Assembly: GCF_012927455.1 (NCBI RefSeq)
Contig: NZ_JABBPE010000015.1
Location: 310,001 to 374,000 of the forward strand
DNA: 64,000 nucleotides
From: Polaromonas sp.
GTDB taxonomy: Bacteria; Pseudomonadota; Gammaproteobacteria; Burkholderiales; Burkholderiaceae_C
Reading direction: 5' to 3'
Positions 1 through 64,000 of this stretch are shown piece after piece (the first letter of the stretch is position 1; the number at the start of each line of letters is the position of its first letter). The position numbers were made by a program, and so were the translations under genes. A model generated the notes under the pieces. That model worked only from the letters and a program-made list of their open reading frames with translations. It was not told the DNA's origin and ran no database searches.

Positions 1-1
1 C

Positions 2-223
2 GTGCCCGAGGGCGAGTCTTATGCCGCGGTCGAGCATCCCAAGGGCGAGTTCGGCATTTACATCGTCAGCGATGGCGCCAACAAGCCTTACCGGCTGAAG
101 ATTCGTCCGCCCGGTTTTTCGCATCTGGCATCCATGGACGAGATGTCGCGTGGTCACATGATCGCCGACGCCGTCGCCATCATCGGCACCATGGACATAG
201 TGTTCGGCGAAATTGACCGCTAA
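2..223 (+). CDS. nuoD: NADH-quinone oxidoreductase subunit D, C-terminal end (partial)
   Basis: The open frame enters from the left edge, so only the last 73 codons of the 49-kDa subunit are present. The visible tail has the conserved NuoD ending: a [17 protein letters not shown] segment, then the RPPGFSHL region, and the terminal [13 protein letters not shown]. In complex I this subunit helps form the quinone-binding cavity with NuoB and NuoH on the cytoplasmic side. nuoE follows after 20 bp, so this is the middle of a nuo operon whose nuoA-C part lies outside. The frame starts at the edge and the true start is not visible. Confidence 0.97.
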
Positions 224-243
224 TTCTCAGGAGCATTCCCACG

Positions 244-780
244 ATGTCACCCATGAATTCTGAACAAGCCAAAGCGCGCACGCCTGCGTTGTCGGCGCAG
301 TCCCTGGACCGGTTTGACCGCGAAGTTGCCAAGTACCCTACGGACCAGAGGCAGTCGGCCGTCATGGCCTGCCTCACCATCGTGCAGCAAGAGCAAGGTT
401 TTGTCAGCGCCGAGAGCGAGAAGCTGGTGGCCGAATATCTGCACATGGCGCCGATAGCCGTGCACGAAGTCACGACCTTCTACAACATGTACAACCAGCA
501 ACCGGTAGGCAAGTACAAGCTCAACGTGTGCACCAACCTGCCATGCCAGTTGCGAGACGGCGCTCGGGCACTCAAGCACCTGGAGCAAAAACTCGGCATT
601 GCCATGGGCGAAACCAGTGCGGACGGCCTTTTCACGTTGCAGCAGTCCGAGTGCCTGGGGGCCTGTGCCGACTCGCCGGTGCTGCTGGTCAATGACACCA
701 CGATGTGCAGCTTTATGAGCAATGAAAAACTGGACCAGCTCATCGTGGGTCTCCAATCCGCTGAGGCTGAAAAATCATGA
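244..780 (+). CDS. nuoE: NADH-quinone oxidoreductase subunit E (24-kDa [2Fe-2S] protein)
   Basis: 178 aa, the normal size for NuoE. It carries the N1a [2Fe-2S] cluster of the NADH-dehydrogenase module of complex I. The four cluster cysteines are visible as C96, C101 (VCTNLPC) and C137, C141 (SECLGAC). The thioredoxin-like fold follows an N-terminal helical region containing [18 protein letters not shown] ribosome site lies 9-10 bases before the ATG at 244; the ATG at 253 is a weaker alternative. The stop overlaps the nuoF start by 4 bases, which suggests translational coupling. Confidence 0.97.
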
Positions 781-2219
781 CGCCCGTAAGCAAATCGAAT
801 ATCAACGCAGCGGCGCAGCGTGTGTTGTCGCAATTTTCTGCCAGTGGTGTGCAGACCAGTTTTCATGGTCGGCACATCAATCCGCAAATTCTTGCCGACC
901 TTAATGGCAACAACTGGCGACTGAAGGACTATGAAGCGCGCGGCGGCTATCAGGCGTTGCGCAAGATTTTGGCCCAGGGCGACAGTCAGTCGGCCGGCGA
1001 CACCGTCGCTGTGGGCATGACGCCCGACCAAGTGATTGCCGAGGTCAAGGCGAGTAGCCTGCGCGGCCGCGGCGGCGCAGGTTTTCCGACCGGACTGAAG
1101 TGGAGTTTTATGCCACGCCAGTTTCCGGGTCAGAAATATTTGGTTTGCAATTCGGATGAAGGCGAGCCTGGCACCTGCAAGGACCGTGACATCATGCAGT
1201 TCAACCCGCATAGCGTGATTGAAGGCATGGCGATTGCTGCCTACGCGATGGGCATCAGCGTAGGCTACAACTACATCCACGGCGAAATCTTTGCCACCTA
1301 CCAGCGTTTTGAAGAAGCGCTGGAAGAGGCGCGCGCAGCCGGCCTGCTCGGCAACAATATTCTGGGCAGCGGTTTCAATTTCCAACTGCATGCTTCGCAC
1401 GGTTTTGGCGCCTACATTTGCGGCGAAGAGACCGCTCTGCTGGAGTCGCTGGAAGGCAAAAAGGGACAGCCGCGCTTCAAGCCGCCGTTTCCTGCCAGCT
1501 TCGGTTTGTACGGCAAGCCCACCACCATCAACAACACTGAAACCTTCGCAGCCGTGCCGTGGATTATTCGCAACGGTGGCCAGGCCTACCTCGAATGCGG
1601 CAAGCCGAACAATGGCGGTACCAAAATTTATTCGGTGTCTGGCGATGTCGAGTTGCCTGGCAACTATGAAGTGCCGATGGGTACGCCGTTTTCAAAGCTG
1701 CTGGAACTTGCCGGCGGCGTGAAAAATGCCAAAGGGGGCCGCACGCTAAAAGCTGTGATTCCCGGTGGCTCCTCGTCGCCGGTGCTGCCGGCTTCCATCA
1801 TGATGGACTGCACCATGGACTACGACTCGATCGCCAAGGCCGGCTCCATGCTGGGTTCCGGTGCCGTGATCGTGCTGGATGACAGCCGCTGCATGGTCGA
1901 GTCGCTGAAACGCCTGTCCTACTTTTATATGCACGAATCCTGCGGGCAATGCACGCCCTGCCGTGAAGGCACGGGCTGGCTCTGGCGCGTGGTGGACCGC
2001 ATCCACAACGGGATGGGTCGCCAGAGTGATCTGGATTTGCTCAATTCGGTGGCGGACAACATTCAAGGGCGCACCATTTGTGCGCTGGGCGATGCAGCGG
2101 CCATGCCGGTGCGCGCCATGATTAAACATTTCCGTCATGAGTTTGAGGCCATGATCAAACCACAAATCCATCAGGCTGCAGCCCTCCAGGCCGCAGTTCC
2201 GGCTGCAACGCAGGCTTGA
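777..2219 (+). CDS. nuoF: NADH-quinone oxidoreductase subunit F (51-kDa, FMN and NADH binding)
   Basis: 480 aa. It binds FMN and NADH and hands electrons to the N3 [4Fe-4S] cluster. The glycine-rich FMN/NADH segment [11 protein letters not shown] is at residues 96-106, and [17 protein letters not shown] is at about 211-227. The N3 cysteines are C389, C392 and C395 ([12 protein letters not shown]) plus C435 (ICALGD). About 35 residues longer than E. coli NuoF, mostly at the N terminus (residues 1-40) and in an alanine-rich tail. The ATG overlaps the nuoE stop (ATGA). Confidence 0.97.
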
Positions 2220-2240
2220 GCCGGGGAAAGAAGAAAAAAT

Positions 2241-4406
2241 ATGGTTGAAATAGAACTCGACGGCCAGAAAGTGGAAGTGCTAGAAGGCAGCACGGTAATG
2301 CACGCTGCTGAAAAAGCCGGCACTTACATTCCTCATTTTTGCTACCACAAGAAGCTCAGCATCGCGGCCAACTGCCGCATGTGTCTGGTCGATGTGGAAA
2401 AGGCGCCCAAGCCGATGCCGGCTTGCGCCACGCCGGTCACGCAGGGCATGATCGTGCACACCAAGAACGACAAAGCCATCAAGGCCCAGAAGGGAGTGAT
2501 GGAGTTCTTGCTGATCAACCACCCGCTCGATTGCCCGATTTGCGATCAGGGCGGCGAGTGCCAGCTGCAGGATTTAGCCGTAGGCTACGGTGCCGGCGAA
2601 TCCCGCTACGAAGAAGAAAAACGCGTGGTGTTCCATAAAGATGTGGGCCCGCTGATCTCCATGCAGGAGATGAGCCGATGCATCCACTGCACCCGCTGTG
2701 TGCGCTTTGGTCAGGAAATGGCCGGCGTGATGGAGCTCGGCATGTCGCATCGCGGCGAGCACGCGGAAATTGAAACCTTCGTTGGCATGTCGGTGGACTC
2801 CGAGCTGTCGGGCAACATGATTGATCTTTGCCCGGTAGGCGCGCTGACCAGCAAGCCTTTTCGCTACAGCGCCCGCACCTGGGAACTGTCGCGCCGCAAG
2901 TCGGTTAGCCCGCACGACTCCACCGGTGCCAACCTGATTGTTCAGGTCAAGTCCAACAAGGTCATGCGTGTCGTTCCGCTGGAAAACGAAGACGTCAACG
3001 AATGCTGGATCGCCGACCGCGACCGCTTTTCTTATGAAGCCCTGAACAGTGATGAGCGCCTGACCAGTCCCATGATCAAACAGGGGGGCGAGTGGCAAAC
3101 CGTCGATTGGCAAACCGCGCTGGAATATGTGGCCAATGGCCTCAAGCAGATCAAGAGCGAACACGGTGCAGCCAGTATTGGTACGCTGGCCAGCCCGCAC
3201 AGCACGCTGGAAGAGCTGTATTTGGCCGCGTCTTTGATGCGCGGACTGGGCAGCGAAAACATCGACTACCGCTTGCGCAACGCCGAATTTTCGCCTGTCG
3301 CGTCGGTGCACTGGCTGGGTACTTCGATTGCCTCGCTGTCGCAGTTGCAACGCGCGCTGGTGGTGGGTTCCAACCTGCGCAAGGATCATCCGCTGTTTGC
3401 GCAACGCATTCGGCAGTCAGTCCGCAAGGGATGCGCGCTCAATGCTATCAATTCAGTAGCTGAGCTGGCTGCTCCGGATGCCTGGGCCATGCCGGTCGCC
3501 AACGCGCTGACGACAGCGCCTGATGCCTGGGCCCAGGCCCTGGCTGATGTGGCCTCGGTAATCGCGACAGAGAAGGGCGTTTCCGCACCGGCCGCTGGTC
3601 AGGCCACGGCCACCGCCCAGGCCATCGCCAAGTCCATGCTCGGCGGCGAGCGAAAGGCCATCTTGCTGGGTAATGCCGCAGCGCACCACGTCAATGCCTC
3701 CAGCCTGCTGGCCTTGGCGCAGTGGATTGGCGCGCAAACCGGCGCCACGGTGGGCTATCTGACCGAAGCGGCCAACACCGTCGGTGCGCAACTGGCCGGT
3801 GCCATGCCAGGCAGCCAAGGCCTTCATGCCGGCCAGATGCTGAAGGGCCAACTCAAAGCCGTCTTCCTGCTGAATAACGAGCCGGAATTTGACTCGGCTT
3901 CGGGTGCCAGCGCCATGGCTGCGCTGAATGCCGTCCAGATGGTTGTCACGTTGAGCCCTTTCAAGGCCAACATGAGTATCAGTGATGTGCTGTTGCCGAT
4001 TGCCCCTTTCACGGAGACCTCCGGTACTTTTGTCAACGCCGAAGGGCGGGTGCAGGGCTTTCATGCAGTCGTAAAACCTTTGGGGGACACCCGTCCGGCC
4101 TGGAAGGTGTTGCGCGTGTTGGCCAATCTGCTGGGTCTGCCCGGCTTTGAGTTTGAATCTTCGCAGGATGTGCTCAAGCAGATTGCCGATGTTGACGCAA
4201 GCCAAATGTCTGCAGATCGCTTGAATCAGCAGCAGGGCAGTGCAAGCCCGGCCCGCATCACCGTGTCAGCCAGTGCCGGCGCGGCGCCTGCCGTTGCCAG
4301 CATTTACCAGCTCGACAGTCTGGTGCGGCGAGCCACATCGCTGCAGTTGACCGCAGATGCCCGGCAGGCCCATGCCAGTCAAAGCCTCGAAGGAGCCGGC
4401 GCATGA
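2241..4406 (+). CDS. nuoG: NADH-quinone oxidoreductase subunit G (75-kDa Fe-S protein)
   Basis: 721 aa, clearly shorter than the 908-aa E. coli protein but, as I recall, normal for betaproteobacteria. An N-terminal ferredoxin domain holds N1b (C34, C45, C48, C62), then the HxxxCxxCxxxxxC motif (H94, C98, C101, C107), then a [4Fe-4S] set C147, C150, C153 and C197, followed by a molybdopterin-oxidoreductase-like domain that needs no molybdenum in complex I. The extra N7 cysteine motif of E. coli NuoG is not seen. Residues about 402-411 are encoded by a degenerate copy of repeat family A. The stop overlaps the nuoH start by 4 bases. Confidence 0.96.
3444..3472 (+). repeat. Family A repeat, degenerate copy inside nuoG
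   Basis: GCTATCAATTCAGTAGCTGA then GCTGGCTGC. Only the first arm is clear. Read in frame as [11 protein letters not shown]. Confidence 0.6.
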
Positions 4407-5482
4407 TTGAGGCAGTTTACGGCTTTGGCCAAGGCTTGATGGGCGGCGTCTGGCCGGGTACGGTCTGGCCCGTCTTGTGGGCGTTGATCAAGATCGTTTG
4501 CCTTCTGGCGCCGTTGATGGGCTGTGTGGCCTACCTGACGCTGTGGGAGCGCAAGGCGATCGGTTTTACGCAGATCCGTTTGGGCCCCAACCGGGTGGGT
4601 CCGCTGGGATTGTTGCAACCGATTGCCGACGCGCTCAAGCTGCTGACCAAGGAAATCATCATCCCCACGGCCGCAAGCAAAGGGCTGTTTGTGCTCGGTC
4701 CCGTCATGACCATCATGCCGGCGCTGGCGGCGTGGGCGGTGGTGCCCTTTGGTCCCGATATCGCGCTGGCCAACATTAACGCTGGCCTGTTGTTCCTGAT
4801 GGCCATCACGTCGATGGAGGTGTATGGCGTCATCATTGCAGGCTGGGCATCGAACTCCAAGTACGCTTTTCTGGGCGCGATGCGGGCTTCGGCCCAGATG
4901 GTGAGTTACGAAATTGCCATGGGCTTTTGCCTGGTGGTGGTGCTCATGGTATCTGCCAGTCTGAACATGACCGACATTGTGCTGGGTCAGGGAAAAGGCA
5001 TGGCTGCGGACAGGGGGTTGACCTTCCTGTCCTGGAACTGGCTACCTTTGTTCCCCATTTTCGTGGTGTACTTTATTTCGAGTCTGGCCGAGACCAACCG
5101 CCACCCGTTTGACGTGGTTGAGGGCGAGTCCGAAATTGTGGCGGGCCATATGGTCGAGTACTCCGGCATGGCCTTTGCCATGTTCTTTCTGGCCGAGTAC
5201 GCCAACATGATTCTGGTCTCGGTGTTGTGCGTCATCCTTTTTCTGGGTGGCTGGTTGTCCCCGATTGACAGTGTCTTCTTCAACTGGATTCCGGGCTGGA
5301 TCTGGCTGGGCATCAAGGCGTTTGTGGTGGTCACGATGTTCTTGTGGGTACGGGCAACTTTCCCGCGTTTTCGTTATGACCAGATCATGCGTCTGGGCTG
5401 GAAGATATTCATACCTGTGACCCTGGTCTGGCTGGTGGTCGTCGGGGCCTGGATGCAGACCCCTTACAACATCTGGAAGTGA
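4403..5482 (+). CDS. nuoH: NADH-quinone oxidoreductase subunit H (membrane, quinone site)
   Basis: 359 aa multi-spanning membrane protein that joins the peripheral arm of complex I to the proton-pumping arm and shapes the quinone entry channel. The conserved first loop is seen as [20 protein letters not shown] near residues 49-68, and the acidic loop [20 protein letters not shown] near 229-248. The hydrophobic profile fits eight membrane helices. ATG overlaps the nuoG stop. It is followed by 118 bp containing a family B palindromic repeat, an unusual gap for an otherwise tight operon. Confidence 0.97.
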
Positions 5483-5487
5483 ATATG

Positions 5488-5582
5488 AGCCCCCACGCTT
5501 GTTGCTTCGCGTACTACGCTGCCCCCCGAGGGGGCGCATTTTTCCTTGGGGCGGCCCTGCGGAAAAACATCGGCTCACACGC
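5488..5582 (+). repeat. Family B palindromic repeat, copy 1 (between nuoH and nuoI)
   Basis: Begins with GAGCCCCCACGCTTG, includes CTTCGCGTACTACGCTG, then the palindrome CCCCCCGAGGGGG and a tail rich in GGGCGGCC. The same module is found at 41546-41640 (same orientation) and 58370-58452 (opposite orientation). The palindrome can fold in the polycistronic nuo message. nuoI keeps its own AGGAA ribosome site just downstream. Confidence 0.85.
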
Positions 5583-5600
5583 CTGCGTCAGGAAACTTAT

Positions 5601-6095
5601 ATGTCAATAGCATCCGTCAAGGACTTTGTTTCAAGCTTCATGTTGACCGAGCTGTTCAAGGGCATGGCCCTGACCGGCAAGTACATGTTCAAGCGCAAGA
5701 TCACGATTCAGTTCCCCGAAGAGAAAACCCCGTTAAGCCCGCGTTTTCGTGGCCTGCATGCGTTGCGCCGTTATGAAAACGGCGAAGAGCGCTGCATAGC
5801 CTGCAAGCTTTGCGAGGCGGTCTGCCCGGCGCTGGCCATCACCATCGAGTCGGACGTGCGCGAAGACGGCAGCCGCCGCACCTCGCGCTACGACATTGAC
5901 CTGACCAAATGCATTTTTTGCGGCTTTTGCGAAGAAAGCTGTCCCGTCGATTCGATTGTCGAAACCCATATTTTTGAATACCACGGTGAAAAACGGGGCG
6001 ACCTGTATTTCACCAAAGAAATGCTGCTGGCAGTGGGCGACCGCTACGAAACCGAAATCGCCGCCAACCGCGCGGCAGATGCCAAGTACCGCTGA
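5601..6095 (+). CDS. nuoI: NADH-quinone oxidoreductase subunit I (two [4Fe-4S] ferredoxin)
   Basis: 164 aa, normal for NuoI. It carries clusters N6a and N6b that pass electrons to N2 in NuoB. The two ferredoxin motifs are C65, C68, C71, C75 ([13 protein letters not shown]) and C104, C107, C110, C114 ([13 protein letters not shown]). The frame is open upstream to 5499, but that part translates repeat B. The ATG at 5601 has CAGGAAAC before it and gives the family N terminus MSIASVKDF. Confidence 0.97.
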
Positions 6096-6139
6096 ATTCA
6101 TACGCTTAAGTAGCTGGCTCAAGAAAGAATCCAAAGAAC

Positions 6140-6802
6140 ATGGACGCTAAAACAGGTCTTTTTTATGTCTTCGCCGCGGTGTTGCTGTTTGCCGCATTCC
6201 GCGTGATTACCGCGCGCAATCCGGTGCATGCAGCGTTGTACCTGGTGCTGGCATTTTTTCAGGCGGCGGCCATCTGGATTTTACTTAAGGCCGAGTTTCT
6301 GGCTATCACGCTGGTGCTGGTCTATGTCGGCGCGGTGATGGTGCTGTTTCTCTTTGTGGTCATGATGCTGGACATCAATATCGACGGTATGCGCAAAGGC
6401 TTCTGGAAGCATTTCCCGCTTGCCGGCAGTGTGGGGGCCATCATTGCGCTGGAAATGTCCTATGTGCTGATGGGTGGGTTCCGCGAGCCCCCCAAATTGG
6501 CATCCGGGGCCGTTTTGCCAGGGCAGATTGACGCGCAGGTTTCTAACACTAAAGAGTTGGGCAAGGTGCTGTATTCAGAGTATCTCTATCCGCTGGAAAT
6601 CGCCGCCGTGATCCTGCTGGTCGCCATCATCGCGGCCATCGCGCTGACCATGCGCGAACGCAAAGACTCCAAATACCAAAATCCGGCCGATCAGATCCGC
6701 GTCAAGCCGGGCGACCGGGTTCGCCTGGTCAAGATGAAGTCTGTGGTTGCGGCACCCATTGCCGCTTCTGCGGGCGCAGCTACCGGAGAAAAACAATCAT
6801 GA
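6140..6802 (+). CDS. nuoJ: NADH-quinone oxidoreductase subunit J
   Basis: 220 aa membrane subunit with five predicted helices. It is part of the E-channel region of complex I. The family motif around [18 protein letters not shown] (third helix, residues about 56-73) is present. A hydrophilic C-terminal tail of about 50 residues follows the last helix and ends in an alanine-rich stretch. Its TGA overlaps the nuoK ATG (ATGA). Confidence 0.96.
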
Positions 6803-7107
6803 TGCTGACGCTGGGACATTTTCTTTCGCTGGGCGCCATGCTCTTCGCGCTGTCGGTCATTGGCATTTTCTTGAACCGCAAGAATCTGATCGTGTTGCTC
6901 ATGGCGATTGAGCTTATGTTGCTTGCGGTCAATATGAACTTCGTGGCTTTTTCGTACTATCTCAACGATATGGCCGGACAGGTTTTTGTGTTTTTCATCC
7001 TGACCGTCGCTGCCGCCGAATCCGCCATCGGACTGGCCATACTGGTGCTGCTGTTCCGTAACAAGTCCAGTATCAACGTCGACGAACTCAACACGCTGCA
7101 GGGTTAA
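6799..7107 (+). CDS. nuoK: NADH-quinone oxidoreductase subunit K
   Basis: 102 aa with three membrane helices, the standard size for NuoK. Conserved membrane glutamates of the proton path are visible in the [15 protein letters not shown] and [18 protein letters not shown] segments. It translates from an ATG that overlaps the nuoJ stop. A second ATG follows directly (ATGATG), so the start could be one codon later. Confidence 0.97.
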
Positions 7108-7114
7108 TAAAAAG

Positions 7115-9139
7115 ATGAGCCAAACCCTTTCTGTCGCCGCGCTGCTGGCCGTTCCTTTAGCACCATTGGCCGGCGCTCTGGCGGCCGGTATTCTTGGAAC
7201 GACTTTTGGAGGCAACTGGATAGGCCGCCGCATGTCGCACAGCCTGACCATACTGGGCGTGCTGGTGGCCTTCATCATCTCGGCCATGACGCTTCGGAGC
7301 GTGGTGGTGGATGGCGCGTATTTCAATGAAACGCTCTACAACTGGATGACGGTTGGCAACCTGAAAATGGAAATCGGCTTTCTGGTTGATGGCCTGACCG
7401 CCATGATGATGTGCGTGGTGACTTTTGTCTCACTCATGGTGCATATCTACACGATCGGCTACATGGAAGAAGACGAAGGCTACAACCGATTCTTTGCCTA
7501 TATTTCCCTGTTCACCTTCTCCATGTTGATGCTGGTCATGAGCAACAACATGCTGCAGCTTTTCTTTGGCTGGGAGGCGGTGGGCCTGGTGTCCTACTTG
7601 CTGATTGGCTTCTGGTTCAACAAGCCGAGCGCCATTTTTGCCAACATGAAGGCTTTCATCGTCAACCGTGTCGGTGACTTTGGTTTCATTCTGGGCATCA
7701 GCCTGATTGCCGCTTACGCCGGCACGCTCAACTACGGCGAGGCCTTTGCCAAGGCCGACGAGCTGTCCAACCTGGTATTCCCGGGGACCGGCTGGATGCT
7801 GATTACCGTGATTTGCATTTGCCTGTTTATTGGAGCGATGGGCAAGTCGGCCCAGTTCCCGCTGCATGTGTGGCTGCCGGATTCCATGGAAGGCCCGACC
7901 CCCATTTCTGCGCTGATTCATGCGGCAACCATGGTGACCGCCGGTATATTCATGGTGGCGCGCATGTCGCCACTGTTTGAGCTCAGCGATACCGCGCTGA
8001 GCTTCATCATGATCATTGGTGCGATCACGGCGCTGTTCATGGGATTTCTCGGCATCATCCAGAACGACATCAAGCGGGTGGTAGCGTATTCCACCTTGTC
8101 GCAGTTGGGCTACATGACGGTGGCACTCGGCGCTTCGGCCTATTCCGTTGCGGTGTTTCATCTGATGACGCATGCCTTCTTCAAAGCGCTGCTGTTCCTG
8201 GCGGCCGGCTCGGTCATCATCGGCATGCACCACAACCAGGACATCCGCTGGATGGGCGGCGTGCGCAAGTACATGCCAATCACCTGGATTACCTCGCTGC
8301 TGGGCTCGCTGGCGCTGATCGGTACGCCGTTATTTGCCGGCTTTTACTCCAAGGACAGCATCATCGAAGCCGTTCATGAAAGCCATCTGATGGGCGCAGA
8401 TTTTGCCTATTTCGCCGTGCTGGCGGGCGTTTTCGTCACGGCTTTCTATTCATTTCGCATGTACTTTCTGGTGTTCCACGGCAAGGAACGCTACGACCAG
8501 AACCCGGATGCCCATCATGACGACCATGCTCACCATGGCGATCACCATGCGCCGCAAAAACCGCACGAGTCCCCCTGGGTGGTGACGGTACCACTGATTT
8601 TGCTGGCGATTCCTTCGGTCGTCATCGGTTTCATGACGATCCAGCCGATGCTGTTCGGTGACTTCTTCAAAGGGTCTATTTCCGTCAATCTGGAGCGGCA
8701 TCCTGCCATGGAAGAACTGGCCAAGCTGTTCCACAGTCCGCTGCAAATGGCGTTGCACGGCTTGACGGCTGCGCCTTTCTGGCTGGCGCTGTCAGGCGTC
8801 GTGCTGGCGTACTACATGTACATGGTTAACCCGGCCTTGCCTGCAGCGATCAAGCGCAAGGCACAACCAATCTATACCCTGCTTGAAAACAAATACTACC
8901 TAGACTGGTTCAACGAAAACGTGCTGGCCCGTGGTACGCGGGCACTTGGTATGGGCTTGTGGAAGGGCGGCGACGAGAAGCTGATCGATGGTGCCCTGGT
9001 CAACGGATCGTGGAAGCTGGTGGGCTGGGTTTCCAGCATGGTGCGACGTTTGCAGTCTGGCTACATCTACCACTACGCCTTCGGCATGATCATCGGCGTT
9101 TTCGTGCTGATGACCTATTTCGTCTGGCTCAATCAATAA
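7115..9139 (+). CDS. nuoL: NADH-quinone oxidoreductase subunit L (antiporter-like proton pump)
   Basis: 674 aa. This is the distal antiporter-like subunit with the long lateral helix. The conserved pump helices are seen at MGKSAQFPLHVWLPDSMEGP (about residues 242-261) and LIHAATMVTAG. A histidine-rich cytoplasmic or periplasmic loop at about residues 463-482 (NPDAHHDDHAHHGDHHAPQ) has nine histidines in 19 residues; similar His-rich loops occur in some betaproteobacterial NuoL proteins. It starts 7 bases after nuoK with only a weak ribosome site. Confidence 0.97.
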   Translation: MSQTLSVAALLAVPLAPLAGALAAGILGTTFGGNWIGRRMSHSLTILGVLVAFIISAMTLRSVVVDGAYFNETLYNWMTVGNLKMEIGFLVDGLTAMMMCVVTFVSLMVHIYTIGYMEEDEGYNRFFAYISLFTFSMLMLVMSNNMLQLFFGWEAVGLVSYLLIGFWFNKPSAIFANMKAFIVNRVGDFGFILGISLIAAYAGTLNYGEAFAKADELSNLVFPGTGWMLITVICICLFIGAMGKSAQFPLHVWLPDSMEGPTPISALIHAATMVTAGIFMVARMSPLFELSDTALSFIMIIGAITALFMGFLGIIQNDIKRVVAYSTLSQLGYMTVALGASAYSVAVFHLMTHAFFKALLFLAAGSVIIGMHHNQDIRWMGGVRKYMPITWITSLLGSLALIGTPLFAGFYSKDSIIEAVHESHLMGADFAYFAVLAGVFVTAFYSFRMYFLVFHGKERYDQNPDAHHDDHAHHGDHHAPQKPHESPWVVTVPLILLAIPSVVIGFMTIQPMLFGDFFKGSISVNLERHPAMEELAKLFHSPLQMALHGLTAAPFWLALSGVVLAYYMYMVNPALPAAIKRKAQPIYTLLENKYYLDWFNENVLARGTRALGMGLWKGGDEKLIDGALVNGSWKLVGWVSSMVRRLQSGYIYHYAFGMIIGVFVLMTYFVWLNQ

Positions 9140-9181
9140 AGCTTTCGATTATTCAGTCGAAACGAAGAAGGAAGAATAAGA

Positions 9182-10657
9182 ATGGGTTTGTTGAGCCTTG
9201 CCATCTGGACGCCGATTATTTTTGGCGTCGTCTTGCTGGCACTCGGTCGTGACGAAAACGCACGCAGTGTGCGCTGGATCGCGTTGATCGGTGCCGTCGT
9301 CAGTCTTGTCGTGACCTTGCCCTTGTACGGCGGCTTTGAGCTGGGTACGTCGGCCATGCAGTTCGTCGAGAAAAGCAGCTGGATCCAGCGCTTCAATGTT
9401 AACTACCATTTGGGCGTCGACGGCATTTCACTGTGGTTTGTGCTACTTACCGCTTTCATCAATGTAGTCGTCATCCTCGCCAGCTGGGAAGCCATCACCA
9501 CGCGTGTCAACCAATACATGGCCGCCTTCCTGATTCTCAGTGGCCTCATGATCGGCGTGTTCAGCGCGCTGGACGGTATCTTGTTCTACGTGTTCTTTGA
9601 AGCCACGCTGATCCCGATGTACCTGATCATTGGCGTCTGGGGCGGGCCCAACAAGATCTACGCGGCGTTCAAGTTTTTCCTGTACACGCTGCTGGGCTCC
9701 CTGATGCTGTTGGTTGCGCTGATCTTCCTGTACAGCAAGTCTGGCGGCAGTTTTGACATTCTTGTGTGGCACAAGCTGCCGCTGGGCGGCACGGTGCAGA
9801 CCCTGCTGTTCTTCGCTTTTTTTGCGGCCTTTGCCGTCAAGGTGCCGATGTGGCCGGTCCACACCTGGCTGCCCGATGTGCACGTGGAAGCGCCCACTGG
9901 CGGTTCAGCCGTGCTGGCAGCCATCATGCTCAAGCTAGGCGCCTACGGTTTCCTGCGCTTCTCCTTGCCTATCGCGCCTGATGCCTCGCACGAATGGGCC
10001 TGGCTGATGATTGCCTTGTCGCTGATCGCCGTGATCTACGTGGGGCTGGTCGCGCTGGTGCAACAGGATATGAAAAAGCTGGTGGCCTATTCTTCCGTGG
10101 CGCACATGGGTTTTGTCACGCTGGGTTTCTTCATCTTTAATGACCTCGGCGTGTCCGGCGGGATTGTGCAGATGATCGCGCACGGCTTTGTCTCGGCTGC
10201 CATGTTCCTGTGCATTGGCGTGCTGTACGACCGCGTGCATTCCCGCGAGATTGCCAGCTATGGCGGCGTGGTCAACACCATGCCCAAGTTTGCGGCCTTT
10301 GCCTTGCTGTTTGCCATGGCCAATTGCGGCTTGCCCGCCACGGCCGGCTTCGTCGGTGAATGGATGGTGATCCTGGGCGCTGTCAAATACAACTTCTGGA
10401 TTGGTGGAGCCGCGGCAACCGCGCTGATTTTTGGTGCGGCCTACACGCTGTGGATGTTCAAGCGCGTTTACCTCGGGCCTGTTACCAATGAAAACGTCAG
10501 AGCGTTGCGTGACATCAATAGCCGTGAATTCCTGATGCTCGCCTTGCTGGCCATCGCGGTGCTGTTCATGGGTATCTATCCCAAGCCGTTTACCGACGTG
10601 ATGAACACCTCGGTGGCTGACCTGCTCACGCACGTGGCGACCCCGAAACTGAACTAA
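9182..10657 (+). CDS. nuoM: NADH-quinone oxidoreductase subunit M (antiporter-like proton pump)
   Basis: 491 aa with about 14 membrane helices and the Mrp-antiporter-like core. The diagnostic segment [20 protein letters not shown] lies at about residues 220-239, and [16 protein letters not shown] at about 301-316. It has a good AAGGAAG ribosome site before the ATG at 9182. It lies between nuoL and nuoN as is usual in the operon. Confidence 0.97.
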
Positions 10658-10680
10658 GCAACCCTATCCAAAGAATTCAG

Positions 10681-12183
10681 ATGATTGACAAACTCAGTTG
10701 GGTCGCGGTTTTTCCCGATATCTTTCTCGTCACCATGGCTTGCATTATTTTGTTGGCCGATCTTGGGGTGAAATCGCCACGCCGCACCGGCACCTATGCC
10801 CTGACTTTGCTGACGCTGGGCGTGGTGGCGGTGATGGAAGCGGTTTACGCGCTGGGCGGCCAAACCTTCTACGGTTTTGGCAACATGGTGGTCAGCGACC
10901 CCATGGGCAATTGGCTCAAGTGTTTTTCCTGCATCGCGTTGATGGTCACGCTGGTCTACGGCCGGCCTTACGCCTTTGATCGCGGCATGCTGCGCGGCGG
11001 CGAATATTTCACGCTCAGCCTGTTTGCCCTGCTCGGCATGTTTGTGATGATCTCGGGGCACAACTTCCTGGTGCTTTATATGGGACTGGAGTTGCTGACA
11101 CTGTCCAGCTACGCACTGGTGGCCTTGCGCCGCGACCATGCGACCGCTACAGAGGCAGCCATGAAGTACTTTGTGTTGGGGGCCATGGCTTCGGGCTTTC
11201 TGCTTTACGGACTGTCCATGCTGTACGGCGCGACCGGGTCGCTGGACCTCAATGAAGTCTTTAACGCCATTGCCAGCCGTCAAGTCAATCATCAGGTGCT
11301 GGTATTTGGGCTGGTGTTCATCGTTGCAGGTCTGGCCTTCAAATTGGGCGCTGTGCCTTTTCATATGTGGCTGCCCGACGTTTACCAGGGCGCGCCCACA
11401 GCGGTGACGCTGCTGATAGGCGGCGCGCCGCAGCTCGCGGCCTTTGCCATCTGCATTCGCTTGCTGGTCGAAGGCCTGCTGCCGCTGGCGATTGACTGGC
11501 AGCAGATGCTGGCGCTGCTGGCCATCGGTTCCCTGCTGATCGGTAACCTGGCCGCAGTCGCCCAGACCAACCTCAAGCGCATGCTGGCGTTTTCAACGAT
11601 TTCGCAAATGGGCTTTTTGCTGCTCGGCCTGCTGGCCGGTGTCGTCAACGGCAACCAGATCAATACGGAATCAGCCTACAGCGCCTCCATGTTTTACGCC
11701 ATTACCTACGTGCTCACCACGCTGGGCGCGTTCGGCATCATCTTGCTGCTGGCACGTGCCGGACACGAGTCCGAGGAAATCGCCGATCTGGCCGGGCTGA
11801 ACCAGCGCAGTCCGCTGTATGCCGGCGTGATGGCCATCTGCATGTTTTCGCTGGGCGGCTTGCCGCCGCTGGTGGGCTTTTATGCCAAGCTGGCCGTCTT
11901 GCAGGCGCTCATTTCATCGCAGCAAACCAGCTATCTGGTGCTGGCCATTTTTGCCGTATTGATGTCGCTGATTGGCGCTTTCTACTACCTGCGCGTGGTC
12001 AAGGTGATGTACTTCGATGTGCCCCAGCGCCACAACGCCCAGCCAATCTCGGCCCCCGCCGATGCCAAGGTCGTGTTGGCAATCAATGGCGCGCTGATCC
12101 TGATCCTGGGCATCATGCCCGGCGGCCTGATGACCTTGTGCGCAGAATCGATCAGCAGCATCGTCCGGTCTCTGGGCAGCTAG
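10681..12183 (+). CDS. nuoN: NADH-quinone oxidoreductase subunit N (antiporter-like proton pump)
   Basis: 500 aa, antiporter-like membrane subunit. Conserved segments are [20 protein letters not shown] at about residues 221-240 and [16 protein letters not shown] at about 302-317. A 23-bp gap separates it from nuoM. It ends 10 bp before the DUF2818 gene, which is probably in the same transcript. Confidence 0.97.
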
Positions 12184-12193
12184 CTTTCCCTTC

Positions 12194-12496
12194 ATGACGC
12201 AAACCGCTTCGGTCTGGCTGGTTGTGCTGCTGGCCCTGTTGCTGGCCAATCTGCCTTTTTTCAGCAAGCGCCTGTTCGCGGTGCTGGCGCTCAACACCCC
12301 TAAAAGCCTGGCGTTGCGGCTGGCAGAGCTTTTCGCCGGCTATCTTCTGGCAGGTGGATTCGGGCTGTACCTGGAGCAGCGCAACGGACAAATTGCGCCG
12401 CAGGGCTGGGAGTTCTACGCCATCACTGGCGCACTCTTCGTGACCTTTGCCTTTCCCGGTTTTACCTACCGATATCTGTTCAAGCACCGCACATGA
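12194..12496 (+). CDS. DUF2818 family small membrane protein
   Basis: 100 aa with an N-terminal helix (VWLVVLLALLLANLPFF) and two more hydrophobic segments. It matches my memory of the DUF2818 family, which lies directly after nuoN in many Burkholderiales. No reaction is known to me. Position in the nuo transcript suggests a link with complex I assembly or stability, but this is inference. It overlaps the next gene by 4 bases (ATGA). Confidence 0.85.
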   Translation: MTQTASVWLVVLLALLLANLPFFSKRLFAVLALNTPKSLALRLAELFAGYLLAGGFGLYLEQRNGQIAPQGWEFYAITGALFVTFAFPGFTYRYLFKHRT

Positions 12497-13107
12497 AACC
12501 CGCGCATGGTCCGGACGAGGCCAGCAAGCCAGATCATCCCCATCTGGTCGAGACCACGCTAGGCTCCCAGGAAATTCTCAAAGGCCATTTTCTGCAAGTA
12601 ATGCGCGATAGCGTCAAGCTGCCCGACGGCAGCCTGGCCACGCGCGAATACGTGGTTCACTCCGGAGCGGTGATGGTGGTGGCGCTGCTAGACGACGGCC
12701 GCCTCGTGCTGGAGCGTCAATTCCGTTATCCCATGCAGGCCGTCATGCTTGAATTCCCGGCCGGCAAGTTTGACCCAGGCGAAACTTCGCTGGCTTGTGC
12801 GCAACGAGAGCTGCGCGAAGAAACCGGTTACAGCGCGCGCGAATGGGCCAAAGCCGGCGTGCTGCACCCGGTAATTTCCTACTCCACCGAGTTCATCGAC
12901 ATTTGGTTTGCGCGTGGACTGACCCCGGGCCAGCGCAAGCTCGACGACGGTGAATTTTTGGACGTGTTCACCGCCACTCCGGCCGAGTTGCTGGCCTGGT
13001 GCGCTAACGGTCAGGTGACTGACGCGAAGACACTGACTGGCATGCTGTGGCTGCAAAACGTGTTGTCAGGCGTATGGACATTGGATTGGCAGCCCGCTGC
13101 GCTGTAG
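12493..13107 (+). CDS. Nudix hydrolase, ADP-ribose pyrophosphatase type
   Basis: 204 aa. It hydrolyses nucleoside diphosphate compounds, probably ADP-ribose. The Nudix box is complete at residues 91-113: GKFDPGE, then RELREETGY, with the metal-binding glutamates in place. The preceding EFPAGK motif is typical of the ADP-ribose branch. It starts inside the stop of the DUF2818 gene, so it is translationally coupled to the end of the nuo operon. The exact substrate cannot be told from sequence alone. Confidence 0.9.
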   Translation: MKPAHGPDEASKPDHPHLVETTLGSQEILKGHFLQVMRDSVKLPDGSLATREYVVHSGAVMVVALLDDGRLVLERQFRYPMQAVMLEFPAGKFDPGETSLACAQRELREETGYSAREWAKAGVLHPVISYSTEFIDIWFARGLTPGQRKLDDGEFLDVFTATPAELLAWCANGQVTDAKTLTGMLWLQNVLSGVWTLDWQPAAL

Positions 13108-13128
13108 CGCCCTCGCGATAATCTGCCT

Positions 13129-13665
13129 ATGAAAGTCCTAAATCTCCAGTGTTCGCAGCAGCATTCGTTTGAAGGCTGGTTCGCGTCCGAGGACGACTTT
13201 GTGGCACAACTGTCGCGCGGCCTGATCGAGTGCCCGTTGTGTGCCGACAAAAGCATTTACAAAATGCCCAGCGCGCCGCGTCTCAATTTTGGCGCACAGC
13301 AAAGCCAGGGCGCACCCGGCACCGGCAGCCAGGAGTCGCCACCAACCACGTCATCCACGCCGGCCGGTGCGCCCAAGGGCGCTGTCGCTTTAGACCGCGC
13401 TACCGATGCTGGGGCGGGCAACCCGGCCGGCGCAAGCCCTGCCGCGCAGGCCGCCTTCCTCAAGGCCTTGCGCCATGTGGTGGCCCACACCGAAGACGTC
13501 GGGGAGCAGTTCGCCCAGGAAGCGCGCCGCATGCACTACGGCGAGGTGAGAGCGCGCAGCATTCGCGGCCAGGCCAGTGCGCGGGAAGCTGTGGAGCTGC
13601 TGGAGGAAGGCATTGATGTGATGCCCTTGCCGCTGCCTGCGGCGCTGAAAGAGACGCTGCAGTAG
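13129..13665 (+). CDS. DUF1178 family protein
   Basis: 178 aa. The N terminus has a zinc-ribbon-like arrangement: MKVLNLQC (C8), FEGWF, then ECPLC (C35, C38), followed by KMPSAPRLN, which is the DUF1178 signature. A low-complexity Gly/Ala/Thr/Pro linker covers residues about 55-105, then a helical C-terminal domain with HTEDVGEQFAQEARRMHYGE. The function is unknown. It is the last gene of the rightward nuo-associated run. Confidence 0.88.
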   Translation: MKVLNLQCSQQHSFEGWFASEDDFVAQLSRGLIECPLCADKSIYKMPSAPRLNFGAQQSQGAPGTGSQESPPTTSSTPAGAPKGAVALDRATDAGAGNPAGASPAAQAAFLKALRHVVAHTEDVGEQFAQEARRMHYGEVRARSIRGQASAREAVELLEEGIDVMPLPLPAALKETLQ

Positions 13666-13721
13666 GGCGCGCTTGGGGTCTGCTGCCCATTTACCTGCGT
13701 CTGGCCAAACGCCGCCAAGAC

Positions 13722-13770
13722 GCTATTAATTTGATAGCTACTAACGCACGTATATAAAGGGCTGTAGGAC
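13722..13770 (+). repeat. Family A repeat copy
   Basis: Reads GCTATTAATTTGATAGCTAC, then an ACGCACGTATATAAAGGGCT arm. Matches the family A plan: a GCTAT/ATAGC hairpin followed by a second GCCC/GGGC-like arm. Confidence 0.75.
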
Positions 13771-13881
13771 TTTTATACCTGAAAGACGGCTGTCGTTGGG
13801 GGCGCAAGATCAGCCAATCAACAGCTCACCGGTCCAGCCGACAAGGCGTGAAACGACCATTCCTCAGCATTAAAACGGCTG

Positions 13882-13925
13882 CCAGCCCAATAGATACGGG
13901 CGCTAGCAGCTATTAAAACAGGAGT
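13882..13925 (-). repeat. Family A repeat copy
   Basis: On the + strand it reads CAGCCCAATAGATACGGGCG followed by CTAGCAGCTATTAAAACAGG, the reverse orientation of family A. Confidence 0.8.
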
Positions 13926-13987
13926 AGGTGGTTTGCTGCCTCGATGCCGCCCGTCGATAGAGCCGGGCAGCACCGATCCGATCAAGC

Positions 13988-16966
13988 CTATTTAAGCAAC
14001 GGAATATTCCCATTCAAAAGCGAGTCGCGCCGCGTACTCAGGTCGCGCCCATGGCGAACGGCCGGATAGGGCGTGCCGTTGAGGCCCTTCCACAGTGCGC
14101 GGTTGTAGCGCGGCTCGTCCAGCGCGTCTTCACGCTCGAAGTTCTGCCCCGCCATGGCCTTGACCCAGTAGTTGGCGTCGCCGCGCGGCCTGGAATGGGC
14201 CACCACTGATTTGGTCAGCGGCAGGCTGTTCTCGGCGGTCCGGGTGGGCAGCGGCAGTTGCGTCGTGCGCAGCACTTCGGGCACGATGGCCCGATAGGTC
14301 CAGGGGCGCGCCACATCGTCAAACACGTCCAGCATCGGTTCGGCCAGGCCGTCGGTAATACCCATGGGTGTGATGCCGAGCACGCTCTGGATGGTGCGCA
14401 CCGCGTTGACCGTGGTGTAGCGTTTGGAGACAACCGCACCGCCCTGTTTCACGAACGGCCCCGCGAAGAAGACGATGCTGCGGTGCGCGTCCACGTGGTC
14501 CGGCCCGTTCTGGGCGTCGTCTTCAATCACCACGATCAGCGTGTCGTCCTTGAAGCGGCTGTTAGCCACTTTCTCTACCAGCAGGCCGACCGCGTAGTCG
14601 TTGTCGGCCATCTGCGTGTCGGGCGTGTTCACACCGAACTTCGCCGTGCCGAAATTACCGAAGTGGTCGTGCGGGAAACGCACAAAGGAAAGATTCGGCA
14701 GCTTCCCATGGGCTGCGTACTGATCGAACTCGCGTTCCCACTCCTTGAACAGATAGAAGTCGGCATTGTCCTGGTCGTAGCCGCGGAAGAACAGGTCGGT
14801 GTTGTCGCGCAGACCAGCCTTGGTCGGCACGGCTTGCTTCACACCGTCCGCAAACGGCGTGGCCGTCACGGCGTTGATGTTGTCCACATAGATGCCGTAG
14901 TTGCGCACGGTGAGGCCGGCGCGCAGCGCGCCGTCCCACAGGTAGCCCAAGCCCGCGGCGCCTTCCACGTCGGGCGCAGCCACGTCGGCCGTGCCGGGCA
15001 GCAGGTCCGCATCGTTTGGCAGCGCGGGATTAAGTGCCAGTCGCTCGGCCAGCGTGGGCAGGCCGACGTTGATGTTGCGGTTATCGCCTTCCCAGTCATA
15101 GGTAAAACTCCGGCGGCCACCGTAGGCCACCGGCACCGTCTTTTCGGTGTAGTCAGTGGTGCGTCCGGCGGTGGTCCAGTTCCAGCCGTCACCGCTGACT
15201 TCACCGCTGTCGAGAAAGTTGTCCAGCGTCACGAAGTTGCTCGCCAGCCGGTGGTGGTTCGGCGTTGTCGCAGCGCCGAAAACCGCCAGCCGCGGGTCGC
15301 CGTTGCCCTTAGGCAGGTCACCCAGCACCTGGTCGTAGGTGCGGTTTTCCTTGATGACGTAGATCACATGCTTGATCTGGCCGCGCATGCGAGCCAGCTT
15401 TGCTTCATTGCGGTCGCCGCCGACGGTTTTTGGAAAGTAATTGTTCTTGGCCACCTGCCAGGTCAGGCTCGCCAGTTCAGCGCCGGATGGCATGGGAATG
15501 GACAAGAAGCCCGCCTTGGTTTGCTGCCAGACGTACTGATTGGCGGCGTTACAGTTGTTTTGTGAGCCGGCTGCAATCGAGTTGGAATCGCGGCATGCAG
15601 CCGGGTTGGGCCCGGCATTGCTTTTGCCGTTGACGACGTAGACTCTGGCGCCGTCGCGGCTCAGGCTCACTGAGTTCGGGTAGCGGCCGGTCGGGATCAG
15701 GCCGACCACGCGATTGCGCACCTTGCTGCGCTCGGCGCGGCCATCAGCAAGCTTTTCACTGTCGTCTTTATCTTTTTCCTCTTTGTCTTCTTTGTCCTTC
15801 GCCAGCTTGATCACGGCAACCGAATTGGAGCCGCCGTTGGTGACCAGCAGAAAGCGCTCGTCCGGGGTCAACGCCAGGCTGTTCGGGTTGCTGCCCTTGA
15901 GGCGCTTCGGGTTTTCAAACACGTCCTTGGGCGCGGTCGTCGCGAACTCCGCGACCACCTTGTCCGAGGCGGTGTCTATGGTTGACACGGTGTCGGTGTT
16001 GCCGTTGGCCACGAACAGCAGGCTCTGGTCCTTGTTCAGCAGCGCCTTATTAGGCTGCCCACCAACGCGGATGCGGCGCAGCACTGCGAGGCGATCGATA
16101 TCGATGGCCACCACCTCACGGTCGCGTTGGCTGGTCACGTAGGCTTTGCTGTTGCCCTGGATCGCGACCCAGAATGGATAGGAACCGCCCGGCTTGCCGC
16201 GGTCTGCGGAGTTGATCTTGCCGGGACGCAAGTCAAGCTCGGCCAGCTTGGTGCGTGTGGTGAGGTCGACCACGCTGATGCTGTCGTTCTCATGGTTGGC
16301 GACGACCAGGCGCGTGCCGGCGGCGTTGACGGCAAGGCCCGCAGCGTTGGGCCGGTTGTTGATCGACAGGCCGCCAAGGTTGCCGGCGCCTGTGGAGGCA
16401 TGCCCCAGTGCCACGGCGGCCACTTCGGCCCATGCACCGCCTGCCTGGGCGTAAATGTGGACGTTGTCGTCGCGGCCGCCGGAGACATAGAACTCCTTGC
16501 CGTTCGGGTTCCAGGCCATGCCGACGAAGGTGTTGGGCACCTGCAGCACCTGGCGCTTCACCGGGGTCTGGCCTGAGATGTCGTAGACGAAGACGTATTC
16601 GTTGGACTCGGCCGCGATGCGCTTGCCGGCCACATCGTTGTTGCGGTTGTAGCCGCTCGTCAGCACCAGCAAGGTCTTGCCGTCGGGGCTGGTCACGCTG
16701 GTGACCGCCTGGCCTGCGACGAAATCGGGGCGGCTCGCAAGGTCAGGGTTCAAGGGCTGGAACAGCGCGCCACGGGCCAGCGCTGGCGTGATCTCGACAC
16801 CTGTTGGAATGCTCTCGCCCTTGACCAGGTTGCCCTGGTAGCGGTTGAATTCGGCCTCGTTGGCAAGGCTGGCGACAGGTGCAAGCAAAAAGCCGCTGGC
16901 GCACAACAGCGAAAGTACCCCGCGCTGAAGCGGCACATCGCCGCGAACATTGAGTTTGGAATCCAT
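13988..16966 (-). CDS. Secreted beta-propeller / alkaline-phosphatase-like phosphoesterase fusion
   Basis: 992 aa. A signal peptide (SLLCASGFLLAPVASLA) follows a charged N terminus. Residues about 40-470 are a YVTN/YncE-type beta-propeller with repeats such as VVANHENDSISVVDL and LFVANGNTDTVSTID. Residues about 530-900 are a phosphoesterase of the phospholipase C / acid phosphatase superfamily, with VIKENRTYDQVLGDLP near 533 and the metal-site segment IEDDAQNGPDHVDAHRS near 810. The start at 16966 is chosen over the longer frame (17047) because AGGAG lies 8 bases upstream and it gives a clean signal peptide. A K/D/E-rich insert (about residues 385-405) interrupts the propeller. The substrate is unknown. 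Confidence 0.88.
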   Translation of the reverse strand: MDSKLNVRGDVPLQRGVLSLLCASGFLLAPVASLANEAEFNRYQGNLVKGESIPTGVEITPALARGALFQPLNPDLASRPDFVAGQAVTSVTSPDGKTLLVLTSGYNRNNDVAGKRIAAESNEYVFVYDISGQTPVKRQVLQVPNTFVGMAWNPNGKEFYVSGGRDDNVHIYAQAGGAWAEVAAVALGHASTGAGNLGGLSINNRPNAAGLAVNAAGTRLVVANHENDSISVVDLTTRTKLAELDLRPGKINSADRGKPGGSYPFWVAIQGNSKAYVTSQRDREVVAIDIDRLAVLRRIRVGGQPNKALLNKDQSLLFVANGNTDTVSTIDTASDKVVAEFATTAPKDVFENPKRLKGSNPNSLALTPDERFLLVTNGGSNSVAVIKLAKDKEDKEEKDKDDSEKLADGRAERSKVRNRVVGLIPTGRYPNSVSLSRDGARVYVVNGKSNAGPNPAACRDSNSIAAGSQNNCNAANQYVWQQTKAGFLSIPMPSGAELASLTWQVAKNNYFPKTVGGDRNEAKLARMRGQIKHVIYVIKENRTYDQVLGDLPKGNGDPRLAVFGAATTPNHHRLASNFVTLDNFLDSGEVSGDGWNWTTAGRTTDYTEKTVPVAYGGRRSFTYDWEGDNRNINVGLPTLAERLALNPALPNDADLLPGTADVAAPDVEGAAGLGYLWDGALRAGLTVRNYGIYVDNINAVTATPFADGVKQAVPTKAGLRDNTDLFFRGYDQDNADFYLFKEWEREFDQYAAHGKLPNLSFVRFPHDHFGNFGTAKFGVNTPDTQMADNDYAVGLLVEKVANSRFKDDTLIVVIEDDAQNGPDHVDAHRSIVFFAGPFVKQGGAVVSKRYTTVNAVRTIQSVLGITPMGITDGLAEPMLDVFDDVARPWTYRAIVPEVLRTTQLPLPTRTAENSLPLTKSVVAHSRPRGDANYWVKAMAGQNFEREDALDEPRYNRALWKGLNGTPYPAVRHGRDLSTRRDSLLNGNIPLLK

Positions 16967-17484
16967 ACAAATCACTCCTACGAAGTTGAGGCAAGAATGC
17001 CAAAACGCAGCCGATATGGGAACGAAGCGGCACCGCTGTGATGCCACGACAAGCGGTCATCGCAGATTAGGAGGGCGAGATGTCAGTCGCGTGACTTGTG
17101 TGGAGCGAGGAGGATGATGGCTGGGCATTTGAGACCAACGCCAGTGGGTGTCGGCTTGTCGCTGAAAGACAGCCTCCTGCGGGAGGCGCGCGTGCAGAAA
17201 GTGCCGTTGCAAGTGGCACGCTGCCAGCAAGGCGTGGCGCGTTATAAATTACCAAAAATTACAAGAAGCGCAGCTGCCAAGTGCGTGAAAAAACAGATTT
17301 CCTCAAGACGTCGCTGATGCACTTGGCCCACCTCAGCCGAACCCGTCACCGCTGCCGATGTAAATTCCAGCGGTTTTCAAGCAGGCTTACATGCTATAAA
17401 AGTGATAGCTACTAACGCCTTCAGGAAGCCGGCCCCGGCGAAAAGAGCTTGAAACTCTCAGCAGCGCCGGTGATCGAGGCTTCG
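16967..17484. other. Intergenic region, no gene recognised
   Basis: About 520 bp upstream of the phosphoesterase gene. It must hold the leftward promoter. No convincing open frame is seen on either strand. A half copy of repeat family A lies at 17392-17419. Confidence 0.5.
17392..17419 (+). repeat. Family A repeat, half copy
   Basis: TGCTATAAAAGTGATAGCTA then CTAACGCC. Only the first hairpin of the family is kept. Confidence 0.65.
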
Positions 17485-17618
17485 CTGGCCAGCAATCTTG
17501 GGAACGGTCACGCCGGCGGCGTTAGCGATCACGTCGGGCAGCACCAGGACATTGCGCTCCTTCAAAATGTCGACGGCTGCGGGCGTGGTCGGGCCATTGG
17601 CGCCTTCCATGATCGCGG
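17485..17618 (-). pseudogene. Glutamate dehydrogenase gene fragment
   Basis: The minus strand translates, without a start, as [20 protein letters not shown] then [17 protein letters not shown]. This is the conserved Glu/Leu/Phe/Val dehydrogenase segment around the dinucleotide domain ([12 protein letters not shown]...[13 protein letters not shown]). After GVTV the family should continue SYFEW, but here it changes to [14 protein letters not shown] and stops. Only about 37 residues of a roughly 430-residue enzyme remain, directly downstream of the cheV stop. It is therefore a remnant of a deletion or a recombination scar. Confidence 0.8.
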
Positions 17619-17620
17619 GG

Positions 17621-18574
17621 CTAGCGGCGTGACAACACTTCCGTCAGGACGGCGGCCAGTTCATCGGCGGCAAATTTGGCGATGTAGGCGTCGGCCCCCA
17701 CGCTCTTGACGTGGTTTTCATTGGCCGCACCGGTCAATGACGAGTGGATGACGACGGGCAGGGTTTTGAAACGTGCGTCGCCCTTGATGTTTCGCGTCAG
17801 GGTAAATCCGTCCATTTCGGGCATCTCCAGATCGGTGAGGATCAACGCCACTTTGTCGCGCACCGTCTTGCCTTCGGCCACCGCCTCGTCGGAAATGGCC
17901 TGTAGCCGCTCCCAGGCCTCCTTGCCGGTCCGGGTCATGATGAAGGGCACGCCCATGGACTTGAGCCCTTCCTCGATCATCGAGCGGGCCAGGGCGGAGT
18001 CGTCGGCCGCCAGCACCACGGTGCCCGCAGGCAGGCTAACCTGGATACCCGAGCCGATGGTGGTCATCTGGTTTTGCGCGGGCATCACGTCGCGCAATAT
18101 CTGTTCGACATCGAGCACCTGGGCCAGCCGGGTGTTTTCTGCAGCGCCGTCAAGCCGGGCAATGCTGGTGACCAGCCCGCCGCCATGACCTTCGGCCGAC
18201 AGCACCTGCTCCCATTCGACGCGCACGATTTCACTAACTTCCTCAACGGCAAAGGCCTGGGTGCTGCGCGCGAACTCGGTGACCAGCAGGATGGCCAGGC
18301 CATTGCTGGGTTTGCAGCCGACCACCGACGACAGGTTGATGACCGGGATGATCTGGCCGCGCACGTTGGCCACGCCCATCACATGGGCAGATGCATTGGC
18401 CATGCTGGTGATGGGCGGCATGACCAGGATTTCACGCACCTTGAACACATTGATGCCGAACAGCTCCCGGTTTCCAGAGTTTGCAGCTTCCCCCAGCCGG
18501 AACAGCAACAATTCGAACTGGTTGCTTGACGTCAGGTTGGTGCGTTCGTCAATTTCTTGAAGCGCCGGTTTCAT
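17621..18574 (-). CDS. cheV: Chemotaxis coupling protein CheV (CheW-REC)
   Basis: 317 aa. The N-terminal CheW-like domain (about residues 15-165, with [11 protein letters not shown] and [15 protein letters not shown]) couples chemoreceptors to CheA. The C-terminal receiver domain (about 185-317) has the acidic pair in [10 protein letters not shown], the phospho-acceptor Asp in [12 protein letters not shown] and the Lys near YIAKF. The ATG at 18574 has GAGG about 9 bases upstream; the longer frame to 18652 is less likely. No other chemotaxis genes are nearby. It is immediately followed by the glutamate dehydrogenase fragment. Confidence 0.92.
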
Positions 18575-18773
18575 GGATGCTTGCCTCTTGCTAATGGTGA
18601 ATGGGTTGACGCATGCCGACCGCGCATACATCTGGCAATTTAACTCGATCAAGCCGCGCGGATGCCGTCATGAGTGGCTCCAATCCTGCGCACATCCGTC
18701 TTAACTTGGGGGCCGTTTTATGCTAAGGACTGGGGGTTCCGCCTGCCTGGTCCTGCCGCAGGGGGCGGGCCGG

Positions 18774-20576
18774 TCAGGCGTTGAACTGCAGTGCCGCCAG
18801 CCGCGCGTAAATGCCGCCCTGGCGCACCAGCTCGGCGTGGTTGCCTTCTTCCACCAGCCGGCCGTGGTCCAGCACCAGGATGCGGTCGGCTTGCTGCACG
18901 GTCGCCAGCCTGTGGGCAATCACCAGCGTGGTGCGGCCTTTCATGGCCGACTCCAGCGCCGCCTGCACCATGCGTTCGCTCTCGGCGTCCAGCGCGCTGG
19001 TGGCTTCGTCCAGCAGCAGCAGCGGCGGGTTTTTCAGCATCGCCCGCGCAATCGCAATGCGCTGGCGCTGGCCACCCGACAGGCGTACGCCGCGCTCGCC
19101 CAGAAAAGTGGCGTAGCCCTCGGGCAGAGCGGTGATGAACTCGTGCGCAAACGCCGCTTGTGCCGCAGCCTTCACTTCCTCGTCACTGGCGCCAGGCTTG
19201 CCGTAGCGGATGTTTTCCAGCGCGCTGGTCGAGAAAATCACCGCGTCCTGCGGCACGATGCCTATGCGCTGGCGCAAGTCGGTCAGCGCCATTTCGCGCG
19301 TAGTAACGCCGTCCAGCTCGATGCGGCCAGCGGCCGGATCGTAAAAGCGCAGCAGCAGCTGAAACACCGTGCTCTTGCCGGCACCGCTAGGGCCCACAAT
19401 CGCGACAGTTTCACCGGGCGCCACGCGCATGCTGAAATTGCTCAACGCGGCTTGCGCCGGGCGCGATGGGTAGTGAAACGTCACTGCTTCTAAATCGATA
19501 GCGCTTCCCGCCCGTATGACGGGGGCTACAGCCGGATTTGAGGGTGAAACTACAGGCGAGCGGCTGCCCAGCAGCTCCATCAGCCTTTCGGTGGCGCCGG
19601 CCGCCCGCAGCAAGTCACCGTACACCTCGCCCAGCACCGCAAACGCGCTCGCCAGAATAATCACGTAAACCACCGTCTGCCCCAGGTGACCGGCCGTGAT
19701 GTCGCCGCGCATGACCGCCTGCGTGCCCTGGTACAGCCCCCACAGCAGCGCACCCGACGTGGCAATGATGATGAAGGCCACCAGCACCGAACGCGCCCGC
19801 GTGCGCCGCACCGCTACCTTGAAGGCGCTGCCTGTCGACAGGTCAAAGCGGGCAGACTCGCGCGCCTCGGCGGTATAGCTTTGCACCACCGGAATGGCGT
19901 TCAGCACTTCGGCGGCAATCGCGCTGGAGTCGGCCACTCGGTCCTGGCTGGCGCGCGACAGCTTTCGCACGCGCCGCCCAAACCACAGGCTGGGCAGCAC
20001 GATCAGCACCAAAATCCCCAGCACCTGCACCATCACATAAGGGTTGGTCCAGACCAGCATGGCCAGCGCGCCCACGCCCATCACCGCGTTACGCAGGCCC
20101 ATGCTCAGCGACGAGCCCACAACCGCCTGCACCAGCGTGGTGTCCGTCGTCAGGCGCGACAGCACCTCGCCGGTCTGCGTCGTTTCAAAAAACTCCGGGC
20201 TCTGCTTGAGCACATGCGCATACACCGCGTTGCGCAGGTCAGCGGTCACCCGCTCGCCGAGCCAGCTCACCAGATAAAACCGGCCCGCCGAAAAAAGGCC
20301 CAACGCCACCGCCACCGCAAACAACGTCACAAAGTGCTCGCGCAGCGCCATCAGCTGCGTGCCCTTGGCCGCGTCGCTGCCACCCCCGGCTGTAACTCCG
20401 CTAACCAGCCCGCCATCAATCAGGCTGCGCAAGGCCAGCGGGAAAATCAGCGTGGCCACTGCCGCCAGCACCAGAAACAGAATGGCCAGCGCAATGCGGC
20501 CCCGGTAAGGCCGCAAAAACGGCAGCAGCCCCGAAAGAGACTTGGGGCTTTGGGCTTTGGCGCGATCAGTGGGCAT
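18774..20576 (-). CDS. MsbA-like ABC exporter, fused permease and ATPase
   Basis: 600 aa half transporter. Six membrane helices occupy about residues 15-330, then the ATPase: Walker [10 protein letters not shown] near 392, signature LSGGQRQR near 498, Walker [13 protein letters not shown] near 517 and the switch His in VIAHRL. It belongs to the lipid/drug exporter branch, close to the MsbA-related family; the substrate is not known. A degenerate family A repeat encodes part of the linker between the two domains (about residues 347-364, [15 protein letters not shown]). Confidence 0.9.
19485..19535 (+). repeat. Family A repeat copy inside the ABC exporter gene
   Basis: TGCTTCTAAATCGATAGCGC, CCGCCCGTATGACGGGGGCT, ACAGCC. 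Degenerate but with both arms. In frame in the linker between membrane and ATPase domains. Confidence 0.65.
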
Positions 20577-20647
20577 GGAGGGGAGGGTAGGGTTGCGTGG
20601 AGCGAAGAACGAACAGCCCGATTTTGGCTGTTTAGGGTGTAAAAATG

Positions 20648-20692
20648 CCTGTAGCCCTTAAAGGACGGGTGCAAGAAGCTATCAAATAAGGA
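20648..20692 (-). repeat. Family A repeat copy
   Basis: CTGTAGCCCTTAAAGGACGG then GTGCAAGAAGCTATCAAATA. Well conserved, reverse orientation. Confidence 0.85.
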
Positions 20693-20918
20693 GCAACCAA
20701 AAGGGTGATTGAAGGGTGATAAGAAACATCATTGAAAGAGCCGGGAGTGCGCGGCGCCGGCGGTTTTTCACGAACAGCGGGGGGAATTGGGTCCAGTCAT
20801 TATGAAAGAAACAGCCGCTGACTCGCGGGTTTGCCAATGGGGGGCGCAACCGCGGCCATACCAGTTCACTCGAAGCCCGAGGTTCAGCTGCCTCAGTTGT
20901 CCCAAGTCTCCCAGGTAG

Positions 20919-20944
20919 GTCGCGTTAGCGCAGCGTAACCCGAC
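20919..20944. repeat. Short GTTAGCG/CGTAACCCGAC hairpin
   Basis: GTCGCGTTAGCGCAGCGTAA CCCGAC is an imperfect palindrome preceded by GGTAG. It resembles a short intergenic hairpin seen in many proteobacteria. Single copy here. Confidence 0.5.
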
Positions 20945-21058
20945 ATCGGTGATCGCGTCCTGGCGCTGCCGGCTAAGCGAAGTAGTCGCCCAGCAAAGCC
21001 CAACACAAGTTACTTTTGGAACGGCGCGCAGCTACAGCTAAAGTGGAAAATAGGGCAG

Positions 21059-21104
21059 TTAGCCCAAGTAGAACGTGCGCAAGCAGCTATAAAAAGAATA
21101 GCAA
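21059..21104 (-). repeat. Family A repeat copy
   Basis: TTAGCCCAAGTAGAACGTGC then GCAAGCAGCTATAAAAAGAA and TAGC. Both arms present. Confidence 0.75.
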
Positions 21105-21583
21105 AAATGTGGCTTATGGCGCTACTCCATCAACGCATTCAGCGGGCTTGTTGTGCCGGCAGACACCGCCAGATTTCTGTTTTTGGCCGAGCCCATCCAT
21201 CACACCCCAGCCGTGCTGCGGCGCGTTTGCGCGGCAGTCTCAGGCGGGCCAGGGTGCCAGCGCAACGTCTGTCAATCGCCATGCGGCTCATGCAGATCGC
21301 TCCGGTGAAGGGCTCTACCCAAAAAATGACCCGCCTGCCTGTGCCGGCTCAGCTTTGGCTTGCTAACGGCGCAGGCACCAATCCATAATTGGTTTGGTCA
21401 ATAGGGCTTGAAGATTTCAATCCCCGTATCGACTGCCTCGCCGGGGTTCAGCCCAACAAGGTTTATCTTCCGCAGAAGGCAATCGATGATTTACGAAAAC
21501 TTAGCGCGGCGGCAGATATACGCTGATTGCAGGGCGTCAGTACACTGCAAGCCAGTGCAGAGGCTATATGGAGGTGCCCAATC

Positions 21584-21985
21584 ATGCAGACGGTGATTTC
21601 TGATGTGACCACAGAGCTGTTGCAGGCCTTTGCCGACGCCTGGAATCGCCACGATGTCGATGCCCTCATGTCGTTCATGACAGAGGACTGTATCTTCGAG
21701 TCCTCCGCCGGTGCTGACGTCTGCGGAACCCAATACGTAGGCAGCGAGGCAGTGCGAGCTGGCTTCGCGGAGGTCTGGGCAGTCTTTCCCGATGCCCACT
21801 GGGGCAACGCGCGGCATTTTGTCCATGGCGACAGGGGAGTGTCGGAGTGGACGTTCACGGGAACACGGGCGGACGGAACTCGGGTCGAAGTTCATGGCTG
21901 TGATCTGTTCACTCTCAGAGACGGCAAGATCCACTTGAAAAATTCCTACCGCAAGAACCGTACGCCCCCAGCGAAGTCAACGTGA
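21584..21985 (+). CDS. SnoaL-like / NTF2-fold protein (possible gene cassette)
   Basis: 133 aa with the SnoaL/NTF2 pattern: helix LLQAFADAWNRHDVDALMSF, then MTEDCIFESSAG, a GSEAVRAGFAEVWAVFPDAH helix, and closing strands with DLFTLRDGKI. Such proteins are small isomerase or cyclase-like folds of very varied role. The ATG at 21584 has GGAGG 9 bases upstream; the frame is open further up to 21527 but without a site. Its stop is followed 4 bases later by an attC-like element, which suits a mobile integron cassette. Exact function unknown. Confidence 0.85.
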   Translation: MQTVISDVTTELLQAFADAWNRHDVDALMSFMTEDCIFESSAGADVCGTQYVGSEAVRAGFAEVWAVFPDAHWGNARHFVHGDRGVSEWTFTGTRADGTRVEVHGCDLFTLRDGKIHLKNSYRKNRTPPAKST

Positions 21986-21989
21986 TAAT

Positions 21990-22047
21990 GCCCAACCCCG
22001 CGTTCCAGCGGTCGGGCTTCGGCAGCCGCTGTACGCGAATGTTAGTG
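21990..22047 (+). repeat. attC-like recombination site 1
   Basis: 58 bp. The left end GCCCAAC fits RYYYAAC and the right end starts GTT (GTTAGTG, imperfect to GTTRRRY). The arms CGCGTTCCAGCGG and CCGCTGTACGCG pair, with an unpaired 2-versus-1 base bulge as expected of attC, around the loop TCGGGCTTCGGCAG. It lies just after the SnoaL-like gene. Confidence 0.62.
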
Positions 22048-22085
22048 TCTCTCACAGTCACCATTACCCCTTAAAGAGAGTCCGA

Positions 22086-22400
22086 ATGATCACCGCCATC
22101 ACCACGTTTCAGTTGCCAAAGTCGATCACACGGGAAGAGGCACGAAGCATTTTCCTGAGCACAGCTCCAAAATATCAGGGCGTAGCGGGCCTTTTTCGTA
22201 AGTGCTATATCCTGTCCGAAGACGGGAATACAGCCGGCGGAATCTATCTCTGGAACTCCCGCGCTGAAGCTGAGGCGATGTACACCGAGAGCTGGAGGGT
22301 TTTCGTACGGGAGAAGTACGGTACAGATCCATCGGTCACTTACTTTGACAGCCCCGTCGTGGTTGACAACCTTACGCACGAAATTCTCTCGGATGAGTAG
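22086..22400 (+). CDS. YdhR-like / ABM-superfamily monooxygenase-type protein (possible gene cassette)
   Basis: 104 aa. The pattern ITTFQLPKSITREEARSIFL, then GVAGLFRKCYILSEDGNTAG, GIYLWNSRAEAEAMY and YFDSPVVVDN matches the YdhR-type ferredoxin-like dimeric fold often annotated as putative monooxygenase. AAGAGAG precedes the ATG at 22086. It lies between two attC-like sites, 38 bases after the first. The reaction is unknown. Confidence 0.82.
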   Translation: MITAITTFQLPKSITREEARSIFLSTAPKYQGVAGLFRKCYILSEDGNTAGGIYLWNSRAEAEAMYTESWRVFVREKYGTDPSVTYFDSPVVVDNLTHEILSDE

Positions 22401-22442
22401 CTTGGATATTTACGTGCGGCTGCTCACAGCACCAACACAGAC

Positions 22443-22503
22443 GCCTAACGAATAAGGTTAGATCGCGCAAGCAAAGCGCAGCCGCGATCTGAACCGGTTA
22501 TTG
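22443..22503 (+). repeat. attC-like recombination site 2
   Basis: 61 bp. Left end GCCTAAC fits RYYYAAC, right end GTTATTG keeps only GTT. The arms AATAAGGTTAGATCGCG and CGCGATCTGAACCGGTTATT pair with a one-base and a two-base bulge. It lies 43 bases after the YdhR-like gene. The right end is weaker than in site 1. Confidence 0.5.
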
Positions 22504-22745
22504 GACAAGCCCGGATCAACGGCAGTGCAAAGCACAGCATTGACTTCGTGGGAGCGCAGCGTCTCTGAAATGACCCGCTGCTGCTGGAAATACCGGCGAA
22601 AACAGAGGACGAACCTCGATATTTGGTGATTGGTCTTATCGATAGGAGGCATTGGTCAGCCGTCATTACTTACCAAGGCACAACTATTCGATTGATATCC
22701 GTTCGTCGCGCACCCACAGACGAGGCGGCCATATATGAAAGCTAA
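22490..22745 (+). pseudogene. BrnT-type toxin, frameshifted
   Basis: Two frames together give a BrnT-like ribonuclease toxin. The first reads ARINGSAKHSIDFVGAQRL then a stop. The second continues NDPLLLEIPAKTEDEPRYL, VIGLIDRRHWSAV, ITYQGTTIRLISVRRA and ends DEAAIYES. A base or bases are missing around 22560 (RLFENDP would be expected), and the N terminus is eroded into the attC-like site. It overlaps the BrnA start by 11 bases as in intact brnTA pairs. It is very unlikely to yield active toxin. Confidence 0.75.
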
Positions 22746-22999
22746 AAATTTCGAGCAGCAGTTTGACCAGGGTGTCGACCTCTGCATCGTTGGATTTATC
22801 CAAAGCCAAGCGCGTTTTGCAAGAGCAAAAGCGCGTGAATGTCGATTTTCCAACGTGGATGATTGATTCTTTAGATCGCGAAGCTAGCAAGATGGGGGGC
22901 ACACGGCAATCCGTGATCAAGGTTTGGCTTGCTGAGCGCCTCGAAGAGACCGCGTCCAACTTGCCGTTCCAGCGGCGCGCGCCGGCACCGCGCCGCTGA
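22735..22999 (+). pseudogene. BrnA-type antitoxin, frameshifted
   Basis: The ATG at 22735 starts MKAKNFEQQFDQGVD, the BrnA N terminus, but then runs out of frame. The continuation in the next frame, SASLDLSKAKRVLQEQKRV, NVDFPTWMIDSLDREASKM and TRQSVIKVWLAERLE, is the ribbon-helix-helix DNA-binding part. One extra base near 22778 (GACCTCTG) explains the break. The C-terminal tail after AERLEETASN is read from the third attC-like site. The second half could still be made from the TTG at 22763, but this is unproven. Confidence 0.78.
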
Positions 23000-23011
23000 A
23001 CTTCACGGAAG
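22954..23011 (+). repeat. attC-like recombination site 3 (degenerate)
   Basis: 58 bp. Left end GTCCAAC fits RYYYAAC. The arms CGTTCCAGCGGCGC and GCGCCGCTGAAC pair with a one-base bulge. The left arm shares CGTTCCAGCGG with site 1. The right end should be GTTRRRY but reads GGAAG, so the site is probably damaged. It overlaps the end of the brnA frame. Confidence 0.5.
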
Positions 23012-23145
23012 CCCTGGCGGCTGAGTCAAACTCCAGCGTTGACGCTGCGCGTGCTTGAGCACCAATTCCAAAAACAATCGCATGCGGGCAAAGCGACGCC
23101 TGCCTCAAATGCGACCTTAAAACTTAAACTTCCCCTGAAGTTGCC

Positions 23146-23413
23146 ATGGTCGACTTCTCATGGTTTCTGTTCATCGTGGCGTCGTTGGTGCTCATCCTCA
23201 CGGACGGGGGCAAGACATGGTGCTGCTCATTTCGCGCTGGTCTAGGCGCCGCAGCCGGGGTCGCCTTGGCCCCTGGGGGTAAGCGTAGGCCTGTTGCGTA
23301 TCAAAGGCAAAGGCGCTGAAGTGGCTTTTCAAACATCGTCGAAGCGTCCGCTCTTGCGGATGGTTCTTGATGGCGCGCTGTTCAACGTTTCCAAAGCTCG
23401 GCGGCAAAACTGA
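23146..23413 (+). pseudogene. LysE/RhtB-family exporter remnant
   Basis: Pieces in different frames match a LysE/RhtB amino-acid exporter: MVDFSWFLFIVASLVLILT, then (shifted) GQDMVLLISR, then (shifted) GLGAAAGVALA and GVSVGLL. After a gap it resumes with LLRMVLDGALFNVSK and stops. At least three frameshifts and an internal deletion of perhaps 50 or more codons are needed, and the C-terminal half is missing. It is clearly dead. Confidence 0.72.
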
Positions 23414-23480
23414 AGATGCAGGGATGGGCATGCAGCCATCAACTGAACTCGGCAATTAGGTTGCCTCTGCAAAGATAGCT

Positions 23481-23509
23481 TTGACAATAATTGCCTAAGC
23501 AGTTAATAT
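23481..23509 (+). promoter_or_regulatory. Sigma-70 promoter with overlapping MarR-type palindrome
   Basis: TTGACA (23481-23486), 17-base spacer, TAATAT (23504-23509). The spacer and -10 border contain AATTGC CTAA GCAGTT, an imperfect palindrome (5 of 6 pairs) suited to a MarR dimer. The expected start of transcription falls at or next to the ATG at 23517, so the message may be leaderless. Confidence 0.75.
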
Positions 23510-23516
23510 CTGCTTC

Positions 23517-24059
23517 ATGGCTATTAGCACCCCACCCAAAAGCGATTCCGACCCTTCCACCAGCGCGACGTCATGTTCGTTGGTCGAGTTTTACCGTGCG
23601 CAAGGCTACAAGCCTGAAAACAGCGTCGGCTACCTGATGCGCCGCATCATCTCGCTGGTGGGGCACGGCATTGAGCGTGAACTTGAACCGGCCGGGCTGA
23701 CCAACGCGCAGTGGGTGCCGCTGCTGAAGCTGCACATGGGCTGCGCCTCGACGGTGGCCGAGCTGGCGCGTGAATGCGATCTGGACGCGGGCTCGATGAC
23801 CCGTTTACTGGACCGCCTGGAGGCCAAGCAGCTGTGCCGCCGTGTCCGTTCTTCGGACGACAGGCGCGTGGTCAATATCGAACTGACGGACGCCGGGCGC
23901 GTTGCCGCCAAAGAGATTCCTAAAATCCTCTGCCATGTGCAGAACGCCCATCTGGCGGGCTTCTCGGTCGAAGAATGGCAGACCCTCCAGGGCTACCTGC
24001 GCCGCATCCTCAATACGGCGCAGACCCTGCAAGCCTCGGTAGAGAAAAATGAAAAATAA
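23517..24059 (+). CDS. MarR-family regulator of the efflux operon
   Basis: 180 aa. The winged helix runs from about residue 40 to 165 with the recognition helix TVAELARECDLDAGSMTRLLD and the wing RVRSSDDRRVVNIELTDAG. As first gene of a MarR-NodT-EmrA-EmrB run it probably represses its own operon and responds to a substrate of the pump. The N-terminal 25 residues are Ser/Thr-rich. No Shine-Dalgarno site lies before the ATG because the promoter -10 is directly there. Its end overlaps the next start by 11 bases. Confidence 0.93.
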   Translation: MAISTPPKSDSDPSTSATSCSLVEFYRAQGYKPENSVGYLMRRIISLVGHGIERELEPAGLTNAQWVPLLKLHMGCASTVAELARECDLDAGSMTRLLDRLEAKQLCRRVRSSDDRRVVNIELTDAGRVAAKEIPKILCHVQNAHLAGFSVEEWQTLQGYLRRILNTAQTLQASVEKNEK

Positions 24060-25674
24060 ACCCAATACCCTTGCCGGCCTGGCAGACGTTCAAGAAGTCC
24101 AAAACGTTCAAATTGCCGCGCTTGGGTACAGCCCCAAGCCGCTGCCGATGTGGCGCGCCTCGTTCCGCATGGCTCTCGTTGCGGCTGCCGGTCTGGCGGC
24201 TGCGGGGCTGATGGCCACTGGCCTCAGCGGCTGTGCTGACATGTCGGGCATCAGCCCGAAGGCCAGCCTGCGCGATGGCGCTTCGCTGGGCTTGGCGGCC
24301 CCGTCTGCGGCGTCTGCTTCTTCTTCCGTTAACGCCCAGGCGCCGGTCGCTGCCGAATGGTGGCGCGATTTCGGCGACGAGCCGCTTAATGCGCTGGTGG
24401 CCCAGGCGTTGCAGGCCAACCCCAGTCTGAAGCTGGCACAGGCGCGGCTGGCCCGCGCGCAAGCTGTCACCGAAGTGGCTGATGCGGCCACCCGGCCGCA
24501 GCTCAATGGCCAGCTTGACCTGACGCGCCAGCGCTACACTGCCAATGGCGCGGTACCGCCGCCGCTGGCCGGCGCCATCCGCGAAAGCGGCACGGCGCAG
24601 CTCAGCGCCAGCTGGGAGCTTGATTTCTTCGGCAAAAACCGCGCTGCACTCGATGCCGCCCTGGGCAGCGTCAAAGCCGCCGAGGCCGATGCGCAGGCGG
24701 CGCGCCTGCTGCTGGCCAGCAACGTGACGCGCAGCTACTTTCAGCTGGTACGGCTGAACGAACAGGCTGGCGTTGCGCGCCGCACCCTGGCGCAGCGCAC
24801 CGAGGCGCTCAAGCTGGTGCAAGACCGTGTCAACGCGGGGCTGGATACGCGGCTGGAACTGCGCCAAAGCGAAGGCGGTCTGCCCGAGGCGCGCCTGCAA
24901 CTCGAAACCGTGCAAGAACAGCTGGCGCTCACGCGGAACGCGCTGGCCGCCCTGATTGGGAAGCCAAACAGTGCTGTAGCCCAGGTGGTACCTGCGCAAG
25001 AAGCTATTAAAAACGTAGCAGTGGCGGCGAATATCCCCGCCGACCTGCTGGGCCGCCGCGCCGACATTGCAGCCGCGCGTTGGCGCGTCGAAGCCTCGTC
25101 CAAGGATGTGGTCAATGCCAAAACGCAGTTTTACCCCAACATCAATTTGGTCGCCTTCGCCGGTTTTTCCAGCATAGGCCTGGGCCGCTTGCTTGACGCG
25201 GGCAGCCAGCAGTGGGGCGTCGGCCCGGCGCTGCGCCTGCCGATTTTTGATGCGGGCCGGCTGCGCGCCAATTTGCGCGGCAAAACCGCCGACCTGGATG
25301 CCGCAGTCGAAAGCTACAACGCCGCGGTGATTGACGCGGTGCGCGATGTGGCCGACCAAGTGGCTTCCTCGCAAGCGATAGCCCGCCAGCAGACCGAGCA
25401 GCGCGCCGCACAGGAATCTGCAGAGGGCGCTTATGAAATCGCCGTGCAGCGCTACAAGGCCGGACTGGGCACTTATCTGAATGTGCTGACGGCCGAGACC
25501 AGCGTGCTGGCGCAGCGCCGCCTGGCGGTTGACCTGGCGGGCCGTGCGCTGGATACGCAGGTCGCGCTGATACGAGCGCTCGGTGGCGGCTACGCGCCTG
25601 AATCCAGCGCAGCGCAAACTTCGGCGCGGTCTGAAAATGCTATCAAAATAATAGCTGCTGGCGCCCGTCCTTAA
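24049..25674 (+). CDS. NodT-family outer-membrane efflux lipoprotein
   Basis: 541 aa. TolC-like channel for the EmrAB-type pump. A lipoprotein signal ends in LSGC (C62), and the two OEP repeats follow, with WWRDFGDEPLNALV at about 104 and DLLGRRADIAAARWRVEA near 330-347. From the ATG at 24049 there are 33 residues before the signal helix; the ATG at 24148 (MWRASFRM) may be the true start. A family A repeat encodes about residues 309-324 (AVAQVVPAQEAIKNVAV) and another encodes the last 12 residues (NAIKIIAAGARP). Confidence 0.9.
   Translation: MKNKPNTLAGLADVQEVQNVQIAALGYSPKPLPMWRASFRMALVAAAGLAAAGLMATGLSGCADMSGISPKASLRDGASLGLAAPSAASASSSVNAQAPVAAEWWRDFGDEPLNALVAQALQANPSLKLAQARLARAQAVTEVADAATRPQLNGQLDLTRQRYTANGAVPPPLAGAIRESGTAQLSASWELDFFGKNRAALDAALGSVKAAEADAQAARLLLASNVTRSYFQLVRLNEQAGVARRTLAQRTEALKLVQDRVNAGLDTRLELRQSEGGLPEARLQLETVQEQLALTRNALAALIGKPNSAVAQVVPAQEAIKNVAVAANIPADLLGRRADIAAARWRVEASSKDVVNAKTQFYPNINLVAFAGFSSIGLGRLLDAGSQQWGVGPALRLPIFDAGRLRANLRGKTADLDAAVESYNAAVIDAVRDVADQVASSQAIARQQTEQRAAQESAEGAYEIAVQRYKAGLGTYLNVLTAETSVLAQRRLAVDLAGRALDTQVALIRALGGGYAPESSAAQTSARSENAIKIIAAGARP
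24973..25021 (-). repeat. Family A repeat copy inside the NodT-type gene
   Basis: CTGTAGCCCAGGTGGTACCT then GCGCAAGAAGCTATTAAAAA and CGTAGC. In frame, in a variable loop before DLLGRR. Confidence 0.8.
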
Positions 25675-25690
25675 TGGGCTAGAGACCTAT
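25639..25690 (+). repeat. Family A repeat copy over the NodT-type stop codon
   Basis: GCTATCAAAATAATAGCTGC then TGGCGCCCGTCCTTAATGGG and CTAGAG. Very close to consensus. Supplies the last codons and the stop of the channel gene. Confidence 0.92.
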
Positions 25691-25758
25691 TTATCCCATA
25701 AATGGGCGCTGCACCCGTTGCACCCGCTATGGCGCAAGCCACCAATCAATCAAACACC

Positions 25759-27090
25759 ATGAATCCAGAATCCACTCCCTCCAACACTTCCACAGCTACT
25801 AATCCTGCCGCCGCGCCAGCGCGCCCGCCAGCCGGCAACCCCAGGCGCAAAAAGGCCCTCACTTTGTTGGCCAGTGTTGTCGTGGTGGCCGGTCTGGGCT
25901 GGGCGATTTACGAGTACCTGGTCGCCAGCCACTACGAGTCGACCGACAACGCCTACGTGCAGGGCCATGTGATCCAGATCACGCCGCAAATCGGCGGAAC
26001 GGTCATGGCCATCCTGGCCGACGACACCGATTTCGTGAAAGCCGGCCAGGCGCTGGTGCAGCTCGATCCGGCCGACGCCCGGGTGGCACTCGATCAGGCC
26101 GAAGCGGCGCTGGCGCAGGCAGTGCGCCAGGTGCGCACGCTGTATGCCAACAACGGCACGCTGGCGGCGCAAATTACGTTGCGCGCTGCCGACGTGGTCA
26201 AGGCGCAAAGCGACATTGCCCGGGCGGCCGACGACCTGAAGCGGCGCCAGTCGCTCAGCGGCAACGGTGCCGTGTCCCAGGAAGAACTCAAGCATGCGCA
26301 AAGCCAGCTGGCCAACGCCAACAGCGCGCTGGCCGCCGCGCAGGCCGGTGTGCTGGCCGCGCGCGAGCAGCTCACCAGCAACCAGGCGCTGACCGAAGGC
26401 ACCAGTATCGAGCAGCACCCCAGCGTGCAGATGGCCGCAGCCAAGGTGCGCGAGGCCTTTCTGGCAACGCAGCGGGCCGCGCTGACAGCGCCGGTCGATG
26501 GCTATGTGGCCAAGCGCACGGTGCAGCTGGGCCAGCGCGTCGCCGCCGGCACGCCGCTGATGTCCATCATCCCGCTCAGGCAGGTCTGGGTCGATGCCAA
26601 CTTCAAGGAAGTGCAGCTGCGCCATATCCGTATCGGCCAGCCCGCAAGACTGGTGGCTGACCTGTACGGCAAGAAGGTGGAATACCACGGCACGGTGACC
26701 GGCCTGGGCGCTGGAACGGGCGCCGCCTTTTCGCTGCTGCCGGCGCAAAACGCCACCGGCAACTGGATCAAGGTGGTGCAGCGCGTGCCGGTGCGTATTG
26801 CGCTGGACGCCGCGCAACTGGCCGACAAGCCGCTGCGTGTGGGCTTGTCGATGGAAGCGGAAGTCGACGTGAGCAAGCAAGACGGCAAGACCCTGGCCGA
26901 TGCACCGAACGCAGCCGCACTGGCGCCTGCCCCGGCTATTGCTGCGTCAGAGGATGCCGCCAACGCCGATGTGCGGCGCGTGATTGCCGCCAATGACGGA
27001 AAAACCAAAGCAGCCACCAAGACAACTGAAAAAGCGGCCGTCAAGGCGAGCGCCCTCGCGGTCAGCAGTAGCGTCGCGCAGGTGCACTAA
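25759..27090 (+). CDS. EmrA/HlyD-type membrane fusion protein
   Basis: 443 aa from the ATG at 25759. One N-terminal membrane helix (LTLLASVVVVAGLGWAIYEY), then the HlyD core with STDNAYVQGHVIQITPQIGG, an alpha-helical hairpin (about residues 100-240) and AALTAPVDGYVAKRTVQLGQ. It links the inner-membrane EmrB-type pump to the NodT channel. The frame is open to an ATG at 25702, but the extra 19 residues are low-complexity and follow repeat A directly; neither start has a good ribosome site. The Lys/Ala-rich C-terminal tail is long for the family. Confidence 0.88.
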   Translation: MNPESTPSNTSTATNPAAAPARPPAGNPRRKKALTLLASVVVVAGLGWAIYEYLVASHYESTDNAYVQGHVIQITPQIGGTVMAILADDTDFVKAGQALVQLDPADARVALDQAEAALAQAVRQVRTLYANNGTLAAQITLRAADVVKAQSDIARAADDLKRRQSLSGNGAVSQEELKHAQSQLANANSALAAAQAGVLAAREQLTSNQALTEGTSIEQHPSVQMAAAKVREAFLATQRAALTAPVDGYVAKRTVQLGQRVAAGTPLMSIIPLRQVWVDANFKEVQLRHIRIGQPARLVADLYGKKVEYHGTVTGLGAGTGAAFSLLPAQNATGNWIKVVQRVPVRIALDAAQLADKPLRVGLSMEAEVDVSKQDGKTLADAPNAAALAPAPAIAASEDAANADVRRVIAANDGKTKAATKTTEKAAVKASALAVSSSVAQVH

Positions 27091-27171
27091 AGCGGCCGCG
27101 CTATCGCAATTGTTCGCTGTCGATTGCTGTCGATCGCTGTAGTTTTCCCGCGCTATTTTTCCAGGACTTTC

Positions 27172-28755
27172 ATGGCTTCCGAACCTGCATCCACCTCATC
27201 GCCGCCGGCCTATGTCCACCTGCCACCGCTGAGCGGCTCGGCTCGCCTGTGGGGCACGCTGGCGCTGTCGGCCGCCACCTTCATGAACGTGCTCGACACG
27301 TCAATCGCCAATGTCTCGCTGCCGGCCATTGCCGGTGACCTGGGCGTCAGCCCGAACCAGGGCACCTGGGTCATCACCAGTTTTGGCGTGGCCAACGCGA
27401 TTGCCGTGCCGCTGACCGGCTGGCTGTCAGAGCGCTTCGGCCAGGTGCGCCTGTTCATGGCCAGCATCATCTTGTTTGTCATCACCTCATGGCTGTGCGG
27501 CCTGGCGCCCAATATGACCACGCTGATCTTCTTTCGCGTGCTGCAGGGGCTGGTGGCAGGGCCGATGATTCCGCTGTCGCAGGCGCTGCTGCTGTCGAGT
27601 TACCCGAAGGCGTTGGCTGGGCTGGCGATGGCGCTGTGGTCCATGACCACGCTGGTGGCGCCGGTGATGGGGCCGCTGCTGGGCGGCTGGATCACCGACA
27701 ACATCTCGTGGCCATGGATTTTTTACATCAACATTCCGGTGGGTTTTGGTGCAGCCTTCATCACCTGGAGTATTTTCAGGAAACGTGAAAGCCAGACCAA
27801 AAAACTGCCGATTGACTCGATCGGTTTGGCGCTGCTGGTGCTCTGGGTTGGCGCGCTGCAGATCATGCTCGACAAGGGCAAGGAACTGGACTGGTTTCAC
27901 TCCGGTGAAGTGGTGGCGCTCGGTATTGTTGCGCTGGTGGGGTTGATTGCCTTTGTCATCTGGGAGCTCACCGAAGAGCACCCGGTGGTCGATCTCACGC
28001 TGTTCAAACGCCGCAACTTCTGGGCCGGCGCACTCGCGCTGTCGGTGGGCTACGGCCTGTTTTTCGGCAACGTGGTGCTGCTGCCGCTGTGGTTGCAGCA
28101 GTACATGGGTTACACCGCCACGCAGGCCGGCATGGTGCTGGCGCCGGTCGGTGCCATGGCCTTGCTGCTGTCGCCGGTGGTCGGAAAAAGCATCGGCAAG
28201 GTTGACCCGCGCCGTTTTGCCGCTTTTGCCTTTGTGGTGTTTGCGCTGGTGCTGTGGATGCGCTCCAACTTCAACACGCAGGCCGACTTTGGCACCATCT
28301 TGATTCCCACCATCATCCAGGGCGTGGCCATGGCCTTCTTTTTTATTCCGCTGGTCACCATCACGCTGTCGGGCATCTCACCCGAGAGGATTCCGGCGGC
28401 CTCTGGCCTGTCCAATTTCGTGCGCATCGTCGCCGGTTCTTTCGGTACCTCGATTGCCACCACGGTGTGGCAAGACCGCGCCGCCATGCACCATGCGCAC
28501 CTCAGTGAATCCGTTAACCTGGGCAGCAGCGCCACCACCAGCGCGCTGTCGGGCCTGGCCAGCGCCGGGCTGACGCCTGAGCAGGCGCTCGGAAGCATCA
28601 ACCGGCTGGTGGATCAGCAGGCCTACATGCTGGCCGCGTCGGATGTGTTTTATGTGTCGGCGCTGATTTTTCTGCTGCTGATTCCGCTGGTGTTTTTGAC
28701 CCGGCATGGTAAAGCCGGGGCGGGCCGTGCTGATGCGGCGGCCGGGGCGCATTGA
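27172..28755 (+). CDS. EmrB/QacA-type MFS drug exporter (DHA2)
   Basis: 527 aa with 14 predicted membrane helices. The DHA2 motif LDTSIANVSLPAIAGDLGVS is near residues 40-59, motif A WLSERFGQVRLF near 85-96 and LLGGWITDNISWPWIFYINI near 170-189. It pumps drugs or other hydrophobic compounds by proton antiport with the preceding EmrA and NodT proteins. The ATG at 27172 has CAGGAC about 6 bases upstream; the open frame to 27124 is not needed. Confidence 0.93.
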   Translation: MASEPASTSSPPAYVHLPPLSGSARLWGTLALSAATFMNVLDTSIANVSLPAIAGDLGVSPNQGTWVITSFGVANAIAVPLTGWLSERFGQVRLFMASIILFVITSWLCGLAPNMTTLIFFRVLQGLVAGPMIPLSQALLLSSYPKALAGLAMALWSMTTLVAPVMGPLLGGWITDNISWPWIFYINIPVGFGAAFITWSIFRKRESQTKKLPIDSIGLALLVLWVGALQIMLDKGKELDWFHSGEVVALGIVALVGLIAFVIWELTEEHPVVDLTLFKRRNFWAGALALSVGYGLFFGNVVLLPLWLQQYMGYTATQAGMVLAPVGAMALLLSPVVGKSIGKVDPRRFAAFAFVVFALVLWMRSNFNTQADFGTILIPTIIQGVAMAFFFIPLVTITLSGISPERIPAASGLSNFVRIVAGSFGTSIATTVWQDRAAMHHAHLSESVNLGSSATTSALSGLASAGLTPEQALGSINRLVDQQAYMLAASDVFYVSALIFLLLIPLVFLTRHGKAGAGRADAAAGAH

Positions 28756-28766
28756 GCGCGCAGCCT

Positions 28767-29696
28767 TTAAGGCGAAGGCGTTGCGGTCTTGCTGCTTTTC
28801 TTGTTCCCTGTTTTCGCTGTCCTGAAGGCCTCTGGCGCCTTCTGCTGGCGCACGGCCCCGGCAGCGGCCTGCCGCAGTCCGGCCAGCGCAGGCGCCAGTA
28901 CCGCCATATCCGCGTCTGCCGCATAAACGGCATAAGCCGGGTATAGAAATTCAGGCGCGCCTGGCACGCGGTGCAGCCGTCCATCGCTGATGTGCTGGTG
29001 CACCACGTTTTGCCGGAAATAGCCTGCGCCGCCAACTGCAAGCAGATACTCCAGTCCGAGCGGGCCCAGGCTAGAAGACACGCCGACGCTTGACAGCTCG
29101 GGAAACGCCAGGCTGTGCTGCGCCGCAAACTCGCGGCCCCAGTCCACGTACACATAATCGGCCGCCAGCGGCGCTTGCAGGCCGGGGGACGTGGCGACCA
29201 GCACCAGCTTTTCCTCTATCAGCAGTTCGACCCGCAAACCGGGGCGCTGCCGTGGCGCATAGGCAATGACGATGTCCAGTGTTCCATTGGCCACGCGCTC
29301 AAGCAGATCTTCGGCAATGCCGATCTCGGTGCGCAGCGCCAGGTCGGGCGCGCCACGGCGCATCCAGAGCAGCCAGTCGAGCAGCAAGGGTTGCCAGAGG
29401 CTGATTTCACAGCCGACCATAACCAGCGCGCGGCGCCCGGACGGCACGGCCATCTGCTGGCGGGCACGCTCCCAGACCTGTACCAGCGTCATGGCATGGC
29501 GAAGGAACTGCTCACCCGCCGCAGTCAGCGATGCGCCGGTCTTGTTCCTCACGAAAAGCTGGCGCCCCAGCAACTCCTCCAGCGTCTTCACGCGCGCGCT
29601 GACCGCCGTCTGGGTGACATGCAGCCGCTCTGCAGCCTGGGCAAAGCTGTGGCTTGACACGATCTCAAGAAAGGTACGGGCGAGGTTGATATCCAT
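28767..29696 (-). CDS. LysR-family transcriptional regulator
   Basis: 309 aa. The N-terminal helix-turn-helix (MDINLARTFLEIVSSHSFAQ, AAERLHVTQTAVSARVKTLE) is followed by a periplasmic-binding-like effector domain. The C-terminal 25 residues are Lys/Ser/Thr-rich. It converges on the EmrB-type gene (11-bp gap) and diverges from a small hypothetical gene across about 160 bp that contains a LysR-type box. The target and effector are unknown. Confidence 0.93.
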   Translation of the reverse strand: MDINLARTFLEIVSSHSFAQAAERLHVTQTAVSARVKTLEELLGRQLFVRNKTGASLTAAGEQFLRHAMTLVQVWERARQQMAVPSGRRALVMVGCEISLWQPLLLDWLLWMRRGAPDLALRTEIGIAEDLLERVANGTLDIVIAYAPRQRPGLRVELLIEEKLVLVATSPGLQAPLAADYVYVDWGREFAAQHSLAFPELSSVGVSSSLGPLGLEYLLAVGGAGYFRQNVVHQHISDGRLHRVPGAPEFLYPAYAVYAADADMAVLAPALAGLRQAAAGAVRQQKAPEAFRTAKTGNKKSSKTATPSP

Positions 29697-29738
29697 GTCG
29701 TCGGCTCCCGACTGTAGTCAATTTATAAAACAAAAAAA

Positions 29739-29754
29739 TTGCACTGAAATGCAA
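29739..29754. promoter_or_regulatory. LysR-type binding box
   Basis: TTGCA CTGAAA TGCAA, a perfect 5-bp inverted repeat with the T-N11-A layout, in the divergent space 43 bases upstream of the LysR gene. It lies in an AT-rich stretch. Likely an autoregulatory and target-gene site. Confidence 0.6.
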
Positions 29755-29857
29755 TATAAGTCATTTTACTTTTGTAGTAGTTAACCCTACATTTGCTTCA
29801 TGGCTACTGTTTCGGCAATCTTTCTTCTGCCGTTCGTGCCCTTTGAAAGGAAGCTCC

Positions 29858-30094
29858 ATGACCCGCACCGCACTGTTCGCCGGCCCTGCCGATGCCACCG
29901 CACCGTCCGTAGGCAAACGCAGGTCGCCCGCTTTGTCCCTGGTCCGCAGGGTTTTGAACGCCGCGCAAGCGATCTTTACAGCGCCGGCCGTCGTGCCGGA
30001 TATCAGCAGCGACCAGCGCTTTCCCTGGCTGACTGCTGACATCCGCGGCAATATGAGCGTTCGCGCCCAGCGGCTGATGCGCGCGGACTATTGA
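29858..30094 (+). CDS. Small hypothetical protein divergent from LysR
   Basis: 78 aa, family not recognised. AAAGGAAG lies about 6 bases before the ATG at 29858. The N terminus (MTRTALFAGPADATAPSVGK) is followed by a possible amphipathic helix (LVRRVLNAAQAIF) and an acidic/polar tail. No membrane helix or metal motif. The divergent position and shared LysR box suggest it may be the regulator's target. Four in-frame shadows exist, but this one has the ribosome site. Confidence 0.6.
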   Translation: MTRTALFAGPADATAPSVGKRRSPALSLVRRVLNAAQAIFTAPAVVPDISSDQRFPWLTADIRGNMSVRAQRLMRADY

Positions 30095-30251
30095 GCCCGA
30101 CAGGCTGTGCCTGAGCGGGCGCGGGCCCGTGGGCCGGTCACTGCGCGATTTGTACTGTGGGTCAAACCCCGGGACAGCGCCGGGCGGCAAAACGAGGCAG
30201 GCATCGGGCATCGGACACACCGAAGCCCGGCGGGATTAAGGGCCGGGCGCG

Positions 30252-31253
30252 TCAGTCGGCGCGCGCAGCGGCGGCGATGTCCAGCGAACGCAGCCGCAAG
30301 GCCGGGTCAAAAATGTCGCACACCAGCATGAATTCGTCGGCGTCCGTAGCCTGCGCCAGCGCGTTCAAGCCACGCTTCACCGTCTCGGGGCCGCCTATCA
30401 CCGCGGCGGCCAAAAAGTCGTCAATGGCGGCACGCTCTTGCGGATGGCGCTGCGCCATGAAGTGCGCCACCGGCGGTGGCAGGCCGCTTCGCTGGCCCGT
30501 CAAAATTCCCAGTACGCGCTGGTAAGTGCTGCTGGCCAGGTAGTCTGCCTCCTCGTCGGTGGGCGCCGCAATCAGCGGCACGCCAATCGCCACATGCGGT
30601 TGGGCCAACGTGGCCGAGGGCTGGAAGCGGCTGCGGTACAGCGCAATCGCCTGCAGCAGCAGGCCGGGCGCAAAGTGCGATGCAAAGGCGTAGGGCAGGC
30701 CACGCTCGGCGGCCAGCTGCGCAGAAAACAGGCTGGAACCTAGCAACCAGATTGGCACATTGGTGCCCGCGCCCGGCATGGCAATCAGGCGCTGGCCGGG
30801 CTGCGCCGGGCCCAGCAGGTGCTGCAGCTCTGCGACATCGCGCGGAAAGTCATTTTCAGTTTCTGCCCGATCGCGCCGCAGCGCCCGCATCGTGGCCTGG
30901 TCTGTGCCGGGTGCGCGTCCCAGGCCCAAGTCGATGCGACCCGGGTACAGCTCGGCCAGTGTGCCGAAGGCCTCGGCCACCACCAGCGGCGCGTGGTTGG
31001 GCAGCATGACGCCGCCCGAACCGACGCGGATGCGCTGCGTGCCTCCGGCGATATAGCCCACCAGTACAGCGGTGGCTGAACTGGCAATGCCCGGCATGTT
31101 GTGATGTTCGGCCAGCCAGTAGCGCGCGAAGCCGAGTGACTCGGCATGTTGCGCCGTGCGCAGGGCAAGGGCCAGCGCATCGGCTACCGTGCCGCCTTCG
31201 CGGACGGCTACCAGATCAAGCATGGACAGTGCGATATTTTTTAGTGCTTTCAT
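30252..31253 (-). CDS. Luciferase-like (LLM class) flavin-dependent oxidoreductase
   Basis: 333 aa TIM-barrel of the bacterial luciferase superfamily, MsnO8/YhbW-like branch. Segments: [20 protein letters not shown] at the N terminus, [58 protein letters not shown]. It probably uses reduced flavin; the substrate is unknown. The frame is open to 31400, but the family N terminus begins [14 protein letters not shown] at 31253. No clear ribosome site is seen. Confidence 0.9.
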
Positions 31254-31477
31254 GGTATGGATTGTCGTGCGCAGCGCTTGCCCGCGCTGCGGTCGGGGCT
31301 CTGGTGGTGGGTAGTGACCAAAGGCCATGACCCCGTACTGCATACAGAACCACGGGATTTCCCTGCCTTCCCAGGCTGTTGCCGATGGACAGATTTTCAT
31401 GCCATCCGATACACTTTCTCAAACAGTGCGTGGTGCGCCAGACGCATGCGCGAACGTATAAAAATACGGAGACAAAA

Positions 31478-31642
31478 ATGAGATTTTTTCGACTTTCTAT
31501 GATGCCCCGCATCGCGCGCATCGTGATGGATGAAACTGTCGCCTCATACGTGATCAAAAAGCCGCAGGCCAGCGGCCTGACGTGGCTGCTCAACGCTGCG
31601 GCGCTGATCAACGTTGCACAGCGCAGTACGGTGCTGCATTGA
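31478..31642 (+). CDS. Small hypothetical protein (54 aa)
   Basis: Starts MRFFRLSMMPRIARIVMDET and ends AAALINVAQRSTVLH. A GGAG lies 6 bases before the ATG at 31478, and the gene ends 27 bp before the alpha/beta hydrolase gene. Basic N terminus and a moderately hydrophobic C-terminal half. Family not recognised. It may be a leader gene of the hydrolase, or spurious. Confidence 0.5.
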   Translation: MRFFRLSMMPRIARIVMDETVASYVIKKPQASGLTWLLNAAALINVAQRSTVLH

Positions 31643-31669
31643 CCGAGTCAACAAGTTAAGGACACCACC

Positions 31670-32746
31670 ATGATGTTTTTTAAAGCGCTTGCCCGTGCGG
31701 CTTGCAGCGCGGTTTTTTGCCTGATTGGCTCTTCGATATGGGCGGCGGACTTTCCCGTACCTAAAGAAGGCAGTTGGGTCGTGCGTGACTTTCGCTTTCA
31801 CACCGGTGAAACGCTGCCCGAGTTGCGCCTGAACTTCACCACGGTGGGTGAGCCCACCGGCGAGCCGGTGCTGGTGTTGCATGGCACCACCGGCTCAGGC
31901 GCCAGCATGATCACGCCGGGCTTCGGCGGTGAGCTGTTCGGCCCCGGACAAGCGCTGGATGCGCGCCGTTACTACGTCATCCTTCCGGACGCAATTGGCA
32001 CCGGAAAATCCAGTAAACCCTCAGACGGACTGCGCGCCAAATTTCCGCAGTACAACTATGACGACATGGTTGACGCGCAATACCGGCTGGTGAAAGAGCA
32101 TCTGGGCGTCAAGCATCTGCGCTTGGTCATAGGTAACTCGATGGGTGGCATGCAAACCTGGATATGGGGACAGCGCTACCCCGCGTTCATGGACGCGCTG
32201 GTGCCGATGGCCTCGCTGCCTACCGAAATGGCGAGCCGCAACTGGATCATGCGCCGCCTTATCGTCGATTCGATTCGCAACGACCCGGAGTGGATGAACG
32301 GCAACTACACCAAGCAGCCCAAAAGCTTGCAATTCGCTTCGGTGTTCTATGCCTTTGCAAGCAACGGCGGAACGCAGGCGCTTTATAAGGCGGCGCCCAC
32401 GCGCGAGAAGGCCGACCAGTTGCTCAACCAGCGCCTGAACGCGCCGTTCGCTGGCGACGCGAATGACCACCTGTATCAGTGGGATTCCTCGCGCGACTAC
32501 AACCCGTCACCCGGGCTGGAGAAAATTCAGGCGGCGCTGCTTGCCATCAACTCGGCCGATGACGAACGCAACCCGCCGGAGCTGGGCCTGTTGCAAAACG
32601 AGGTCAAGCGCGTGACGAATGGACGCTACGTGATTTTGCTGGCGAGTGAAACCACTGCCGGCCATGGCACAACAGGTCAACAAGCCAAACTCTGGGCGCG
32701 CCACCTTGCGGACTTGTTGCAAAACGCCCCCAAGCTTGGACAGTAA
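31670..32746 (+). CDS. Secreted alpha/beta-fold hydrolase, homoserine acetyltransferase-like
   Basis: 358 aa with an N-terminal signal peptide (ACSAVFCLIGSSIWAA). The alpha/beta-hydrolase fold of the MetX-like branch shows LHGTTGSGAS, the nucleophile elbow GNSMGGMQTW and a likely catalytic His in TAGHGTTG. Export makes a methionine-biosynthesis role unlikely; an esterase is more probable. A double ATG (ATGATG) leaves the start uncertain by one codon. Confidence 0.88.
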   Translation: MMFFKALARAACSAVFCLIGSSIWAADFPVPKEGSWVVRDFRFHTGETLPELRLNFTTVGEPTGEPVLVLHGTTGSGASMITPGFGGELFGPGQALDARRYYVILPDAIGTGKSSKPSDGLRAKFPQYNYDDMVDAQYRLVKEHLGVKHLRLVIGNSMGGMQTWIWGQRYPAFMDALVPMASLPTEMASRNWIMRRLIVDSIRNDPEWMNGNYTKQPKSLQFASVFYAFASNGGTQALYKAAPTREKADQLLNQRLNAPFAGDANDHLYQWDSSRDYNPSPGLEKIQAALLAINSADDERNPPELGLLQNEVKRVTNGRYVILLASETTAGHGTTGQQAKLWARHLADLLQNAPKLGQ

Positions 32747-33153
32747 GCGGAAAGCTTCGGTGCCTTATGCCGGGAGTCACGGATCGGACGGTCACGCTGA
32801 TGACGGCAGACCATTTGGTCAGCGCCTTCAATACCAGCGCCAATCCCGGCATGCTGTTGCCCGGCTGTCGACGGCTGCTCAAAAGCGAAGTCTTGCAAGC
32901 AAGCGCTGGTGAATTAACGCTGTAATCTTTTTCTCAATGGCCGCTACAAGACGCCAGGAGCCTTCATTGGCCCCGTGCGCGGACACTCAATCGTGGGATC
33001 GTCCTACAGCGCGCGCTGAACTTCTCGGATAGATTGAAGGTTGATCCTGTTGTCCGTGGCAGGAATAATTTTCAAGCAACTCACGGACGGGCAGGAAGCA
33101 GCTGCCTACGTACCCTTGTGTACGTATTTTTCTCTCACTCAATAAGGATTACG
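32747..33153. other. Intergenic region with short unassigned frame and leader hairpin
   Basis: 407 bp. From 32767 to 32925 a 52-codon open frame reads MPGVTDRTVTLMTADHLVSA and ends AGELTL; it has no ribosome site, and I do not recognise it. It may be a gene remnant. The right end holds a terminator-like hairpin at 33107-33131. Confidence 0.4.
33107..33131 (+). terminator. Terminator-like hairpin in the leader of the collagen-like gene
   Basis: TACGTAC loop GTACGTA, a perfect 7-bp stem, followed by TTTTT. It ends 22 bases before the ATG at 33154. It could stop read-through from the left or act as an attenuator. Confidence 0.55.
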
Positions 33154-33507
33154 ATGAAATATTCATTACTGTTGGCCGCAATGGTCGCGATGCTGGGTCT
33201 TACCGCTTGTGAAAAAACGGTCACCACGCCTGCACCGGTTGTGACGGTTCCCGGTCCCGCTGGCGCAACGGGTGCTACTGGATCTTCTGGTTCTACCGGG
33301 GCTACTGGTGATACCGGTGCCGGTGTGGCCGTACCTGGCCCAACTGGCGCCACAGGATCTAGCGGCGCCACCGGATCGACTGGCGCCACGGGATCCACCG
33401 GTTCTACCGGCGCCACCGGATCGACTGGCGCAATGGGTACAGACGGCAGCAAAGGTGAACCCGGAAAAACTGGCGACACAGTGATTGTTGTCCCTCCTGC
33501 GAAGTAA
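33154..33507 (+). CDS. Small collagen-like lipoprotein
   Basis: 117 aa. Lipoprotein signal [19 protein letters not shown] (lipobox LTAC, C19) is followed by about 25 Gly-X-Y triplets, mostly GAT and GST (as [19 protein letters not shown]), ending [17 protein letters not shown]. Collagen-like bacterial proteins form triple helices on the cell surface. AAGGAT lies 4 bases before the ATG at 33154; the longer frame to 33034 has no site. A strong terminator follows. The triplets are encoded by near-tandem DNA repeats. Confidence 0.85.
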
Positions 33508-33593
33508 GTTCTTATCGCGCAGCAGGAGCGCATAGAGTGTCCGGGTTGGCCTAGACGTCCAGGACACTGCCGCTAAATTCTGCAATTGTCTTC

Positions 33594-33640
33594 AATTGGT
33601 GAAAGCCGCTTCGTGGCTTTCACCAATTTGCTTTTTACGG
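33594..33640 (+). terminator. Intrinsic terminator
   Basis: A 14-bp perfect stem AATTGGTGAAAGCC / GGCTTTCACCAATT with the loop GCTTCGT, then TTGCTTTTT. It ends the collagen-like gene. The stem is also followed by U-rich sequence on the other strand only weakly, so it is mainly rightward. Confidence 0.85.
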
Positions 33641-33659
33641 CTATCAATCTCTCACTTCT

Positions 33660-34754
33660 CTATAGTTTCAAAGGCTGTGCGTAGCCCGTCATTTCCAGAT
33701 AGCCGCTGCCGACGCGCTTGCCGTTGCTGTCAATCAACTCACTCAGGCCTTCCCAGTAAATCGCACCAGTAGAGTTACGGCTGTCCAGTTCCTGGTTGTC
33801 TATCAGGGCTCTGACGGTGTAAAAATCGGCGGGCGTGCGAACTATCCATTCCACCGGGTAGCTGGCTTGGCTTAGCGGGCTTTTCCAGCGGCGCACCGGT
33901 TTGAAAATCACCTCACCACGGTTGAAGATATAGAGCTCGTTTTTCGATGATCTGAATGAACCCCCGTCCCAGAGCGCGTTGCTATCCTTGTCGCGCAGCC
34001 GAAAGGCCGTCAATGCACTGCCGTCATCCAGATTCATGCCCATCCAGTCCCAGCCGGTTGCGTCGGGGTGCAACACCTGTTCACTCCACTCATGGTCCAG
34101 CCAGGCCTTGCCGCTGACCTCATAACTTTGCCCCTTGATTTGCAGTGTGCCGCGAGCGGCCAGCTGTGGGGCGCTGTAGTAGTAACTCGCCTGTTTTTCT
34201 TCTGGCCCTTTGCGTGACAGGCCTTGTTTGCCCTGCAGCACAACGGGCTGCGTTTCATCAAATTGGAGCTTGAGGCCAAAGTCGGTGGCAGGCAGCTCAG
34301 CCGTATAGCGCCGTCCTTGCGCTTGCAGCAACCAATCACGCAGCTTGACGCCCATATCCTGCTCACTGGCAGAAGCCACGCCGAAGCCATCGCGCGCAAT
34401 GCGCTGGTCATGCCAGAGTTTCTTGCCCTGCACATCGGTGATGGCGGCATGCGCAAAGAGCAGTTGCCTGGCGGCGAATTTTGAGGTCATGCCTTGCGTG
34501 GCATCGACTCTTGAGCGAAAAAATGTCAGCTGAAAACCAAACAGACGGTTGCCCGACATGGCTTGACCGGTGATGTACCACCACTCGGTGCGAAAGTCGG
34601 GATGCGATCCCCTGTCACGCGGGAAGACCAGTGCCTTTGAGGGCAGGGCGTTGGCGTGGTCGTGCCATTCGGCCAGCCCCGCCGCTACGCCGCCCATTAA
34701 CAAGCGACGGCGCAGCAAGCTATGGGGCTTGGGCTGAAACTGTGGCAGAAGCAT
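33660..34754 (-). CDS. AttH/CrtC-like (carotenoid 1,2-hydratase superfamily) protein
   Basis: 364 aa. A basic N terminus (RRRLLMGGVAAGLA) looks like a Tat-type signal. Two lipocalin-like barrels follow: FRTEWWYITGQAM with LTFFRSRVDAT, and KAWLDHEWSEQVL with GWDWMGMNLDDGSALTAF. The family is predicted to bind hydrophobic molecules and often lies next to an FtsX-type permease and a LolD-type ATPase. Here both are on the same strand (35445-38045 and 39919-40566), so I infer a lipid-handling partner of that transporter. It is not evidence for carotenoid synthesis. Confidence 0.85.
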   Translation of the reverse strand: MLLPQFQPKPHSLLRRRLLMGGVAAGLAEWHDHANALPSKALVFPRDRGSHPDFRTEWWYITGQAMSGNRLFGFQLTFFRSRVDATQGMTSKFAARQLLFAHAAITDVQGKKLWHDQRIARDGFGVASASEQDMGVKLRDWLLQAQGRRYTAELPATDFGLKLQFDETQPVVLQGKQGLSRKGPEEKQASYYYSAPQLAARGTLQIKGQSYEVSGKAWLDHEWSEQVLHPDATGWDWMGMNLDDGSALTAFRLRDKDSNALWDGGSFRSSKNELYIFNRGEVIFKPVRRWKSPLSQASYPVEWIVRTPADFYTVRALIDNQELDSRNSTGAIYWEGLSELIDSNGKRVGSGYLEMTGYAQPLKL

Positions 34755-35079
34755 CTGCTGGATTCTCAGTTAAAAACCTCAAGCCCGCTGCCTGATCTGC
34801 ATCAAAGTCTTATCGAGCGGTTAGCCAATGGAACCAAAAGCCTGGACAACTGAAAAAACCGTACCATGCACCATTTTTACGAGGCGATCGAGGAATCGCA
34901 TTCGCTATGCTGGAAATCTGGTGATGTCGAGCAGCTGCCATGACGCCAATTCATGCAGTCAGGCTGCCGATCAGGAAACATGAGATTACACAGGTTGTAC
35001 GAGAGACGCCGCACCGGCGCTGTTTTTGAGAACCTGCGAGTTGAAAAGACGTGATGGGTGACGATGGTTAAAAACCAGT
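34755..35079. other. Intergenic region, no gene recognised
   Basis: About 325 bp upstream of the AttH-like gene and downstream of the small hypothetical gene. Its base composition is lower in GC than the neighbours. No supportable frame or clear promoter was found. Confidence 0.45.
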
Positions 35080-35370
35080 TCACCGAAAAGTACTTCTGAA
35101 AACCACCTCACCGCTGGGTATGTGTACCACCCGCACTTCCTGTCGTGTCGGGTCGGCGACGCTTTTGACCGCCACGGCGACGGCCAGTGAAGCGTCCGCG
35201 TAGAGATGTGAGAAGGTGGGGGGAGGCAACAGGCTACCCGTCAAGGGGTCCCTGCTTTCAATACGGTAATTGTGGGGAGGCGCGTTAGCGTAAGCCATGA
35301 TGAAGCCCTCGTCGTAGTGGACCTTCATGGTACGGGCCGTATGTGGCCTCGCGATGACAATCTGCGTCAT
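35080..35370 (-). CDS. Small hypothetical protein
   Basis: 96 aa starting MTQIVIARPHTARTMKVHYD. It has a plausible amino-acid makeup (HLYADASLAVAVAVKSVAD, VRVVHIPSGEVVFRSTFR), with regular strand-like hydrophobic spacing towards the end. The end has a FlaG-like look (LAVAV then VVHIPSGEVV), but the match is too short to rely on. No ribosome site lies before 35370; the ATG at 35325 is an alternative. Family not recognised with confidence. Confidence 0.5.
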   Translation of the reverse strand: MTQIVIARPHTARTMKVHYDEGFIMAYANAPPHNYRIESRDPLTGSLLPPPTFSHLYADASLAVAVAVKSVADPTRQEVRVVHIPSGEVVFRSTFR

Positions 35371-35444
35371 AAAATGTGACTGATGTAAGTAAAAAAGTAT
35401 TTGCTGCGGTGCAGCAGAGCTGTCTCTTTCTTGCCGTCGCTTGC

Positions 35445-38045
35445 CTACCAGTCTTCCTTCACCGCCAGCACCGCATCCTTGCCCGCCGCCGCGCGCCCGG
35501 CCAGCCAGGCGGTCAGGGTGCCGGCCACCATCACAGCGGCGCACAGTGCCAACAGGCGAAGCCAAGGCACCTGCAGGTCCATGGTCCAGTGAAAGCTTTG
35601 TGGATTGACCACATGCACCAGCACCGCGGAAACGGCCAAACCCAGGCCCAGGCCGGCCAAAGCGCCTATCACCGTCCAGGCCGCGCCTTCACCCGCCACC
35701 ACGCTGAGGATCTGCCGCCGCGTCAGGCCCAGGTGCGCCAACAAGCCAAATTCCTTGCGGCGCGCCAGCACCTGCGCGCTGAAACTGGCGGCCACGCCAA
35801 ACAGCCCAATCGCAATCGCCACGCCCTGCAGCCAGTAGGTCACGGCAAAGCTGCGGTCAAAAATTTTCAGGGAGTTGGCACGTATCTGGCTGACCGAGGC
35901 CATCTCCAGCAGCGCACCGCCGCCCGACTGCTGTTCGGCCAGGCCGCGTATCGCTTGTTGCACCTGGGCATCCGGGGCAGTGCCGTTCAGCCACAGCGCC
36001 AGATCGTTGACGCGCTGGTCGCCGGTCAGCTGTTCAAAGTCGCGTTGCGCGATGGTGATGGCACCAAACTGGCGGGCATAGTCGCGCCACACCCCGGCGA
36101 CGAAAAACACCGGGGCTGATGTTGGGTTGCTCTGTGCTATCAAATCAGGAGCTGCTTGCGCCCTTCCTGATTGGGCTAGAGCACTAAAAGCTTGTGAAAT
36201 TGGTTGAAAAACGCTGCCCGGCCGGGCGCCATACAGATCCACCATTGCTTCGCTGACGTAGATGGCGACGTGGCCCGGTGGCACGGGCAGCGCAGCGCCG
36301 ACCAGCGGCAGGGAATTGGCCGGGTCATCGATGGGGCGTGCAATCAGCGTGACAGCTGGTTTTTCAGGGTCCAACAGCAACTGCGTGCTGCGCAAACCGC
36401 TTACGCGCGCCACACCCGGCACGCCGCTTAACGCTTTGACAAACTCGGGCGAAAAATACGCCGTGTCGCTGGCCGCGCTGCCCAGCGCGGTGCGCACGTA
36501 CAGGTCGGCGGGCAGCACCACGTCGAGCCAATGCGTGACTGAATCGCGAAAACTTGCCACCATCACGGTCAGCGCCACGGCCAGACTCAGCGATGCCACC
36601 ACGCCGCTGACGGCGACTGCCGCGCTTTCGCGCACCCTGCGCGCGCGCTCCACCGCCAGCAGAGGCAGCAGACGCTGCGCGACCCAGGGGCTGAGCCGGT
36701 CGTACAGCAGCGCAATCAGCCAGGGCAGCGCCGTGATGCCGCCCACCAACAGCAGCCCGACTGCCAAATAAGCCGCCAGCGGGATGCCAAATACCGGCGG
36801 AAGCAGCGCCAGCAGGGCGCCAGCAGCTATCAAAACAATACTAAGCCAGCGCGCCGTAGCGGCGCCCGTGGCCAGGCCCAAGCCTTTGAGGGTTTGCGCA
36901 GGTGGCAGCTTTTGCGCCGCCCGCGCCGGCCACCAGCCGCCGACGCCCGCTGCCGCCACACCTAGCGCGCCATACGTCAACGCAGACCAACCACTCCACT
37001 GCAGCGTAGGCGCGACGCCAGCAAAGTAGCCGCCGCCCAGGTCACCGCCGAGCAGTCGAAGCGCCAGCGCCGCCAGCGCGGTTCCCAGCGCAATGCCGGC
37101 CACACTGCCGATCAGCCCCAGCCCAAGCGATTCGATCAGCACCAGTTGCAGCCGCTCGCGCCCGGTCAGGCCCAGCACGCCGAGCAGCGCAAACTGCTGC
37201 GCCCGCTTGGCCACGCTGAGCGACAGCACCGAAAACACCAGGAACGCGCCAGTGAAGAGCGCCACCAGCGCCAGCACCGTGAGGTTGACGCGGTAGGCGC
37301 GCGACAGGTTGCTGACGCGCTCGGCCGCATCGCCGGGCGCGCTGGCGCTGATATTGGGCGGCAGTTGCAGCGCGGCAATGAAGCTGCGCGCATCGCTGCC
37401 GGGCTTGAGCCGCACATCTATGCGCGACAGTTCGCCAGCCTTGCCAAACAGCTCCTGCACGGCTGCAATGTCCATCACGGCGAGCGGGCCGCCGCCTGCG
37501 CTCACCGTGCCGGCGACCGTCACGGGGAGCAGTTGCAGACCGCTTTGCAGGCGCAGCTTGGGCGCAGTGAGCAACTGCCGGGCGGCCGGGTTCAGAAACA
37601 CCGTGCCGGGCGCAAAGATCGCCAGGCGATCGCTGGTAGCAGCCGGAACCGGCATCAGCGCCGGCGCAATAGACGCCACCGCCAGCACATCGACGCCTAT
37701 GATGCGCAGCGGCTGGCGTGCTGGCTGTTCAATTGGTGAAGACTGGTCGGTCAGCGCGTACGTCGAGATTTCAAGCACCGGGCTGGCGAGCGCAACCAGC
37801 GGGTGATTGGCCACGCGTGCATACACCGCTTCGTCAAAGTTGCCTTGCACGGCGCGCAGTTCCAGATCGGGCTGGCCGTTAACGGCGCGCACCGCCTGCG
37901 AAAACTCGCTGAGTGCCGACGCGTTGATCAGCTGCACCGAAAACGCCAGTGCCACGCCCAGCATCACGGCCACCACGGCGGCAGCGTTGCGCCAGGGGTG
38001 ATGGCGAAGCTCTTGCCAGGAAAAAGTACGGAGTAGAGCGCGCAT
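35445..38045 (-). CDS. FtsX-family ABC transporter permease (8-10 helices)
   Basis: 866 aa. Membrane helix near residue 20 (NAAAVVAVMLGVALAFSVQL), a large periplasmic domain, then FtsX domains near residues 260-400 and 740-860 with LFTGAFLVFSVLSLSVAKRA and LGLTRRQILSVVAGEGAAWT. MacB/LolE-like mechanotransmission; it likely extracts or inserts lipids with the LolD-like ATPase at 39919-40566 and the AttH-like protein. A family A repeat is in frame at about residues 620-637 (ALAQSGRAQAAPDLIAQ) and a half copy near residue 402. Confidence 0.88.
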   Translation of the reverse strand: MRALLRTFSWQELRHHPWRNAAAVVAVMLGVALAFSVQLINASALSEFSQAVRAVNGQPDLELRAVQGNFDEAVYARVANHPLVALASPVLEISTYALTDQSSPIEQPARQPLRIIGVDVLAVASIAPALMPVPAATSDRLAIFAPGTVFLNPAARQLLTAPKLRLQSGLQLLPVTVAGTVSAGGGPLAVMDIAAVQELFGKAGELSRIDVRLKPGSDARSFIAALQLPPNISASAPGDAAERVSNLSRAYRVNLTVLALVALFTGAFLVFSVLSLSVAKRAQQFALLGVLGLTGRERLQLVLIESLGLGLIGSVAGIALGTALAALALRLLGGDLGGGYFAGVAPTLQWSGWSALTYGALGVAAAGVGGWWPARAAQKLPPAQTLKGLGLATGAATARWLSIVLIAAGALLALLPPVFGIPLAAYLAVGLLLVGGITALPWLIALLYDRLSPWVAQRLLPLLAVERARRVRESAAVAVSGVVASLSLAVALTVMVASFRDSVTHWLDVVLPADLYVRTALGSAASDTAYFSPEFVKALSGVPGVARVSGLRSTQLLLDPEKPAVTLIARPIDDPANSLPLVGAALPVPPGHVAIYVSEAMVDLYGARPGSVFQPISQAFSALAQSGRAQAAPDLIAQSNPTSAPVFFVAGVWRDYARQFGAITIAQRDFEQLTGDQRVNDLALWLNGTAPDAQVQQAIRGLAEQQSGGGALLEMASVSQIRANSLKIFDRSFAVTYWLQGVAIAIGLFGVAASFSAQVLARRKEFGLLAHLGLTRRQILSVVAGEGAAWTVIGALAGLGLGLAVSAVLVHVVNPQSFHWTMDLQVPWLRLLALCAAVMVAGTLTAWLAGRAAAGKDAVLAVKEDW
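36136..36185 (+). repeat. Family A repeat copy inside the permease gene
   Basis: GCTATCAAATCAGGAGCTGC then TTGCGCCCTTCCTGATTGGG and CTAGAGC. Well conserved. In frame in the second periplasmic region. Confidence 0.88.
36820..36843 (+). repeat. Family A repeat, half copy inside the permease gene
   Basis: CCAGCAGCTATCAAAACAAT ACTA. Only the first arm is kept; the second arm is missing. Confidence 0.5.
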
Positions 38046-38106
38046 ACAGACATTGTGCAGCGCGGTCGATCTCCCTTGTGCAATAGGCTAAGGCAAAATC
38101 TTCAGC

Positions 38107-38862
38107 ATGAATCCTGACGTTGAATCGATTGAACGCGCCACCCAGGACGCGTTTCCCCCCTTGGCCACGGAGGAACTTCCAGGTTGGCTGCTGGGGCTTG
38201 ATCCGGGTAGGGTGGGCAGGGCGCACAGTGCCGCACCCCTGCAACACATCGAACCCGATCGCGCGGCGGTGGCTGCCATCGAGGGGCGCTTTATGGAGTT
38301 CGAGCTTAACCCGGTGTTTCGTATTCCCACGGACAGCCGCTTTAAGGGCGTTTGTGATGAGCTGACGAAACGCGGCTTCGTCGCGAATCAGCCGACGCAG
38401 GTTCAGGTAGGCACCGCCCGCGCCATGGCTCAACTGCCCGGCGGCCTTGGTGCTGGCGCGAGCGTGAACCTGACGGCGGTGCCCGACCAAGCGTGGGTGT
38501 CAGTCTTTCTGAATGAGGGCTTTGACCCTGTCGATGGGGCCAGCCGGACACAGATTCTTGCCCGTGCCAGGCAGGCCGTGTTTGCGACGGTTTATGTGGA
38601 GGGTCGGGCCGTGGCAGCGGGGGCGGCCAGTTTCAGCCACGGCTGGGCCAGTGTGCACGGTATGCGTACCGTGCCCGGCCATAGCGGCTTGGGGCTGGCC
38701 AGTCGCATCTTGTGCGCGTTTGCCAGCGAAGCACAAGCGCGTGGTTTCGAGCCGGTCTTTTTGCAGGTGGAGGCCGCCAACACCAGAGCCCGGCTTTTGT
38801 ACGGACGAGCCGGTTTTTCGCTGGCATGGACATATGAGTACTGGCGCAAGCCAGCGCTCTGA
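38107..38862 (+). CDS. GNAT-family N-acetyltransferase
   Basis: 251 aa. The C-terminal half (about residues 160-250) is a GNAT fold with acetyl-CoA motif RTVPGHSGLGLASRILCAFA and the LQVEAANTRARLLYGRAGFS ending. The N-terminal half is a divergent GNAT-like domain, which would make it a tandem-type enzyme. The substrate is unknown. It runs opposite to the permease and is 62 bp from its start. Confidence 0.88.
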   Translation: MNPDVESIERATQDAFPPLATEELPGWLLGLDPGRVGRAHSAAPLQHIEPDRAAVAAIEGRFMEFELNPVFRIPTDSRFKGVCDELTKRGFVANQPTQVQVGTARAMAQLPGGLGAGASVNLTAVPDQAWVSVFLNEGFDPVDGASRTQILARARQAVFATVYVEGRAVAAGAASFSHGWASVHGMRTVPGHSGLGLASRILCAFASEAQARGFEPVFLQVEAANTRARLLYGRAGFSLAWTYEYWRKPAL

Positions 38863-38886
38863 AAGCCATTGCGCTAAGCTCCCGAA

Positions 38887-39870
38887 ATGCGCTCTTTACC
38901 GACCTATCAGGACATTTTGGCCGCCGCCTACCGACTCGAAGGCCATGCGCACCGCACGCCGGTGCTGCGCTCGGCCACGGCTGACGCGCGCTGGGGCGCC
39001 CAGTTTTTTTTCAAGTGCGAAAACTTTCAGCGCACCGGCGCATTCAAGTTCCGTGGTGCCTTCAATGCGCTGGCCAAGTTCGACGCCGCGCAGCGCAGCG
39101 CCGGTGCGATTGCGTTCTCGTCGGGCAATCATGCGCAGGCTGTGGCGCTGGCGGCGCGGCTGCTGGCCATGCCCGCGTTGATCGTGATGCCGCAGGACGC
39201 GCCGGCCGCCAAGCTGGCCGCCACGCGCGGCTATGACGCAGAAGTGGTGTTGTATGACCGCTTCACCGAAGACCGCGTGGCGCTGGCGCAGCGGCTGGCC
39301 GCAGAGCGCGGCATGACGCTGATCCCGCCCTACGACCACCCCGATGTGATTGCCGGCCAAGGCACGGCGGTGAAAGAGCTGATGGAAGAAACCGGTCCGC
39401 TGGATCGCCTTTACGTGTGCCTGGGAGGCGGGGGGCTGACCAGCGGCTCGGCGCTGGCCGCGCGCGCACTTGCGCCGCAGTGCCAGGTTTACGGGGTCGA
39501 ACCCGAGGCCGGCAACGACGGCCAGCAGTCGCTGCGCGCCGGCCACATCGTGCACATCGCAACGCCCAAGACCATTGCCGACGGCGCGCAGACCCAGCAC
39601 CTGGGCGCGTACACCTTCGCCATCATCCAGCGCGATGTAACGGGCATCCTCACCGTCAGCGATGCGCAGCTGATTGAGGCCATGCGCTTTTTTGCGGAGC
39701 GCATGAAGATGGTGGTGGAGCCGACCGGTTGCCTGGCCTTTGCGGCGGCTTGCGCGGCGAGTGAGGCGAGTGAGGCGGAGCGGGCAATGCAGGGTGTGCG
39801 CGTCGGCGTGATCGTGAGCGGCGGCAATGTGGACATGGCGCGCTACGCCGAGTTGCTGGCAGCGTGCTGA
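38887..39870 (+). CDS. Threonine-dehydratase-like PLP enzyme
   Basis: 327 aa fold-type II PLP enzyme. The PLP lysine lies in KCENFQRTGAFKFRGAFNAL (about residues 45-64), the substrate loop is SSGNHAQAVALAA and the phosphate loop is GGGGLTSGSALAA. The size without a regulatory ACT domain fits catabolic threonine/serine dehydratase, threo-3-hydroxyaspartate ammonia-lyase or serine racemase; these cannot be separated by eye. It follows the GNAT gene by 24 bp, so the two are probably co-transcribed. Confidence 0.88.
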   Translation: MRSLPTYQDILAAAYRLEGHAHRTPVLRSATADARWGAQFFFKCENFQRTGAFKFRGAFNALAKFDAAQRSAGAIAFSSGNHAQAVALAARLLAMPALIVMPQDAPAAKLAATRGYDAEVVLYDRFTEDRVALAQRLAAERGMTLIPPYDHPDVIAGQGTAVKELMEETGPLDRLYVCLGGGGLTSGSALAARALAPQCQVYGVEPEAGNDGQQSLRAGHIVHIATPKTIADGAQTQHLGAYTFAIIQRDVTGILTVSDAQLIEAMRFFAERMKMVVEPTGCLAFAAACAASEASEAERAMQGVRVGVIVSGGNVDMARYAELLAAC

Positions 39871-39918
39871 GGCGGGCGGGTTGCGATATTTACTGAGGTT
39901 AAGCAACGCCAAGCACGA

Positions 39919-40566
39919 CTAAGGTGCGATGCCGTCGGCGCTCAGGTGCAGCCGGCGGTCAGCCCGCGCGGCAGCAGCCTCGGAATGCGTGACCAGTACC
40001 AGCGACGCGCCGTGTTCGCGGGTTTGCGCAATCAGCGCGTCCATCACCCGGGCGGCGGTGCTGGGGTCGAGGTTGCCGGTGGGCTCGTCGGCCAGCAGCA
40101 GGCTGGGGCGGTGCACCAGGGCTCTGGCAATCGCCACGCGCTGCAGTTGCCCGCCACTGAGTTGCTGCGGCAGCCGCCGGCCCAGTCCCGCCAGGCCGAC
40201 CGCGTCCAGCATGGCTTGCACCCGGGCGTCGTCGGGTTGGTTGAGCAGCAGCAGGGGCAGCGCCACGTTTTGCGACACGTCCAGATGCGGCAACACATGA
40301 AAGGCCTGAAACACAAAGCCGACATGGCGGCGCCGCAGCAGCGCGCGGTCATCGTCCGACAGCGTGGCCAGCACGGCGCCGTGCAGCGTGACCGAGCCTT
40401 CATCCCAGCTGTCCAACCCGGCCATGCAGTTAAGCAACGTCGATTTGCCGACGCCCGATTCGCCCACGATGGCGACGAATTCGCCGGGCGCCACGTCGAG
40501 CGAGACATGGCGGAACACCACGGTCTCGCCGTAACGCTTGGCCAGGCCCCTGATCTGCAGGCTCAT
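39919..40566 (-). CDS. LolD/MacB-like ABC transporter ATPase
   Basis: 215 aa. Walker [10 protein letters not shown] near residue 39, Q-loop [16 protein letters not shown], signature LSGGQLQR near 140, Walker [13 protein letters not shown] near 160. It belongs to the LolD/MacB/FtsE class that pairs with FtsX-type permeases; the permease at 35445-38045 is the likely partner although two opposite genes lie between. The ATG at 40566 overlaps the miaA stop (4 bases), so it is translated with the mutL-miaA cluster. Confidence 0.92.
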
Positions 40567-41666
40567 GGCCAGGCCTCGACTTGCGCCTTCACCCGCGCCA
40601 GCACCTGCTGCAGCGCGCTTGGGTCGTCGCAGGCCACCACACACCGCTGGGGCATCGAGCGCAGCCAGGTGATCTGGCGTTTGGCGAGCTGGCGCGTGGC
40701 AAAAATGCCTTTGTCTCGCAGCTCGTTCAGTTCTTTCGGAAGGAGATTACCGCGCGCTCCGCCCGCCTCGTGCGCGTCTAGTAGTTCCCAGGCCTGGCGG
40801 TAGCCGACGCAGCGCATGGATGGCAGATCGGGCGTTAAATCACCGCGTGCGCGCAAGGCTTTGACTTCGTCGATGAAGCCCGCCGCCAGCATGGCGTCAA
40901 AACGCTCGGCGATGCGGCCGTGGAGCCATGCGCGGTCCGCCGGTTCTAGGGAAATAAGAGCTGTAGCCCTTTTTTCATGGGCGCAAGAAGCTATGCTTTT
41001 TATAGCATTACGCTGGTGAAAGAATGCCAGCGGCTGGCCCGACAGCCGGTACACCTCGAGCGCGCGCGAGATGCGCTGCGCGTCGTTGGGCGCCAGCCGG
41101 TTGGCCGTCACCGGGTCCACTTGCGCCAGCTCCTCGTGCAGCGCTGGCCAGCCCTTGGCTACAGCTTCACTGGCCAGCAGCGCACGCACGGCAGGGTCGG
41201 CCTTGGGCATGTCGTCCAGCCCGTCAAACAGCGCCTTGAAATACAGCATGGTGCCGCCCACCAGCAACGGCAGCTTGCCGCGCGCGTGGATATCCTCAAT
41301 CAACCGCGTGGCATCGGCGACAAATTCGGCGGCGCTGTAGGCGTTGAGCGGGTCGCGAATGTCAATCAGATGGTGCGGCACGGCGGCCAGTTCGTCGTCC
41401 GCAGGTTTGGCTGTACCGATGTCCATGCTGCGGTAGACCAGCGCTGAATCGACGCTGATGATTTCCACCGGGTAGTGCTGCGCAATGGCCAGGGCGGCTG
41501 CGGTTTTTCCCGCCGCGGTCGGGCCGGCCAGCGCAAGGTATCTGGCCCCCACGCTTGCCGCTTCGCGTGCAGCGCTGCCCCGCGGGGGGGCTGTTTTACC
41601 TTGGGGCGGCCCGGCGGTGAAGCTGGCCCCCTCTCGTGCTTGGTCAGGATTTTGCGGGGGCGTCAT
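40563..41666 (-). CDS. miaA: tRNA dimethylallyltransferase MiaA
   Basis: 367 aa. It adds the isopentenyl group to A37 of tRNAs reading U-starting codons. P-loop GPTAAGKT follows residue 40, then [18 protein letters not shown] and [12 protein letters not shown]. The start at 41666 has GGAG 9 bases upstream. Two repeats enter the protein: family B supplies most of residues 10-40 before the P-loop ([20 protein letters not shown]) and family A supplies about residues 220-236 ([20 protein letters not shown]). The gene overlaps the Bcr/CflA gene at its 5' end and the ATPase gene at its 3' end. Confidence 0.94.
40958..41008 (-). repeat. Family A repeat copy inside miaA
   Basis: GAGCTGTAGCCCTTTTTTCA then TGGGCGCAAGAAGCTATGCT and TTTTATAGCATT. 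Both arms present. Read in frame within a loop of MiaA. Confidence 0.9.
41546..41640 (+). repeat. Family B palindromic repeat, copy 2 (inside miaA)
   Basis: CCCCCACGCTTGCCGCTTCG, GTGCAGCGCTGCCCCGCGGG and TTACCTTGGGGCGGCCCGGC. Same module as at 5488-5582. It lies in the 5' end of miaA and is translated in frame as a Gly/Pro/Ala-rich extension. Confidence 0.85.
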
Positions 41667-42933
41667 GCGCGGGCTCTCCGTATTTTCTGACCACCGTCCA
41701 GGCCACGGCGGCAATCAGCACGCTCCAGAACCACACGCCATTAGTCAGCGGGCGCACCGTGCCATCCATCTGCGTGCCCAGCCAGCCGCCCATGGCAAAC
41801 GCCACCACCATCATCAAAAAGCCGTTTATCGCCGATGCCGCGCCGGCCGCTCCGGGAAAAGGACCGACCGCGCCGCTTTGGCCGCAGGGCTGGTGTATGC
41901 CATGGGCCAGCATGAAGAGGTAGTAGGGCAGCATGATGGCCCAGACATTTTGCACGCCGGCCCAGGCCAGCACGCCCATCAGCGTGCCGCCGGCCAAGCT
42001 CAGGCTAGCCGCAATTGCCACCGAATTGCGCACGCCAAAACGCGGCAGCAGACGGCGGCAGACAAACGTGCCGGTCAGGTAGAAAAAGCACATGGAAAAC
42101 AATACCAGGCCGTACTGCGTCTTGCTTAAACCCAGCACCTGGATGAAGACAAACGACGAGGTGGCCAGAAAAGTGAACAACCCACCGTACGACGCCGCCG
42201 ACAGCGCTGAGAACGCCACAAACGTGGGGTTGCCGCAGATATGCACCCAGGTGCGCAGCAGCGTGGCCGGGCGCAGTGCCTGCGGGTTTTTTTGCTGCAA
42301 GGTTTCCTTGAAGCGCAGGCTGATCAGCACCAGCGTACAGACGCCGAAGAGTGTGACCGCCAGCAACGCGGCACGCCAGCCGTACAGCTGTGACAGCAGG
42401 CCGCCCAGCGGGGCGCTGAAGCAGGCCAACACACCCAGGCCGCTCAAACCCTTGGACATGATGCGGGCGCCCTCTGTGGGCAGGTAAAGGTCGCGCACGA
42501 TGGCGCGTGCGCACATCACGACCGCGCCCATGGCGGCGCCTTGCATGACGCGCCAGACAATCAGCAGCGCCATGGAAGGCGCCAGCGTGCTGCCGACCGA
42601 GGCCAGCGTGTAGCCAGCCAGCCCCCACAGCAGGATGGGACGGCGGCCGAAACGGTCGGACAGCGGGCCCCAGATCAGTTGCGACGTGCCAAAAGCCAGC
42701 AGTAAAGCACTGAGCGTGAGCTGGGCCTGAGACATGTTCGTGCCGAAGCCTTCGGTCAGCGCGGGCAGGGCGGGCAAGTACAAGTCGGTGGTGACCGGTT
42801 GTATGCCGAGCAGCATTGACAAAATCAGCACTATTAGGCCAGCCGACATGGCCGGCGGCGCGACCGCAGCGGGTGCAGAGGAAGTGCTTGGGCTGGAGGG
42901 GGCCGTTGAAGCAGTCGGGGCGGGGGCAGACAT
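41644..42933 (-). CDS. Bcr/CflA-family MFS drug exporter
   Basis: 429 aa, 12 predicted helices after an Ala/Pro/Ser-rich N terminus of about 28 residues. The family motifs are [17 protein letters not shown] near residue 48 and [20 protein letters not shown] near 85-104. It probably exports drugs or amino-acid derivatives with protons. It overlaps the miaA start by 23 bases. Confidence 0.9.
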
Positions 42934-43016
42934 CCGTTTGAGCGTATCAGATTGCCCGGCCCTGGGTGGCGTCGCACCAGCTCCCCGGCTTTTGCGGCGG
43001 CAAGGCCCTTACCTCT

Positions 43017-43871
43017 TTACTTCATGTCAAACAACTGGGCCAGCGCCTGCCGGTATTGTGGCTGGCCGACCTGGTTGGTGTTGTGGTGTGAGCCCCCAGC
43101 GACCAGCATGAACAGCTTGGGCTGCGCGGCCGCATCAAATAGCTTGCGCCCCAGGTTAGGCAGAATCATGCGGTCTTCGCCACCGTGCACCACCAGTAGC
43201 GGCGAACCGATTTTGCCGACCTTGTCGATCGCATCAAAACGCTGGGTGATCAATAGCGATATCGGCACCCAGCCCCATTCGGTTGTGCTGACCACGTCGG
43301 CAATGGATGTGAAAGCCCCTTCGACTATCGTGCCGCTCTCGTCAGGTACGTCGGTTGCGAGGTTAATCGCAATCGAGCCACCCAGCGAGTGGCCGAAGAT
43401 GTAACGCGGACGGTCCGGGTACTTTTTTGCCAGCCAGTCCCAGGCGGCGCGTGCGTCTTCGTAGGCCGACGCTTCGGACGGCAGTATCGGGGTACTTTTG
43501 CCAAAACCGCGGTAGTCAATGGCCAGCACCGAAAAGCCGAGCTCCTGCATACGGCGCATGCGCGGTGCCGAGCCGGTGACGTTGAAGCGCGCGCCGTGCA
43601 GATAAAGCAGCACCGGCGAGTGCCGGGCCGTAGCCGTGCCCGGCTGGCTGGCCGGCAGCCACAGGCCGTTCAGCCTGGCCTGGGGCTCGCCGGTTTTGGC
43701 CTGGAAATCAATCCAGACCTCGTCCATACCCACGGCGGCGGAGGCGCCCGCACCCCAGCTGCGGTCGCTCGGCTGAAAAATCCAGCTTCTCTGCTTCTCG
43801 TCGAGGGTGACACAGCCCGCCATCAAAGCCAGCGAGATGCAAAAGGATGTAAAGATGCGCCAGCGTTTCAT
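43017..43871 (-). CDS. Alpha/beta-hydrolase lipoprotein
   Basis: 284 aa. Lipoprotein signal ends in LMAGC (C20). The alpha/beta-hydrolase fold shows LLYLHGARFN, IDYRGFGKS, the nucleophile elbow FGHSLGGSIA, Asp in LLVVHGGEDRMI and His in AGGSHHNT. It resembles the BEM46/YqkD-like serine hydrolases. The substrate is unknown. It lies between mutL and the transporter in the leftward cluster. Confidence 0.88.
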   Translation of the reverse strand: MKRWRIFTSFCISLALMAGCVTLDEKQRSWIFQPSDRSWGAGASAAVGMDEVWIDFQAKTGEPQARLNGLWLPASQPGTATARHSPVLLYLHGARFNVTGSAPRMRRMQELGFSVLAIDYRGFGKSTPILPSEASAYEDARAAWDWLAKKYPDRPRYIFGHSLGGSIAINLATDVPDESGTIVEGAFTSIADVVSTTEWGWVPISLLITQRFDAIDKVGKIGSPLLVVHGGEDRMILPNLGRKLFDAAAQPKLFMLVAGGSHHNTNQVGQPQYRQALAQLFDMK

Positions 43872-43903
43872 GTGCTTTATGGATCAGTTGGCGGCCGGAA
43901 AGT

Positions 43904-45844
43904 TCATCGCCCGCGCATAAACAGGCTGTCGAGTTCCCTGATGCTGACCTGCCGCCAGGTGGGCCGTCCGTGGTTGCACTGGTCGGAGCGCTCGGTCGCT
44001 TCCATCTGGCGCAGTAGGGCGTTCATTTCGTCTAGCGTGAGTTTTCGGTTGGCGCGCACAGCGCCGTGGCAGGCCATGGTTGACAGCAACTCGTTTTGCG
44101 CGCGCTGAATCACCGTGCTGGCCTCGTGCTGCGCCAGCTCGGCGAGCACGCTGCGGGCGAGTTCTACCGCGTCGCCCGCCGCCAGACTGGTGGGCACGGC
44201 GCGCACGGCAAGCGTTCTGGGGGAAAAAGGCGTGATCTCAAGACCCAGCGTGTTTAGTGTTTCGGCACTGGCTTCGGCGGTGGCCACTTCCTGCGGGCTG
44301 GCTGCAAAGGTGGCCGGAATCAGCAGCGGCTGGCTGGCGATACGGCCTGCACCCGTGCTGCCTGGGCTGTTTGAGGTGTCGAGCTGGCTTTTTAGCCGCT
44401 CATAGACGATGCGCTCGTGGGCGGCATGCATGTCGACGATGACCAGGCCCTGCGTGTTTTCGGCCAATACGTAGATGCCTTGCAGCTGGGCGATGGCGCG
44501 GCCCAGTGGCCAATCGCCTGCGGGAAGAGTGCTCGTAGGGTTTGAAACGGCATTGGCAGTTGCTGCTGAAATCGGGGCAAAGTTATCCGGCGAAGGGGTG
44601 ACCGCCGCCGAGGCCACGGCGCCGCCAGGCGTGGGCCACATGGCCTCAAAGTCGGACGCACGGCTGCCCCGGTTTGCTCCGAAATTGATAGCTGGTTGCG
44701 CCCATACCTGTTGGGCGTAGGCCCTATTTGTCTCCAAAAAAGCATTGGTGACAGTGCTGGTGCCTTCTTCGGGCACCTGCGCTGCCAAGCCGGCGCGTGG
44801 TGCGGCCAGCGCGTCTTCTGTGGCATGGCGCACCGCCTGATGCACCTCGCGGCTGTCGCGAAAGCGCACCTCGATTTTGGTGGGGTGCACGTTCACGTCG
44901 ACCCGGGCCGGGTCCATCTCTATGTAGAGTGCATAGACCGGCTGGCGCTGGCCATGCAGCACGTCTTCGTAGGCGCTGCGCGCGGCGTGCGAGAGCACCT
45001 TGTCGCGCACGAAGCGGCCGTTGACATAGGCAAACTGCTGGTCGGCGCGCGAGCGCGCAGCGCTTGGCGTGCCGGCGCGGCCCCAAACCCGCACGGCAGG
45101 CCGGCCATCTGCGCGGCGCGCCGAGCTTTCATGGAAGATGGCGACCGACTGCGCTACAAACTCACTGCCCAGCACGTCGGCCAAGCGCTGCAGCTGAGCC
45201 AGTTCAGGCGCCAGTTCCTTGCCGCAGGCGCGCCACTGCTCGACCAGCTTGCCCTCGTGCCAGATGGCAAAGCCCACATCGGGCCGCACCAGCGCATGGC
45301 GGCGCACTGCTTCTATGCAGTGCGCCAGTTCGGTGGCGTCGGTCTTTAAAAATTTGCGCCTGGCCGGTGTGGCGTAAAACAGCTCGCGCACTTCCACGCT
45401 GGTGCCCTGATGGCGCGCCACCGGCTTCAGCTCGCCAGTGCGGCCATCGAGCTGCCAGGCATGCTCGGCATCCCCGGTTCTGGACAGCACACTCATGTCG
45501 GCAATCGAGTTGATGGCGGCCAGCGCCTCGCCTCTAAAGCCCATGGTGCCCACGGCCTCCAGGTCTTGCAGCGAGGCAATTTTGCTGGTGGCATGGCGCC
45601 GCAAGGCGACCGGCAACTCCTCGCGCGGAATGCCCTGGCCATCGTCTTCCACCAGAATCAGCCGCACGCCGCCGGCCGACAGCCGCACCGTCACCTGGCT
45701 GGCGCCCGCGTCCAGCGCGTTGTCCACCAGTTCACGCACCACGGAGGCGGGCCGCTCAACCACTTCGCCCGCTGCAATCTGGCTGATCAGTTCGTCGGGA
45801 AGGTCGCGAATGGGGCGGCGCGGGGCCTGGGTCTGGGAGTTCAT
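43904..45844 (-). CDS. mutL: DNA mismatch repair protein MutL
   Basis: 646 aa. The N-terminal GHKL ATPase motifs are ELVDNALDAGA (motif I), DDGQGI, HATSKI and GFRGEALA. It couples MutS to the downstream endonuclease and helicase. The ATPase half covers about residues 15-345 and the C-terminal dimerisation half about 450-646, joined by a linker. A family A repeat encodes about residues 373-388 of this linker (AYAQQVWAQPAINFGA). First gene of the leftward cluster leading to miaA, the same mutL-miaA linkage as in E. coli. Confidence 0.96.
   Translation of the reverse strand: MNSQTQAPRRPIRDLPDELISQIAAGEVVERPASVVRELVDNALDAGASQVTVRLSAGGVRLILVEDDGQGIPREELPVALRRHATSKIASLQDLEAVGTMGFRGEALAAINSIADMSVLSRTGDAEHAWQLDGRTGELKPVARHQGTSVEVRELFYATPARRKFLKTDATELAHCIEAVRRHALVRPDVGFAIWHEGKLVEQWRACGKELAPELAQLQRLADVLGSEFVAQSVAIFHESSARRADGRPAVRVWGRAGTPSAARSRADQQFAYVNGRFVRDKVLSHAARSAYEDVLHGQRQPVYALYIEMDPARVDVNVHPTKIEVRFRDSREVHQAVRHATEDALAAPRAGLAAQVPEEGTSTVTNAFLETNRAYAQQVWAQPAINFGANRGSRASDFEAMWPTPGGAVASAAVTPSPDNFAPISAATANAVSNPTSTLPAGDWPLGRAIAQLQGIYVLAENTQGLVIVDMHAAHERIVYERLKSQLDTSNSPGSTGAGRIASQPLLIPATFAASPQEVATAEASAETLNTLGLEITPFSPRTLAVRAVPTSLAAGDAVELARSVLAELAQHEASTVIQRAQNELLSTMACHGAVRANRKLTLDEMNALLRQMEATERSDQCNHGRPTWRQVSIRELDSLFMRGR
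44682..44725 (+). repeat. Family A repeat copy inside mutL
   Basis: AAATTGATAGCTGGTTGCGC then CCATACCTGTTGGGCGTAGG and CCCT. In frame in the interdomain linker. Confidence 0.8.
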
Positions 45845-45941
45845 GAAAGATCAGATGAAAAAAATGATTCTAGGCGCAGACCCGGTCTTGCCACGGCCTG
45901 GCGCTGGCCGGGTCGATTGCAGACCTGTCAGAATTGCTCTC

Positions 45942-46622
45942 ATGGAACTCGCTGCCTTTTTCATTGATTTCATCCTCCACATTGACAGGTATCTGGAGGC
46001 CTTTGTCACCAGTTACGGTGCCTGGGTCTACGCCCTGCTGTTTCTGATTATTTTTGTCGAAACCGGCGTGGTCGTCATGCCGTTTTTGCCGGGTGATTCG
46101 CTCCTGTTCATCGTCGGGGCGCTGTGTGGTGTGGGTTTGATCAGCCTGCCGCTGGCCATGGGCGTCCTGGTAGCCGCAGCCGTTCTGGGGGATCAGTGCA
46201 ATTATTCGATAGGCCGCTATTTCGGACCCAAGGTGTTTCAATGGGAAGACTCGAAGTTCTTTAACAAGCGGGCTTTCAACCAGGCGCATAATTTTTACGA
46301 GCGCTATGGCGGCGTCACCATCATCGTGGCGCGCTTCATGCCTTTCATTCGGACTTTTGCACCTTTTGTGGCTGGGGTTGCAGAGATGAACCGCGGCAGA
46401 TTTAGCGCTTTCAATGTGATCGGCGCCCTGATCTGGGTGCTTGGGCTGACCAGTGCCGGTTACTTTTTTGGCAACTTCATGTGGGTCAAGGACAATCTGA
46501 GCAAGATCATCTGGGCCATGATCATCATCCCGGGGCTGATGGTGGTCTATGGCGCTTTCAAGGCCCGCCGCGACGTTCAGGCTGAACGTCGGCTGGCCGA
46601 AACGCCTGCCGGTCCGGAATAA
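45942..46622 (+). CDS. DedA-family membrane protein
   Basis: 226 aa. The family core is seen as FIIFVETGVVVMPFLPGDS (with ETG and the PGDS loop), GDQCNYSIGRYFG and the conserved RFMPFIRTFAPFVAG. The DedA family takes part in lipid carrier recycling and membrane homeostasis. The frame is open to 45438, but that part lies opposite mutL; the ATG at 45942 gives a normal DedA N terminus. Confidence 0.93.
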   Translation: MELAAFFIDFILHIDRYLEAFVTSYGAWVYALLFLIIFVETGVVVMPFLPGDSLLFIVGALCGVGLISLPLAMGVLVAAAVLGDQCNYSIGRYFGPKVFQWEDSKFFNKRAFNQAHNFYERYGGVTIIVARFMPFIRTFAPFVAGVAEMNRGRFSAFNVIGALIWVLGLTSAGYFFGNFMWVKDNLSKIIWAMIIIPGLMVVYGAFKARRDVQAERRLAETPAGPE

Positions 46623-46671
46623 ACAAGCCGGCCTAATATTTTCCTTGCCATTGATTTAGAGCGGAGGAGCC

Positions 46672-48063
46672 ATGAACGCAGCCATTCCCCCCAGCGCTGT
46701 GCTGCAGCGCGATCATCAGCCTGGAACCCGGCTGCCCTTTGAGGGGTCGAGCCGGATACCTTTTTGGGTATACACGGATGCCGCGCTCTATCAACGCGAG
46801 CTTAAGAAAATTTTTTACGGCGGGCACTGGTCTTATGTGGGGCTGGAGGTCGAAATTCCGCAAACAGGCGACTACAAGCTCGCGCATATTGGCGAACGCC
46901 AAGTGCTGTTGGTGCGCGACCGCGTAGCGCCCCGCGACAAAGCCACCGACGACGGCATTCGCGTGGTGGAAAACCGCTGCGCGCACCGAGGCGTTCGCTT
47001 TTGCCAGCAGCCGCACGGCAACGCGCGCAGCTTCGTTTGCCCCTACCACCAGTGGACCTACAAGCTCAACGGTGACCTGGCCGGCTTGCCGTTCAAAGAC
47101 GGTGTGAAATCCGTTGACGAACACGGTGAGTGCATCAACGGCGGCATGCCTGCAGACTTCGACATCAAAGACCACGGCCTGACCAAGCTGCGCGTCGCCA
47201 CGCTGCACGGACTGGTGTTTGCCAGCTTTAGCGAAGACACCGAGCCGTTGCAAGACTACTTGGGGCCCCAGGTGATGCCGTGGCTGGACCGCATCTTCAA
47301 GGGGCCTGACGGCGCAAGAAAGCTCACGCTGCTGGGCTACAACCGCCAGCGCATTCCGGGCAACTGGAAGCTGATGATGGAAAACATCAAAGACCCCTAC
47401 CATCCCGGCCTGCTGCATACCTGGTTTGTCACCTTTGGCCTGTGGCGGGCCGACCAGAAAAGCCGCATGGTAATGGACCAGCAGGGCCGCCATGCGGTGA
47501 TGATTTCGCGCAGGAATGAGGCAGGGCAAGCCGCCGTGAAAGGGGCGGGAGCCGCCTCTGACGTGACGGCAGGTGTCACGTCTTTCAAGGCCAACATGAC
47601 GCTGCATGATGACCGCCTACTTGATGTGGTGGCCGAGCCGTGGTGGACGATTGATGACCCGTCTAACCCCGGCCAGGCCATCACGCCCACGGTCACCATG
47701 ATCACGCTGTTCCCAAGCCTGATCATCCAGCAGCAGGTGAATTCTTTGAGCACACGTCACATCGTGCCGCGCGGCGAAGGCGAGTTTGACTTTGTCTGGA
47801 CGCACTTTGGTTTTGCCGACGACAACCCCGAAATGACGCAGCGGCGGCTGCGCCAGGCCAACCTGTTCGGCCCGGCAGGCTTTGTCAGCGCTGACGACGG
47901 GGAGGTGATCGAGTTCAGCCAGGGCGGCTTTCGCCAGTGGGGCGAAGGCGGCTCCACGCTATGCGAACTCGGCGGCACCGGCACGGAGGCGACCGAACAC
48001 ATGGTCACCGAAACCCTGATCCGCAGCATGTATGCCTACTGGAAGAAAGTGATGAGCCTGTGA
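46672..48063 (+). CDS. Rieske aromatic-ring dioxygenase alpha subunit (anthranilate/salicylate-type)
   Basis: 463 aa. The Rieske [2Fe-2S] ligands are C103, H105, C123 and H126 (CAHRGVRFC...CPYHQW). The mononuclear-iron histidines are H244 and H249 in ENIKDPYHPGLLHTW, with D241 as bridging acid. It resembles anthranilate 1,2-dioxygenase and salicylate 5-hydroxylase large subunits, but the substrate cannot be fixed by eye. A GGAGG lies a few bases before the ATG at 46672. The small subunit follows with overlap; no ferredoxin or reductase gene is in the window. Confidence 0.9.
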   Translation: MNAAIPPSAVLQRDHQPGTRLPFEGSSRIPFWVYTDAALYQRELKKIFYGGHWSYVGLEVEIPQTGDYKLAHIGERQVLLVRDRVAPRDKATDDGIRVVENRCAHRGVRFCQQPHGNARSFVCPYHQWTYKLNGDLAGLPFKDGVKSVDEHGECINGGMPADFDIKDHGLTKLRVATLHGLVFASFSEDTEPLQDYLGPQVMPWLDRIFKGPDGARKLTLLGYNRQRIPGNWKLMMENIKDPYHPGLLHTWFVTFGLWRADQKSRMVMDQQGRHAVMISRRNEAGQAAVKGAGAASDVTAGVTSFKANMTLHDDRLLDVVAEPWWTIDDPSNPGQAITPTVTMITLFPSLIIQQQVNSLSTRHIVPRGEGEFDFVWTHFGFADDNPEMTQRRLRQANLFGPAGFVSADDGEVIEFSQGGFRQWGEGGSTLCELGGTGTEATEHMVTETLIRSMYAYWKKVMSL

Positions 48064-48590
48064 CTTCAAATCCGCCAGCAAATTCGCCAGCAAATGCACC
48101 AGCGAATGAGCAAGCGATGGAGCGACTGCTGCTGCAACTGCAGGTCGACCAGCTCAATGCCGCTTATGCCGCGGCGCTGGACCAGGCTCGGTTTGTCGAC
48201 TGGCCGGATTTTTTTGTGGAAGACGGTCGTTACAAGGTGCAGGCGCGCGAGAATTTTGACCGGGGGTTGCCGCTGGGGCTGATGGCGCTGGAGAGCCGCG
48301 GCATGATGAAGGACCGGGTTTACGGCGTGACGCAAACCATCTTTCATGGCCCTTATTACATGCGCCACATCATCAGCTCGGCGCGCATTGTGTCGCAGCA
48401 GGGCGAGGAGATTTGCGCGGAGTCCAACTACGCTGTGTTTCGCACCAAGCCGGGCGGCGTCAGCGAGGTCTACAACGTGGGCCGTTACATCGACGAGATC
48501 ATTAAAAAAGGCGACTCGCTGAAATTCAGGAATCGCCTTTGCGTGTATGACAGCGAGATGGTTCTCAACTCGCTGATTTACCCGATTTGA
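48060..48590 (+). CDS. Rieske aromatic-ring dioxygenase beta subunit
   Basis: 176 aa from a GTG that overlaps the alpha-subunit stop (GTGA), so translation is coupled. The NTF2-like fold shows LNAAYAAALDQARFVDWPDF, FVEDGRYKVQARENFDRGLP and RIVSQQGEEICAESNYAVF. The N-terminal SNPPANSPANAPANEQ is a Pro-Ala-Asn repeat from a 12-bp DNA repeat. The ATG at 48117 is an alternative start that would remove this tail. It forms the structural beta ring of the alpha3beta3 oxygenase. Confidence 0.88.
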   Translation: MTSNPPANSPANAPANEQAMERLLLQLQVDQLNAAYAAALDQARFVDWPDFFVEDGRYKVQARENFDRGLPLGLMALESRGMMKDRVYGVTQTIFHGPYYMRHIISSARIVSQQGEEICAESNYAVFRTKPGGVSEVYNVGRYIDEIIKKGDSLKFRNRLCVYDSEMVLNSLIYPI

Positions 48591-48610
48591 TTTCGGGGCA
48601 GTTCTAAAAA

Positions 48611-48829
48611 TCAGCGTTTTTTGCCAACCTCGTTACCTATCACCGCGCCAGCGGCTGCTCCGCCCACCGTTCCCAGCGTGCTTCCGCCCGATACGGCACT
48701 GCCTGCGACACCGCCCAGCACGGCGCCCGTGGCCGTACCAATTTGCGCATTGGTCGGGCTGGTTCCGCAGCCTGTCAGGGCAATCAGGGAAGCCGTTGCG
48801 ATCGATAAGAAAAGTTTTGTATGCATCAT
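48611..48829 (-). CDS. Glycine-zipper small lipoprotein (OsmB-like)
   Basis: 72 aa. Lipoprotein signal MMHTKLFLSIATASLIALTG with lipobox LTGC. The rest is a glycine-zipper two-helix domain: GTATGAVLGGVAGSAVSGG and TVGGAAAGAVIGNEVGKKR. Such proteins are linked to envelope stress. The start at 48829 is chosen because of an AAAGGC upstream; the longer frame to 48874 lacks a signal at its N terminus. Confidence 0.82.
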   Translation of the reverse strand: MMHTKLFLSIATASLIALTGCGTSPTNAQIGTATGAVLGGVAGSAVSGGSTLGTVGGAAAGAVIGNEVGKKR

Positions 48830-49027
48830 ATTTTTTGCCTTTGCTAAGAGTTTCAGGCTCTGTGCCAATAACACTCATGTCCAATATTGTCGTCGTGCCA
48901 TTGCCTTAACCTGCTATTTAATGTAAGACGAAAAGGAATTTGGGACTGTAGGAGAAGGGCACTGCAAACTGTCGTCCTGCTGTGCCGATTTTTCCTTGCG
49001 AAGCAGCGGGATGGTGCAGCCCCGGGT

Positions 49028-50470
49028 CTACAAGGCGCGGTTGCGCGCCATCGGCGGGTTTCTTGCAAAGTAGCGCGAAATGCCGCGCATCAACGCATCC
49101 GCGAGCTGGATCTGGTAGGCGTCACTGCGCAGCCTGGCTTCTTCATCGGGGTTGCTGATGAAGGCGGTTTCCACCAGCACGCTGGGAATGTCGGGCGCCT
49201 TAAGTACGGCAAAGCCGGCTTGCTCGACCCGTGGCTTGTGCAGCCTGCCAACCTGGCCGATCTCGCCGAGCATGGCCTTGCCCAGCTTCAGGCTGTCGCT
49301 GATCTGCGCGGTGGTGCTCATGTCAAGCAGCGCTCTTTGCACCTGCGCGTCCTTGGCTTTGACGTTGATGCCGCCCACCAGATCGGCGGAATTCTCTTTG
49401 TCGGCGATCCAGCGGGCGGCGCTGCTGGAGGCGCCTTTTTCGCTCAACGCGAACACGCTGGCGCCCTGGGGCCGTTCGTTGAAGAAGGCGTCAGCGTGCA
49501 GGCTGATGAACAAATCGGCCTGCACGCGGCGCGCCTTTTGCACGCGAATGTGCAGCGGCACGAAGAAATCCGCGTCACGCGTGAGGTAGGCGCGCATATT
49601 GGGCTGCTGGTTGATGCGGTCGCGCAGGCGGTGCGCAATTTGCAGCACCACATCCTTCTCACGCGTGCCGCCGGGGCCAATGGCGCCCGGGTCTTCGCCG
49701 CCATGGCCCGGGTCGAGTGCCACGATAACCAGCCGGTCGGTCTTGTCCTGGCCTTTGCCGCCTCTTTTTCTTCTTGCAGCGGCAGCCAGTTCAGCCGGGG
49801 AGATGTCGTCGTCGGCGTCTGCCGTACTGTCTTTTTCCGGGGAAGCGCTGCCGCCCGCCTGGTTGTCGGCGGGTCTGGCCGAAGCCAAAGGCGCGCCTGA
49901 CGCCGCCTTGTCTGCCTGCCGGGTGATCAGGTCGCCGAGCGGATCGCGCTCTGCTCCCGCCGCAGGGCTGGTGCCCGCCGCCGGCTTGCCCGCGAGTCGT
50001 TCGGCGATCAGCGCCTCCAGCGGGTCTTCGGCCTGCGCCGGGTAGAGATCAAACACCAGCCGATATTTGTAAGCCGCCACCGGGGGCAGGGTGAAAACCT
50101 GCGGCCGCATCGGCTTTTTCAGATCAATCACCAGCCGCACCACGCCGGGTGAATTCTGGCCGACGCGAATGCCTGAAATGTTCGGATCGTCCGATTTCAC
50201 TTTGGCCACCAGCTCGCGCAGGGCCGGAATCAAGTCTATGCCTTCAATGTCCACCGCCAGGCGCGGCGGCTCGGGTATAAAAAACTGCTTGGCCTTGATC
50301 TCGCCATCGGATTCGATGGTCAGGCGTGTGTAGTCTTTGGAGGGCCAGACGCGCACCGCCACAATCGTGGCGCCACGCGCGATCTGCTGCACACCCAGCA
50401 AAAGCACCAGGCTGCCCAGTTGCAAGGCACCGCGCCGGCTCAGATAAAGGGGTGGGGTTGAATCTGTCAT
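49028..50470 (-). CDS. amiC: N-acetylmuramoyl-L-alanine amidase AmiC (AMIN plus Amidase_3)
   Basis: 480 aa. A Tat signal (SRRGALQLGSLVLLLG) is followed by an AMIN domain (about residues 35-150) and, after an Ala/Ser/Asp-rich linker, the zinc amidase: ALDPGHGGEDPGAIGPGGT, DLFISLHADAF and VLVETAFISNPDEE. It splits septal murein for daughter-cell separation. It starts 4 bases inside the tsaE end (overlap), so the tsaE-amiC pair is one unit. Confidence 0.94.
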   Translation of the reverse strand: MTDSTPPLYLSRRGALQLGSLVLLLGVQQIARGATIVAVRVWPSKDYTRLTIESDGEIKAKQFFIPEPPRLAVDIEGIDLIPALRELVAKVKSDDPNISGIRVGQNSPGVVRLVIDLKKPMRPQVFTLPPVAAYKYRLVFDLYPAQAEDPLEALIAERLAGKPAAGTSPAAGAERDPLGDLITRQADKAASGAPLASARPADNQAGGSASPEKDSTADADDDISPAELAAAARRKRGGKGQDKTDRLVIVALDPGHGGEDPGAIGPGGTREKDVVLQIAHRLRDRINQQPNMRAYLTRDADFFVPLHIRVQKARRVQADLFISLHADAFFNERPQGASVFALSEKGASSSAARWIADKENSADLVGGINVKAKDAQVQRALLDMSTTAQISDSLKLGKAMLGEIGQVGRLHKPRVEQAGFAVLKAPDIPSVLVETAFISNPDEEARLRSDAYQIQLADALMRGISRYFARNPPMARNRAL

Positions 50471-50985
50471 GCCAGCAACTCCGCGCCGGTGGCGCTGTAT
50501 GCCGTCAGTGTGACAACGCGCGATTCGTCGGCCAGCACTTCAATATGGATAAGCAGGTCGGGCTGCGGCAAATGGTCGCCGGCCTTTTCTGGCCATTCGA
50601 CCAGCTTGAGCCCGGGGTTGGCAAAAATATCGCGAAAGCCGGCTTCTTCCCACTCGCGCGGATCATTGAAACGAAAGAAATCAAAATGCCAGATGTTCAG
50701 CTCCGACTGCAGACTGGAATGCGGATGGCTTGCCGCCGGCGTGTAGGGTTCCACCACCGCGTAGGTCGGGCTTTTGATGCGGCCCTGCACGCCCAGGCCC
50801 TTCAGCAGGTGGCGCACCAGGGTGGTTTTTCCTGCGCCCAGGTCGCCTTGCAGCTCAATTAACGCGCCGCCAATCGCCGGCTGCCGGGCCAGGGCCAGCG
50901 CAAAGGCCTGGGTGGCCGCCTCATCCGGCCAGGTAATTTTTTTTACAATCAGTGGGTGGTCCTTAACAGTCATCAATTCAATCAT
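50467..50985 (-). CDS. tsaE: tRNA threonylcarbamoyladenosine biosynthesis ATPase TsaE
   Basis: 172 aa from the ATG at 50985 (alternatives at 51006 and 50973). Walker A is GDLGAGKTT, followed by VRHLLKGLGVQGRIKSPTYA with the conserved SPTY, and WHFDFFRFNDPREWEEAG. It drives the TsaBDE complex for t6A modification. It diverges from queG: depending on the starts, the two 5' ends overlap by 18-51 bases. The end overlaps amiC by 4 bases. Confidence 0.9.
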   Translation of the reverse strand: MIELMTVKDHPLIVKKITWPDEAATQAFALALARQPAIGGALIELQGDLGAGKTTLVRHLLKGLGVQGRIKSPTYAVVEPYTPAASHPHSSLQSELNIWHFDFFRFNDPREWEEAGFRDIFANPGLKLVEWPEKAGDHLPQPDLLIHIEVLADESRVVTLTAYSATGAELLA

Positions 50986-52050
50986 CAGTTTGTCAGTCAA
51001 ATCCAAACATGGGCGCGCGAGCTTGGTTTTTCACAAATCGGCGTGGCTGGCATTGATTTATCGTCAGCCGAACCGGGATTATCGGCCTGGCTGGCTGCGG
51101 GCTTTCATGGGGACATGCATTACATGGCCGCGCATGGGCTTAAACGGGCGCGGCCGGCAGAGCTGATTCCGGGCACGGTCAGTGTCATCACGGCACGCAT
51201 GGACTATTTGCCGGCCGCCACACCGGCGCAACCCGGTGAGTGGCAGGCCATTGAGTTCGGCCGCCTGCAGCGCCCCGCCGAAGGCATTGTGTCGGTGTAC
51301 GCCCGGGGCCGCGACTACCACAAGGTCATGCGCGGCCGACTGCAAAAACTCAGTGAACAGATTGCCACGCATGTCGAAAAACTGGGACACCGCGCTTTCA
51401 CCGATTCGGCCCCGGTGCTTGAAGCCGAGCTGGCGGCGCGCAGCGGCCAGGGCTGGCGCGGCAAGCACACGCTGCTGCTCAATCGCGAAGCCGGATCGAT
51501 GTTTTTTCTGGGTGAAATTTACGTGGACCTGGCCCTGCCGCCCAGCGAAGCGGTAACGCCTCACTGCGGCAGCTGCCAGGCCTGCATCGACGTGTGCCCC
51601 ACCCGGGCCATCATTGCGCCGCACCAGCTTGATGCCCGGCGCTGCATTTCTTACCTGACGATAGAGCACGCCGGGCCGATTCCGCTGGAGCTGCGGTCGC
51701 TGATGGGCAACCGCATCTACGGTTGCGACGATTGCCAGCTGATTTGCCCCTGGAACAAGTTCGCCCAGCGCAGCAGCCTGCCCGACTTTGATGAGCGCCA
51801 AGGCCTGAGCGGGCAGCAGCTGGTCACGCTGTTCGCCTGGAACGAAGATGAGTTTTTGCGGTTGACTGAAGGCAGCCCGATTCGCCGCATCGGCCATGAG
51901 CGCTGGCTGCGCAACATTGCCGTGGCCATGGGCAACGCGCTGCGGGCGGCGGTTGCGGGCGGTGCCGACATACGCGCAGCGCTGCAAACGCGGGCCAGTC
52001 ATCCGAGCGAGCTGGTCAGGGAGCATGTGGCGTGGGCTCTTTTGCAATAG
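50956..52050 (+). CDS. queG: Epoxyqueuosine reductase QueG
   Basis: 364 aa from a GTG at 50956. It makes queuosine from epoxyqueuosine with cobalamin and two [4Fe-4S] clusters. The clusters are in CGSCQACIDVCPTRAI and CDDCQLICPWNKF. The family N terminus SQIQTWARELGFSQIGVAG is present, so the start must lie near here. No ATG occurs before 51112, and the GTG overlaps the opposite tsaE gene. The C-terminal HEAT-like part ends HVAWALLQ. Confidence 0.92.
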   Translation: MVLNSHQFNHQFVSQIQTWARELGFSQIGVAGIDLSSAEPGLSAWLAAGFHGDMHYMAAHGLKRARPAELIPGTVSVITARMDYLPAATPAQPGEWQAIEFGRLQRPAEGIVSVYARGRDYHKVMRGRLQKLSEQIATHVEKLGHRAFTDSAPVLEAELAARSGQGWRGKHTLLLNREAGSMFFLGEIYVDLALPPSEAVTPHCGSCQACIDVCPTRAIIAPHQLDARRCISYLTIEHAGPIPLELRSLMGNRIYGCDDCQLICPWNKFAQRSSLPDFDERQGLSGQQLVTLFAWNEDEFLRLTEGSPIRRIGHERWLRNIAVAMGNALRAAVAGGADIRAALQTRASHPSELVREHVAWALLQ

Positions 52051-52089
52051 ATCAGTAGCGCAGTAAATCTCAATAATCCCCAATGAAAT

Positions 52090-52142
52090 AAGCCCGTAGC
52101 CCATGAGGGACGGGTGCGGGTAGCTATGCTATTTATAGCAAA
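52090..52142 (-). repeat. Family A repeat copy
   Basis: AAGCCCGTAGCCCATGAGGG then ACGGGTGCGGGTAGCTATGC and TATTTATAGCA. Between the convergent queG and AEC transporter genes. Confidence 0.85.
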
Positions 52143-52186
52143 ATTTGAGCGAGCCGGGTTAACCTGGGTGACTTGCTACCGACCAG

Positions 52187-53092
52187 CTAGCGCAACACCC
52201 CCAGCGCAAACGGCAGGCTCAGCACTCCCAACAAGGTTGACAAGGTCACCAGGCCCGCGACATAGGCGCCGTTGTAACCCATGCGCGCCGCCAGCACATA
52301 GGCGCTGGAGGCGGTGGGCAGCGCCGAAAACGCCAGCAGCACGGCGGTCTGCGCGACCGTCAGGCCAAACGCCTTGGACAAACCCATGGCCAACAAGGGC
52401 AGCAGCAGGTGCTTAATCGAAAGCACCGCCACCGCCAGCGTTCTGGCCTGCGCCAGATGGCCAAACTGCATGCCGGCGCCGGCCGCCATCAAGCCCAGCG
52501 CCAGCGATGCGGCACCGATGCGCGTCACTGTGGGTTCCAGCCAGATCGGCAGCGTAAAGCCCAGCAGATTCGCCGCCAGTCCGCTGGCGGTCGCCAGAAT
52601 CAGCGGATTGCGCACCAGCTCGCGCAGAAAGCCGCGCTGCGCGTGCCTGACCATGGGCCACACCGCCGCCACATTGAAAAGCGGCACGCACACGCCAATC
52701 AACACCGCAATCAGCAGCAGGCCCTCGCTGCCGGCCAATCGCTCGGCCAGCGCCAGGCCAATGAAGGAATTAAAGCGAAACGCGACCTGCGCGCTGGCCG
52801 CATGCTCGCGTCGGTCTATTTTTTTGCCCAGCCAAGGCAGATAGGGCAGGCTGTAGGCCAGCGCGATGCCCGACAGCCCTAGCAACAGGCCCGCAGCGAT
52901 CAGGCTGGAGGCCGCATGCAAATCCAGCGGGCTTCTGACAATCGAGTGGAACAGCAAGACCGGAAACAGAAAGAAATACACCAGGCTTTCGACCTGCTGC
53001 CAGACCGTGCGGTTCAGCGCGGTGTAGCGGCAGACCAGGTAACCACAAAGAATGAGGGAGAAGTCGGGGAAAAGGAGCTGCGCGTAATTCAC
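52187..53092 (-). CDS. AEC-family (auxin efflux carrier-like) transporter
   Basis: 301 aa with ten predicted helices in two inverted halves. Typical features are a long N-terminal helix set and [15 protein letters not shown] with the [16 protein letters not shown] segment near residue 260. Members export or import organic anions such as malate. The substrate is unknown. Divergent from the TctC-type gene. Confidence 0.88.
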
Positions 53093-53205
53093 CGATCGAG
53101 AATAACCGCAAAGCTTTCGGGTTTGCCCTTATGCGTAATCCACAAGAGCCGAATGCCTCGCTTGCATTTAGCATTGGCAATCTGATTTTTTTGAAGGACC
53201 TGATC

Positions 53206-54186
53206 ATGCAACGTCGCTTTCTGTTTGCCCTGTCTGCCTTGTCTGCGCTGGCTTTGACTGCCGCTGCGGGCTCTGCCTTGGCGCAGGCCTATCCCAGCAA
53301 GGTCATCAAGCTCCAGGTGCCGTTTGCGCCTGGCGGCACCACCGACATTGTGGCCCGCGTGGTTGCCGACCCACTGGGCAAGGCGCTGGGCCAGACGGTT
53401 GTCGTTGAGAACAAGGCTGGCGGCGGCGGCGTGGTCGGTGCACTGGAGACTTCCCGGGCGGCGCCCGATGGGTACACGCTGGGCGTGGCGACGGTGTCCA
53501 CTACCGCGTCCAACCCGGCCATCAATCCAAAGATTCCGTACAACACGCTGACGGATTTCACGCCCATCATCAACATCGCAGCGACCCCCAACGTGATCGC
53601 GGTGAACCCCAGCTTCCCGGCCCGCAACTACAAGGAGTTTGTCGCTGAGCTCAAAAAGAACCCGGGAAAATACTCATTTGGCTCATCGGGCACAGGCAGC
53701 ATCGCGCACCTGCAGATGGAGCTATACAAGAGCCTGAGCGGCACCTTCATTACCCACATACCGTACCGGGGCTCCGGTCCGGCATTAAACGACGCGGTGG
53801 CGGGCCAGATCCCAATTATTTTTGACAACCTGCCTTCGGCGCTGCCCTTCATCCAGCAAAAGCGCCTGATTGCCATAGCGGTGGCGGCACCCGAACGCCT
53901 GGCCGTGCTGCCCGACGTGCCCACCTTCAAGGAGGTCGGGCTGGAGCCTGTGAACCGGATGGCGTATTACGGCATTCTGGGCCCCAAGGGCTTGCCGAAA
54001 GAGGTGGTTGACAAGGTCAGCGCCGGCGTGAAAAAGTCGTTGGAGGATCCGGCAGTTCGCAAACGCATTGAAGACACCGGCTCGCTCGTCATTGGCAATA
54101 CGCCCGATCAGTTTGCCGCGCAGATCAAGGCAGAGTTCGAGGTGTACAAGAAGGTGGTCGAATCGGCCAAGCTCAAGCTCGAATAA
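53206..54186 (+). CDS. Bug/TctC-family periplasmic solute-binding protein
   Basis: 326 aa. Signal peptide [20 protein letters not shown] ends near SALAQA. The Bug pattern shows [20 protein letters not shown], a long [14 protein letters not shown], and [19 protein letters not shown] with [13 protein letters not shown]. The carboxylate-binding loop matches the family. The partner TctA/TctB genes are absent, which is usual for Bug paralogues. AAGGA lies 8 bases before the ATG at 53206; the longer frame has no site. Confidence 0.93.
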
Positions 54187-54215
54187 GCGCAGCGGTTTTT
54201 CCTTCTGTTTTGTTG

Positions 54216-54254
54216 CGTCCCGGCAGGCTTTGGCTTGTCGGGACGTTTTTTTTG
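54216..54254 (+). terminator. Intrinsic terminator
   Basis: CGTCCCG stem with CGGGACG and a partly paired inner GCAGGC/GCTTGT, then a run of eight T. It ends the TctC-type gene. Confidence 0.88.
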
Positions 54255-54274
54255 CCAATTTGAAGGATATATTG

Positions 54275-54325
54275 GCCTATAGCCCAATGAATACGGGCGT
54301 AAGCTGCTATTGTATTTATAGCAAA
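54275..54325 (-). repeat. Family A repeat copy
   Basis: CCTATAGCCCAATGAATACG then GGCGTAAGCTGCTATTGTAT and TTATAGC. Both arms present. Confidence 0.85.
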
Positions 54326-54441
54326 TTCAGTCTTCTTCATAGCCTTCGGGATCGGGCAAACCTGCAGACGGTCCTACCGACTCGGGAACCCATGCTCACC
54401 GTGACCCATGCCGCATTGCCTTTTTTGTTATCGTCCAAGCC

Positions 54442-55344
54442 ATGCAAGCACAAAGCCAGTCCAGCATCGATTCCTTCATAGATGCCCTGTGGCTAGAAGA
54501 CGGTCTGTCCAACAACACGCTGGAAGCCTACCGGCGCGACCTGTCGTTGTACGCGGCCTGGCTGGGCGCCAAAGAGCAGGGCGGCCGCCCGCTTGACGAC
54601 ACCGGCGAGAGCGATCTGGCCAGCTACTTTTCGGTCAAGCATGCCAGCACCAAGGCTACCTCTGCCAACCGGCGGCTGACGGTGTTCAAGCGTTACTTTC
54701 GCTGGGCGCTGCGCGAACGCATCACGACGGCAGACCCGACGCTGAAACTTCAATCGGCCAAACAGGCCTTGCGCGTGCCCAAGCTCATGAGCGAGGCGCA
54801 GGTGGAGCGTTTGCTGGCAGCGCCCGCTGAAGATACGGCGCTCGGGCAGCGCGACCGCGCCATGCTGGAGTTGATGTACGCCAGCGGCCTGCGCGTCAGC
54901 GAACTGGTCGGGCTCAAGACTTTTCACCTGGGGCTGAATGAAGGCGTGCTGCGCGTCATGGGCAAGGGCAATAAAGAGCGGCTGGTGCCTTTCGGCCAAG
55001 TGGCGCGGCAATGGATCAATGTCTACCTGGCCGAGGCGCGGCCGGACATCCTGAAAGGCCAGCAGACCGAAGACCTGTTTGTTACCGCGCGGGGCTGCGG
55101 CATGAGCCGGGTGATGTTCTGGATACTGGTGAAAAAGTACGCAGCGCTGGCCGGCATCACCTCGCCCTTGTCGCCGCACACCCTGCGCCATGCGTTTGCC
55201 ACCCATTTGCTGAACCACGGAGCTGACTTGCGCGCCGTGCAAATGCTGCTGGGCCATGCCGATATTTCGACCACCACAATTTACACCCATGTCGCCCGTG
55301 AACGGTTGAAGACGCTGCACGCGCAGCACCATCCGCGCGGCTAA
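54442..55344 (+). CDS. xerD: Site-specific tyrosine recombinase XerD
   Basis: 300 aa, with XerD-like rather than XerC-like sequence. The catalytic set is R151 (SGLRVSEL), K175 (MGKGNKERLVP), H246 and R249 (SPHTLRHAFATHLL), H272 (GHADISTTTIYTH) and nucleophile Y281. N-terminal core-binding domain at residues about 5-95. With XerC it resolves chromosome dimers at dif. No transposon or integron neighbours, so it is the housekeeping copy. Confidence 0.93.
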   Translation: MQAQSQSSIDSFIDALWLEDGLSNNTLEAYRRDLSLYAAWLGAKEQGGRPLDDTGESDLASYFSVKHASTKATSANRRLTVFKRYFRWALRERITTADPTLKLQSAKQALRVPKLMSEAQVERLLAAPAEDTALGQRDRAMLELMYASGLRVSELVGLKTFHLGLNEGVLRVMGKGNKERLVPFGQVARQWINVYLAEARPDILKGQQTEDLFVTARGCGMSRVMFWILVKKYAALAGITSPLSPHTLRHAFATHLLNHGADLRAVQMLLGHADISTTTIYTHVARERLKTLHAQHHPRG

Positions 55345-55379
55345 CTCGCTTGCCCCGGCCTGAAAAGCCCGGCACTACT

Positions 55380-56654
55380 TCAGCGGTACATGTAGTCCCG
55401 GCTGAAGGGGTAGACCGACTGGGCGCCTTTGATCGCTGCATTTCGCACATCGCCTGAAGGCCGGGCCGCCAGCAACTGGTGCAGCGAGATCCAGCCCTCC
55501 TCAAAGCTCATGGCGCTGCCCGCCAGGTACAAGCGGTAAGCGCGCAGGGTTTTTTCCGCCCGCGCGGCGCCGCCATCGGCGGCCAGCAACTGGCGCGCCT
55601 CGGCCAACTGGGCCTCCAGCGCATCTGACCAGTCCCAGAGCGTGCGCGCATAGTGCGGACGCAGGTTCTCGGTGTCGACCATTTCCAGCCCGGCGCGCGC
55701 CAGATGCGCCAGCACGGCGCTGATATGCAGCAACTCGCCGCCCGGAAAGATGTATTTGCTGATGAAGTCGCCTAGGCCCGCGCCGAGCTGCCGGTTTTCA
55801 AGCCCACCCGCGGTAATGCCGTGGTTCAGGACCAGACCGCCGGGCGCCAGCAAGCGCATGATTTTGCCGAAGTAGGCGCTCATGTTGGCTTGGCCTACAT
55901 GCTCAAACATGCCGATTGAAGAGATTTTGTCGAAAGGCTGGTCCTCGGCCAGGTCGCGGTAGTCGCGCAGCTCGATGCGCACGCGCTGAGCCAGGCCTTT
56001 TTGCGCAATCAGACGTTGCACATGCGCGTGCTGGTTCTTCGACAGCGTGATGCCGGTGGCATTCACGCCGTAATGCTCGGCCGCCCACAGCAGCAGCGCC
56101 CCCCAGCCAGCGCCAATGTCCAGAAAGCGCTCGCCCGGCTGAAGCATCAGCTTGCGGCAGATATGGTCCAGCTTGGCCTCCTGGGCACGCGCCAGCGTCA
56201 TCGGCGGGTCGGCAAAGTCGCGGTAATAAGCGCAAGAATAGACCCGGCGCGGGTCCAGCCACAGCGCGTAAAAGGCGTCTGACACGTCGTAATGGAACTG
56301 CACTTGCGCCGCGTCTTTTGCCGGTGTGTGGGCTGTCAGCGATTTGAGCCGCCGCAGCCAGCCAGGCCACTTGCTCGTGCCGCTTTCCACCGGGTTGCCT
56401 TGCAGCAGCTTGGTGACCGCGCGCATCACGTCGCGCATGGCGCCTTCAAGTTGCAGCGTGCCCTCCACGTAGTCTTCCGCCAGGGCGCCAATCTGGCCAG
56501 CCTTGAGGCGGGCAATACTGGACCAGTTGGAAAACGACAGCTTGACGCGGGCGTTGGCGGCACCCAACAGCTGGCCGTGTGGCAGCTGCAATGCGATGTC
56601 CGAGGGCAATTGCGGCGGGCGCAGTGCCGTGTCGGAAACCAGGTGCCGGATCAT
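55380..56654 (-). CDS. cfa: Cyclopropane-fatty-acid-phospholipid synthase
   Basis: 424 aa. S-adenosylmethionine-dependent methyltransferase that adds a methylene to unsaturated lipids. The SAM-binding motif is FLDIGAGWGALLLWAAEHYG, followed by GITLSKNQHAHVQRLIAQKG and SIGMFEHVGQANMSAYFGKI. The start is the ATG at 56654, because AAGGAG lies 7 bases upstream; the TTG at 56660 also reads in frame. The N-terminal 100 residues form the usual non-catalytic domain. Slightly longer than E. coli Cfa (382 aa). Confidence 0.92.
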   Translation of the reverse strand: MIRHLVSDTALRPPQLPSDIALQLPHGQLLGAANARVKLSFSNWSSIARLKAGQIGALAEDYVEGTLQLEGAMRDVMRAVTKLLQGNPVESGTSKWPGWLRRLKSLTAHTPAKDAAQVQFHYDVSDAFYALWLDPRRVYSCAYYRDFADPPMTLARAQEAKLDHICRKLMLQPGERFLDIGAGWGALLLWAAEHYGVNATGITLSKNQHAHVQRLIAQKGLAQRVRIELRDYRDLAEDQPFDKISSIGMFEHVGQANMSAYFGKIMRLLAPGGLVLNHGITAGGLENRQLGAGLGDFISKYIFPGGELLHISAVLAHLARAGLEMVDTENLRPHYARTLWDWSDALEAQLAEARQLLAADGGAARAEKTLRAYRLYLAGSAMSFEEGWISLHQLLAARPSGDVRNAAIKGAQSVYPFSRDYMYR

Positions 56655-56761
56655 GGGCAAACTCCTTTTCGGTGACTGCTTTTTATTTTACAGTCTAGCG
56701 CCCGTTAACCATTTTCGCCAGTGCCCCCTCATATGGCCAAAGCCGGATTAAACCCGGAGCT

Positions 56762-57583
56762 TTAGGCGTCAGCGCCCAGCAGCGCCAACTCGGCTTCGTC
56801 AAAGCCGGCCAGGCGGCGCGCTTGCAGGTTCAGTGGGCCCTTCAGCCGCGGTGCGCCGTATTGTTGGGCCAGCTTTGCATAAGTGGCCAGCGGGTCCAGC
56901 GCGCGCTGGGCGCACAGCAGGCGGTACCAGTGGTTGCCAATGGCGACATGGCCAATTTCGTCACGCAGGATGATGTCCAGAATCGCCACCGCACGCAGCG
57001 CATGGTGCGTTCCTACCTTGCGCAGTTTGGCCTGCATGGGCGGCGTCGCGTCCAGGCCCCTGGCCTCCAGCGTGCGCGGCACCAGCGCCATGCGTGCCAG
57101 CAAGTCGCCTTCGGTTTTCTGCGTCATGTCCCACAAGCCGGTGTGGGCCGCAAAGTCGCCGTAGTCGTAGCCCATGCTTTGCAGCTCGGCGCGCAATAAA
57201 CTGAAGTGCCTGGCCTCTTCGGCAGCCACTTTCAGCCAGTCCAGGTAGTAGGCAGGCGGCATGCCGGCGAAGCGCCAGACCGCGTCCAGCGCCAGGTTGA
57301 TCGCATTGAACTCGATGTGCGTCACCGCGTGCAGCAGGGCGGCCAAGCCTTCGGGCGTGAAGGGCGAGCGCTTGGGGAGGTCCAGGTGCGAGCGCAATTG
57401 CGGCCGCGCCGGGCAGCCGGGTAGGCCAGCGGGTGCCACCAGATGCAGCTGGGGTGCTATCAAAATAGTAGCTTCTTGCGCCCATAGATACTGGGCTAGA
57501 AGCACTTTTTGTAGTGGATTTGGCTCCAGTAGCGCCTGCAGGGCGCGCTGGCGCAGTTCGGCGGAGGGTGGGGTGGCCGTCAT
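56762..57583 (-). CDS. DUF455 ferritin-like protein
   Basis: 273 aa, DUF455 family with a diiron ferritin-like fold. Possible metal ligands are in HVTHIEFNAINLALDAV, KVAAEEARHFSLLRAELQSM and ILRDEIGHVAIGNHWY (E/H pairs). A family A repeat encodes about residues 26-43 near the N terminus (LLAQYLWAQEATILIA). The role is unknown; these proteins resemble ferritin-like hydroxylases. Confidence 0.85.
   Translation of the reverse strand: MTATPPSAELRQRALQALLEPNPLQKVLLAQYLWAQEATILIAPQLHLVAPAGLPGCPARPQLRSHLDLPKRSPFTPEGLAALLHAVTHIEFNAINLALDAVWRFAGMPPAYYLDWLKVAAEEARHFSLLRAELQSMGYDYGDFAAHTGLWDMTQKTEGDLLARMALVPRTLEARGLDATPPMQAKLRKVGTHHALRAVAILDIILRDEIGHVAIGNHWYRLLCAQRALDPLATYAKLAQQYGAPRLKGPLNLQARRLAGFDEAELALLGADA
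57455..57505 (+). repeat. Family A repeat copy inside the DUF455 gene
   Basis: GCTATCAAAATAGTAGCTTC then TTGCGCCCATAGATACTGGG and CTAGAAGC. Nearly the full consensus. In frame close to the N terminus. Confidence 0.92.
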
Positions 57584-57717
57584 GGCTGAATTGTCTGCGA
57601 TTGAGCCGGGCGCGCTGGCAACCCGCTGACAAACAGCGGAACAGGCGCTTCCTTACAATCGGAGATTCGCCAGCCACCTTCCTGCCCAAACCCTAATTTC
57701 TTGAATCAAGGACACCC

Positions 57718-58242
57718 ATGGCCATTTATCAACTGGACGATTTGACCCCTGCCATCCATGAAACCGCTTGGGTGGCGGACAGCGCGCAGGTCCTGGGCAA
57801 TGTCCGGCTTGCGCAAGACAGCAGTGTCTGGTTCGGGGTGGTGATACGCGGCGACATGGACGCCATCAGCGTGGGCCGGGGCACCAACATCCAGGACAAC
57901 AGTGTTTTGCATGCCGACCACGGCGTGCCTTTGACCATTGGCGACAATGTCTCGATAGGCCATCAGGTCATGCTGCATGGCTGCACCATTGGCGATGGCT
58001 CCCTGATCGGCATTCAGGCGGTGATACTTAACGGCGCCAAAATTGGCAAGAATTGCCTGGTGGGCGCGGGCTCGCTGATCACCGAGGGCAAGGAGTTTGC
58101 GGATAACTCGATGATCTTTGGCAGCCCGGCCAAGGCGGTGCGGCAACTTTCGGCCGAACAGATTGAGGGTTTAAAAATGATCTCGGACCACTATATAGAG
58201 AATGCCCGGCGCTATAGGAGCGGGCTCAAAAAACTGGCCTGA
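57718..58242 (+). CDS. Gamma-class carbonic anhydrase family protein
   Basis: 174 aa left-handed beta-helix of hexapeptide repeats. Zinc-site histidines are in LHADHGVPLTIGDN and GHQVMLHGCTIGDG. It belongs to the YrdA/PaaY/CaiE-like branch, so carbonic anhydrase activity is possible but not certain. AAGGA precedes the ATG at 57718. It is divergent from the DUF455 gene. Confidence 0.92.
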   Translation: MAIYQLDDLTPAIHETAWVADSAQVLGNVRLAQDSSVWFGVVIRGDMDAISVGRGTNIQDNSVLHADHGVPLTIGDNVSIGHQVMLHGCTIGDGSLIGIQAVILNGAKIGKNCLVGAGSLITEGKEFADNSMIFGSPAKAVRQLSAEQIEGLKMISDHYIENARRYRSGLKKLA

Positions 58243-58369
58243 GCGACACCAACAGCATGACCACCTCGAACCTACAGCCTTTTCAAAGCACACATAAACC
58301 AGCAGGGGCCACAAGCGCGAAGGTCGGACTTCGCGCTGCATCGCTCCCGCATTCGCAAGCAGGGGCCGC

Positions 58370-58452
58370 GGAACCGGCTTTGCCGGGCCGCAGGCGCAGC
58401 GCCCCCTCGGGGGGCAGCGTATTACGCGAAGCGAAAAGCGTGGGGGCTCGTG
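58370..58452 (-). repeat. Family B palindromic repeat, copy 3 (hslO leader)
   Basis: GCCGCGGAACCGGCTTTGCC, CAGCGCCCCCTCGGGGGGCA and GAAGCGAAAAGCGTGGGGGC. Opposite orientation to copies 1 and 2. It forms nearly all of the hslO leader, including the GGGGG that stands 6 bases before the start. Confidence 0.88.
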
Positions 58453-59421
58453 ATGTCTGAACTTCATAAATTTATCTTCGATGGCTTGCCGGTGCGCGGC
58501 ATGCTGGTGCGCCTGACCGGTTCCTGGCAGGAAATTCTTGAGCGCCGTCGCGTTGCCGGCGCCTATCCGGTTGAGGTCATGCACCTGCTGGGTGAAATGA
58601 CGGCGGCCGCTGCGCTGATGCAAAGCAGTATTAGCTTCAATGGTGCGTTGATTCTGCAGATTTTTGGCGATGGTCCAGTCAAGCTTGCCGTGGCCGAAGT
58701 GCAGCCCGATCTGAGCCTGCGCGCGACCGCGACGGTGACGGGCAGCGTCGACGCCGGCAGTTCGCTGAGCCAACTGGTCAATGTTGGCAACCAGGGGCGT
58801 TGCGCCATCACGCTGGACCCGAAAGACAAGTTGCCTGGGCAGCAGTCTTACCAGGGCGTGGTGCCGCTGTTTGGCGACCAGCACGAAAAAATAGAAAAAC
58901 TTGGCGAGGTGCTTGAGCACTACATGCTGCAAAGCGAGCAACTCGATACCAAGCTGATTCTGGCTGCCGACGGGAATGTTGCTGCGGGCCTGCTGATCCA
59001 GCGCCTGCCGGTCAAGGGGCAGGGCAATTTGCAGGGCCAGCTGGACCGGGACGCCAATGAAGACGAAATTGGCGTGAATGAGGACTACAAGCGCATCGCC
59101 ATGCTGGCCGGCACCTTGAAGCGCGAAGAGTTGTTAAGCCTGGACACCGACACGATTTTGCGCCGTCTGTTCTGGCAAGAGCCGCTAACGCGCTTTGAGC
59201 CGCTCAAGCCCAGTTTTGCCTGCAGCTGCTCGCGTGAGCGTGTGGGCAACATGCTGCGCGGCCTGGGCACGGCAGAAATTGAAAGCATCATTGCCGAACG
59301 CGGCAAGGTGGACGTGGGTTGCGAGTTTTGCGGCGCGCAGTATGCGTTTGACCCGGTCGATGCGGCGCAGATTTTTACCAGCCAGAGCCGGCAGCCACCG
59401 CCCAGTTCAACGGTGCAATAA
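58453..59421 (+). CDS. hslO: Redox-regulated chaperone Hsp33
   Basis: 322 aa. Holdase chaperone switched on by oxidation of a zinc site near its C terminus: CSC in FACSCSRERV and CEFC in VGCEFCGAQY (CxC...CxxC spacing). The ATG at 58453 follows a GTG. Its leader lies in repeat B and a GGGGG, 6 bases before, may serve as the ribosome site. A low-complexity QSRQPPPSSTVQ tail ends the protein. Confidence 0.93.
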   Translation: MSELHKFIFDGLPVRGMLVRLTGSWQEILERRRVAGAYPVEVMHLLGEMTAAAALMQSSISFNGALILQIFGDGPVKLAVAEVQPDLSLRATATVTGSVDAGSSLSQLVNVGNQGRCAITLDPKDKLPGQQSYQGVVPLFGDQHEKIEKLGEVLEHYMLQSEQLDTKLILAADGNVAAGLLIQRLPVKGQGNLQGQLDRDANEDEIGVNEDYKRIAMLAGTLKREELLSLDTDTILRRLFWQEPLTRFEPLKPSFACSCSRERVGNMLRGLGTAEIESIIAERGKVDVGCEFCGAQYAFDPVDAAQIFTSQSRQPPPSSTVQ

Positions 59422-59491
59422 AGCGAATAAGTGAGATGAGCCGCGTTCCAGCGGCTTAACAGGTCGCTGATCAAGTCTCTGATCAAATCCC

Positions 59492-59767
59492 TTAAGGGCT
59501 GATCTGCACGAAGATTTCATTGGGCTTGACCATGCCCAGTTCACCTCTGGCCTTTTCTTCGACGATTTGCAGGCCTTCCTTCAAATCCTTGACTTCGGCT
59601 GCCAGTTGGTCATTGCCCAGCTGAGCCTGCGCATTTTTCACCAGTTGCTCGTCCAGCCTTTGCTGCATCTCACGCACGCTCGGAATGCTGCCCCGGCCGA
59701 TCCAGAGCTGCGCGTGAAATAGCACCAGCAACGCAATCAGGATAGCGGGGATGAGGCGATTTCCCAC
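59492..59767 (-). CDS. ftsB: Cell-division protein FtsB
   Basis: 91 aa from the GTG at 59767 (TTG at 59779 is an alternative). One membrane helix (LIPAILIALLVLFHAQLW), then a periplasmic coiled coil (MQQRLDEQLVKNAQAQLGND, LKEGLQIVEEKARGEL) and the conserved GMVKPNEIF. It joins FtsL and FtsQ at the septum. It lies downstream of eno as in many proteobacteria. Confidence 0.92.
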   Translation of the reverse strand: MGNRLIPAILIALLVLFHAQLWIGRGSIPSVREMQQRLDEQLVKNAQAQLGNDQLAAEVKDLKEGLQIVEEKARGELGMVKPNEIFVQISP

Positions 59768-59800
59768 GGGGCTGGCCAAAAAGGTGCGCTGATCTAAGGT

Positions 59801-61415
<1,615 letters not shown>

Positions 61416-61432
61416 GGTGTTCTCGCGTGCGT

Positions 61433-62287
61433 TCAATTGAAATCGTTTTCAAGAAAACCGTTTTTCTTGGTCACGCGGTCTAGCGCCAGGAGAGTCTCCA
61501 GCAGTGCTTTCATGTGCTTGAGTGGCACCGCGTTGGGGCCGTCGCTCATGGCTTTGGCGGGGTCGGGATGCGTTTCCATGAAGATGCCGGCAATACCGAC
61601 CGCCACGGCAGCCCGCGCCAGCACCGGCACCATTTCACGCTGGCCGCCGCTGCTGGTGCCGTTGCCGCCAGGCAGCTGCACCGAGTGGGTGGCATCGAAC
61701 ACCACGGGTGCATGGGTTTCGCGCATGATTGCCAGGCTGCGCATATCTGACACCAGATTGTTGTAGCCAAAACTCGCGCCACGCTCGCAGGCCATGAAGC
61801 GGTCTTCGTCCAGGCCCTTTTCGCGAGCCGCGGCGCGCGCCTTGTCGATAACGTTTTTCATGTCGCCCGGCGCCAAAAACTGGCCTTTTTTTATATTGAC
61901 CGGCTTGCCCGATTGCGCCACGGCTCGGATGAAGTCGGTCTGGCGGCACAAAAAAGCCGGCGTCTGCAACACGTCGACCACGCTGGCGACCTGGGCAATT
62001 TGCGACTCGTCATGAATGTCGGTCAACACCGGCAGTGCCAGATCATGTTTGACCTTAGCCAGAATTTCCAGGCCTTTGTCGATGCCGGGTCCGCGAAACG
62101 TGCTGCCCGAGGAACGATTGGCCTTGTCAAAACTGCTTTTGAAGATGAATGGAATGCCGAGCGCCGAAGTGATTTCTTTCAGCGTGCCCGCCGTGTCCAT
62201 CTGCAACTGCTCGGATTCAATCACGCAGGGCCCGGCGATCAGGAAAAAAGGCAGGTTCAGGCCGACATCAAAACCACAAAGCTTCAT
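61433..62287 (-). CDS. kdsA: 3-deoxy-8-phosphooctulonate (KDO-8-P) synthase
   Basis: 284 aa, standard size. It condenses arabinose 5-phosphate and phosphoenolpyruvate for the lipopolysaccharide core. Conserved segments are [74 protein letters not shown] and [20 protein letters not shown]. It starts 1 base after the pyrG stop, so they are translationally close. Confidence 0.97.
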
Positions 62288-62288
62288 A

Positions 62289-64000
<1,712 letters not shown>

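Follow-up and report, generated by a model that had tools for sequence, protein, structure and literature searches.

A long dispersed motif of Polaromonas, with species-specific spellings and with gene copies that seem to lie mostly in existing codons, is a candidate DNA uptake signal

Results

Copies of the repeat in the window

The window is a 64,000-nt stretch of the genome of Polaromonas sp. (G000), in which a palindromic repeat lies both between and inside genes. When nhmmer was seeded with 14 copies, 16 matches were obtained at E<0.01. A model built from 97 intergenic copies of an 864-kb sample of the same genome gave 18 rows in the window at E<=0.01, two of them palindrome self-hits, which leaves 16. 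The dispersed 16-copy family proposed in the preliminary description is thus borne out by both the seeded search and the intergenic-trained model. The copies are as follows.

3436-3462, plus strand: left palindrome alone inside nuoG, doubtful (E=0.0074)
13711-13784, plus strand: intergenic copy between convergent genes (E=7.4e-14)
13866-13927, minus strand: intergenic copy in the same convergent gap, inverted relative to 13711-13784 (E=4.4e-14)
17385-17419, plus strand: partial intergenic copy, left module (E=3.4e-4; 28.8 bits with the first model)
19483-19547, plus strand: degenerate copy inside an ABC exporter gene (18774-20576, minus) (E=7.2e-7)
20631-20700, minus strand: intergenic copy upstream of the exporter gene (E=2.8e-14)
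21048-21110, minus strand: intergenic copy (E=2.5e-11)
24963-25022, minus strand: copy inside the NodT-type gene, antisense (E=3.1e-11)
25629-25703, plus strand: copy that runs across the end of the NodT-type channel gene (24049-25674, plus), its stop codon included (E=1.6e-19; 54.4 bits with the second model)
36132-36200, plus strand: copy inside an FtsX-type permease gene (35445-37976, minus; FtsX by Pfam) (E=5.8e-13)
36815-36840, minus strand: 26-bp partial copy in the same permease gene, doubtful (E=2.2e-4)
40947-41012, minus strand: copy inside miaA (40563-41666, minus; MiaA by TIGR00174) (E=3.4e-11)
44668-44740, plus strand: copy inside mutL (43904-45844, minus; MutL by NF000949) (E=2.5e-12)
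52077-52147, minus strand: intergenic copy between convergent genes (E=5.7e-13)
54258-54331, minus strand: intergenic copy (E=2.2e-16)
57446-57515, plus strand: copy inside a DUF455 gene (56762-57583, minus; Pfam DUF455) (E=7.3e-14)

The best copy in the window is that at 25629-25703, whose host gene is OEP by Pfam. The inverted pair between 13711 and 13927 is 108 bp apart, and the gap that holds the 52077-52147 copy also has a copy in four other genomes (G023, G018, G010 and G024).

Eight or nine in-frame copies in at least eight genes had been claimed. Their location within genes stands, and seven copies are solid (two in the NodT-type gene and one each in FtsX, MiaA, MutL, DUF455 and the exporter); the second permease copy and nuoG are doubtful fragments, and the genes number six, or seven counting nuoG. 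As had been stated, the host gene is left intact by every copy checked. The nuoG site was considered doubtful as an element copy since it consists of the left palindrome only, at E=0.0074, and has ungapped orthologues: the 14 alignments listed, of 80 that span the site, were all without a gap, INS being kept in 10 of them and AINS in 4. Part of the nuoG DNA is shared by some Polaromonas.

Size, copy number and distribution

The motif is approximately 52-65 bp long, with 69 bits in 80 columns and informative columns that span about 55 positions, and includes the inverted repeat GCTAT-N7-ATAGC. A 17-base arm gave 8 matches at no more than 3 mismatches, compared with 0.05 expected. The 864-kb sample contained 151 copies at E<=1e-4, a density of 0.18 per kb, from which a total of about 780 copies per genome was extrapolated. 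No Rfam family reached its gathering score in the window. The earliest models had coding copies in the training set. The intergenic-only HMM recovered 33 of 33 copies inside sampled genes (E<=5.1e-5) and gave zero matches in reversed or codon-shuffled control sequence. Matches to the left half numbered 69 against 1.7 in synonymous shuffles (at least 12 bits, full elements included). When the elements were masked in coding DNA, the core words were not in excess among the top-ranked words.

In the sample, 38 of the 151 copies (25%) were wholly or mostly in genes. Convergent gene ends were enriched: 14.3 kb of convergent spacer had 31 copies and 27.9 kb of divergent spacer had 16. The median distance was 44 bp to 3' ends and 144 bp to 5' ends. 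Same-strand spacers showed no orientation bias (29 and 24 copies), and the spacing of copies was not clearly more even than random (variance/mean 0.89; CV 0.88 against 0.99, 8th percentile). In genome G023, 145 of 146 matches were on the largest replicon, a 4.41-Mb contig (p 5e-12; best 150 of 2274 candidates scored). A search of plasmid and phage records with one copy gave no match at E<=0.01, a search by which the spellings of other genera could be missed. Six of 25 genomes of the genus had no element match, and one clade was without any match.

Reading frame

The recurring in-frame peptides claimed in the preliminary description are real, and read here as LAQxxRAQAAIKxIA and AIKxIAACAR. Among the 33 in-gene copies of the 864-kb sample, one frame was used by 11 of 12 sense copies and, separately, one by 18 of 21 antisense copies. 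The suggestion that the stops of the other frames fix the frame holds for the sense frames, in which stops suffice to explain the usage (p 0.13). They are not sufficient alone for the antisense frames: two of these were open 43 and 35 times in 102 intergenic copies and were used 2 and 18 times by coding copies (binomial p 3e-5).

Length of the host proteins

The host proteins were compared with those of four relatives without the element, and the median net amino acid change was taken for each gene. Ten of the 33 in-gene copies were left out (N-terminal position, low conservation or unclear gene). The other 23 comprised 20 genes picked as alignable together with FtsX, NodT and MutL, and the 20 were reduced to 18 by removal of CobU, which had no element-free orthologue, and a DadA-like gene, whose orthologues were only 29% identical. 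The median change was at most 1 residue in 11 of the 18 genes; 4 were intermediate or scattered and 3 were insertion-like. The insertion-like genes were DapE (+18 to +23 residues relative to the element-free relatives), MoeA (+8 to +17) and DadA, although orthology is doubtful in the last (33-40% identity in the element-free clade).

Among the window genes, the FtsX copy at 36132-36200 was insertion-like relative to G024 (+14) and G013 but not to G005. The NodT copy at 24963-25022 showed a length change of 0 relative to G022, and the G005 protein was one residue longer. MutL was unchanged relative to G005 and was 9 residues shorter than in G013 and G024. The DUF455 protein was unchanged in length relative to three of four element-free orthologues (36-39% identical over the fragment), and MiaA, with changes of -43, +2, -1 and +7 (median 0.5), was counted as scattered rather than length-neutral. 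For the ABC exporter, no relative spanning the copy was found among the loci compared. In PgeF, 47 of 52 consensus positions matched here and 19-22 of 52 in the element-free clade at equal length; the same site had 34 of 52 in G023 and 33 of 52 in G018, part of the gap to 47 being dialect.

The proposed insertion of the Rickettsia type therefore fails for most tested copies, and in most tested genes the species lacking the element have residues at the same sites. The in-gene copies seem mostly to occupy pre-existing codons, from which they differ by base changes. A few (DapE, MoeA, FtsX) differ also in length. Furthermore, the spacer at 54186-54441, which holds the 54258-54331 copy, is 255 bp here; of six relatives, five have 67-119 bp and the sixth (G005) 1066 bp, and none has the element in that spacer.

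Species-specific spellings at orthologous sites

In other genera, weaker copies (8-34 bits) occupied the corresponding codons of PgeF, TrpF, PurK, LigA, NadE and YggS, each of these six genes having a copy in three or four of the genomes G148, G140, G166 and G237. At orthologous gene sites, column 51 of the motif was G in G000 (22 of 23), G129 (16 of 17) and G221 (13 of 15), and C in G023 (22 of 23) and G018 (18 of 22). Column 52 was A at 15 of 17 sites in G010. The element-free clade had mixed bases at the dialect columns.

Flanking codons in the alignments served as the background for the rates of dialect change. The change was found at 13 of 13 sites in G023, compared with 14.6% in flanking codons (p 1e-11), and at 11 of 12 in G018, compared with 15.5% (p 1e-8). 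In G010, a C-to-T change at codon position 2, giving Val for Ala, was found at 9 of 10 antisense sites against a background of 4.2% (p 4e-12; NadE was excluded, since G000 does not have the consensus base there, and the DUF455 change, counted among the nine, may not belong to G010, as Val is also found at that position in G221 and three element-free relatives).

Copies outside the orthologous sites had the same spellings. With those sites removed, column 51 was G in 96 of 97 intergenic copies of G000 and C in 33 of 42 in G023. A model of the left half only gave C at column 51 in 17 of 19 copies elsewhere in G018 and A at column 52 in 5 of 6 in G010, whose spelling outside the orthologous sites rests on these 6 copies. 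The left-half sets of other genomes differ in make-up: that of G023 contains mostly best matches with some orthologous sites, that of G004 is small and overlaps those sites, and that of G000 includes training and coding copies. Species thus have spellings of their own, adopted together across nearly all the sites tested, with the protein altered where needed. Columns 43-48 were near random among the G000 copies, with an agreement of 0.28-0.50 compared with 0.74-0.98 at columns 50-54. As these random columns lie beside the dialect columns, they speak against whole-tract copying.

RAYT-type genes and hairpin structure

A RAYT partner had been suggested. Y1_Tnp genes were found in 24 of the 25 genomes of the genus, including six without an element match, and no copy was detected at E<=0.1 in either Y1_Tnp locus of this genome (L086 and L087). 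A RAYT partner was rejected, since such genes occur irrespective of the element and neither of the two in this genome has a copy at its side. Covariation was absent in stem 1 (451 paired, 451.9 shuffled; family set 142 and 143.6), and stem 2 had a slight excess (350 against 346.6, sd 1.2) that the family set did not show (111 and 112.6), so a hairpin kept by compensatory change is not supported.

Discussion

With about even confidence, we take the family to be a long DNA recognition motif and not mainly an inserted element, the best candidate for its reader being the DNA-uptake step of natural transformation. Some reader would recognise the motif and favour chromosomes or fragments that match it. 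Under such favouring, every site would drift toward the current spelling, and the sites would shift together once the reader changed specificity. If the reader were the uptake step, as it is for the DUS of Neisseriaceae and the USS of Pasteurellaceae, matching fragments would be taken up and recombined more often. Since matching fragments would be favoured, better-matching alleles would displace worse ones where the protein or spacer tolerates them, and a replacement limited by tolerance would leave spacers and the vicinity of 3' ends enriched in copies. More tentatively, and with somewhat less than even confidence, the Comamonadaceae may have a long uptake signal in two parts that has gone unrecognised and is spelled differently between species. 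Shifts in the specificity of its reader would then rewrite several hundred sites in place, forcing parallel amino acid changes unrelated to protein function, of which Val for Ala in nine proteins of one species would be an example.

ComEC was found in all 30 genomes searched, whether or not they had the element, and does not separate the carriers. For Verminephrobacter eiseniae, of the same family, the available text of one study has the authors inferring selective DNA binding before uptake, and states, with data not shown, that Acidovorax temperans took up only conspecific DNA (PMC4212676). No paper joining "DNA uptake sequence" with Comamonadaceae was found. The motif was undescribed among the matches listed in the uptake, palindromic-repeat and motif-sequence literature, subscription papers being outside the scope; papers matching the sequence words of the motif were, among the matches listed, unrelated by title.

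A binding site for a chromosomal protein of the nucleoid, segregation or termination, selected directly at each site and with a dialect that follows the protein, is rather unlikely. GCTAT-N7-ATAGC may resemble a dimer site, and confinement to the chromosome in G023 (best 150 of 2274 candidates scored) and enrichment at convergent ends and close to 3' ends would suit such a protein, but useful selection would be required at several hundred single sites, housekeeping codons included, together with coordinated change, and one clade lives without any match.

It is also fairly improbable that the likeness of the copies is due to ectopic patch replacement or gene conversion, in which short single-stranded fragments or Y1/RAYT nicking would overwrite codons at constant length. 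Overwriting is length-neutral, the PgeF site is near-perfect here and poorer in G023 and G018, and a RAYT-type gene is nearly universal in the genus. However, the loop columns adjoining the dialect columns are not homogenised, so that replacement tracts would have to be only a few bases long, and RAYT genes do not track the element, the two of this genome having no copy beside them.

The view of the preliminary description, a mobile insertion tolerated in loops and similar to the Rickettsia palindromic elements or REP/MITE repeats, is now very unlikely and, as far as coding copies were tested, largely refuted. The added length in DapE, MoeA and FtsX and the one spacer that is about 140-190 bp longer than in five relatives agree with it; the length-neutral, in-register majority of coding sites, the orthologous sites across genera, the dialects changed in place, the single match of 146 off the largest replicon of G023 and the plasmid and phage search with one copy do not. 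An artefact of self-trained models or alignment, for which the use of coding copies in the first models might speak, is scarcely credible given the recovery of all coding copies by the intergenic-only model, its clean controls and dialect rates set against flanking codons.

The Rickettsia palindromic elements are in-frame repeats inside genes and are insertions adding codons; the motif shares the in-frame position, but most tested copies add no codons. REP/RAYT systems are similar in having a short palindrome-containing repeat and a Y1_Tnp gene in the genome, and differ in that here there are no copies near Y1_Tnp genes, no co-occurrence and no clear covariation. DUS are 10-12 bp in length; the motif read here as a recognition site has about five times that length and an inverted repeat. 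Like DUS and USS, it is an over-represented dispersed motif with a substitution origin of coding copies and species dialects; it differs from them in that its informative columns span far more than a core of 9-12 bp. As a candidate signal of much greater length, it is not classed with either.

In the available text of Frye 2013 (PMC3630211), the DUS dialects of Neisseriaceae have a CTG core and a demonstrated role in uptake, and the likeness lies in a dispersed motif, species spellings on a conserved core and genome-wide coordination. The USS of Pasteurellaceae are described as arising by nucleotide substitution and not by insertion, by the same gap test, with a 9-bp core and a density of about 1 per kb, 65% of those in H. 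influenzae lying in coding regions (PMC1626085, available text). The substitution origin, non-coding preference and absence of orientation bias are similar here, and the density and the fraction in genes are lower. BRE, another dispersed repeat of Polaromonas and other Comamonadaceae that is sometimes within coding sequence, is given as approximately 90 bp and 69% G+C in Bordetella, with 1-29 copies per Comamonadaceae genome (PMC3110155); our element, likewise dispersed and partly coding, differs from it in these described features. A G+C-rich repeat of the window at 5489, 41545 and 58399 is the likelier BRE.

A repeat can be read in frame within a gene without having been inserted there. If the uptake reading is true, the motif would be a candidate for the sequence, missing so far, on which the selective uptake of DNA suggested for the family in PMC4212676 depends, and would represent another origin of uptake-type motifs besides Neisseriaceae and Pasteurellaceae. 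It would also be a clean case of a DNA-level force bending protein sequence, and selection tests, phylogenies and ancestral reconstruction could be led astray by parallel changes at the motif positions of proteins such as MutL, LigA, PurK and DapE. Moreover, the dialects make a species barrier to gene exchange directly testable.

Abundance and position of the element

The preliminary description had counted sixteen copies of the palindromic element in the window (310001-374000 of contig C12 of the 4.47 Mb Polaromonas genome, G000), and profile searches returned the same number. By its nuoG, this genome is nearest to Polaromonas. A sample of 864 kb, comprising the window and forty 20-kb stretches placed independently of matches, contained 151 non-overlapping copies (E<=1e-4), which extrapolates to about 780 per genome. 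The consensus is TGCTATTAATTTAATAGCTGCTTGCGCCCGTACTTATTGGGCTAGAGGCCTA, followed by an A/T-rich tail reaching about 65 bp. Of the 250 family genomes searched (GTDB), 76 had matches (E<=0.001), and these fell in 45 of 126 genera. Six of the 25 genus members, counting G000, had no match at this threshold (G005, G007, G013, G017, G021 and G022).

A simple purpose-made gene finder called 795 genes in the sample (88.3% coding). The copies were intergenic (102), within a gene (33), mostly within (5) or across a gene edge (11). Density was highest in convergent spacers (31 copies in 14.3 kb), compared with 53 in 55.6 kb between same-strand genes and 16 in 27.9 kb of divergent spacer, and the median distance of intergenic copies was 44 bp to 3' ends and 144 bp to 5' ends. 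Close pairs, about 80-200 bp apart, occur at 13711-13927 of the window and on contig C9 of G023, another genome compared; pairs less than 200 bp apart in the G000 sample were about as frequent as chance predicts (4 vs 4.8 expected).

Copies within genes

The element had been described as read in frame inside genes, and a model trained on 97 intergenic copies recovered all 33 coding copies (E<=5.1e-5), with zero matches in reversed sequence and in codon-shuffled genes. NCBIfam or Pfam matches named the host genes as PgeF, a CobU-type kinase, MoeA, DapE, ProA, L3 glutamine methyltransferase (PrmB), two D-amino-acid dehydrogenases, TrpF, MutS, a thioredoxin, PurK, NadE, LigA, YggS, CbiX, MnmE, MutL, MiaA, DUF455, FtsX, an outer-membrane efflux protein and, under its model's cut-off, an asparaginase. 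Short names such as CnoX, AnsB, PrmB and NodT are labels of convenience or come from the preliminary description.

A single frame was used by 11/12 sense-oriented and 18/21 antisense-oriented coding copies. It had been suggested that stops in the other frames fix the frame. The three frames were open in 22, 60 and 0 of the 102 intergenic copies in sense and in 43, 35 and 0 in antisense. Stops are enough to account for the preference in sense (p 0.13). They do not account for that in antisense, where 18 of 20 coding copies used the frame less often open (p 3e-5). The antisense choice likely reflects fit to the host protein.

Alignment with element-free orthologues

The in-frame copies had been likened to Rickettsia-type insertions into loops. 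Orthologues were taken from G005, G022, G017 and G013, which lack a match and form one clade in an unrooted tree. Length change was the net difference, G000 protein minus relative, across the element and 12 residues either side, as the median per gene; insertion of a whole element would add 16-18 aa. Against this clade the median did not exceed 1 aa for 11 of the 18 genes, which argues against insertion at those sites.

Net length change at the element
PgeF, DUF455, PrmB, TrpF, CnoX-type thioredoxin, PurK, NadE, LigA, YggS, CbiX, MnmE: median at most 1 aa
ProA, MutS, AnsB, MiaA: -5 to +7 (a 43-aa unrelated insert in G005 MiaA set aside)
MoeA, DapE, DadA: +8 to +23
NodT (window): 0 and -1
MutL (window): 0 vs G005, -9 vs two other relatives
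FtsX (window): +14 vs G024 (a further compared genome), +1 vs G005

Codon alignments showed in-register rewriting, with LPAALSARARAATEAIAAQI in PurK of G005 vs MPAALSERAFAATKTIANHI in G000. The method was able to detect insertions, as foreign inserts of about 43 aa were picked up in FtsX of G004 and MiaA of G005. These two in-frame inserts (loci L233 and L229, respectively) differ from each other, one having repeated TASEARQS units; both sit where G000 has the element and have the appearance of insertions of other sequence. The spacer at 54186-54441 is longer in G000 than in five of six relatives.

Copies were also present at the same codons of PgeF, TrpF, PurK, NadE, LigA and YggS in some of four genomes of other genera (G148, G140, G166 and G237). 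They were recognisable, mostly weak (8-34 bits), and several carried GCGC at columns 50-53 of the element model.

Species dialects

At 23 orthologous gene sites, columns 50-53 differed by species. GGGC predominated in G000, G129, G221 and G004, GCGC in G023 and G018, and GGAC in G010. Column 51 was G in 22/23 sites of G000, 16/17 of G129, 13/15 of G221 and 3/3 of G004, and C in 22/23 of G023 and 18/22 of G018; column 52 was A in 15/17 of G010. The element-free clade was mixed at column 51 (for example, 8 G, 7 C, 2 A and 1 T among 18 in G005).

In antisense copies column 51 falls nearly always on a third codon position. The C-to-G difference there was found in 13/13 sites for G023, where third positions in the flanks gave 14.6% (p 1e-11), and in 11/12 for G018, where they gave 15.5% (p 1e-8). 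Column 52 is a second codon position, where C-to-T gives Val for Ala. G010 had Val in 9 of 10 antisense sites (DapE, FtsX, DUF455, NodT, DadA-like, AnsB, PurK, LigA and MutL; the exception was PrmB) vs a 4.2% background (p 4e-12). At the DUF455 position Val was also present in G221 and three element-free relatives.

The spelling extends beyond these sites. Column 51 was G in 96/97 intergenic copies of G000 and C in 33/42 copies of G023 lying away from them. A left-half-only model, blind to the dialect columns and run on stretches avoiding the tested sites, gave C in 17/19 copies of G018; in G010, column 52 was A in 5/6. Columns 43-48, a few bases away, were near random among G000 copies; the uniformity of the dialect is therefore not explained by conversion of whole tracts.

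Other repeats and genes

Further features were recorded in G000 as follows.
Window 5489-5550, 41545-41606 and 58399-58449: another repeat family, rich in G+C (GCCCCCACGCTT...CGCTGCCCCCCGAGGGGGCGC)
Window 33251-33442: overlapping direct repeats, spacings multiples of 9 or 3 bases
C15:265857-266186 (L086) and C17:588-908 (L087): two Y1_Tnp (RAYT-like) genes
C12:394405-395484: ComEC domain matched as two pieces about 280 bp apart in one 928-aa frame

The G+C-rich repeat, possibly the Beta-proteobacterial repeat element, also occurs at many sites in other members of Polaromonas, G005 and G022 (both element-free) among them. Its words are some of the 9-mers most strongly over-represented in the sample. 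Judging from their spacing, the direct repeats may be a collagen-like G-x-x coding repeat. At least one Y1_Tnp gene was present in 24 of 25 genus members, element carriers or not. Unlike in G000, ComEC was a single match in every genus relative searched; the split match possibly marks an in-frame insertion into the channel for DNA uptake.

Comparison with uptake sequences

In G023, 145 of 146 matches (scoring the best 150 of 2274 candidates) lay on the 4,410,291-bp contig; one weak match lay elsewhere, where about 27 were expected by length (p 5e-12). No copy was found within the 20 kb examined of plasmid pPNAP01 of P. naphthalenivorans CJ2 (PLSDB).

For the uptake sequences of Pasteurellaceae (USS), a gap test of the same kind showed that they are not insertions (PMC1626085), and dialects of those of Neisseriaceae (DUS) have been described (PMC3630211). 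A. temperans, of the same family as Polaromonas, was stated to accept only conspecific DNA, with data not shown there, and transformation of V. eiseniae dropped only about 10-fold with heterologous DNA up to 1500:1, interpreted by the authors as selective binding preceding uptake (PMC4212676). The portion of that paper considered here names no uptake motif.

The spread of the element mainly by substitution, its orthologous sites, the genome-wide change of spelling by species and its confinement to the largest replicon in G023 liken it to these sequences. The element thus behaves like an uptake sequence. A chromosomal protein and a patch-replacement process are less probable explanations, and DNA uptake would be the putative mechanism.
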